A DNA stretch of 28,741 bases from a virus. This document shows, in pieces, positions 1-28,741 of this stretch. The notes beneath the pieces were generated by a model, which made no database searches, was not told where the DNA came from, and was given only the letters and a program-made list of their open reading frames with translations. The position numbers and the translations under genes were made by a program. Each line of letters opens with the position of its first letter. Position 1 is the stretch's first letter. Location: IMG/VR virus record IMGVR_UViG_3300027747_004445, positions 1 through 28,741 of that record. One strand, 5' to 3'.

Positions 1-215
1 GGTATACCTACAGGAGGAATTTCTATAGGCGGGGCAACAGCACCAAAGATACTAAATTGTAATGCATCGAAATTTATAGAAGAATTTCTTCTTGCTATAT
101 CTTTAACCTCATCCCTCAAAATTCTTGGAATAGTTAAAACACATATAAATTTATCTTTTCTCTGTTTGTTTAGAGGGCTTTGAAAAATAGGAAGCTGATT
201 TGGAGAAGTAGCCAT
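1..215 (-). CDS. 19: Tail tube protein start, gp19-like (partial)
   Basis: N-terminal 71 residues of a protein that runs off the left edge. It starts MATSPNQLPIFQSP and contains FICVLTIP, then LQFSIFGAVAPPIEIPPVGI at the edge. A short leader, a beta-strand and an 'F-x-G-x-x-x-P-x-I-x-x-P' turn fit the first strands of T4-type tail tube proteins. The gene lies directly downstream of large terminase on the same strand, with three bases between the start codon and the terminase stop. In T4 the order is 17-18-19, so a sheath gene (18) would be skipped here if the call is right. A late-type box ends 4 bp before the ATG and no Shine-Dalgarno sequence is seen. The identification rests on pattern resemblance and position, not an alignment; another virion protein is possible. 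Confidence 0.5.
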   Translation of the reverse strand, partial: MATSPNQLPIFQSPLNKQRKDKFICVLTIPRILRDEVKDIARRNSSINFDALQFSIFGAVAPPIEIPPVGI

Positions 216-218
216 ATG

Positions 219-1934
219 TTATTTATCAAAATAAGATTCACCTGGCAAGTACCAGCCTTGTCTTCTTAAATCGTCCATCTCCAGGTCAGCAGAAGCTGCG
301 TCTTCTTGAAATATAGTCGGTAATGCCGTGTTTATACCAGAATCTTTCTCGTTACTATATAAACTTAAGGGGCTAATTACACCTCTAATTCCATAATCAA
401 GAGATTTTAAAACTTGAGGCCTATCACAATCATCAAGCTTTACAACATCAAAATATCTACTACATAATTCATTTTCTAAAATTATTAATGCCCAAACCAA
501 GGCCATAACACGGTCATCATAGCTATCTGCACCTGGCCTAGCACCCCAGGTATTATTAGGGTATCTTATAAAAGTTTTAAATTCTTTTAATGTATTAATG
601 TCTCTGAATTTTATAGCTTTTAACTCATTTACCCAATATCTCATATTAGTAATACCTCTGTATTTTGTATTTGTGTGTGAGAGAATACCCACCCTTTTGA
701 ATTCTGTTTTGTCACCCGCCTTAGCCCCCCATGAAACAATATTTTCATACCCGTGTGTGAATTTTAACTGCTCTACTACCTGAGCACCGCAACTATTTCT
801 CTCTATACAAACCGGGGGTCTTCCCCACTGATTTAAAATATCTAAAAGTTTTGAGGTAAATTGAAATGGTGGTGTGTTGCGAGTATGAAAAACTGCAACC
901 TGTTCTACATGCGATAAATCTGTAATATCTAAAATTTGCGCTACACTAGCGCATTCATTTACACCTTCGCTAACATCAACACCAACGGTATAGAGTCTTC
1001 CCTCCCTAGGCTCCTCCCACAGTAAATATTTTCCTTCTTCAAAAATAAATTCAGGCTCCCTACAATCCCTTAAACAGGAATTGTATAGTTGCTCGTTGAG
1101 ACTACTTTCACCACCATGCAAAAATTCATTTCCAAATTCTTGTGAAAATGTCTCGAGACTGCCTAATGTTTTAATTGTATCATGTTTCCACTTTTCATCA
1201 CGACCTGGTATTTCCCACCAATCAATTCTTTCTGCTTTCCAGTTATTATCACCTTCTTCAGCTCCCTTGAACAATCTGTAAAAAAGATTATCCGTACCAT
1301 TAGGAGTACTAGCTATAAAAATTTTACTTTTCTTAGAACTACTAATAATAGGGTAAACAGATTCCCAGAATTTATCAACTATATGATTGTCGATAAAGGC
1401 TAGCTCATCTAAAATTAAACAATTGCAGCTGTCGCCTCTACCTGCATCACTGCTGGTTGTACTGATACCTATGCTGCTACCATTGGTGAGTGTCATGCTA
1501 GTTTGACCATACTCTACTACTCCAGGTTTTATAAAGTTAGGCAACATCTCATATGCCATTCTTATTCTTTTAAATATATTTTTTGCTGTCTGCTCTTTAT
1601 TAGCTACAATTAATATTCTTTGATCATCGTTAAAGCATGCATTCCAAAGGCAATATATAGTCATTTGTGTTGTTTTGCCGCTCTGTCTAGAAGATAGCAA
1701 TATTATAAAACGGCTATCTCTTAAACTTCTTAAAACTCTTTTTTGACAAGAGTATAGCTTAATTTTTTCTTTACCTCTATCTAAATTAATGATAAAGAAG
1801 TAGTTTTCAGCAAAATGCAATAAGTTTTTTTTGCATTTTTTAAGCTCGTTTATCATATCCGGGGTGTACTCAAACTTCGTGCTGGTAGTAGGAAGCCTTT
1901 CGTTGCCTAGATAATATTTTTCTTTATCTCCCAT
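219..1934 (-). CDS. terL: Large terminase subunit (DNA packaging ATPase/nuclease, gp17)
   Basis: 571-residue motor that translocates DNA into the prohead and cuts the concatemer. The ATPase domain shows Walker A SRQSGKTT at about 82-89 and Walker B CLILDE at about 172-177, followed by a coupling motif (IASTPNG, about 207-213). The C-terminal RNase H-like nuclease shows its three acidic positions: D320 in VGVDVSEG, E378 in VCIERN, and D473/D474 in SYDDRVMAL. These match the T4 gp17 layout (610 aa), so the protein looks full length and active. It starts at ATG 1934 with no Shine-Dalgarno; a late-type AATAAATA box ends 4 bp upstream. It is transcribed away from the acidic head-type gene at 1967. 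No small terminase (gp16) is visible nearby. Confidence 0.95.
   Translation of the reverse strand: MGDKEKYYLGNERLPTTSTKFEYTPDMINELKKCKKNLLHFAENYFFIINLDRGKEKIKLYSCQKRVLRSLRDSRFIILLSSRQSGKTTQMTIYCLWNACFNDDQRILIVANKEQTAKNIFKRIRMAYEMLPNFIKPGVVEYGQTSMTLTNGSSIGISTTSSDAGRGDSCNCLILDELAFIDNHIVDKFWESVYPIISSSKKSKIFIASTPNGTDNLFYRLFKGAEEGDNNWKAERIDWWEIPGRDEKWKHDTIKTLGSLETFSQEFGNEFLHGGESSLNEQLYNSCLRDCREPEFIFEEGKYLLWEEPREGRLYTVGVDVSEGVNECASVAQILDITDLSHVEQVAVFHTRNTPPFQFTSKLLDILNQWGRPPVCIERNSCGAQVVEQLKFTHGYENIVSWGAKAGDKTEFKRVGILSHTNTKYRGITNMRYWVNELKAIKFRDINTLKEFKTFIRYPNNTWGARPGADSYDDRVMALVWALIILENELCSRYFDVVKLDDCDRPQVLKSLDYGIRGVISPLSLYSNEKDSGINTALPTIFQEDAASADLEMDDLRRQGWYLPGESYFDK
220..227 (-). promoter_or_regulatory. 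Late-type box before the tail tube gene
   Basis: GATAAATA with 4 bp to the ATG at 215. It is formed by the last codons of terminase (Asp-Lys-stop), so it could be partly coincidental, but the gap equals that of the terminase box. Confidence 0.45.
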
Positions 1935-1938
1935 ATTT

Positions 1939-1946
1939 TATTTATT
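1939..1946 (-). promoter_or_regulatory. Late-type promoter for large terminase
   Basis: AATAAATA on the minus strand with 4 bp to the ATG at 1934. It stands back to back with the plus-strand late box at 1952-1959. Confidence 0.5.
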
Positions 1947-1951
1947 AATAA

Positions 1952-1959
1952 TATAAATA
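1952..1959 (+). promoter_or_regulatory. Late-type promoter for the acidic head-core-like gene
   Basis: Perfect TATAAATA with 7 bp to the ATG at 1967. This matches the T4 late promoter consensus recognised by gp55. Confidence 0.65.
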
Positions 1960-1966
1960 CATATAT

Positions 1967-2893
1967 ATGACAAGAGTAAAAAGTATAAAGGATATAGGGT
2001 TAGTTTACGAGGCTATGAAAAAAAGCCCTGAAATAAAGCAAAATGTCGTTGAAGAGAAGACTGTTAAAACTTTGAATACTTTTGCCTCTGCTAAGGATAA
2101 AAAAATAGATACTAAGAAAATTACCTCTAAGGGAAGTGATAAAAATGCTTTTTCTTTAAAAAATACTGGCCCAGAGGCTGCAGAAGGGTTTAGTAAAGAT
2201 ATAGTGGATCCAAAAACTGCTAAAAAAAATAATCATTTTGAGCCACAAAAATTTTCTACGGCTCTTGAAAAAAAGGATCCAGCGAATATAAATAATAATA
2301 TGAGCAAATCAATTTTTGATAGACTTTACGAAGATGTAATGAAGGATGATGCCTTTGATTTAGGCATTCAAGCCGGCCCCGAGGGTGCTGAGGCTGATAA
2401 AGCTGAAGACCTTGGCGGTGAACACGAAGATGTTACAGTAACTCTTCCTCGCGATGTTGCTCAGAAGCTACATGATATGCTCGGCGATGTACTAGGTGGC
2501 TCTGAAGAACACGGCGAAGATAAAGAAGATGTAGAAGGATCTGAAGCTGGCGCTGAAGAAGCTGGCGCTGAAGAAGCTGGCTCCGACGAAGATGAACAGA
2601 GTAAGGCCGACAAGAAAGAGAAAGATGAAGATGAAGATGAAGAAGCTGTTGCTGGTGAAGCCACGGAATTAGAAGAACTTCCCGATAGTAAAGGTCAATC
2701 CCTACAAGGCAAGAACAATAAAGTTCCAGGTAAGCTTGGCCATGCTAAGAGCTCCAAGGCTTCCGGTGACACCAAAGGTGTAACAATGGATGGTAAGCCT
2801 TCTGCTCTACCTGATAGTAAGGGTCATTCCTTACAAGGCAAGAACAATAAAGTAAACGCACCAGGTTACAAGGCTGGCGATTTCTTTAAATAA
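1967..2893 (+). CDS. Acidic head-core/scaffold-like protein with repeated C-terminal motif
   Basis: 308 residues, not assignable to a named family with certainty. Three parts are visible. Residues 1-111 are lysine-rich and start MTRVKSIKDIGLVYEAMKK. A second N-terminus-like segment, MSKSIFDRLYEDVMKDD, begins at residue 112, followed by an ordered piece (VTLPRDVAQKLHDMLGDVLGG). Then comes a run dominated by E, D, A and K (about 185-235). The tail holds two copies of LPDSKG(Q/H)SLQGKNNKV at residues 238 and 281. Very acidic tails are typical of T4 prohead core proteins such as gp67, and its position beside terminase with a late promoter suggests a head component. The function is inference. The ATG follows a TATAAATA box by 7 bp, and an intrinsic terminator lies 20 bp after the stop. 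Confidence 0.55.
   Translation: MTRVKSIKDIGLVYEAMKKSPEIKQNVVEEKTVKTLNTFASAKDKKIDTKKITSKGSDKNAFSLKNTGPEAAEGFSKDIVDPKTAKKNNHFEPQKFSTALEKKDPANINNNMSKSIFDRLYEDVMKDDAFDLGIQAGPEGAEADKAEDLGGEHEDVTVTLPRDVAQKLHDMLGDVLGGSEEHGEDKEDVEGSEAGAEEAGAEEAGSDEDEQSKADKKEKDEDEDEEAVAGEATELEELPDSKGQSLQGKNNKVPGKLGHAKSSKASGDTKGVTMDGKPSALPDSKGHSLQGKNNKVNAPGYKAGDFFK
2556..2585 (+). repeat. 15-bp tandem repeat in the acidic gene
   Basis: Two exact copies of GCTGGCGCTGAAGAA, followed by a partial third (GCTGG). They encode repeated A-G-A-E-E residues in the acidic region of the 1967-2893 gene. Such in-frame repeats can change copy number by slippage without breaking the frame. Confidence 0.8.
2678..2854 (+). repeat. Two near-identical 48-bp coding repeats
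   Basis: Copies at about 2678-2725 and 2807-2854 encode LPDSKGQSLQGKNNKV and LPDSKGHSLQGKNNKV. The second half (CAAGGCAAGAACAATAAAGT) is identical, while the first half differs mostly at third codon positions. The 81 bp between the copies is basic, Gly/Ser/Lys-rich coding sequence. The pattern points to an old internal duplication kept for function. Confidence 0.8.
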
Positions 2894-2913
2894 AGAACCT
2901 TACATAAAAGTAG

Positions 2914-2939
2914 AAAAGCCGTCTTATGACGGCTTTTTT
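2914..2939 (+). terminator. Intrinsic terminator after the acidic gene
   Basis: GCCGTC (2918-2923) pairs with GACGGC (2928-2933) around a TTAT loop, flanked by AAAA on the left and a six-T run (2934-2939) on the right. It lies 20 bp after the stop at 2893 and just before the next late-type box (2942-2949), so it separates two transcription units. The symmetric A and T runs mean it could also act on the minus strand, but no minus-strand gene ends there. Confidence 0.85.
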
Positions 2940-2941
2940 AT

Positions 2942-2949
2942 TATAAATA
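2942..2949 (+). promoter_or_regulatory. Late-type promoter for the 2954-neck gene unit
   Basis: Perfect TATAAATA directly after the intrinsic terminator and 4 bp before the GTG at 2954. Transcription would begin at about 2955, so the first gene would be read from a leaderless or slightly shortened message. Confidence 0.65.
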
Positions 2950-2953
2950 ATAT

Positions 2954-3319
2954 GTGAGTATTTTCGAAAAAATATTTAATAATATATTAATTCAGGAAAT
3001 AACAACTTGGAATCAAGGAACGCTAACAGAGCTCAAGCCAACACAACGTCACCGTAAAGTTATAAAAGATCCTGGATTCAGAAAGCACGCGCAAACGGTT
3101 CCTGATATGCACAAAGTAGATCCAAAGTCTATACAAGCTATGAATGATTTAAGAACTTCAAATACAAATAGAAAGGCTTTATCTCAAGATGAAATCCAAA
3201 AAATTTGCACTAAATACGGTATTTCTAGGGTCAACCCAAACACACCAAAATCTCTAGGTAATACAGGCATTTTATTAAAGTTTGACCACAACCTGGGAGG
3301 TTATATTCTTCAAAAATGA
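2954..3319 (+). CDS. Unknown late-type protein upstream of the neck protein gene
   Basis: 121 residues, not recognised. The frame opens with GTG at 2954; an ATG at 2952 is unusable because it is followed at once by TGA. The N-terminus MSIFEKIFNNILIQE is amphipathic and ends in an I-Q-E triplet resembling T4 prohead-protease sites. The rest is basic and polar (KPTQRHRKVIKDPGF, GISRVNPNTPKSLGNTG) with no membrane segment. A TATAAATA box ends only 4 bp before the GTG, so a transcript would begin at or slightly after this codon, which leaves the true start open. The stop overlaps the ATG of the neck gene (ATGA), so the two are probably co-expressed as late genes. A virion role is inference. Confidence 0.65.
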   Translation: MSIFEKIFNNILIQEITTWNQGTLTELKPTQRHRKVIKDPGFRKHAQTVPDMHKVDPKSIQAMNDLRTSNTNRKALSQDEIQKICTKYGISRVNPNTPKSLGNTGILLKFDHNLGGYILQK

Positions 3320-4068
3320 GTGTCGATAGATATACCGGAACAAACTGCATTAGAACCTATCCATTAAAATATACAACAAGTACGTTAAGGTTTACAGAGA
3401 AAGATAATAATGAATGTGAGAGACAGTTATATAGCAACTACTGGCGTGAACAATTAGATTTGTATGGTCAAAAAGTAAAATATTATAGAAATAGCTATAA
3501 TTTATTATCTGCTGATAACGTATATGGGGAGCAGCCTACTTCTAGATTTGAAGATCCAAAAGATGTTGTTATGGCAATACAGTTATCTGAGAATGCCCTT
3601 ATACTTAGTAAATTTGGCTATATGAGTGATGAAACATGTACCGCGTACATGCACATAAGTTCTTTTTACGCTACTTTTCCACCTGATGCTGAACCTAAAG
3701 CCGGTGATGTATTTAAGCTAGCAGAATACGGAAACTCACGACCAGGAGACCGTGATGGAAAGATGTATGAAATTACAGAGCGTTTAGATCAAGAGAATTC
3801 ACAAATAAATCCTTTAATGGGCCATTATGTATGGTTATTAAAGGCAAAGAGATTTGACTATTCTTTTGAACCTAATCTGCCTCAAGAAAAGGGTAGCAAC
3901 CAAGTCTACGATAATGAAAGATATGGAACTATTACAACAAACCTACCTAACGATGTTACATATAGCCCAAGGCCTTCTAGTTATCCAGAAAGTTCAGATA
4001 AATTTAGCAGTAAAAATATCTTTGACATGTCTGTGAACAATACAGAAATTTACGGCGGCTACTATTAA
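3316..4068 (+). CDS. 14: Neck protein, T4 gp14-like
   Basis: 250 residues. In T4, gp14 joins gp13 and gp15 in the neck that connects the filled head to the tail; its length there is 256. Features in the same order as gp14 are: a YGQKVKYY segment (about 50-57) where T4 has MRGVECYYVPR; a DNVYGEQPTSRFED stretch where T4 has DLIFGED; KFGYMSDETCTAYM where T4 has NFGMQVQDEVTLSI; AGDVFKLAEYG where T4 has EGDLIYFPM; and a MYEITERLDQE strand (T4 LFEINWVEPYDP). The C-terminus is low-complexity and rich in N, S and Y, as in T4. It is translationally coupled to the upstream gene. It sits on the opposite strand from terminase, unlike T4, where 13 to 19 are co-directional. Identification is from memory of the T4 sequence. 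Confidence 0.75.
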   Translation: MSVDRYTGTNCIRTYPLKYTTSTLRFTEKDNNECERQLYSNYWREQLDLYGQKVKYYRNSYNLLSADNVYGEQPTSRFEDPKDVVMAIQLSENALILSKFGYMSDETCTAYMHISSFYATFPPDAEPKAGDVFKLAEYGNSRPGDRDGKMYEITERLDQENSQINPLMGHYVWLLKAKRFDYSFEPNLPQEKGSNQVYDNERYGTITTNLPNDVTYSPRPSSYPESSDKFSSKNIFDMSVNNTEIYGGYY

Positions 4069-4433
4069 ACCATAGTCAGCACAGACAAATCTTTTTCAGT
4101 AGGCTCAAACTCTTCTTCAGACTGATCTTCTGTTTCCTGTACTTCAACATTAACAGGTACAAGGTCTTTGTTGGATTGTATAGAAACCATAGTAGGTATA
4201 TTAAATTCTTCTCTATCTACATCAATCACCATAGTCTCTAATCTGTGGTCTATATACTTCTGAAAAGCTAAAGGCTTAACCCAGAAGTCATCACCTATTA
4301 AGTCCGCTTTAAGTTCTTCAGCTTTTTTTTCAACAAGATCAATTGCTTCTATAAGACAAAGCCATCTAGCATATTCGATTTTTTTCATGGAAATGGTCTT
4401 ATCTTTACAGTTAATTTGGATTGTATTGCTCAT
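4065..4433 (-). CDS. Unknown small protein with acidic tail
   Basis: 122 residues, not recognised. The N-terminal half is predicted mixed beta/alpha (NTIQINCKDKTISM, then the helix KIEYARWLCLIEAIDLVEKKAEEL). The last 25 residues are very acidic (ETEDQSEEEFEPTEKD). There is no signal peptide or membrane span. The ATG at 4433 has no Shine-Dalgarno but is preceded by a TTGCGT/TATTAT promoter whose -10 ends 6 bp upstream. The stop shares the four bases TTAA with the stop of the convergent neck gene. Function unknown. Confidence 0.7.
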   Translation of the reverse strand: MSNTIQINCKDKTISMKKIEYARWLCLIEAIDLVEKKAEELKADLIGDDFWVKPLAFQKYIDHRLETMVIDVDREEFNIPTMVSIQSNKDLVPVNVEVQETEDQSEEEFEPTEKDLSVLTMV

Positions 4434-4439
4434 TTCATC

Positions 4440-4468
4440 ATAATAGATGAAAAAATAAACATACGCAA
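4440..4468 (-). promoter_or_regulatory. Sigma70-like promoter for the 4433 gene
   Basis: TTGCGT (4463-4468), 17-bp spacer, TATTAT (4440-4445), then 6 bp to the ATG. The first T of the -35 is 35 bp from the start codon. Predicted transcription start falls at the start codon. Confidence 0.5.
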
Positions 4469-4471
4469 CAA

Positions 4472-4858
4472 CTATCTTAATTTACTTAAAATAAACGCTA
4501 CCAGCGTGGCAAAAAACGTAATTGGATCAATTTTTACTCCAAGAGCGGATAAAATATTAAAACTATTTCTCAATGTATCAAAAACTAATTTTATAGATAT
4601 AGAAACATCTTGATTGTTGTTTTTTATCTGCGTCTTGATTGAATTTTCTAAAACGTTAAAAAAGTCTTGAATAAACTGTTCTGATGACGGTGAATCAGCG
4701 AGTGAGCTAGTGTATGCATTTTTATAGATTTTGTGTGCTAATAATCCTTTTGAAAAAAAGAATTCTTCTGCTTCTTTCTTAACTTGTGCTATAGAAGGTG
4801 GTGCCACATACCCTGATACAGGTAATACTTGGCTTGCAGGTACATTAATTACTTCCAT
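4472..4858 (-). CDS. Unknown protein with C-terminal hydrophobic anchor
   Basis: 128 residues, not recognised. The first ~20 residues are proline- and valine-rich (VPASQVLPVSGYVAPP). The middle is helical (QVKKEAEEFFFSKGLL; QFIQDFFNVLENSIKTQIK). The end, DPITFFATLVAFILSKLR, could be a single membrane-spanning or membrane-lying helix with a positive tail. It overlaps the upstream membrane-protein gene by 14 bp. Its ATG has one of the few good Shine-Dalgarno sequences in the window (AAGGA, 6 bp spacing), as expected for an operon-internal gene. Coupling to a membrane protein suggests a shared membrane location, but no function can be given. Confidence 0.7.
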   Translation of the reverse strand: MEVINVPASQVLPVSGYVAPPSIAQVKKEAEEFFFSKGLLAHKIYKNAYTSSLADSPSSEQFIQDFFNVLENSIKTQIKNNNQDVSISIKLVFDTLRNSFNILSALGVKIDPITFFATLVAFILSKLR

Positions 4859-5276
4859 TTTTTTCCTTTAAATTATTTGCTATCACATCTTCAGCAGACT
4901 CAATTATAGGGGTAGTGACCAAAACAGTTTTTAATAATACATTAACATTAGCATCCTTGTTGCAACCTGGGCATACGTATTCATTTCTCTCGTTTAGCTT
5001 TATAGGAACAAAGCATTTAACCTGTCTATCACAGGGACATATAACCTCTGACCCCTGCTTACTTAGTTCGGCTTCTCTAGCTAAAATAAAATTTTGCTGC
5101 TCTAAAAGCAGTTTACGCTCTTGTATTTCTCTATAAAAATAAAACCCTACGAATTGAACTGCGCTGAAAAAAAGAACGCCACTAATAAAGCTAACGCCTA
5201 GAAATGTCAACGGCCAAGCAAGAATAGCGCTAATTAAAAAGGTAAGACCAAAGCTTTGTAATATCTTTTTAGCCAT
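4845..5276 (-). CDS. Two-helix membrane protein with cytoplasmic zinc-ribbon-like domain
   Basis: 143 residues. Two hydrophobic helices at about 9-27 and 31-48, joined by a two- or three-residue turn, form an N-terminal hairpin. A charged helix follows (YREIQERKLLLEQQNFILAREAEL, about 48-71). Then comes a cysteine cluster C80-x-C82, C88, C102-x2-C105, which looks like a zinc ribbon. The layout (hairpin, coiled stalk, ribbon) would place the ribbon in the cytoplasm, but topology is not certain. The gene heads a two-gene unit with the 4472-4858 gene and has its own TTGAAA promoter. No named family recognised. Phage lysis or host membrane remodelling are possible roles, without direct support. 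Confidence 0.75.
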   Translation of the reverse strand: MAKKILQSFGLTFLISAILAWPLTFLGVSFISGVLFFSAVQFVGFYFYREIQERKLLLEQQNFILAREAELSKQGSEVICPCDRQVKCFVPIKLNERNEYVCPGCNKDANVNVLLKTVLVTTPIIESAEDVIANNLKEKNGSN

Positions 5277-5277
5277 T

Positions 5278-5310
5278 AATATATATTAAAACCAAAATAT
5301 TACTTTTCAA
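5278..5310 (-). promoter_or_regulatory. Sigma70-like promoter for the membrane-protein unit
   Basis: TTGAAA (5305-5310), then 17 bp, then the A/T block AATATATATTA directly abutting the ATG at 5276. The first T of the -35 is 34 bp from the start codon, as at gp32 and gp43. The -35 lies at the 3' end of the upstream gene (5300-5671). Confidence 0.55.
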
Positions 5311-5671
5311 GTAATTTATTGAGATCTTCAGTACAATCAAATATTTGCTGCTGTATTCTCTCTATTTTTTTATTTAAATCTCTAACTGTTTTAATTTTTG
5401 ACGCTTTGTCTTTAATTAAAGGGCTCACAACGCCTTGCGCCAAGGTACGTCTTAAGTCAGCACACTTAACAAATATATCGCCTAAAAAGTCTACTACACT
5501 ATCCAAAGGATAAGGTAGCTTTTTAGGAGCTTTATTATTATTACGAAATCTATTTACTATATCAGATAATGTAATTATTTCTGGTTGTAATTCTCTTGTA
5601 GCGATACCTCTAACCCATTTATTATAAAGCATTTGCGAATCTTCATTGAGTGTACTGACTTTTTTAATCAT
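5300..5671 (-). CDS. Unknown helical protein with C-terminal coiled coil
   Basis: 123 residues, not recognised and apparently all helical. The N-terminal half holds KWVRGIATREL and DIVNRFRNNN. The last ~40 residues (KDKASKIKTVRDLNKKIERIQQQIFDCTEDLNKLLEK) have heptad-like spacing of I and L and should form a coiled coil. There is no membrane segment. The ATG at 5671 follows an A/T run (ATTAAATATATAT) without a clear -35 at the usual 34-bp position and without a usable Shine-Dalgarno; a GGAG lies 16 bp upstream, too far. It is divergent from the late-type gene at 5711. Function unknown. Confidence 0.7.
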   Translation of the reverse strand: MIKKVSTLNEDSQMLYNKWVRGIATRELQPEIITLSDIVNRFRNNNKAPKKLPYPLDSVVDFLGDIFVKCADLRRTLAQGVVSPLIKDKASKIKTVRDLNKKIERIQQQIFDCTEDLNKLLEK

Positions 5672-5690
5672 ATATATATTTAATCTTCTC

Positions 5691-5705
5691 CATAAATAAT
5701 AAATA
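5691..5705 (+). promoter_or_regulatory. Double late-type promoter for the 5711 gene
   Basis: CATAAATA (5691-5698) and AATAAATA (5698-5705) share one base; the second ends 5 bp before the ATG at 5711. T4 late promoters are TATAAATA, recognised by gp55, which this phage encodes. Which of the two boxes is used cannot be told. Confidence 0.55.
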
Positions 5706-5710
5706 ATATT

Positions 5711-6136
5711 ATGAACTTGTTTGAAAAGCCCAATTTGTTTGAAAGACGATTTTTAAGTATATTAGAAGCAGACGAAGAAAAACAACAAATTAAAACTGAT
5801 TCTGGCGCAATGCAAGCAGAACTAGATCCTGGTACAGATCCCGCGACTTTGGACGCACAGACACCTCCTCAAGGTGTCGACCAAGTTAGAGGCGCACATA
5901 ACGCGGCACAAAAGAAAACATTAGCAGGCTGGATACAGGAGGTTGAAAAGTTTATAGCCTTTATCAACGGAGTCGATGGTAATAGTGTACAGTCTCAATT
6001 AGCCGCAGCAGGGTGCGATACATTGTTTGAAAAAATATCTAACAGTGAGAAGAAGAGATTAGCTAGAGTAGCTATGGAGTTGAGCTCTCTAAATGAATCG
6101 TTAAAGGGTTATCTTATTTCTGGTGAAGAAGGTTAA
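5711..6136 (+). CDS. Late-type unknown protein, possible internal head protein
   Basis: 141 residues, not recognised. The N-terminus MNLFEKPNLFERRFLSILEA contains I17-L18-E19 followed by A20, the form of a T4 prohead-protease site (L/I-x-E). A disordered acidic linker follows (about 20-65: PGTDPATLDAQTPPQG). The C-terminal half is helical (KKTLAGWIQEVEKFIAFINGV; KKRLARVAMELSSLNESLKGYL). It is a single plus-strand gene between minus-strand replication operons with its own late-type boxes. Its stop shares TTAA with the primase stop. An internal head or other late virion role is inferred from promoter type and N-terminus only. Confidence 0.7.
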   Translation: MNLFEKPNLFERRFLSILEADEEKQQIKTDSGAMQAELDPGTDPATLDAQTPPQGVDQVRGAHNAAQKKTLAGWIQEVEKFIAFINGVDGNSVQSQLAAAGCDTLFEKISNSEKKRLARVAMELSSLNESLKGYLISGEEG

Positions 6137-7161
6137 TCTAGGTTAGACAATAATAAACTACCCTTAATACCGGAGAAGGTATTTTCAAGTATAAATTTTG
6201 TAGAAACTTTATCTATCTTTAGATTTATAGCCATTTCATTTAAGTCTTTGAAATGTTTTGTTTTCTCCGGCCATATAAAAACCTTATAACCTTTCTTAAG
6301 TAAGATGTTAGTCTTCTTTTTACTAGCCTTATCATTCCGCTGATTATCCAATATCCAAATTTTTTCATGCAACGGAAAAGCAGCTATTTGTGATTTTTGT
6401 TTATCTGTAAATACTAAATCACTACTTTCATTAATACCTGCAACAGCTATTCCATTTTCAATGAAAAAGGCATCGATTGGACCTTCCGTTATAAACAGAT
6501 AAGGAATTTTTTCGCTTATGCTATTAATTCCAAAAAGACTTTTTTCGCTATTTAATTTAGATAGATATTTTGGAAATTTTTTATATTTATTTTCCCTTAT
6601 AGTACGCGACTGATAGTGAACGATTTTTTCATCTATGTCGTAAAACGGTACAACCAATCTATCTCTATGAATTTTATCTTTTAAGCTAATCCAAAGCGTC
6701 TTAGGTCTGTTGACTGCTGTATCTAAACGTCTTTTTCTAACTAATGATAAAGCATCTTTAATTATACTATCATTGCTATAGAAACTTACTTGAGAAGGGT
6801 CCAATAAATTAATAGGATCTAGAGGTAATTCCTCTTGATTAACAATCTTTTCAGGTTCGTTATTTGTTTCACTTAAATTTATTTCTGTCTGAAATCCACT
6901 ATTTTCTTTTAAGACCTCTCCATATGTAAGACCAGAAACAGATTGTATCCATTTAGCCGGGCGCATACTTAAACCGCAATTATGACAAAATATTAAATTT
7001 TTTCTAGTTACGTAGTATAAGCGCCTCTTCTTTCCCCACGAGGTGCCCTCTCTACACGTGGGACAACCACCATTATACGATTTAGAAAGTCTATTGTACC
7101 TAGGATTCCCAGCGTACTGATAAAACTTAGATATAATGTAATCTTCAGTTAATAATACCAC
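6133..7161 (-). CDS. 61: DNA primase, T4 gp61-like
   Basis: 342 residues, the same length as T4 gp61. It makes RNA primers for lagging-strand synthesis in complex with helicase gp41. The N-terminal zinc finger is C33-x2-C36 and C59-x2-C62 (CPTC ... CHNC). The TOPRIM domain shows E226-G227-P-I-D in FITEGPIDAFFIENGIAVAG, nearly identical to the T4 stretch, and D272 in WILDNQ, the second metal-binding motif. The frame opens with GTG at 7161; an in-frame stop lies two codons upstream, so no earlier start is possible. No Shine-Dalgarno is present. A TTGATT lies 34 bp upstream, though the gene also ends the clamp operon. The convergent neighbour at 6136 shares its stop bases. Confidence 0.95.
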   Translation of the reverse strand: MVLLTEDYIISKFYQYAGNPRYNRLSKSYNGGCPTCREGTSWGKKRRLYYVTRKNLIFCHNCGLSMRPAKWIQSVSGLTYGEVLKENSGFQTEINLSETNNEPEKIVNQEELPLDPINLLDPSQVSFYSNDSIIKDALSLVRKRRLDTAVNRPKTLWISLKDKIHRDRLVVPFYDIDEKIVHYQSRTIRENKYKKFPKYLSKLNSEKSLFGINSISEKIPYLFITEGPIDAFFIENGIAVAGINESSDLVFTDKQKSQIAAFPLHEKIWILDNQRNDKASKKKTNILLKKGYKVFIWPEKTKHFKDLNEMAINLKIDKVSTKFILENTFSGIKGSLLLSNLD

Positions 7162-7195
7162 TATTTAAGTTTAAAGTAAAACTATGAACAATCAA
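7162..7195 (-). promoter_or_regulatory. Candidate promoter for the primase gene (weak -10)
   Basis: TTGATT (7190-7195) starts 34 bp before the GTG of gene 61, the same position as at gp32 and 17889. The -10 region (AAACTTAAATA) is A/T-rich but a poor TATAAT match, so the call is weaker than the others. Confidence 0.35.
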
Positions 7196-7372
7196 TTACT
7201 TTTTTATATCTTCCACGCTAATTATACCTTTACGAATAAAGGTACCGCTAGCCGGGTCAATCCAATGCGCTTCTTTGTAAAGCTTGCCTTCGTAAACCCG
7301 CTCTACAATTTTAGGTTCGACTGGTTGACCGCTAATAGGGCTAGTAATTTTTATTGGTCTGACAAAGTCCAT
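7196..7372 (-). CDS. Small unknown protein (58 aa) between primase and the clamp operon
   Basis: Complete 58-residue frame from ATG 7372 to TAA 7196. It starts MDFVRPIKITSPISGQPVEP, continues through KIVERVYEGKLYKEAHWIDP and ends ASGTFIRKGIISVEDIKK. It fills the gap between the 7387 and primase genes exactly and has a balanced, ordered composition, unlike the overlapping plus-strand frame. The form 'PISG-x-P ... W-x-x-P-x-SG-x-F' suggests a small beta-rich fold; I believe similar short proteins occur in marine T4-like phages but cannot verify it. A TATAAATA box ends 4 bp before the ATG, matching the spacing at terminase, so it may be made late. Function unknown. Confidence 0.7.
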   Translation of the reverse strand: MDFVRPIKITSPISGQPVEPKIVERVYEGKLYKEAHWIDPASGTFIRKGIISVEDIKK

Positions 7373-7376
7373 ACTA

Positions 7377-7384
7377 TATTTATA
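7377..7384 (-). promoter_or_regulatory. Late-type promoter box before the 58-aa gene
   Basis: TATAAATA on the minus strand with 4 bp to the ATG at 7372, the same gap as for the terminase and tail tube boxes. A TTGATA at 7398-7403 is also present but is only 31 bp from the start. If the late reading is right, late transcription would also read into the primase gene. Confidence 0.5.
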
Positions 7385-7386
7385 TG

Positions 7387-7686
7387 CTATTTCTGCTTAT
7401 CAACAGACTTATTATACTGCTGACAGCATAATCTGTATATAGGCTTTGGTAATTTTTCAATAAAAACAATAATCTTATTCTTAAGACCTGTATTAAAAGA
7501 CTCCGAGGTAACGTTTCTTTTATTCATTTTTGGTAAGCTCAAAAAAGAGAATTCCCCGTTATCTAGAGTTTTTATATAGACAAAAAACTCTCCAATAAAT
7601 TGACCTTTTTCAACAGCATAAATTCCGCGGTTAGTAGGTAAATTTTTATTAAAGTAAAGATGCAAATTTTTTAATATCTCTTTCAA
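7387..7686 (-). CDS. Unknown protein overlapping the epimerase gene
   Basis: 99 residues, not recognised. It contains RGIYAVEKGQFIGEFFVYI, FSFLSLPKMNKRNV and KIIVFIEKLPKPIYRLCCQQY, which predicts a compact alpha/beta fold. The frame as drawn opens with TTG at 7686, 38 bp inside the epimerase gene; an in-frame TTG at 7665 would reduce the overlap to 17 bp. There is no in-frame ATG before residue 65, so a non-ATG start is required. Its place in the clamp-to-primase operon suggests early or middle expression. Function unknown. Confidence 0.6.
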   Translation of the reverse strand: MKEILKNLHLYFNKNLPTNRGIYAVEKGQFIGEFFVYIKTLDNGEFSFLSLPKMNKRNVTSESFNTGLKNKIIVFIEKLPKPIYRLCCQQYNKSVDKQK

Positions 7687-8512
7687 GGGACTCTAGTACA
7701 TCAGGTAGCTGAAGATTGACTGATTTAATTTTGTCTGTACTTAAAATACAATTACTTCTTTTTGCGACAGTATTAAGATTTTCCAAATTAATAAAATTCC
7801 ATTTTTCGTTAATAACATTATGTTTTTTAAATATATCAATAATATCTTTAGCCTCCATACACCCTTCGTTAACAACGTTTATAGGCCCGGGAACAATTGT
7901 ATTCCTAAGTATTATAAATTTTAATAGAAAATTATAAAGATCTTCCGTGCTAGTTAAACTATTCGGAGAGCTTATCAAGCTATTATATTTGTAGAGTTTA
8001 TATAAATAATTTTTCTTATCCAATGAACCTTCAAACGGCATGCGAATTCTAATGCTGTAAACAAGACAATTCTTAAAAATAGTCTCTGAAGCATGCTTTG
8101 TCTTACTATAAAAACTACTTTCATTATTAAACAATCCAAAATTAGGCTCATCTAATTCCGAAAAATGTTTCTCGTATCCGGTATAGATGCACCCACTATT
8201 AATTTGAAATACTGGTAATTCGAACATATTAGAACTTAAAACAATATTCCTAGGAACAATAACGTTTCTAAACCAACAATCTGATTTATTACTTTCGCAC
8301 CCGTCAACATTAGGCAAGCCTGTGTAACCAGAGCAATTAATTACAACTTCATAATTAGAGTATCTATCTTTTAAAAATTGCTGTAATAAAACAGGATCAG
8401 AATAATTTAACTCTGCATGGCTATACGCTTCTACCGAAACATTTTTTGTGAGTAAAAACTTTTCTAATCCCCTACCGATAAATCCTTTGCCAAAGATTAA
8501 AACCGTTTTCAC
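7649..8512 (-). CDS. Nucleotide-sugar 3,5-epimerase/4-reductase-like protein (NRS/ER-RmlD type)
   Basis: 287 residues, an extended short-chain dehydrogenase. The NAD(P)-binding loop is GKGFIG (8-13). The catalytic pair is Y135-x3-K139 in SSFYSKTKHASE. The segment SGYTGLPNVDGCES (61-74), the phrase RIRMPFEG, and NSLTSTEDLYNFLLKF followed by GPINVVNEG match in order the plant and giant-virus NRS/ER proteins that turn UDP-4-keto-6-deoxyglucose into UDP-rhamnose. RmlD (dTDP-rhamnose reductase) is the nearest alternative. No 4,6-dehydratase is seen here, so the substrate would come from the host or from another phage locus. It starts with GTG, overlapping the previous stop by 4 bp. Two glycosyltransferases at 13510 and 21055 could use the product, but the link is inference. 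Confidence 0.8.
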   Translation of the reverse strand: MKTVLIFGKGFIGRGLEKFLLTKNVSVEAYSHAELNYSDPVLLQQFLKDRYSNYEVVINCSGYTGLPNVDGCESNKSDCWFRNVIVPRNIVLSSNMFELPVFQINSGCIYTGYEKHFSELDEPNFGLFNNESSFYSKTKHASETIFKNCLVYSIRIRMPFEGSLDKKNYLYKLYKYNSLISSPNSLTSTEDLYNFLLKFIILRNTIVPGPINVVNEGCMEAKDIIDIFKKHNVINEKWNFINLENLNTVAKRSNCILSTDKIKSVNLQLPDVLESLERDIKKFASLL

Positions 8513-8805
8513 TTGTCGTTATTTTGAATTGAATGGATAATAAATTTATTAATTGCAGCACTTAGAGCATCAGCATCCATTTGATTAGTTGCATGTATCA
8601 GGTTAACAGGCTCACCAGAAACATCATAACCAATTACTATAAATGCACTCAAATATTCTGTAATGAGAGAAACAAGATTTTGAACATTTTTAGCTTTTTC
8701 CGAACCAATAGTCGATTTACGTAGCAAAAAGTCCTGAAGACTAGATTTTAGCAGATCTTCTATTTGCTTTTTTTCAACATTAGCTATTTTAGGTTTTTTG
8801 TCCAT
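8509..8805 (-). CDS. Unknown small protein of the clamp operon
   Basis: 98 residues from ATG 8805. The frame could open upstream at 8862, but that would overlap the preceding gene by 38 bp, and the extra residues are lysine-rich with no clear fold. The 8805 start falls 20 bp after the previous stop, so I chose it. The protein starts MDKKPKIANVEKKQIED, is helical (LLKSSLQDFLLRK; KAKNVQNLVSLITEYLSAFIVIGYD) and ends with a helix (ADALSAAINKFIIHSIQ). No catalytic motif or membrane segment is convincing. Function unknown. Confidence 0.65.
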   Translation of the reverse strand: MDKKPKIANVEKKQIEDLLKSSLQDFLLRKSTIGSEKAKNVQNLVSLITEYLSAFIVIGYDVSGEPVNLIHATNQMDADALSAAINKFIIHSIQNNDK

Positions 8806-8824
8806 ATTATCGTCTTTATTTTTA

Positions 8825-9187
8825 TCAGGTTTTTTCACTAGAATATTTAGGTCTTTGCACATAATACGGGCTGTTGTGAGGATTATTGTTAATACCGCGA
8901 TCTAACAAATAGGTGATAATTACTTCTATACTATCGGTTTTAATGCTATAGTTTTTATTAAATCTAATACCGCCATCATTTAGTTCAAACATTAAATCAC
9001 CGTTAAAATCTTTATTTGAAAAACAGGTGATAAAAACAGAAGCCAACCCAGGGTCAACTAGAACTGTCCATCTCCTAGGATCGTGCTTTCCATATCTATC
9101 AAATATTCTTAAAACAATAAAACCGTTGTCACGTAGCCTCTTCATAAAATAGCTAGGCGTTCTAATTTTATTATTAGGCGTTTTCAT
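8825..9187 (-). CDS. Unknown protein directly downstream of the sliding clamp
   Basis: 120 residues, not recognised. Alpha/beta composition: RTPSYFMKRLRDNGFIVLRIFD, then WTVLVDPGLASVFITCF, DLMFELNDGGIRF and a helix IEVIITYLLDRGI. Its ATG overlaps the clamp stop (ATGA), so the two are translationally coupled. In T4 the clamp is followed by clamp-loader genes 44 and 62 and then regA. This protein has no Walker motifs and does not resemble gp62 or RegA as I remember them. It is probably a replication accessory protein by position only. Confidence 0.65.
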   Translation of the reverse strand: MKTPNNKIRTPSYFMKRLRDNGFIVLRIFDRYGKHDPRRWTVLVDPGLASVFITCFSNKDFNGDLMFELNDGGIRFNKNYSIKTDSIEVIITYLLDRGINNNPHNSPYYVQRPKYSSEKT

Positions 9188-9912
9188 TTTACCAGTGAAG
9201 AGGCAATATATCTTGTTTTTATTGTCTCGTCATTTAATTGAAAAACAATAACACCAAGCTTGGGATTAATCTTACATTCTAACTGCTTGACCCTCACACT
9301 ACTAATTATTCTGATTAATTCAAAGTTCAAGCATATATCTGTTAATTCTACGCCAGTGTATTCAGCTAATGGTATAGAAAAACTATCTATATTGTGTCTT
9401 GCTCTATCAGTCAGATCACCGTAAATCTTATTATCTTTAGAATACAGATAAAGCTTGTTACTTTCAGTTGCAAAGGTACTACCTCTCAATAATTCTATTA
9501 AAGTTTTATATTGAACAACAAAAGAGATAGGAAATTCTAAACAATCTATTTTATCAATATTAAGCTTAGGTTGTGTTATAATTCCGTTTTCTAGTAAATG
9601 ATATTTAAAATTAACTTCTGGCCCGGAATAGTTAATATTGTTTTTATCAACATTAAAAGTAAATGTATCCCCGCTGATACATTCAAAAGCTTTTATAACT
9701 TTCTTTACATCAGCAATGTTCAAACATAATGTATTATCAATATCAAGATTAAGCTTATATTGCGCATTAAGAATGATAGACGAGTCAGCTGTACAAACGG
9801 TACAGTTAAGACCTGAATCCTTTATGCATACAACACAACTATCATTTATTTTCGATAATGGTGACAAAAACCCACTTAAAAACAATTTTTTATTGGGTAT
9901 GAATACATTCAC
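9184..9912 (-). CDS. 45: Sliding clamp (DNA polymerase processivity factor, gp45)
   Basis: 242 residues (T4 gp45 is 228). It forms a trimeric ring that tethers gp43 polymerase and, in T4, also activates late promoters with gp55. The sequence alternates short strands and helices as in PCNA-fold clamps: SGFLSPLSKINDSCVV, then LNIADVKKVIKAFECISGDTFTF, KYHLLENG, and the second domain FVVQYKTLIELLRGSTFATESNKLYLYSKDNKIYGDLTD. The GDLTD-type turn and the late strand GVIVFQLNDETIKTRYIAS fit gp45. The start is GTG at 9912, without Shine-Dalgarno; a TTGCAA/TATAAT promoter sits directly upstream. It heads the operon down to primase. The clamp-loader genes 44 and 62 are not in this window. Confidence 0.85.
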   Translation of the reverse strand: MNVFIPNKKLFLSGFLSPLSKINDSCVVCIKDSGLNCTVCTADSSIILNAQYKLNLDIDNTLCLNIADVKKVIKAFECISGDTFTFNVDKNNINYSGPEVNFKYHLLENGIITQPKLNIDKIDCLEFPISFVVQYKTLIELLRGSTFATESNKLYLYSKDNKIYGDLTDRARHNIDSFSIPLAEYTGVELTDICLNFELIRIISSVRVKQLECKINPKLGVIVFQLNDETIKTRYIASSLVK

Positions 9913-9918
9913 AATATG

Positions 9919-9945
9919 ATTATATTAGCTAACAATAGATTGCAA
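9919..9945 (-). promoter_or_regulatory. Sigma70-like promoter for the clamp operon
   Basis: TTGCAA (9940-9945), 15-bp spacer, perfect TATAAT (9919-9924), then 6 bp to the GTG at 9912. The first T of the -35 is 33 bp from the start codon. It occupies the 35-bp gap before the 9948-10361 gene. Confidence 0.55.
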
Positions 9946-9947
9946 TA

Positions 9948-10361
9948 TTAATTTTTTTTAATTAAACTAATAACTGAATCTAATTTGTCTAAAATTCTAT
10001 CTAACTTGTCAATAACATCATCTGGTGTAATTTTTTTATTAAAATCAAATACTAGTTGATTTGGATCCTCTTGAATAGTCTCTACTTGTTGTGTAGTGTT
10101 GACTGCGGCAACTTGAATAGGAACAGGGGTTAACGGAGGTGGTTGTTGGATATTTAAACCGGCTGCAACTGTTGTTGACTGCGGACCTGGCTGTGTAAAA
10201 ACATTTTTTAAATCTGTTTTTAACGCAGATATATTACGAGAAGAACCAACAACAGCTCTATCGATATCTCTTAATTCAGATAATGTTGCACCGAGCAAAT
10301 TAAGAACCACTTCCCTGGCATGCGGATCAGCATTAGGGTCAAGATTAATAATATCAGACAT
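9948..10361 (-). CDS. Unknown protein with proline/glutamine linker and C-terminal coiled coil, downstream of gp32
   Basis: 137 residues, not recognised. The N-terminal helix region is DPHAREVVLNLLGATLSELRDIDRAVV. A flexible middle follows, rich in P, Q, T and V (about 55-100: QPPPLTPVPIQV). The C-terminus (DDVIDKLDRILDKLDSVISLIKKN) has strict heptad spacing and should form a coiled coil. The ATG overlaps the gp32 stop by one base (TAATG), so it is coupled to gp32. The two-ended layout suggests an oligomeric adaptor, but no homologue is known to me. Confidence 0.65.
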   Translation of the reverse strand: MSDIINLDPNADPHAREVVLNLLGATLSELRDIDRAVVGSSRNISALKTDLKNVFTQPGPQSTTVAAGLNIQQPPPLTPVPIQVAAVNTTQQVETIQEDPNQLVFDFNKKITPDDVIDKLDRILDKLDSVISLIKKN

Positions 10362-11200
10362 TATTTTGTATCTTCAATATCCGCCAAAAGCTGCTTGACT
10401 GTATCATCTTCCAGCAAATCTTCTGCTGAAGCTGTCGGGGCATTCTTATTACTCTTGGTAGGTGCAGCAGCAGTTGACTCAGACTGTTCGGATGAACTAC
10501 AGAAATAATGCTCATCGAGCATAATCTTGAGGTCATCACAGCTCTTAACAGGGAAAACAGTGTCCAGGTCAATAATTCCTTTGTAGATACTATCAAATTT
10601 AGACTTATCGAGTCCTTCAATAGCTTTAGCAGGTGTAAACTTGCTGCTAACATATGTGGGATAATCCCCCTGCTGCTCAACCTTGATCTTAAGATTACAT
10701 CCTTTTTCAGAAAGGTCAAATATCTTAAGACCAAAATCTTCTGCACCTTCTCCTTCAATCGCATCCATAATAATCTTATGAAGCTGCTTACCGTAACGAA
10801 CAATCATATTTTTGCCATTATTATCGGGATTAACTGGATCGTTGATAATATAAGCATTTACCAACCATTTTTCGGAGCGAATAATAGCTCTTGCTTTGTT
10901 TTTTTCCTCTTCGGTGCCAGTTTTTAATACTTTGTAGCGATATTCTGCAATAGGATCACGGCCACCAAAACTAGAGGGACTAATAGCAGAAACATATTGG
11001 CCAGTGCAGAAGCTGGTCCATCCAAAAGTATAATAATGGAAAAATGTTTTTTCAGGATTAGTAGCGTTCGGTAACAATCGGACTGTATATGTATTGCCTA
11101 CCTCACACTTTAAAATATCCTTATTACGGGAAGGTTGGGTGTTATTTTTTACTAAAGCACTTTTAATGCTTTCAAACATTGATTTGGTAATTACGCTCAT
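10361..11200 (-). CDS. 32: Single-stranded DNA-binding protein, T4 gp32-like
   Basis: 279 residues (T4 gp32 is 301). It coats single-stranded DNA during replication and recombination. Recognisable pieces are FFHYYTFGWTSFCTGQYVS (53-71), RDPIAEYRY (81-89), then KARAIIRSEKWLVNAYIINDP and NGKNMIVRYGKQLHKII, which correspond to T4 YWANILVVKDP and GKVFKYRFGKKI. The C-terminal tail is Ser/Ala-rich and then acidic (DLLEDDTVKQLLADIEDTK), as expected for the protein-interaction tail. T4 gp32 binds zinc with one His and three Cys including a CxxC. Here only H55 and C65 remain and the CxxC region reads SPSSFGGRDPI, so zinc binding is probably lost. It starts at ATG 11200 with its own promoter and no Shine-Dalgarno. 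Confidence 0.88.
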   Translation of the reverse strand: MSVITKSMFESIKSALVKNNTQPSRNKDILKCEVGNTYTVRLLPNATNPEKTFFHYYTFGWTSFCTGQYVSAISPSSFGGRDPIAEYRYKVLKTGTEEEKNKARAIIRSEKWLVNAYIINDPVNPDNNGKNMIVRYGKQLHKIIMDAIEGEGAEDFGLKIFDLSEKGCNLKIKVEQQGDYPTYVSSKFTPAKAIEGLDKSKFDSIYKGIIDLDTVFPVKSCDDLKIMLDEHYFCSSSEQSESTAAAPTKSNKNAPTASAEDLLEDDTVKQLLADIEDTK

Positions 11201-11201
11201 G

Positions 11202-11234
11202 TATATATAATAATGTATTCGAAAAAAGAATCAA
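11202..11234 (-). promoter_or_regulatory. Sigma70-like promoter for gp32
   Basis: TTGATT (11229-11234) begins 34 bp before the ATG. A 17-bp spacer is followed by ATTATATATA and one C before the start codon. The 13 bases ATTATTATATATA are identical to those before gp43, at the same distance from the ATG. Confidence 0.65.
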
Positions 11235-11243
11235 CTATTTTTT

Positions 11244-11876
11244 TTATTTTTCCGATATTTTCTTTAATCCTACTGTAGATAATTTTTTAGCATACTTACT
11301 TGTCAGAAACTTAGTCCTAAAAACATCTAAGTTATTGTAAAGATCTCCAAGAATAAAATGAAGTATATCAGAGTCAACAGTTCTTAACCATTTATCAAAA
11401 TTTTCAAAAGCAAACATGTTGTATATACTGACTCGATTTTCTTTTAAATGTGAAATAAAAGCAGGGTGAATACCTTCCCTATATTCTGGATACTGAAAAA
11501 TTTTTATATTTTTTTCTTTGCAGTATCGAAAAATATATTTTAAACCTTTAGTAATACTTTGTAAATGATAATTATCATCAGGTTCCAATAAAAGCTTCTT
11601 TTTTTGAGCTAAAGTATATATCTTTATTGCTTTGGGTGATGAGTAAAATGGTAGATCAAACCCACTTTCGCCTGGATATATTGTATATGGAGCAGAGAAA
11701 AAATCATTTATATCAACACTTTTGTTGCGAGAGAAAAAGTTTTTTAGTCTTAATACATGTTGATAGTGGGGCGTCTCCTCAAAACCATGCCATTGCTTTC
11801 TAAGTCTGTAGGGTAGACCAGCCTGTGACCTGGAAACCTTTAAAAAGAGATTATAAATTATTTTTTCTGAAATCAT
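11244..11876 (-). CDS. Unknown helical protein in the position of the T4 helicase loader gp59
   Basis: 210 residues, basic and mostly helical. It starts MISEKIIYNLFLKVSRSQAG and contains PYRLRKQWHGFEETPHY, then VLRLKNFFSR, DINDFFSAPYTIY, and FYSSPKAIKIYTLAQKKK. In T4 the gene just upstream of 32 is 59, a 217-residue helical loader of gp41. Size and position agree, and both have an aromatic-rich N-terminal helix pair, but I see no clear motif match. The call is therefore a positional hypothesis. The ATG overlaps the stop of the 11873 gene by 4 bp; an AGAG 5 bp upstream is a weak Shine-Dalgarno. Confidence 0.6.
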   Translation of the reverse strand: MISEKIIYNLFLKVSRSQAGLPYRLRKQWHGFEETPHYQHVLRLKNFFSRNKSVDINDFFSAPYTIYPGESGFDLPFYSSPKAIKIYTLAQKKKLLLEPDDNYHLQSITKGLKYIFRYCKEKNIKIFQYPEYREGIHPAFISHLKENRVSIYNMFAFENFDKWLRTVDSDILHFILGDLYNNLDVFRTKFLTSKYAKKLSTVGLKKISEK

Positions 11877-12139
11877 TTTGCTCTATGAGTGTTTAGATAC
11901 TTCATTATATATTTGCTTTTACATAATGAAGGATCAAACTCAAGGAACATTTTAACTGCAAGAACATCGCTTTCAACATCTAATAGTGACTTAAATAAAC
12001 TTTTTAAATTTTTGTTCTGTAAAAATAATAATAAAATATTTGCAAGGTTATATTTCTTATTAAACGCAATACAGACAAAACTACAATAAGATCTAAATAA
12101 GTGATCTGTTTCTTCTTGATGTATATTGTTGAAATTCAT
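11873..12139 (-). CDS. Unknown small helical protein upstream of the gp59-position gene
   Basis: 88 residues, not recognised. Helices are likely at SYCSFVCIAFNKKYNLANILLLFL and LKSLFKSLLDVESDVLAVKMFLEF; the hydrophobic stretches include charged residues, so it is not clearly a membrane protein. In T4 the small gene 33 (late coactivator, 112 aa) lies just upstream of 59. This gene is in the same slot but lacks the clamp-binding C-terminus expected of gp33: it ends NTHRAK. It starts 42 bp after the gp41 stop with no clear promoter, so it is probably co-transcribed with gp41. Confidence 0.6.
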   Translation of the reverse strand: MNFNNIHQEETDHLFRSYCSFVCIAFNKKYNLANILLLFLQNKNLKSLFKSLLDVESDVLAVKMFLEFDPSLCKSKYIMKYLNTHRAK

Positions 12140-12181
12140 ACAATCTAAAACTATATGAATTTATTTGTGGTGGGGTGAAAA

Positions 12182-13519
12182 TCACGTAGAACTTAAATTA
12201 GCGAGCGATTTAGTAAATTCTCTAGCCTCTTCGCTTTCGTTAATAGTATCGTCTTCTGTAATCTGTAATGTATTATAATCGATTTTTAATGCAATACTGC
12301 CAAAATTAGGCCCAAATCGGTTCTTTGTCATACCTATATTAATAATACCAAGTTCTTTATCTTCATCTTTTTGCCAAATAGATATAATTGCATCTGAAGT
12401 GGTTGCAAGACCTATACTCTCAGATATTGTTTCTAAACCGGGGTTATCAACATTATAACCAGACCTGTTCAGCTGTGTAGCTGAAATAATTGGACAGTTT
12501 AGCTCGTAACTCAAAGCCCGTACTTGTTGTGCCGCATATAAAACTCTTTCATAGCTGTTATTACCGAGTGGGCTGTGTAAAAGATTTAAATAATCCAACA
12601 CAATAGCATCCGGTTTAATATTTTTTTGAATAAGCTTCTTAACAAAAGCCTTTAATTGATGTGGTGTTAGTGTGGAGGGCGGGAACTCTTTAATAATAAT
12701 CTTAGAGCTTTTGCCAGAAGCTATCTGTGTAATTAATTGCTTTAAATTGTCCGATTCCGATTTTAAATGGCTAAGAGGTATACTGGTTATAGAAGATGAT
12801 AGTCTTCTCGCGTACATCATTTCGCTCATTTCAAGAGAAACTAGTAATACTGTCTTTCCATCCAGGGCAATATTTGTAGCAATATTTCCTAGAACAATAC
12901 TTTTCCCTACATTCGTTTCACCTGCAAATACATAAAGAGCTCTACCGTTTTCTAGAAAACCTCCGCCAAGTTTACCGTCTAACCATTTCCAGCCAGATTT
13001 GATATGTGGTTCTTCGCTATGAAGATCTTTAATAAATAAATCTATATCATTAAATAATTCTATACCCATATGCTGAGATAGGTTAATCCCAACAGCTTTT
13101 TCTATCTTAGTAAGAAGGTCAGCTGTATTTAATTGTTTAGAATCTAATTTATCGGCCGCGTCTAACAATGCATGGTATACTGCTTTTTCTTTTAAAAACA
13201 ATTCTGTGTTATCTACCAATTCATTTTTTTCAAATTTTTTATCTAAATCTACAAACAAATTAACAACGTTCTTGAAGCTTGTCTTGAGCTCATCGTTAAT
13301 AAGATAGGCCTTAAGTTCGGTATGAGTGGGCGTTGTTCCTCTCTCTTGAAAAAATTTAATAATAATTGAAATGATATTTTTAATATCTTTATTTTTAAAA
13401 TACCTAACATCGAGCGAATCTATAATAGATGAAAGATAATCAGGGTTAATGAGCGAGTTGTATATCACTACATTTTCATAAAAATCTAAATCTAATTGTT
13501 TTTTTGTTTTTACTTCCAT
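12182..13519 (-). CDS. 41: Replicative DNA helicase, T4 gp41 (DnaB family)
   Basis: 445 residues (T4 gp41 is 475). It is a hexameric 5'-3' helicase of the lagging strand that works with primase gp61. The N-terminal helical domain (about 1-150) is followed by a RecA-type motor: Walker A GETNVGKS (200-207), the SLEMSEMMYARR segment (228-239), Walker B IVLDYLNLL (about 306-314), the SATQLNR motif and SDAIISIWQ. An arginine finger would lie in the NRFGPN region, where KNRFGPNFGSIAL fits the DnaB pattern. It overlaps the upstream glycosyltransferase gene by 10 bp and has no Shine-Dalgarno. The operon order is glycosyltransferase, gp41, two unknowns, then gp32 from its own promoter. Confidence 0.95.
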   Translation of the reverse strand: MEVKTKKQLDLDFYENVVIYNSLINPDYLSSIIDSLDVRYFKNKDIKNIISIIIKFFQERGTTPTHTELKAYLINDELKTSFKNVVNLFVDLDKKFEKNELVDNTELFLKEKAVYHALLDAADKLDSKQLNTADLLTKIEKAVGINLSQHMGIELFNDIDLFIKDLHSEEPHIKSGWKWLDGKLGGGFLENGRALYVFAGETNVGKSIVLGNIATNIALDGKTVLLVSLEMSEMMYARRLSSSITSIPLSHLKSESDNLKQLITQIASGKSSKIIIKEFPPSTLTPHQLKAFVKKLIQKNIKPDAIVLDYLNLLHSPLGNNSYERVLYAAQQVRALSYELNCPIISATQLNRSGYNVDNPGLETISESIGLATTSDAIISIWQKDEDKELGIINIGMTKNRFGPNFGSIALKIDYNTLQITEDDTINESEEAREFTKSLANLSST

Positions 13520-14160
13520 TTTAATTTAAAAAAGTTATTACTTTTTACCCATTCCTTATCCTCTAGGTCTCTTAACCCTGGACTCTGATGATATACTAGT
13601 ACAGGCCATACACCTAATTTAAGATTATGCTTTCTACAAGTCAAGCTAAAATCTATATCATAATGATGCCACATAAAACTTTCATCAAATCTGGCACCAG
13701 AATCTCTAACCTTTTTAGTATTGAACATTAAAAATACCCCGTCTAATACATCAACCGATGCAGGGGTAGGGCCAAAAGATGTAACAAACATATTATCAAT
13801 TTTATCTCCGTGAGCAGCTATACCTCTGTAGTTAGAACTGGGCATCATCCAATGCCATAAATTTTTCTCTATAATCGAAGGTACGCGCCCTCCTGCGACA
13901 CCAACAACATCAAAATTCATTAAAGCATCTTTAGCAGCAACTTCTAGATTCGCGAATCTTAAAGAAACATCATGATGACAGCAAATAACTACCTCATATT
14001 TGTCGTTCTTTGCATCTTCTATTATACTATTATAGAATTTACTAAGTCCTATGACTTTATTATTATATTGAATATTAAGGGTTAAATTACTATTTTTTGG
14101 CAATGTCTTCTCTAGTAAACAGTTTCCCTCTAACGGACTTACTGAAAAAACCCCTATCAT
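13510..14160 (-). CDS. GT-A type glycosyltransferase-like protein (StrF-like family)
   Basis: 216 residues. The fold is suggested by the N-terminal strand and helix (FYNSIIEDAKNDKYEVVICCHHDVSL), where HHDV at 62-65 takes the place of the metal-binding motif. VVGVAGGRVP follows, then a second conserved part: VDVLDGVFLMF (136-146), RFDESFMWHHYDIDFSLTCR (158-176) and a late His in YHQSPG (190-195). This order fits the StrF-like GT2 relatives that transfer a sugar from a nucleotide donor. The acceptor is unknown. It heads the gp41 operon under a good promoter, which is unusual for a glycosyltransferase and suggests early expression, as expected if it modifies DNA or a host molecule; that is inference. 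Confidence 0.7.
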   Translation of the reverse strand: MIGVFSVSPLEGNCLLEKTLPKNSNLTLNIQYNNKVIGLSKFYNSIIEDAKNDKYEVVICCHHDVSLRFANLEVAAKDALMNFDVVGVAGGRVPSIIEKNLWHWMMPSSNYRGIAAHGDKIDNMFVTSFGPTPASVDVLDGVFLMFNTKKVRDSGARFDESFMWHHYDIDFSLTCRKHNLKLGVWPVLVYHQSPGLRDLEDKEWVKSNNFFKLKWK

Positions 14161-14167
14161 ACATGAA

Positions 14168-14195
14168 ATTATAATGATTTCTTATAAATAATCAA
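14168..14195 (-). promoter_or_regulatory. Sigma70-like promoter for the glycosyltransferase-gp41 operon
   Basis: TTGATT (14190-14195), 16-bp spacer, perfect TATAAT (14168-14173), then 7 bp to the ATG at 14160. The first T of the -35 is 35 bp from the start codon. The spacer holds the opposing late-type box (14183-14190), so the two promoters cannot both be occupied. Confidence 0.65.
14183..14190 (+). promoter_or_regulatory. Late-type promoter for the 14201 gene
   Basis: Perfect TATAAATA with 10 bp to the ATG at 14201. It lies inside the divergent sigma70-like promoter of the minus-strand operon. Confidence 0.65.
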
Positions 14196-14200
14196 GTACT

Positions 14201-15049
14201 ATGGACAATGATAGTAAATTTATTTTTGAGGCATATTCAAAGCATTTAGATGAAATGGCAAAATATGCTGTTGATAAGTTAAAATTTAAATCTGATCCCC
14301 GTCAGGGTGCTGGTGGTGGTTACGGCTTGAAGGGGTTACCGGACGAAAAAATTGATTCATTAATTAACAGTATAGAAACCAAGCTGTTCAAACCTGTAAC
14401 ACATACATCTAATGGTATGGAATATAAACTATTTTACCCTGGTTCAAAAGATAAATTCAAGGTTGAGTTAATTAATTTAATAAAAGACGAACTAAAAATT
14501 GGATCAACTGTTGCAGGCTATACAGCTAGAATAGTTAATAATTTACTTGATGTTATTGATATAGATGAACATGGTAATGCCGTAGCGCAGCCTAAAGAAG
14601 TGGAAAAAGCTGTAGAAGATGGTGCAAAATCTGCTCCAGAGGCTAAGCCAGTAAAGACAGAAACTGTATATGAAATAGATAAATCGGTAGCTATTGAGAA
14701 TAAGAAGCTGAAGGCTTTAGTCTTTGGGCTGCCTGACGAAGATATTAACGAAAAAGAAATTTTAGGTGTACTTAAAAACGCTATAAAAGAATACAACGAG
14801 ACCCCGGGCTTGCCTAAAGATCAGCAATTAAAGATAAAATCTTATGATTTAATAGATATTCTTAAGCAAGCAGGAGTACTAAAGGAAAAGCAAGTAGAAA
14901 AACAATCTGCAGAAGGCGAAGGATCGGGTGAAGTGGATACAATAGAAGATTATCCAGAGACAGACGACGCAGGTACGGTTGCCCGGGAGCTAGGAATGAT
15001 AGGTAGAGATAGAGGAGTTGACGCTGGTGGATTTAGCTTCGGTGATTAA
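14201..15049 (+). CDS. Late-type unknown protein, possible internal head protein
   Basis: 282 residues, not recognised. The N-terminus MDNDSKFIFEAYSKH has I8-F9-E10 followed by A11, the same positions as the I-A-E/A cleavage site in the capsid-targeting peptide of T4 internal proteins. Then come a basic, glycine-rich piece (DPRQGAGGGYGLKG, about 32-45), a helical region (residues 48-125), an acidic Ala/Pro/Glu linker (about 130-160), a second helical module (DEDINEKEILGVLKNAIKEY; KIKSYDLIDILKQAGVL) and an acidic Gly-rich tail. It sits alone on the plus strand between replication operons with a perfect late box. Its stop shares TTAA with that of the amidotransferase. A head-packaged or structural role is inference. 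Confidence 0.7.
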   Translation: MDNDSKFIFEAYSKHLDEMAKYAVDKLKFKSDPRQGAGGGYGLKGLPDEKIDSLINSIETKLFKPVTHTSNGMEYKLFYPGSKDKFKVELINLIKDELKIGSTVAGYTARIVNNLLDVIDIDEHGNAVAQPKEVEKAVEDGAKSAPEAKPVKTETVYEIDKSVAIENKKLKALVFGLPDEDINEKEILGVLKNAIKEYNETPGLPKDQQLKIKSYDLIDILKQAGVLKEKQVEKQSAEGEGSGEVDTIEDYPETDDAGTVARELGMIGRDRGVDAGGFSFGD

Positions 15050-15720
15050 GTAAAGAACGGACTGTCACAGTCAAACACCCCTACAGCTGTAATCCCTTCA
15101 GGTGTCAATTGATATAAACTCCCTTCGTCCAGAGCTTCAGAGTTTTTAAATTTTACACTGCTAAAACTATTTTCTATTTTATTAGCAAACAACGTACTAC
15201 CACATCTTGCAAGATACATTGTATTGCGCGATGATTCATATATCCATAGTCCAAACGTACCTTCCAGTTTACCTAGCGTATGTATAATTGCTTCTATACT
15301 TTCACTGTTTGGAAATTCTTCTTCATACATTGTACACATAAAAGGTATAATACTACTATCAACAGGATTCTTCCATTTAGGGTCAAACATTTCCTTCAAA
15401 TCATTAAAATTAGATAAAACCCCATTATGTGCTATTGTATAGTTTTGTACGTTAAAAGGGTGAGCGGTTTCTGCAGAATACTTTCTTTTCGAGGAAGTAG
15501 GTGCTTGTGTATGACCGACAAGCATAACAATTTCTTCTTCTGTATTATCTAGAGTTTTTTTAATTTGCCGAGTATCTATGACGCCGCTCCAGCGATGAAT
15601 ATGCATATCGCCTTTCTTATTAACAAAGCAGAGCGATGTGGCAAAATTGCCTCTCTTTTGATTTAATTCGTAGAGGGTGAGAAATTGCTCTCTTTCAGTC
15701 GCTCCAAAAATACCACACAT
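15046..15720 (-). CDS. Stand-alone class-II glutamine amidotransferase (Gat), partner of QueC
   Basis: 224 residues, an N-terminal-nucleophile glutaminase that releases ammonia from glutamine. It starts MCGIFG, so Cys2 is the nucleophile after Met removal. Further family marks are VGHTQAPTSS (82-91), ETAHPF, IAHNGVLSNF with the oxyanion N-G, and GKLEGTFGLWIYE followed by LARCGSTLF. There is no synthetase, isomerase or phosphoribosyltransferase domain, so the ammonia must go to a partner. The QueC homologue gene touches it with no gap (stop at 15721-15723, ATG at 15720). Known Gat-QueC fusions make archaeosine-type bases from preQ0. Here the two halves are separate genes in the opposite order. 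The role in base modification is inference. Confidence 0.85.
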   Translation of the reverse strand: MCGIFGATEREQFLTLYELNQKRGNFATSLCFVNKKGDMHIHRWSGVIDTRQIKKTLDNTEEEIVMLVGHTQAPTSSKRKYSAETAHPFNVQNYTIAHNGVLSNFNDLKEMFDPKWKNPVDSSIIPFMCTMYEEEFPNSESIEAIIHTLGKLEGTFGLWIYESSRNTMYLARCGSTLFANKIENSFSSVKFKNSEALDEGSLYQLTPEGITAVGVFDCDSPFFT

Positions 15721-16464
15721 TTAATTATTATATGTGTCGTAGTCAATTAATCTACAATTATACTTTTCCCATACATTGCTTAAATCTTGTCTATATTTAA
15801 GAGGGTCTATATAACCAGCTTTTGCAAATCCTTTGATACGCAATGCACTGCTAGGTGAATTTGCATCGCTCAAATTTTCACCAGAATAACACGTATATGT
15901 TTTGCTAAACGGTACTTTCAGTCTAATACCCTCTTTTACAATATCAGCCTTATCCATTTCTATTAACGGGGCTTCTATACTAATTCTAATTTCTCTATTA
16001 AGAGCTAATACACTGTTAATAGTTGGTAGAAATTCTGGACTAGCATCCCAGTAGCCGGCTAAACTATCAACTTTAGTCGCACCGTGATACACCACACTAG
16101 CGCCTACAGCTTCTGCATACGAAGCAGCAATGCTCAAAAAAATCATATTTCTATTTGGAACATACGATTTAGGTTGCGCCTCACCCGCGATTTGTCTTAT
16201 ATCAGGTGTATCAATATCATCATTAGTCAAACTACTTGTTGGTGCAAGCTGTCTGATAAACGTCACGTCAATAGTAGACCATTCTTTTATTTTTAATTTT
16301 TCAATATGGTATTTTGCTAATTTTAATTCTCTTTTGTGCCGTTGGCCATAATCGTATGATAATCCAAGAACATTTTCTACGCCAAACTGCTCTACAGCTT
16401 TATATAAAATGACAGTACTATCCATACCGCCGGAAATAGGAACAACTACTTTATTCTTTTTCAC
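15721..16464 (-). CDS. queC: QueC-like 7-cyano-7-deazaguanine synthase, zinc site degraded
   Basis: 247 residues. QueC uses ATP and ammonia to make preQ0 from 7-carboxy-7-deazaguanine. The PP-loop SGGMDST is at 11-17; SYDYGQRHKREL (36-47), SYVPNRNMIFLSIAASYAE (100-118) and APLIEMDKADIVKEG (165-179) are classic QueC segments. The family's C-terminal zinc site (C, then CxxCxxCxLR) is mostly gone: C192 remains, but the other three positions read D200, S203 and S206 before ALRIKGF. The protein may therefore have another reaction, for example amidine formation together with the adjacent Gat. It starts with GTG at 16464, 14 bp inside uvsX, with a Shine-Dalgarno (GAGG) nearby. It belongs to the 17889-uvsX operon. 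Confidence 0.88.
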   Translation of the reverse strand: MKKNKVVVPISGGMDSTVILYKAVEQFGVENVLGLSYDYGQRHKRELKLAKYHIEKLKIKEWSTIDVTFIRQLAPTSSLTNDDIDTPDIRQIAGEAQPKSYVPNRNMIFLSIAASYAEAVGASVVYHGATKVDSLAGYWDASPEFLPTINSVLALNREIRISIEAPLIEMDKADIVKEGIRLKVPFSKTYTCYSGENLSDANSPSSALRIKGFAKAGYIDPLKYRQDLSNVWEKYNCRLIDYDTYNN

Positions 16465-17533
16465 TCACAACCTCATCAGATACGTTTCCATATTTGTATG
16501 CGGTTTCAAGCTTTTTATCTAGCAAAGGGATTAACTCATCAAAGAACTTTTTATCTTTAGTAAAGTTCTTTGCGTAACCTAGCTTGGTACCGTCTGGTTT
16601 GGTGTAAGTAGAACCGGTTTGAATAATCAAACCATGGTTAACAGCCATCTCGAGTAAGCCACTATACTTATCGAGACCAGTTAAATAGTTCAAATTAATG
16701 CTAGCCTCAAGAAAAGGCGGTACAAATCTATTTTTTACAGTCAGTGCTCTCAATGTTACGCCATTATAATTCTTAGCTTCAGGCAGGATTGCTTCCTCTT
16801 CATTTTCCTGCTTTTCATTTCTCTTAGCTAACTGAACAATTACACTAGCCATATAAAGAGGGCCACTGCCACCGCTTTGATTTTGTACTAGTGAAGGATA
16901 CAGTGATGCAGGATCGCTATAAGTATGATTAGTCATCAGAATAGGGACACCTGCGCGACCCGCTTTATAAGTTAAAAGTCTTAGCATACTCTTTAACCCT
17001 TTAGCTCTTGTGCCCATATCGGCAGCGCTCTTGTCTTTCTCAACATCTGAAACTTCTTTACTACCTGCAAGATTACCTAAGCTATCTAAGCTAATAATAA
17101 ATTTACCTTGTAGATTATTCTCAACAATACTATCTAAAAATGTACTGATTTGATTACGAGCATTTTCAATAGTATAAACAGGTACATATTTTGTTTTATC
17201 TGGATCAAGACCAACACCAGCGGTGGTTGTCTTGTCAATAGCAAACTCAGTATCAAATATTACTGGTATAATACCTTTCTTCTGAGCTAGTCCAAGAATT
17301 TTATTTACAAGCAATGTTTTACCTGTTTGCGAAGGACCGGCAAATATTGTTATTCTACCCTTAGGGATACCGCCTTCACGTAGTTTACCAGATACAATAG
17401 CATTTAGAGCGTAGCAGCCTGTATCATACCAAGTATCAACATTACAGAGTGCGTTTTCAGATAAAAACGTAGCTTCCGGGTTAAGGGCATCTAACGCTTT
17501 AAATGCTTTTGACAGTATCTCGTCTTGCTTCAT
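16451..17533 (-). CDS. uvsX: UvsX recombinase (RecA/Rad51 family)
   Basis: 360 residues (T4 UvsX is about 390). It forms filaments on single-stranded DNA and drives strand exchange for recombination-dependent replication, loaded by UvsY. Walker A is GPSQTGKT (66-73); VIFDTEFAID (91-100) carries the catalytic Glu; Walker B is FIISLDSLGNL (145-155). The loop region holds SAADMGTRAKGLKSMLRLL, and LMTNHTYSDP is the Q/H motif area. The N-terminal piece SENALCNVDTWYDTGCYALNAIVSG is typical of UvsX. The ATG overlaps the upstream stop (ATGA). The partner UvsY is encoded at 27226-27621. Confidence 0.95.
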   Translation of the reverse strand: MKQDEILSKAFKALDALNPEATFLSENALCNVDTWYDTGCYALNAIVSGKLREGGIPKGRITIFAGPSQTGKTLLVNKILGLAQKKGIIPVIFDTEFAIDKTTTAGVGLDPDKTKYVPVYTIENARNQISTFLDSIVENNLQGKFIISLDSLGNLAGSKEVSDVEKDKSAADMGTRAKGLKSMLRLLTYKAGRAGVPILMTNHTYSDPASLYPSLVQNQSGGSGPLYMASVIVQLAKRNEKQENEEEAILPEAKNYNGVTLRALTVKNRFVPPFLEASINLNYLTGLDKYSGLLEMAVNHGLIIQTGSTYTKPDGTKLGYAKNFTKDKKFFDELIPLLDKKLETAYKYGNVSDEVVSEKE

Positions 17534-17889
17534 TCGTCAAACAACTTGATAACTGAAGCTTCGCCGCCCTGCTGTGATGTAGCATTTGCAACAGGGGTAT
17601 CAGAAAAGATGCGATTGTACTGCTCTGCAAGCTTTGGTTCTAGCTTAATCTCGCTAGAAACAACCTTAGACTTATCAAAGTTAAAAATAGCACCTTCTTT
17701 TCTTGCCTTAGGTTCAATAAATTCCTTGAAAAAATATGGAATTAATTGAACTTGCAGTTGACCCGTTTGATTAGGAACAACATGCAGAATAGCAGGATTC
17801 TTAATTTTTAAATTATCCTTAGTTTCTTGCAGCTGCTCTGCAATAAGGGTTTGACCGACATGATTTACAAAAACAATAATATTACTCAT
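17530..17889 (-). CDS. Unknown beta-rich protein heading the uvsX operon
   Basis: 119 residues, not assigned. It has alternating strands (NIIVFVNHVGQTLIAEQL, NPAILHVV, LQVQLIPYFFKEFI), then SEIKLEPKLAEQYNRIFSD and a disordered Gly/Gln tail ending IKLFDE. The strand pattern would suit a small barrel (an Sm-like fold is possible), and I believe similar short proteins sit beside replication genes in marine T4-like phages; neither can be checked here. It has its own TTGATT promoter and is coupled to uvsX by a 4-bp overlap. A regulatory or RNA-binding role is only a guess. Confidence 0.6.
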   Translation of the reverse strand: MSNIIVFVNHVGQTLIAEQLQETKDNLKIKNPAILHVVPNQTGQLQVQLIPYFFKEFIEPKARKEGAIFNFDKSKVVSSEIKLEPKLAEQYNRIFSDTPVANATSQQGGEASVIKLFDE

Positions 17890-17923
17890 ATCAATAATAT
17901 ATATGATGCTTAAAAAAAATCAA
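17890..17923 (-). promoter_or_regulatory. Sigma70-like promoter for the uvsX-queC-gat operon
   Basis: TTGATT (17918-17923) starts 34 bp before the ATG at 17889; after 16 bp comes TATATT and then 6 bp to the start codon. The -35 overlaps the stop codon of the polymerase gene. Confidence 0.6.
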
Positions 17924-20505
17924 CTTAAAAGTGAAAATAAATCGCATTGAAGCGCTTCACCTGGTTTTTTAGGTACCCAGTTCACTGCTTCGTAAAAACG
18001 CTCTACAGCACTGTATATAATCTTTTCAAACATTAAATCATGATCTGGTTCAAATATATTAGCAAATTCTTCCGGATAATAATATTTGTATGCGATAGCA
18101 CTAATATTAAACTTATTAGGCTGCTTGACATAAAAATATCTTATCTTATCTCCTGACCCTATTTTTTCATACTTCTTGTCAATATTAAAAGTCGTTAATA
18201 ACAAGTTGTGCATATAAGCAGCTTTTACGTGTAAGGGCATTGATTTGACAGTTTTAAACCCATCGCAACGGTGAGAATACTTTTCATAGCCCTTTAAACC
18301 AGTAACAAAAGATATATCGTTAAAAGGAAGCGTTTTAAATAAATCGTATGTCTCGGCAATTACCTCACCCGTCTTTTGCTGATCTTGAGTTAGTAACATT
18401 GTTTCAACAATTCTTTTTGCGTGCGGCTTAATTGGTGCAGGCATTGTTGTTCTAGCTATTTCTACACCTGTATACTTAAATTTCTCTGTAGGTATACCTT
18501 CTTCATCTAAAATATGAATAACATAGCGTTTTTTTTGTAGGAAAACACCAACGTCACAAATTGCTTCGCGTTTAAAAATAATTCTACTGTCATGGCTATT
18601 TAGAGACTTCTCACACCAGAGCTTTATCTGAGAATTGAGATAATTCTCTATATTTTCAACTTCTTTATAAAACTCAGGTGCAATTTTGCCGTTATTAAGA
18701 AATGGCAAGCCTGCTTTTTCGATTAAAGACTGTAATGTGATATATACTGAGTCTGTATCATTATAAATGATTGGTGTATCCTTCTTAATATCATCTTCTG
18801 ATAGATTAGCCTTTTCCTTAATATAGTTTGATAGTATAATATTGCCTTGCTTAATAACTGCCTGCCCGGTTAGTGTAATACTTCTAGCCAGGTCATCATC
18901 TCCAAGAGGAAAAACTTTATTGCCAAGTGCCCCGTAGACTGTATTAATGAAGATTTTTATCGTGTGTTGCTTGATATTCAAAACGTTTATCTCGTCTTTA
19001 GTCTTTTGATATTCCGCTGTCCCCTTTATTAGTGTGGTAAGATGTCTCTTGACTTTCTTTAAATCTTTTCTCACCTGGACGCGATATTTGTAATATAAAT
19101 CAACCATTTCAGGGATAATCCCTTTGTGCTTCTGACTAAACAAAACTTTAGCTTTACTTATGCTTAGTTTCTCTTGCTGCACTAAAGTAGCAAATTTAGA
19201 TATAGGAAGAGTAACCATATTGTTGTTAGTATCCCTAATTGTGACTTCTTCTTTTGTTTGATTCTCTATAACACCCATCTTTGTTTCAGGGGATAAATTT
19301 AAAGTTATCATCACAGACGGATATAGACTGTTTGCATCAAAACTGACAACACTCTTCTGAAATCCTCTTTTTGGCTCACTCACGTAGGCACCCTCGTTCT
19401 GCTTTCCATCGTCTTCTCCTCTAATAAAAGTAGGTATTTTTTTATTTCTATATCTTGCCCTTACAGCACATGCGCCGATAATGACGCTCATACTACCCAT
19501 CGCAGCTTCCATTGTTGTTAATCCTGTGTAGCTTAACATTCGTAATAATTGAAAATATTGTAACTTTTCCTCTAATCTAACAAGTAGTCGTACGTCCTGA
19601 ATGTTATATTCGACAAATTTGCCCCAATCTGTATCAGCAAGACTACTCAAATTAGTTTCACCGTAATCTATCTTTTGTTCACCCAGCTCTATTTTAGTAA
19701 TATTATTGAGCTTATAATTCTCTCTCAATACCATGCAGAAACGCTTGTAAATATCTAGGTAGTCTAAGCACGATATACCGTCAATATACCATCTTACTTG
19801 CTCCTTACCAAATTGTCCTCTGAGGGTTCTACTATGTACCCTTTGCATAGGGCTTAATCTTGCTACCGTGGCATCATCGAACAATCCTCTAATTCTATTA
19901 ATTAAATATGGCAAGTCGAACAATACTGAATTCCATCCCAGCACAACGTCAGGATAATCATTTTCAAAATGTTTTATAAATCTTTCAAGCATCTCTCTTT
20001 CAGTTTTACAGTAAAAATAAACCTGATCCTCTGCAATTTTATGATAAGGTTTAGTACCCCAAGTTACAAATTTTTTAACTAAAGTATCATAAATAGTTAT
20101 GATATTAATAGGATGATTGGCAGTTTCGATATTTGGAAAGTCATCTACAGAATATGTTTCGATATCTAGAAAAAATAGTTTAAGGGGAAATTGTGAGAAT
20201 TCAGCACTCTCATTTACTTGCCAAAAATTATCAATCAGGAATTGCTGCGAGGGAGATAAATTTTCAAAAATTCTACTTGTTTTAGTTTCATTTAAATATC
20301 TGGATTTTTCAAATTGATTTCTAAAGCTTTTTTTCTTTAATTTTGTATTAAAGATACTTGTAGCGTCTTGAGAATTGTTACTTTCTAGGAATATATAAGG
20401 ATGAAAAGTAGAGTCAATAGCAACTCTCTTTCCATTACTATCCCAGGTAAACAAGCGTATAAGCTCTTGCCTCGGGTCGTATGCAACATTTCTATATCCT
20501 ATCAT
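17920..20505 (-). CDS. 43: DNA polymerase, family B, T4 gp43
   Basis: 861 residues (T4 gp43 is 898), the replicative polymerase with proofreading. Exonuclease acidic residues: D114 and E116 in FFLDIETYS, D197 in LGWNSVLFDLPYL, D304 in YNIQDVRLL. Polymerase motif A is FDANSLYPSVM (389-399, D390), motif B IKIFINTVYG (516-525), motif C YNDTDSVYI (581-589, D583 and D585). The last residues, LQCDLFSLLS, resemble the clamp-binding peptide at the C-terminus of T4 gp43. There is no intein or intron. It starts at ATG 20505 with no Shine-Dalgarno and its own promoter, divergent from the plus-strand gene at 20551. T4 RegA, which represses this gene, was not found. Confidence 0.97.
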   Translation of the reverse strand: MIGYRNVAYDPRQELIRLFTWDSNGKRVAIDSTFHPYIFLESNNSQDATSIFNTKLKKKSFRNQFEKSRYLNETKTSRIFENLSPSQQFLIDNFWQVNESAEFSQFPLKLFFLDIETYSVDDFPNIETANHPINIITIYDTLVKKFVTWGTKPYHKIAEDQVYFYCKTEREMLERFIKHFENDYPDVVLGWNSVLFDLPYLINRIRGLFDDATVARLSPMQRVHSRTLRGQFGKEQVRWYIDGISCLDYLDIYKRFCMVLRENYKLNNITKIELGEQKIDYGETNLSSLADTDWGKFVEYNIQDVRLLVRLEEKLQYFQLLRMLSYTGLTTMEAAMGSMSVIIGACAVRARYRNKKIPTFIRGEDDGKQNEGAYVSEPKRGFQKSVVSFDANSLYPSVMITLNLSPETKMGVIENQTKEEVTIRDTNNNMVTLPISKFATLVQQEKLSISKAKVLFSQKHKGIIPEMVDLYYKYRVQVRKDLKKVKRHLTTLIKGTAEYQKTKDEINVLNIKQHTIKIFINTVYGALGNKVFPLGDDDLARSITLTGQAVIKQGNIILSNYIKEKANLSEDDIKKDTPIIYNDTDSVYITLQSLIEKAGLPFLNNGKIAPEFYKEVENIENYLNSQIKLWCEKSLNSHDSRIIFKREAICDVGVFLQKKRYVIHILDEEGIPTEKFKYTGVEIARTTMPAPIKPHAKRIVETMLLTQDQQKTGEVIAETYDLFKTLPFNDISFVTGLKGYEKYSHRCDGFKTVKSMPLHVKAAYMHNLLLTTFNIDKKYEKIGSGDKIRYFYVKQPNKFNISAIAYKYYYPEEFANIFEPDHDLMFEKIIYSAVERFYEAVNWVPKKPGEALQCDLFSLLS

Positions 20506-20506
20506 C

Positions 20507-20539
20507 TATATATAATAATTGATTTTCTTACTTTAGCAA
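20507..20539 (-). promoter_or_regulatory. Sigma70-like promoter for gp43
   Basis: TTGCTA (20534-20539) begins 34 bp before the ATG; 17-bp spacer; ATTATATATA and one G before the start codon. The architecture and the 13-bp A/T block match the gp32 promoter exactly. It is interleaved with the promoter of the divergent gene at 20551. Confidence 0.6.
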
Positions 20540-20548
20540 TAATATATT
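20519..20548 (+). promoter_or_regulatory. Sigma70-like promoter for the 20551 gene
   Basis: TTGATT (20519-20524), 18-bp spacer, TATATT (20543-20548), then 2 bp to the ATG. The first T of the -35 is 32 bp from the start, the shortest distance in the set. It overlaps the divergent gp43 promoter. Confidence 0.45.
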
Positions 20549-20550
20549 AT

Positions 20551-20742
20551 ATGGATGAAATAATGCAATTCTTTGATTTTACTAAGCCATGCCCTGACAA
20601 AATCAGGGACTGTGAATCTCTCCGGCATCAGTATGGCCAAGATTTTGATAACGTACGAAAGCAAGGCGGGTGTGGGAGTTGTGCAGAAAGAAACCTAAGA
20701 CAGCAATATATTGCAAGGTTACAGCAACAGTTAATACAATGA
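20551..20742 (+). CDS. Small cysteine-containing protein (63 aa)
   Basis: 63 residues from ATG 20551. It starts MDEIMQFFDFTKPCPDKIRD and contains CESLRHQYG and GGCGSCAERNLRQQYIARLQ. Four cysteines are spread as C14, C20, C48 and C51, so a small zinc-binding fold is possible. The frame is open further upstream into the polymerase gene, but the ATG at 20551 is the only start outside it. Its stop overlaps the next start (ATGA), which supports a real two-gene unit. Function unknown. Confidence 0.65.
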   Translation: MDEIMQFFDFTKPCPDKIRDCESLRHQYGQDFDNVRKQGGCGSCAERNLRQQYIARLQQQLIQ

Positions 20743-21065
20743 GCATTATAGATTTTTTTACAGGTTCTTTATTTGTTTGCAGTCTTCTGTTATTATGGTT
20801 TGGTAGCCCACTTAAAATAACTCTTGGCAAAATTTTCTTTAACAAAGACTTTATTATTAATATGGAGTTTGATGACTATCTGTGTATTAAGAGTCCGTTT
20901 CTCAGTAAGCTATTGTCTTGTTGGATATGTTTGAGTTTCTGGCTTTCTCTTTTGGTAGGAATACTTTTTGTACTTTTTTCTAATGCAACGTTGATTACAC
21001 CTGTATTAACGTTTATAACTTATCCAAGTATTTGCTATCTGTTTAAAGTCTTAACTAAGCTTTAA
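20739..21065 (+). CDS. Small integral membrane protein (DUF1360-like)
   Basis: 108 residues from ATG 20739. Three hydrophobic helices are visible: about 9-22 (LFVCSLLLLWFG), about 60-82 (LLSCWICLSFWLSLLVGILFVLF) and about 86-105. The C-W-I-C-L-S-F-W stretch resembles the C-x-x-C-x-x-F/W core of DUF1360 membrane proteins, which occur in some T4-like phages; the family assignment is tentative. The longer frame opening at 20670 runs through the preceding gene and was not used. The start is coupled to the 63-aa gene (ATGA overlap). The stop overlaps the convergent glycosyltransferase by 11 bp. Function unknown. Confidence 0.65.
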   Translation: MSIIDFFTGSLFVCSLLLLWFGSPLKITLGKIFFNKDFIINMEFDDYLCIKSPFLSKLLSCWICLSFWLSLLVGILFVLFSNATLITPVLTFITYPSICYLFKVLTKL

Positions 21066-22278
21066 TATTATTAATTCTATTGAGCTGAGCTCTATCTTTA
21101 CTTCCGTAAGGGAAGCTGAATAGTTCGCGATAACACGCCAGATTTTCATCATTCTCCAACCAACGCTTATCTGCTTGCTTACGTGCAGCTGAACAAATAT
21201 TCATATATCTGCCCTTCTTACTAAGAACTTCCCTAATATTCTCAATCATCTCATCGCCTGTTTTAAACCTAAACTCAGCATCTTTGTATGTACATAAGTC
21301 CTGGCAGGCAATAGGTAAGCCAAAGCAATTAGCTTCGATCCATTTTAAATCTGATTTACTTTTGTTGAATGTATTGTTCTGAAGCGGAGCAACAACCATA
21401 TTAATTCTTAAATTTTTAATTTTCTCACCATAATTATAAAGATTTACCCAGGGATGAAACTCGACTACACCAGCTTCAATTAAAGGTCTCAATGCAAGCG
21501 GGTAAGCGCCTAAAAATACCCACTGAAATTCATTGTGTGTATCATATATAGCTTTAACAACATGAGCAAAGTCATCGTTTTGGTTTACACGGTTTTCAAC
21601 ATCAAAATGAGCTCCTGATCCAGCGTATAAAATTCTTGGCTTGTTTTTATAGATATCGTAATTAGAACTTATTGTCTTTTCATCATAAAAATGTCCTAAC
21701 CAAAATTTTGGCGGAAAATTAGGTATTACAGTAATATTTTTATGCCCTGTTTTTTCAGCATAATAGTCTTTCATGAAATCACACGTAACAGTAATCTCGT
21801 CGCACAACGACATTATCTCTTGAGCATTTTTTCTGATCTCAGGATCAACGAAAGCCGTTTTAAATTTATTATAATCTGGTATATCTTCACAAAATACTAA
21901 ATCATCTATCTCGTAAATAATTCTAAAACCAATCTGCTTGGATACCTCTTTTAAAAACTTTACAAACTGCAATTGTGATGAAGTTGCCTGTCTTTGAACT
22001 CTTACTGCTTTAACATTTACGTACCATCTTGGATCGAGAACCATTACTGTACTACCGTGAACTGTCATATGTCCATAGGCATTTAATAAATGCTCAGGCC
22101 AAAGCATACGCCAGAATCCACAGCCAGAGTAATCTGCATAATATTGAACAACTCTAGGTAAATTGACCTCTGGCGGCAATGAATTATCAGCCTGTACAAT
22201 AGATTGTGAAGGTGCAATAGGGTTAGAGTATTGCGTATGTTGTAAAAGCGGCGGGGTAAAGGGGTTAGAAGCGAACAT
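21055..22278 (-). CDS. Glycosyltransferase, GT-B type (GT1/GT4-like)
   Basis: 407 residues. The first ~45 are a Pro/Gln-rich leader; the fold begins with YYADYSGCGFWRMLWPEHLLN (47-67), common in phage-encoded GT-B enzymes. Next come FRIIYEIDDLVF, the linker NITVIPNFPP, a second Rossmann half (KPRILYAGSGAHFD, then FQWVFLGAYP) and the donor-binding end KSDLKWIEANCFGLPIACQD, where the E-A-x-x-x-G-x-P pattern is the usual nucleotide-sugar signature. Acceptor and sugar are unknown; phage DNA, virion protein or host surface are all possible. It is a single-gene unit with its own good promoter, lying between gp43 and gp46. Confidence 0.85.
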   Translation of the reverse strand: MFASNPFTPPLLQHTQYSNPIAPSQSIVQADNSLPPEVNLPRVVQYYADYSGCGFWRMLWPEHLLNAYGHMTVHGSTVMVLDPRWYVNVKAVRVQRQATSSQLQFVKFLKEVSKQIGFRIIYEIDDLVFCEDIPDYNKFKTAFVDPEIRKNAQEIMSLCDEITVTCDFMKDYYAEKTGHKNITVIPNFPPKFWLGHFYDEKTISSNYDIYKNKPRILYAGSGAHFDVENRVNQNDDFAHVVKAIYDTHNEFQWVFLGAYPLALRPLIEAGVVEFHPWVNLYNYGEKIKNLRINMVVAPLQNNTFNKSKSDLKWIEANCFGLPIACQDLCTYKDAEFRFKTGDEMIENIREVLSKKGRYMNICSAARKQADKRWLENDENLACYRELFSFPYGSKDRAQLNRINNIKA

Positions 22279-22283
22279 TTTGT

Positions 22284-22313
22284 ATTATATATAAATCATT
22301 TGTACTAGTTCAA
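22284..22313 (-). promoter_or_regulatory. Sigma70-like promoter for the large glycosyltransferase
   Basis: TTGAAC (22308-22313), 18-bp spacer, perfect TATAAT (22284-22289), 5 bp to the ATG at 22278. The first T of the -35 is 35 bp from the start codon. The -35 overlaps the end of gene 46. Confidence 0.65.
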
Positions 22314-24115
22314 CTGTTAATATATTTACCTAGGGTTGTAATTCCATTTTGTTTTTCGAGATAAATTGTTTCACCGCTCACCAGTCTAGAACATTCCTTT
22401 CTATGGGTAATTATATATACACCGAAACCGTTCTTTTCAACAAATTCCGCTAATAGTCTTAATACTAATTCAACACCAGCTTCGTCTAAACTAGTGTCTA
22501 GTAACTCATCATAAAATTGAATATTATAATATATATTGCCTTGCAGACTTAACATATCTATAAAGCTAAACATTATAGCTAAATCAATAACCTTTCTCTC
22601 CGCTCCGCTAAAGTTGAAATAAGTAGTTTCTTTGCCTTTGGCATTAATAATTGTATCTTCAAAATATTCATTAAAGGTTATAATGGCGTTAGAGTTTAAT
22701 CTTTTAAGATAAGAAGCTAGCTTACTATTAAACAGCTTTAAAATTCTTTTCACAATAAAACTCTTTACCCCCTCTTCACTAACAACAAATTTTACAGTAT
22801 CAAGCAGATTAATAACTTTTCTTAACCCATTTGTCTTTTCTTTTATCTTTGTAAGCTTATCTTCAGTATCGGTAATTAAATTATCCATCGTTGTACTACT
22901 ATCACTTAAATGCTTAAGGTCTTGCTCTATCTGCCCATTTAATTCATCTATTTGCTTAATTTTTTCCAAATCATTTTTATGCTGTTGTTTTAGCAAATTA
23001 TTCTTACTAATACTATTTTGACCCTTCTTAATGGCATCAACTATTTTCGCTTTAAGTGTATTCATCTCGGATAACTTTGACTCAAACCCCCGTATTTCAG
23101 ACTCTCTTTGCTTTAATTCGGTCTTATAGACTGTGATAGTTTTATGAATATGCTGCTTATCCTGGTCCTCTACCTGTCTCAAGCAAGTAGGGCATATATC
23201 GTCTTCTGTACCTATTTTAGCTAAAGATCCAACAACAAATTCATTCTTTGTTTCTAACGCAGCAATATTTTTGCCTAGCTCATGGATTTTATTGTCGCAT
23301 TCCTGTAATTTATTTGCTAAAAGGTTAAGATTTTTATTAACCTCATCTTCATTAATAGGAGTAAAACTAGAAATTCTTTCATTTATACTAAATATTTCTT
23401 TTGTTATATCGTCTTTTCTTTTTAATAGAGTATTTTTTCTATCTTCATACTCCCGGTGTGTTTTTTCTTTTTGTTGCATTAATGTTGCTACTGATGTTTC
23501 AACCTCCTCTTGCTTTGCGTTTTCTACGTCTAACGTCTTTTTGACCTCGTTATATTCATCGCGTAACTGCAAAAGCATTTTACTAAAAATTTCAAGATTA
23601 AAAATACCTTCAATAAATTTACGCTTTTCAGTTTTTTTCTTAGCCATAAAAGGCACTGTGTTATTCACCGTCATAATAACACAGTTTTGAAATATTTCTG
23701 GTGTACATTGAATTAGTTCACAAATATATTGGGTAGTATTAACAATACTATCACGTGTTATATCTCTATCATTCTGATACAGCATACACTTACTGGGCTC
23801 GAGTGTTCTGATGATTTCGTAATTAGTTTTTTCTTTACCTTTAATAATACTAAACAATAGAGAAACTTCACAAGTTTTACCAGTAATATTGTTTATAATA
23901 AATTCTTTTTTGAGCTCTCTTATTGTGGTCCCGAACAGGGCAAAATATAATGCATCAGGTATAGTACTCTTACCTACACCATTCCTTCTATCAAATTGAT
24001 CTTTGTTTATACCAGTAATACCGTGTAACCCTGACTTAAAATTAATCTTAACAGGGGTTTCACCTATGCTAAGAAAATTCTTTATTGTTAATGTATTAAA
24101 AATTATTTTCTTCAT
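22310..24115 (-). CDS. 46: Recombination nuclease subunit gp46 (Rad50/SbcC-like)
   Basis: 601 residues (T4 gp46 is 560). It is the ATPase partner of nuclease gp47; the pair processes DNA ends for recombination and degrades host DNA. Walker A is RNGVGKST (44-51), preceded by a short insertion after GITGIN. Two coiled-coil arms (about 185-290 and 320-440) flank a zinc hook C308-P-T-C311. The ABC signature FSGAE is at 502-506, Walker B IQFYDE at 532-537, and a histidine switch lies in YIITHRKE. All catalytic parts are present. The ATG overlaps the gp47 stop (ATGA), ending the uvsY-uvsW-55-47-46 operon. Confidence 0.95.
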   Translation of the reverse strand: MKKIIFNTLTIKNFLSIGETPVKINFKSGLHGITGINKDQFDRRNGVGKSTIPDALYFALFGTTIRELKKEFIINNITGKTCEVSLLFSIIKGKEKTNYEIIRTLEPSKCMLYQNDRDITRDSIVNTTQYICELIQCTPEIFQNCVIMTVNNTVPFMAKKKTEKRKFIEGIFNLEIFSKMLLQLRDEYNEVKKTLDVENAKQEEVETSVATLMQQKEKTHREYEDRKNTLLKRKDDITKEIFSINERISSFTPINEDEVNKNLNLLANKLQECDNKIHELGKNIAALETKNEFVVGSLAKIGTEDDICPTCLRQVEDQDKQHIHKTITVYKTELKQRESEIRGFESKLSEMNTLKAKIVDAIKKGQNSISKNNLLKQQHKNDLEKIKQIDELNGQIEQDLKHLSDSSTTMDNLITDTEDKLTKIKEKTNGLRKVINLLDTVKFVVSEEGVKSFIVKRILKLFNSKLASYLKRLNSNAIITFNEYFEDTIINAKGKETTYFNFSGAERKVIDLAIMFSFIDMLSLQGNIYYNIQFYDELLDTSLDEAGVELVLRLLAEFVEKNGFGVYIITHRKECSRLVSGETIYLEKQNGITTLGKYINS

Positions 24116-25152
24116 TTACACTGGTTGTATAAGGATACAGTATATTCAACAACATCTTTTTTATTGTCTATATCTAACATTTGAACAAAGTCTGTAATAG
24201 CCTTAGCAATATCTACCCCGCTAAGATCTATATTAGACTCCAAATCTGCTCCGAACTTGTCAAACTCTATACTGTTATCTACAACTAAATTCAATGGTTT
24301 AAAGTTATGAAGTTTAATTGTTAATTTCTCTAAATCTTGAGCAGATATGTTTTTATCTAAACCGAGCTTGATAATATTATTTCCGAGAACTGTTCTACCA
24401 GCTTCAGTAAAATTTTCAATTTTTATAAGATCGGAAAGATTTATCTTTATATGACGAGGTGATATATCGTTGGGGTAAAAATCATAGCTCGCTTTGTTCA
24501 TATCTAAAATATAATACCCTTTGGTAGACCCTTCATCGCCAAAATCTAATTCAAATGGACAACCAACATATAGAACTGTGCCGTTGCTATATTTTCTTTC
24601 TTCTCTTAAATGAAAGTGACCTGAAATAACAAGAGGAGCAAACTTTAATAAATCCTGCGACTTAAAACCGCCTTCACATACTTTAAAGGTATTCATTTTA
24701 AATGTTTCAATTTCAAAATGACCAAACACTATATCACAATCTTGTATTTCGCTTAATTCTGTACCCCACGGTGCAAAAAAACATTCTTTACCGCCAATTT
24801 GCAGTAAGGTAGGTCTATCTACAATAATAATATTATCACGGCCGTAGAAAATGCGGATACTATTAACGGTGCAATTATTTTTATAAAATGAATCGTGATT
24901 ACCCGCTAACATATACAATTTAAAGTCCTTAAAATACTCTAATATTGTACTTGCGTGATGTAGGGTGTTAACGGTAATTTCGCTACGACTATGAAAAAAA
25001 TCTCCACAAAATATTATTTCTTTAATGTTTTTGGATTTAAGTTCTTCTGTAATCCACTTAGCCCAGTTCAAAGAAACGTCATGCCATACTTGGCTGTTCA
25101 TATGAACACCAAGATGTAAATCGGAGAATATAGCAATCTGACTATTAGGCAT
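24112..25152 (-). CDS. 47: Recombination nuclease subunit gp47 (Mre11/SbcD-like)
   Basis: 346 residues from ATG 25152 (T4 gp47 is 339). Metal-binding motifs of the Mre11 phosphoesterase: D11 and H13 in FSDLHLG, D51 in CGDFFHSR, N85-H86-D87 in AGNHDSF, and SGHFHLR further on. The frame is open to 25197, but the upstream residues lie within gene 55 and Mre11 proteins start only a few residues before the first motif. The 25152 ATG also has GAGAG just upstream and overlaps the gene 55 stop by 8 bp; ATG 25161 is the alternative. It works with gp46, encoded next. Confidence 0.93.
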   Translation of the reverse strand: MPNSQIAIFSDLHLGVHMNSQVWHDVSLNWAKWITEELKSKNIKEIIFCGDFFHSRSEITVNTLHHASTILEYFKDFKLYMLAGNHDSFYKNNCTVNSIRIFYGRDNIIIVDRPTLLQIGGKECFFAPWGTELSEIQDCDIVFGHFEIETFKMNTFKVCEGGFKSQDLLKFAPLVISGHFHLREERKYSNGTVLYVGCPFELDFGDEGSTKGYYILDMNKASYDFYPNDISPRHIKINLSDLIKIENFTEAGRTVLGNNIIKLGLDKNISAQDLEKLTIKLHNFKPLNLVVDNSIEFDKFGADLESNIDLSGVDIAKAITDFVQMLDIDNKKDVVEYTVSLYNQCK

Positions 25153-25744
25153 TACTCTCATTATAGAGGCTGTTATCCATACCTCCACCACCTTCACTGG
25201 TGTAAACGCGTATCCCGGTGTCCGCCTCGTCTTTATTGATAAGACTGTCGTAATTTCGCTCCCTATAGTCTACTATTAATTGATGATGCTTTTTTTCTTT
25301 TTTAATACGACTTATAAATGCATGAAATGCAATAGTTGTAAAGTAACTAAAAGGACTGAACCCTTGGTCAAGCTTAAATTTTTTGTACTTTAATGCTTGG
25401 TACATCTTTACTACAGCATCACCAATCATTTCATCTCTATATGAATAATTAATAAAATTAGGAGCAAACGATAGACCATAAGCAATTCGTCTTATAGCAT
25501 CTGCTAAATATTCAGTCATGTTATCGGTTTGATAATATATTTTAATTTCCTCTTCAAATTGCTTACTATTAACATAATGAGGTTTTTCTGATGGTTTTAA
25601 TTTCTTACCAGGTACGGGCTTGCCTTCCTTAGGGATTGTACCGATAACAGATTTTAAATCAGTTAATTCAGGTGGCAATTCATCCCCCTTGACATCTTTC
25701 TGTTTAGAAGTTATTTTAGGTTTTTTATTTTTAGCGTTTTTCAT
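25145..25744 (-). CDS. 55: Late transcription sigma factor gp55
   Basis: 199 residues (T4 gp55 is 185). It directs host RNA polymerase to late promoters (TATAAATA in T4), helped by the sliding clamp. The first ~55 residues are a Lys/Pro-rich extension absent from T4. The core matches sigma region 2: YLADAIRRIAYGLSFAPNFINYSYRDEMIGDAVVKMYQAL, then FSPFSYFTTIAFHAFISRIKKEKK, parallel to T4 WKQEMIADGIEAS and [23 protein letters not shown]. T4 gp55 ends with a clamp-binding tail (SLDFLYEANDE); here the end reads SLYNESNA, a shorter or degenerate version. It starts 3 bp after uvsW. NATAAATA boxes elsewhere in the window are its likely targets. Confidence 0.92.
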   Translation of the reverse strand: MKNAKNKKPKITSKQKDVKGDELPPELTDLKSVIGTIPKEGKPVPGKKLKPSEKPHYVNSKQFEEEIKIYYQTDNMTEYLADAIRRIAYGLSFAPNFINYSYRDEMIGDAVVKMYQALKYKKFKLDQGFSPFSYFTTIAFHAFISRIKKEKKHHQLIVDYRERNYDSLINKDEADTGIRVYTSEGGGGMDNSLYNESNA

Positions 25745-25747
25745 AAA

Positions 25748-27226
25748 TTATTTTTCAGTTATTTTTTTTACCGAATATGGAATTTTTTCCATATCATAGA
25801 GTTGCTGCCGCTTTAATTGATGCCGTTTACCATATGTTAACTGATCTGCTATGTCAAAAATATATAGCTTATCCTTACTTTCATGTAAGCGTAGCCCTCT
25901 GCCTATACTTTGAATTGTTTTTATCTTGGCCTTGCCGCCTCCTGCAAAAACAATAAAATGTAAATTCTTAATATTTACCCCTGTGCTGAATATTTTACTT
26001 ATGGCAATACAGACGACATTGCTACTTTTTTCCATTAAATTTTTTACTTCCTCTCTATCTGAAACCTCAACTTCGCCTCTTATAAAAAATATTTGCTTTC
26101 TATTACAAAATTTAGTTAAATGCTCATATAGTTCTTGCCCGTGCTTAATATAATCTATTAATACCAATACATTATTTGGCGCGTTATTACACAATACCGC
26201 TAAAGTATTGTTTCTGAATAAATTGGTAAACAAAAATTCAAGTTCAATTCTATATTTTTCCGCTGGGTTAACAATATCTTTTACTGTTGGCGGTGTACTA
26301 TTATAGGTAACTTCTAATATATTAGCGGTTACATTAGATATATATTTTTCGGTTCTAAGTTGAAAGCTGTTTTTCTCGTAAATTATAGGCCCGATTTTAC
26401 CTATTATATTCCATTGATCTAGTTTATCTTCCGGCATAGTACCTGTAAACCCAAAACGAATATTAGTTTTAATTCCTTTTAATATGTCATTTATTTTATT
26501 ACCTCTTCTTAGCTTATGAACTTCATCAATTATTATTAAATCTATATCTTCAAGCCAGGATAAATCTGAGTTATCTGACTGCAGTATACCTAAGTTAGCA
26601 ACAATAACATTAGACGAATCATTCTTATTATGTTCTAATTGATGCGAACCTGTCCACCGTCTAACTTTAAAAGGTACACCATAATTATTAAAGTCAGAAA
26701 ATGTTTGTTCAACTAATCCAAGGTCGGGTACGATAACTAAACACTTAAAATTATTTTTAAAATGAAAAAAGTTAGATAAAAGGGAGGCCATAATAAGAGT
26801 CTTACCGCCCGCAGTCGCCAGTACAACTACCCCTCTGCCTGACTCTAAGCATTTTGTAACTACAGATTTTTGATAATCTCTAAGTTGTAGCGTTAAATTG
26901 TTGAAAGGCTCCTTAGAGTAAGAAATATTTTTATGATAACTTGATTGTGCTGGTAAAATGACATTTAGGAAATCGCTAGATGCTCTAATTTGATCTTGCT
27001 TGCAATAATTATTCTGAAGAAGAAATTTAGTAATTTCATAGAATAAGCAAGGGTCAATTCGCCCACCAGGTGTAATAGCGTAGGTTCTAGATGGAATAAA
27101 CCTACCTTTCATTCTAGCAAATCTAGCGCCCTCGTTTTTTACAGAGAAAAATTCTCTTATATCGTTTATGTGATCACCTGCAATGTATCCGTATTTGCCA
27201 GTTTTATCTAACTCAAAATTTACCAT
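25748..27226 (-). CDS. uvsW: UvsW recombination DNA/RNA helicase
   Basis: 492 residues (T4 UvsW is 503). It is an SF2 helicase that unwinds R-loops and branched DNA and switches replication from origin-dependent to recombination-dependent mode. An N-terminal domain (about 1-110) precedes Walker A ATAGGKT (138-144); motif II is DEVH (235-238), motif III FTGTMPED, and motif VI near the end is SIGRGLRLHES. The frame could open with TTG at 27229, but the ATG at 27226 overlaps the uvsY stop by one base (TGATG) and has a GGAG 8 bp upstream, so it was chosen. uvsY-uvsW adjacency is as in T4. Confidence 0.95.
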   Translation of the reverse strand: MVNFELDKTGKYGYIAGDHINDIREFFSVKNEGARFARMKGRFIPSRTYAITPGGRIDPCLFYEITKFLLQNNYCKQDQIRASSDFLNVILPAQSSYHKNISYSKEPFNNLTLQLRDYQKSVVTKCLESGRGVVVLATAGGKTLIMASLLSNFFHFKNNFKCLVIVPDLGLVEQTFSDFNNYGVPFKVRRWTGSHQLEHNKNDSSNVIVANLGILQSDNSDLSWLEDIDLIIIDEVHKLRRGNKINDILKGIKTNIRFGFTGTMPEDKLDQWNIIGKIGPIIYEKNSFQLRTEKYISNVTANILEVTYNSTPPTVKDIVNPAEKYRIELEFLFTNLFRNNTLAVLCNNAPNNVLVLIDYIKHGQELYEHLTKFCNRKQIFFIRGEVEVSDREEVKNLMEKSSNVVCIAISKIFSTGVNIKNLHFIVFAGGGKAKIKTIQSIGRGLRLHESKDKLYIFDIADQLTYGKRHQLKRQQLYDMEKIPYSVKKITEK

Positions 27227-27621
27227 CAAGAGGTCTCCATCTTGATAATTTCAATCAAGTTTTTTAAATCAAACCCTATGCTATGGATTGTTTTTTCTAC
27301 ACGCTCTAAAAATTCTATTATGTTTTCTCTTTTAGAAATTTCCATAGCAATATCAGAAACTACAGTATGCCTTTCGGCTGCTTTCTCTAAAACCGGTAAT
27401 GTCAATCTAACTGCTGATTCTTTTTTGATAGTCTCTACAACTTCACTAATAATTTTATTTTTCTTTTTTATTAATTCATTTAAATTATTTTTTTCTATAA
27501 TTAACCTAGAAACCCATTTGGCTTTGCGTGCAGGTAACATTAATGCTGCTTCCTTAAGATTTAACTCATCTAGCTTAACGTCCTCTTCTAATTCTTTTAT
27601 ATATAGATTGAGCTGATCCAT
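27226..27621 (-). CDS. uvsY: UvsY recombination mediator
   Basis: 131 residues (T4 UvsY is 137). It loads UvsX onto gp32-coated single-stranded DNA. The sequence follows T4 UvsY in outline: LYIKELEEDVKLDELNLKEAA (T4 LQEELKKDVFIDSTKLQYEAA), ARKAKWVSRLIIEKNNLNEL (T4 YSKWLNKHSSIKKEML), and the C-terminus IIEFLERVEKTIHSIGFDLKNLIEII (T4 LDFCSGALDAIKSRGFAIKHIQDM). It is all helical with a strongly charged middle. It heads a five-gene operon with a TTGATT promoter. T4 expresses uvsY as a middle gene with uvsW late; here both share one operon. Confidence 0.88.
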   Translation of the reverse strand: MDQLNLYIKELEEDVKLDELNLKEAALMLPARKAKWVSRLIIEKNNLNELIKKKNKIISEVVETIKKESAVRLTLPVLEKAAERHTVVSDIAMEISKRENIIEFLERVEKTIHSIGFDLKNLIEIIKMETS

Positions 27622-27622
27622 T

Positions 27623-27630
27623 CATAAATA
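27623..27630 (+). promoter_or_regulatory. Late-type promoter for the 27645 gene
   Basis: CATAAATA with 14 bp to the ATG at 27645. It overlaps the -10 region of the divergent uvsY promoter (27628-27633). Confidence 0.5.
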
Positions 27631-27655
27631 ATAAGATAACGTCTATGATAATCAA
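27628..27655 (-). promoter_or_regulatory. Sigma70-like promoter for the uvsY-uvsW-55-47-46 operon
   Basis: TTGATT (27650-27655), 16-bp spacer, TATTAT (27628-27633), 6 bp to the ATG at 27621. The first T of the -35 is 34 bp from the start. The -35 lies inside the first codons of the divergent late-type gene at 27645. Confidence 0.65.
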
Positions 27656-27866
27656 GTATAAGACATTTAAAACATTTTTTTATGAAATGAATGCTGCTGG
27701 TGACGGTGGTGTTTTTGGTACTGCAACGTCAATGGGCCATGGCGGTGCTGTTGGTAATACGGATTTCTATGCACCTGGAGATAGTAGGGTCCCTGTAGCA
27801 CTCGGAGCTAAAAAAATTGGCAAAAAACGTAAAATAGTTGTACAAAGACGGCCGCTGATTAAATAG
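27645..27866 (+). CDS. Small Gly-rich, basic late-type protein (possible head-packaged peptide)
   Basis: 73 residues. The N-terminus MIIKYKTFKTFFYEMNA resembles the T4 capsid-targeting peptide (MKTYQEFIAEA) in its K/T/Y/F composition and its hydrophobic-x-E end (F12-Y13-E14). A glycine-rich middle follows (GDGGVFGTATSMGHGGAVG), then FYAPGDSRVPVALGAKK and a very basic tail (KIGKKRKIVVQRRPLIK). It has no predicted fold of its own. A late-type box lies 14 bp upstream. The stop is 3 bp before the next start. If packaged in the head it would be a small DNA-binding peptide; this is inference. Confidence 0.65.
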   Translation: MIIKYKTFKTFFYEMNAAGDGGVFGTATSMGHGGAVGNTDFYAPGDSRVPVALGAKKIGKKRKIVVQRRPLIK

Positions 27867-27869
27867 TCG

Positions 27870-28292
27870 GTGAATTTAGGACATTGGAAATTAGGCCACA
27901 GAGTTACCTTTAAAGAAAATGCTTTTGGCTTTATATACGAAATTCAAAATCTTGTAACTAAACGAAAATACATTGGTAAAAAACAGTGCATAACTACATT
28001 AAAGCGGCCGCCGTTAAAAGGTAAGAAGAATAAAAGACATGAGATAAAAGAAACAGATTGGAAGTCTTACACAGGGTCATCAGTTGAGCTTAATGAGGAT
28101 ATAGTAAAGTATGGTAAAGAAAATTTTGAATTTACAATACTACACTTCTGTGACTCTAAGTGGGAATTAGGCTATAGAGAGATAAAAGAGCAAATAGAAA
28201 AAGATGTCATACTTAGAGAGGAATATTACAATGGCATCCTAAACGTAAGAATAGGCTCACCGCCAAAGAATTTTATTGATAACAAAAAATAA
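27870..28292 (+). CDS. GIY-YIG-like nuclease domain protein
   Basis: 140 residues from GTG 27870. The GIY-YIG signature is G20-F-I-Y23 and Y34-I-G36, eleven residues apart as usual (GFIYEIQN ... KYIGKK). Downstream are TDWKSYTGSS, EDIVKYGKENFEFTILHFC and REEYYNGILNVRIG, which fits the short GIY-YIG proteins common in T4-like genomes. Whether it is a homing endonuclease, a repair nuclease or an inactive relative cannot be told; there is no DNA-binding tail like that of I-TevI. It probably shares a transcript with the 27645 gene. No Shine-Dalgarno is seen. Confidence 0.75.
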   Translation: MNLGHWKLGHRVTFKENAFGFIYEIQNLVTKRKYIGKKQCITTLKRPPLKGKKNKRHEIKETDWKSYTGSSVELNEDIVKYGKENFEFTILHFCDSKWELGYREIKEQIEKDVILREEYYNGILNVRIGSPPKNFIDNKK

Positions 28293-28304
28293 TTCCTTTA
28301 TAAT
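28276..28304 (+). promoter_or_regulatory. Sigma70-like promoter for the 28311 gene
   Basis: TTGATA (28276-28281), 17-bp spacer, perfect TATAAT (28299-28304), 6 bp to the ATG at 28311. The first T of the -35 is 35 bp from the start codon. The -35 is inside the end of the GIY-YIG gene. Confidence 0.65.
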
Positions 28305-28310
28305 AAAATT

Positions 28311-28741
28311 ATGTCATACGTTCAGGGTTGCAGCGTTAAGATAATTAATGTAGATAACATTTTAGAAAGAGTAGAAAGTAGTGTCTCTGAAGATAATAGT
28401 AAATTCTGTTTGCAGAATAAATCTAAACTTATTAAAAGCTTTATAGTGCTTAGAATTTGTAATAGTATCTTTAACGTTATAGATAAAAATAAGCATCAGA
28501 AATTGTTGTTTTATACGTCAAAATCTGCAAAATTAGAGGAGTTCAAAGATTATTTTAATTTCTTTTACTCTACTTTTATAAGAGTAGCTAAAATATTGTC
28601 ACTTACATATTTATACGAAAAAATTAGTATTGCTGAATTTGAGGTTATTGTAAATTGCTGCAAGGGCGAAGGCAAAGAGGCTAGAATAAAAGTATTTAAG
28701 GTCTTTAATAGGGCCAAGAAGCATCCTAATGTAGAGAAGTT
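28311..28741 (+). CDS. Unknown protein, runs off the right edge (partial)
   Basis: At least 143 residues, open to the end of the window. It starts MSYVQGCSVKIINVDNILER and continues helix-rich and lysine-rich (NKSKLIKSFIVLRICNSIFNVID; KLEEFKDYFNFFYSTFIRVAKIL). There is no recognised motif; cysteines are scattered (C7, C33, C50, then C-C near residue 117). An early-type promoter directly upstream separates it from the late-type genes to its left and supports this ATG. Function unknown. Confidence 0.65.
   Translation, partial: MSYVQGCSVKIINVDNILERVESSVSEDNSKFCLQNKSKLIKSFIVLRICNSIFNVIDKNKHQKLLFYTSKSAKLEEFKDYFNFFYSTFIRVAKILSLTYLYEKISIAEFEVIVNCCKGEGKEARIKVFKVFNRAKKHPNVEK

Follow-up and report, generated by a model that had tools for sequence, protein, structure and literature searches.

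Promoters set close to start codons suggest largely leaderless early and late transcription in a clade of uncultured T4-like phages

The window analyzed here, a 28,741-nt stretch of viral DNA with a GC content of 30-37%, derives from a phage that is a member of a deep clade of uncultured T4-like phages. Promoter-like elements precede twelve of its genes. They are given below with their -35 and -10 hexamers and, where orthologs were scored, the number of unique orthologs in which the promoter is docked, meaning that its box lies at a set short distance before the start codon.

4440..4468, minus strand: early promoter, TTGCGT at -35 and TATTAT at -12, gene start 4433; docked in 4/4 unique orthologs
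5283..5310, minus strand: early promoter, TTGAAA and TAATAT, gene start 5276; 6/6
7168..7195, minus strand: early promoter, TTGATT and TAAACT (weak -10), primase (PHROGs), GTG start 7161; 6/6
9919..9945, minus strand: early promoter, TTGCAA and TATAAT, spacer 15 bp, sliding clamp (PHROGs), GTG start 9912; 9/10
11207..11234, minus strand: early promoter, TTGATT and TATTAT, gp32-like single-strand DNA binding protein, start 11200; 8/10
14168..14195, minus strand: early promoter, TTGATT and TATAAT, gene start 14160; 7/8
17894..17923, minus strand: early promoter, TTGATT and TATTAT at -10 (or TATATT at -12), start 17889, just before the uvsX-like gene; 20/20
20512..20539, minus strand: early promoter, TTGCTA and TATTAT, DNA polymerase, start 20505; 22/23
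22284..22313, minus strand: early promoter, TTGAAC and TATAAT, glycosyltransferase, start 22278; 9/17
27628..27655, minus strand: early promoter, TTGATT and TATTAT, uvsY-like gene, start 27621; 9/9
20519..20548, plus strand: TTGATT and TATATT before the ATG at 20551; poor fit, the -10 lying only 2 bp from the ATG
28276..28304, plus strand: early promoter, TTGATA and TATAAT, gene start 28311; the same promoter occurs in G001 at 19355

A first-pass annotation had claimed for these twelve genes a TTG-led box 32-35 bp before the start codon, mostly at 34 or 35, and no Shine-Dalgarno (SD) sequence. We found the box at 12/12 starts and at 34 or 35 bp in 10/12 (TTG at -35 for 4433, 14160, 22278 and 28311; at -34 for 5276, 7161, 11200, 17889, 20505 and 27621; at -33 for 9912; at -32 for 20551). 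As had also been stated, TTGATT itself precedes six starts (7161, 11200, 14160, 17889, 27621 and 20551) and a perfect TATAAT is present at four sites (9919, 14168, 22284 and 28299). No SD 4-mer or 5-mer of our search list lies between -18 and -5 at any of the 12 starts. Weak members are 7161 for its -10, 9912 for its spacer and 20551, which fits the leaderless layout poorly. A binomial probability of 5.5e-13 for the 12 starts was not used as evidence because it is post hoc, the genes having been chosen for the motif.

The first-pass annotation had overlooked a second class of docked element, the T4-type late box (NWTAAATA), which we observed in the window together with a gene for a late sigma factor.

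1939..1946, minus strand: late-type box AATAAATA at -12, terminase large subunit (TerL, PHROGs), start 1934
1952..1959, plus strand: late-type box TATAAATA at -15, gene start 1967
2942..2949, plus strand: late-type box TATAAATA at -12, GTG start 2954; directly 3' of a terminator-like hairpin
5677..5684, minus strand: late-type box ATTAAATA at -13, gene start 5671
5698..5705, plus strand: late-type box AATAAATA at -13, gene start 5711
7377..7384, minus strand: late-type box TATAAATA at -12, 58-aa ORF, start 7372
14183..14190, plus strand: late-type box TATAAATA at -18, gene start 14201; overlaps by 1 bp the opposite-strand early -35 of 14160
27623..27630, plus strand: late-type box CATAAATA at -22, gene start 27645
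25145..25744, minus strand: gp55-like late sigma factor (PHROGs phrog_234, E 1.2e-24)

The gp55-like sigma factor is the expected reader of the TATAAATA boxes, an assignment of polymerase to box that is inferred. A gp45-like clamp is encoded as well (PHROGs match at 9184-9912); a search for the gp33 co-activator with PF16805 gave 0/9 records, and the control search was equally silent. Boxes of the TATAAATA type are docked 5' of virion genes, namely those for TerL, the head maturation protease, the tail tube and the baseplate wedge. At the late box of 14201, ATAAATAATCAA is kept in 10/10 listed rows. The leaders predicted from late boxes are about 5 nt for 14201 and about 9 nt for 27645; with its box at -22, the latter gene has a short leader and is not strictly leaderless.

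Docking was assessed on all 18 operon-first genes of the window, as called by a program that picks the longest ORF and is blind to upstream motifs. Under a strict early rule (TTG-N3-N16..18 followed by at least 5/6 matches to TATAAT, -10 start at -14..-10), 7/18 of these unselected genes carry a docked promoter, against a mean of 0.18 and a maximum of 2 in 200 dinucleotide shuffles. For docked late boxes the window has 3 against 0.15 in shuffles, and positional locking was above every shuffle for both promoter classes in the window and in 8/8 other contigs. The early -10 hexamer starts most often at -12 in most contigs, and the late box most often at -12 to -14; at most first genes, though not at every one, the -10 ends some 6 bp 5' of the start codon. 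The proposal would have been refuted had the boxes been as frequent at other offsets, and this was not so: in the 80 bp before the first genes of a 229.7-kb relative, 26/51 bipartite -10 matches start at exactly -12. With both classes counted, docked promoters cover 16/18 first genes in the window, 39/52 in a 105-kb relative, and 32/70, 25/35, 15/28, 20/35, 30/52, 25/40 and 24/35 in the remainder of these nine contigs. When the search was shifted 20 bp upstream, 0 matches were left in the window, 2 in the 105-kb relative and 0-4 per contig across the nine. Docked promoters also stand at 68/146 first genes of the 229.7-kb relative and 44/128 of a 184.5-kb relative. De novo expectation maximization (EM) without a positional prior recovered nTTG(A) followed by an AT-rich -10, starting mostly at -36 to -34 (G001, G003 and G004), and nATAAATA/nTAAATAT, starting mostly at -12/-13 (G001, G002 and G003); the early motif was not recovered in G002, nor the late motif in G004. 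Several counts go against a uniform layout: even by a loose rule, 25-54% of the first genes of the eight other contigs lack a docked promoter, 2/28 to 13/47 internal genes per contig have one by that rule, and the strict early rule also matches 21/183 outgroup first genes.

The early promoters are conserved at orthologs. In this comparison G001 was excluded, the protein match had to begin within residue 12, enough upstream sequence was required, and identical upstream sequences were counted once. The early promoter is kept in 100/113 unique ortholog upstreams; of the 13 without it, 8 are glycosyltransferases, several of which show a TAAATA-type string close to the start in its place. Among 54 orthologs whose start is displaced, 43 are docked at their own start, 11 of these ambiguously: 32 score at their own start only, 11 at both positions, 11 at neither and none at the old position only. 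Two primase orthologs go against this pattern, as a position 3 nt away fits -12 at least as well as their own start does. The GTG start of the clamp is kept in 8/11 listed rows, which counts against the leaderless reading, as leaderless GUG is much less efficient in Escherichia coli (PMC9031893).

SD sequences, counted as 5-mers at ATG starts only in clade contigs, T4, Cr30, S-SM2 and HTVC008M, precede 8/271 first and 12/263 internal genes in eight clade contigs, compared with 13/28 first genes in T4 and 11/22 in Cr30; they are not abundant in every comparator (S-SM2, 4/20). We further examined 94 of 192 loci, kept if they had at least 9 kb (89 were shorter) and at least 4 first genes; 80 relatives were kept of at least 536 among the matches listed. 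In 71 clade loci (polymerase identity 45-100%) an SD precedes 4/574 first and 18/500 internal genes, in 23 outgroup loci 51/183 and 75/228, so that SD-led expression of the T4 kind, with an SD before both first and internal genes, is not met in the clade. The clade-locus counts are not independent, because the loci overlap and are related.

SD use has probably not been lost, since 4/4 near-group rows of the major head gene retain AAGGAG, a clear SD leader. Among the exceptions to the docked, SD-free pattern are the genes for the major head protein, the tail sheath and the tail tube, SD motifs being present in the rows of the sheath and in most of those of the tube; the absence of SD sequences noted earlier thus applies at the listed starts and does not extend to a total loss. 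In the near group, the tail sheath gene is preceded by an upstream ORF of 11 codons that contains an SD and whose leaderless status is predicted. A hairpin at the head gene gave a z-score of -1.55, which is weak.

Taken together, promoter geometry, footprints at orthologs, depletion of SD sequences and the contrast with the outgroup support leaderless transcription as the best reading. We estimate from sequence, with a probability of roughly 0.86, that most first-gene mRNAs in the clade are made without a 5' leader; no transcript 5' end has been mapped, and the host is unknown. Early genes would be transcribed from a housekeeping-type promoter with a TTGATT-like -35, a 16-18 bp spacer and a TATWAT -10 beginning about 12 bp 5' of the start codon. 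Because the -10 lies at about -12, normal sigma70 geometry would place the inferred 5' end on the A or G of ATG/GTG, +/- 1-2 nt. Late genes would use the NWTAAATA box, presumably read by the phage gp55-like sigma; its start lies mostly 12-15 bp 5' of the start codon, and the 5' end is predicted at the start or a few nucleotides from it. Ribosomes of a host inferred to be competent for leaderless initiation would begin translation at the start codon that forms the 5' terminus, and downstream operon genes, often overlapping or abutting and SD-poor too, may be reached by translational coupling, which is likewise inferred. SD signals would be retained at a few genes, above all that of the major head protein. 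Of the phage-wide leaderless early program proposed by the first-pass annotation, the leaderless part is supported, without mapped ends, and the restriction to early genes is not, as T4-type late boxes are docked too.

It is possible, although unlikely, that the mRNAs carry very short leaders of about 3-10 nt, without an SD and with recognition of the 5' end that is not strict. Start-site choice at promoters varies by a few nucleotides, and the late boxes at -15 (1967), -18 (14201) and -22 (27645) agree with such leaders, whereas the commonest offsets, -12 for the early -10 and -12 to -14 for the late box, put +1 on the start codon. It can hardly be right that the boxes are real but the true start codons lie further downstream, with ordinary leaders inside called coding sequence. 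The gene caller does take the longest ORF, and some Deinococcus leaderless genes are thought to be mis-annotated at the start (PMC12340547). However, an SD with an in-frame start within 25 codons was found in only 0/29, 1/43, 0/41 and 0/20 docked genes, no excess over control codons 60-84 (1, 1, 1 and 0); for many orthologs the protein match sets in at the called start or only a few residues from it; and the promoter moves with the displaced start in 43/54 cases, 11 of them ambiguous.

We give virtually no credence to chance, although AT-rich intergenic DNA (window GC 30-37%) is full of TATAAT- and TAAATA-like strings that compact gaps could push toward starts, 53/77 divergent gaps in the eight other contigs being 19-70 bp. 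Where the window has 7 early and 3 late promoters, its shuffled sequence gave 0.18 and 0.15, the 20-bp shift removed nearly all matches, equal frequency at other offsets was checked and not found, and T4, Cr30 and S-SM2 have no excess. Ordinary leaders from promoters further upstream, in a host that is simply SD-free, would make the absence of SD sequences uninformative on leaders. Bacteroidota, for example, are not known to rely on SD sequences, and in the clade these are scarce even at internal genes. This explanation is nevertheless very improbable: it is docked promoters that were found, and no peak of similar size lies elsewhere in the 80 bp upstream; two leaders would scarcely fit into many of the divergent gaps; and the major head gene has its AAGGAG in 4/4 near-group rows.

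Leaderless transcription could be part of a broader scheme, which we hold only tentatively and at somewhat less than even odds. An uncultured T4-like clade may have rebuilt its host-sigma early and gp55 late programs around leaderless mRNAs, largely dropping the SD, also within operons, and reserving it for a few genes such as that of the major head protein, with the near-group tail sheath fed through the leaderless 11-codon upstream ORF and its internal SD. At divergent early/late pairs, whose two promoters share a few tens of base pairs, late RNA polymerase may block the early promoter, in which case the spacing itself would act as an early-to-late switch. Where promoter and start codon form a single unit, so short a stretch has room for two divergent promoters. 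Among 57 divergent pairs, 16 were early/late and 1 early/early, where random pairing from the side counts predicts about 13 and 4-5; given these expected numbers, and because the pairs are not independent, the switch is kept only as an idea.

No tRNA was found in the window; some relatives have tRNAs, which were not traced to a host. Sampling sites of some relatives presumably include lakes and sea, judging from the meaning of the contig names. Scanning contigs with the polymerase alignment yielded a single match, 27% identical and in a Nanoarchaeota MAG, which is uninformative on the host. A psbA-family match was absent from 8 records and WhiB from 9. Bacteroidota-type promoters have the form TAnnTTTG and, judged by eye, are unlike the TATWAT boxes. 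Among phage-encoded translation factors, neither S21 nor IF3_C (PF00707) was found in nine records, all fragments.

The classic example of timed transcription in a phage, with leadered mRNAs translated from an SD, is T4. T4, S-SM2 and Cr30 share with the clade core replication genes, a gp55-like sigma and TATAAATA-type boxes, but a strictly scored docked promoter of either class occurs at 0/38 first genes in T4, 0/29 in Cr30 and 0/27 in S-SM2, and T4, unlike the clade, has SD motifs before its starts. In the open-access literature we found no report of a leaderless layout of this kind for T4-like phages. If the clade is largely leaderless, as it appears to be, the same late sigma system can couple to a different translation start, the clade is a natural large-scale system for studies of leaderless initiation, and start codons in its phages may be misplaced by gene finders built around SD leaders.

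In Actinobacteria, leaderless genes have a -10 a few base pairs before the ORF. The same arrangement without a leader, as predicted for the clade, is described for Deinococcus-Thermus (PMC12340547). In both groups the -10 alone can serve, whereas the clade has a conserved TTG -35, is viral and has two promoter classes. A precedent for leaderless phage mRNAs is Thermus phage phiYS40, whose middle and late mRNAs are mostly leaderless (PMC3594737); those of the clade are only predicted from docked promoters. The phiYS40 program also involves a rise of IF2 and a fall of IF3 in the course of infection. The host there is Thermus, whereas in the clade, with its host unknown, the early class has a complete -35/-10 and the late class a T4-type box. 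Phage AR9 was rejected as a precedent, its 5' UTRs being 26-491 nt; the same paper calls phage transcripts "often leaderless" (PMC5312081), which lessens the novelty in general.

The cultured Pelagibacter phage HTVC008M partly uses the same layout, which makes the idea testable in the laboratory. Unlike the clade, it commonly has SD sequences (8/22 ATG-start first genes), other late boxes at -26 to -80, with leaders that often contain an SD, and a gene for S21, which was not found in the nine, fragmentary clade records. Like the clade, it has a late NATAAATA at -13 in 5/22 first genes of one stretch; in a second stretch this is so for 1/26, with another at -16. A near-consensus promoter also precedes its DNA polymerase gene, with the start of the -10 lying 12 bp from the called TTG and 18 bp from the annotated ATG.

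At all twelve starts for which the first-pass annotation had claimed a TTG-led -35 box 32 to 35 bp upstream (4433, 5276, 7161, 9912, 11200, 14160, 17889, 20505, 22278 and 27621 on the minus strand; 20551 and 28311 on the plus strand), we observed a TTG at -35 to -32, and the spacing described as mostly 34 or 35 bp applies to ten of them. The TTGATT box reported for six starts and the perfect TATAAT reported for four were recovered in these numbers. The asserted lack of Shine-Dalgarno (SD) sequences also held, with an SD 4- or 5-mer from our own motif list at -18 to -5 in 0/12. Weaker cases are 7161, 9912, with a spacer of 15 bp, and 20551, where only 2 bp separate the box from the ATG.

Gene starts are computed, and the gene caller used is blind to upstream motifs. 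A first gene was defined as one divergent from its upstream neighbour or preceded by a gap of at least 15 bp. Under a strict rule for the early class (bipartite promoter, -10 starting at -14 to -10) and a null of 200 dinucleotide shuffles, such a promoter precedes 7/18 first genes in the window, compared with a mean of 0.18 and a maximum of 2 in shuffles, in agreement with the estimate that the boxes are far from chance. The shuffles were exceeded in eight larger related uncultured contigs as well, for example with 12/52 first genes in both G001 (0.40 in shuffles) and G003 (0.34); counts across related contigs are not independent. No strict early promoter docked in this way, that is, at a fixed short distance before the start codon, was found in T4 (0/38 first genes), Cr30 (0/29), S-SM2 (0/27) or HTVC008M (0/22), each represented by one stretch of about 50 kb. 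A position-blind motif search (de novo EM) supported the early motif in part: nTTG(A) followed by an AT-rich -10, with most occurrences beginning at -36 to -34, was recovered from G001, G003 and G004, and G002 did not yield it. A late-type motif emerged in G001, G002 and G003, not in G004.

The proposal of a phage-wide early programme thus stands with respect to early docking but not as a programme of early genes alone, since the T4-type late box NATAAATA is docked as well. It starts at -15 to -11 in 3/18 first genes of the window (0.15 in shuffles) and in 16/52 of G001 (0.31). Coverage was estimated by slightly looser rules for both classes, with the search window displaced by 20 bp as a control. 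Boxes occurring equally often at other offsets would have counted against docking, and this was not observed.

First genes with a docked promoter of either class under the loose rule, followed by the number remaining after 20-bp displacement
Window: 16/18; 0
G001: 39/52; 2
G002: 32/70; 4
G003: 30/52; 1
G004: 25/40; 3
G005: 25/35; 1
G006: 15/28; 3
G008: 20/35; 2
G009: 24/35; 3
T4: 2/38; 4
Cr30: 0/29; 0
S-SM2: 3/27; 4
HTVC008M: 5/22; 0

Two long related contigs follow the same arrangement. In G010 (229.7 kb), where either class precedes 68/146 first genes, the -10 of the bipartite promoter starts exactly at -12 in 26/51 matches and late boxes lie at -14 to -12 in 36/56; in G011 (184.5 kb), either class is docked before 44/128 first genes. 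Docked promoters were also present at some internal genes, from 2/28 in G006 to 13/47 in G001 (10 of the 13 late-type), and a few operons thus probably have internal promoters.

Orthologs of ten early genes, taken from related loci, provided 113 unique upstream sequences, of which 100 carry an early promoter at -15 to -9 (loose rule). On sequence grounds, the orthologs whose start codon is shifted with respect to that of the window protein are the most telling footprint. The polymerase start lies two codons later in the group of 50-60% identity, that of the 17889 gene is shifted by +3, -6 or -9 nt, and in both cases the promoter is found by the new start. Among 54 orthologs with a displaced start, a promoter scored only at the ortholog's own start in 32 and only at the old position in none. 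Another 11 scored at both positions, which small shifts cannot separate, and 11 at neither (8 glycosyltransferases, 2 SSB genes and one 14160 ortholog); in several of the promoter-less glycosyltransferase orthologs, a string of TAAATA type lies close to the start instead.

For ATG-start genes, SD 5-mers at -18 to -5 were counted in 8/271 first and 12/263 internal genes of eight clade contigs, with no significant excess over the control region, and in 0/16 first and 1/10 internal genes of the window. Corresponding first and internal counts were 13/28 and 6/30 in T4, 11/22 and 5/21 in Cr30, 8/22 and 4/18 in HTVC008M, and only 4/20 and 3/23 in S-SM2. The size filter was passed by 94/192 loci, namely 71 clade loci (polymerase identity 45-100%) and 23 outgroup loci, for each of which the HTVC008M polymerase had served as the query. 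In the clade loci, an SD was present at 4/574 first and 18/500 internal genes, and a strict early promoter before 198/574 first genes, versus 51/183, 75/228 and 21/183, respectively, in the outgroup. The 5-mer precedes 8/146 first genes in G010 and 5/128 in G011. Nothing pointed to hidden downstream starts with an SD, which were present within 25 codons in 0/29, 1/43, 0/41 and 0/20 docked genes, much as at control codons.

An SD is kept at a few structural genes. AAGGAG precedes the major head gene in 4/4 near-group contigs (G001, G008, G002, G010); the start of this gene in the distant G011 is unresolved. At the tail tube gene, a GGAG accompanies a late-type box in 4/5 near-group contigs (G001, G002, G006 and G010, not G008), and the distant G003 lacks it. 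At the tail sheath gene, a late box lies 15-16 bp before a short ORF in all five near-group contigs holding the gene; the ORF contains a GGAG and stops 1-5 nt before the sheath ATG.
L068:8080-8150 (G001), with equivalents in G002, G006, G008 and G010: 11-codon ORF, peptides beginning MS, all of 11 residues
G005 has no tail sheath gene, and in the distant G003 and G011 the sheath gene is docked directly. Retention of the SD at these genes implies that the host ribosome can probably use it and that the phage may reserve it for a few products; why these genes is inference. A hairpin precedes the head-gene SD in G001 (L070:6355-6434), G008, G002 and G010. Its stem varies in sequence among relatives with complementarity kept by eye, and the fold z-score in G001 is weak (-1.55).

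Under established sigma70 geometry, +1 coincides with the first base (A or G) of the start codon when the -10 hexamer lies at -12 to -7 and the -35 near -35 to -30, and a T4 late box at -13 to -6 sets the transcript start at about the same place. The mRNA would then begin at the start codon and be translated by a leaderless route, although no transcript has been mapped and the host is unknown. Downstream genes may be reached by translational coupling, which is itself inferred and is suggested by the many operon genes that overlap or abut without an SD. At the clamp gene (window 9912), the promoter is docked at a GTG start in 8 of the 11 rows listed, a retention that would not be expected if leaderless mRNAs use GUG poorly and that hints at a GUG-tolerant host or damped clamp synthesis. 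Leaderless GUG is much less efficient in E. coli and better in some other bacteria, according to one study (PMC9031893).

Leaderless expression is already known, and the clade described here would represent its fullest docked form among the phages compared, pending mapped transcripts. Such expression is well documented in Deinococcus-Thermus as well as elsewhere (PMC12340547), middle and late mRNAs of phiYS40 are mostly leaderless (PMC3594737), and a passing remark in the AR9 paper holds that phage transcripts often are (PMC5312081). A review of T4-like cyanophages describes sigma70-like early motifs and late motifs NATAAATA; the terms "leader" and "Shine-Dalgarno" are absent from it (PMC2984593). 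Our searches of the open-access literature, mostly at the level of listings, returned no report of leaderless T4-like phages. HTVC008M shares part of the arrangement, with late boxes at -13 in 5/22 first genes of one stretch and 1/26 of a second, but others of its genes are leadered with an SD. A near-consensus promoter lies 12 bp ahead of the called TTG start of its polymerase gene, the annotated ATG lying 6 nt further on. In HTVC008M-like pelagiphages, the DNA polymerase start is immediately preceded by a near-perfect TTGACT..TGATATAAT promoter, although other genes in the same loci commonly have an SD.
L198:9945-9994: TTGACT..TGATATAAT promoter
L189:9945-9994: the same promoter
L201:9945-9994: the same promoter
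L170:9057-9106: the same promoter

For genes whose function could be assigned, function and promoter class go together. Early-type boxes lie ahead of the window's replication genes and, in G001, of a thymidylate kinase-like gene, GTP cyclohydrolase and a QueE-like gene; late-type boxes precede TerL, the head maturation protease, the tail tube, a baseplate wedge gene and likewise a PhoH-like gene. PHROGs gave no match for 8/20 G001 proteins scanned and 8/10 window proteins of one scan. A hairpin that resembles a terminator and has a T run leads directly into a late-type box and GTG start at window 2911-2954, an order kept in G008, G002 and G005.

The window, an entire virus record of 28,741 bases, has a T4-like replication, recombination and packaging set: TerL, primase, clamp, SSB, DnaB-type helicase, UvsX-like protein, DNA polymerase, proteins like SbcC and SbcD, a gp55-like late sigma, a UvsY-like protein and a helicase that we take, from its position, to be UvsW. 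A search of the named phage collection gave no near DNA match to bases 1-25,000, and the best-ranked named phages share about 30% identity with the polymerase, which, within the reach of these collections, places the phage in an uncultured lineage. Two further products were noted.
Window 1967-2893: 308-aa protein of unassigned function; it has low-complexity stretches of acidic character and, close to its end, a repeated segment; no PHROGs match
Window 27870-28292: small ORF between the uvsY region and the 28311 gene, matching homing-endonuclease families (PHROGs)

An unpaired 1-72 position and three G-C pairs in the anticodon stem are features of initiator tRNA. A phage tRNA with a CAT anticodon in G002 (L077:19593-19668) has C1-C72 unpaired by eye and lacks the three G-C pairs. 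Glutamine amidotransferase-, QueC- and QueE-like genes and GTP cyclohydrolase genes (PHROGs) lie at window 15046-16464 and at L066:9179-9925 and 13021-13677; their predicted functions point to a 7-deazaguanine pathway that may serve in DNA modification.
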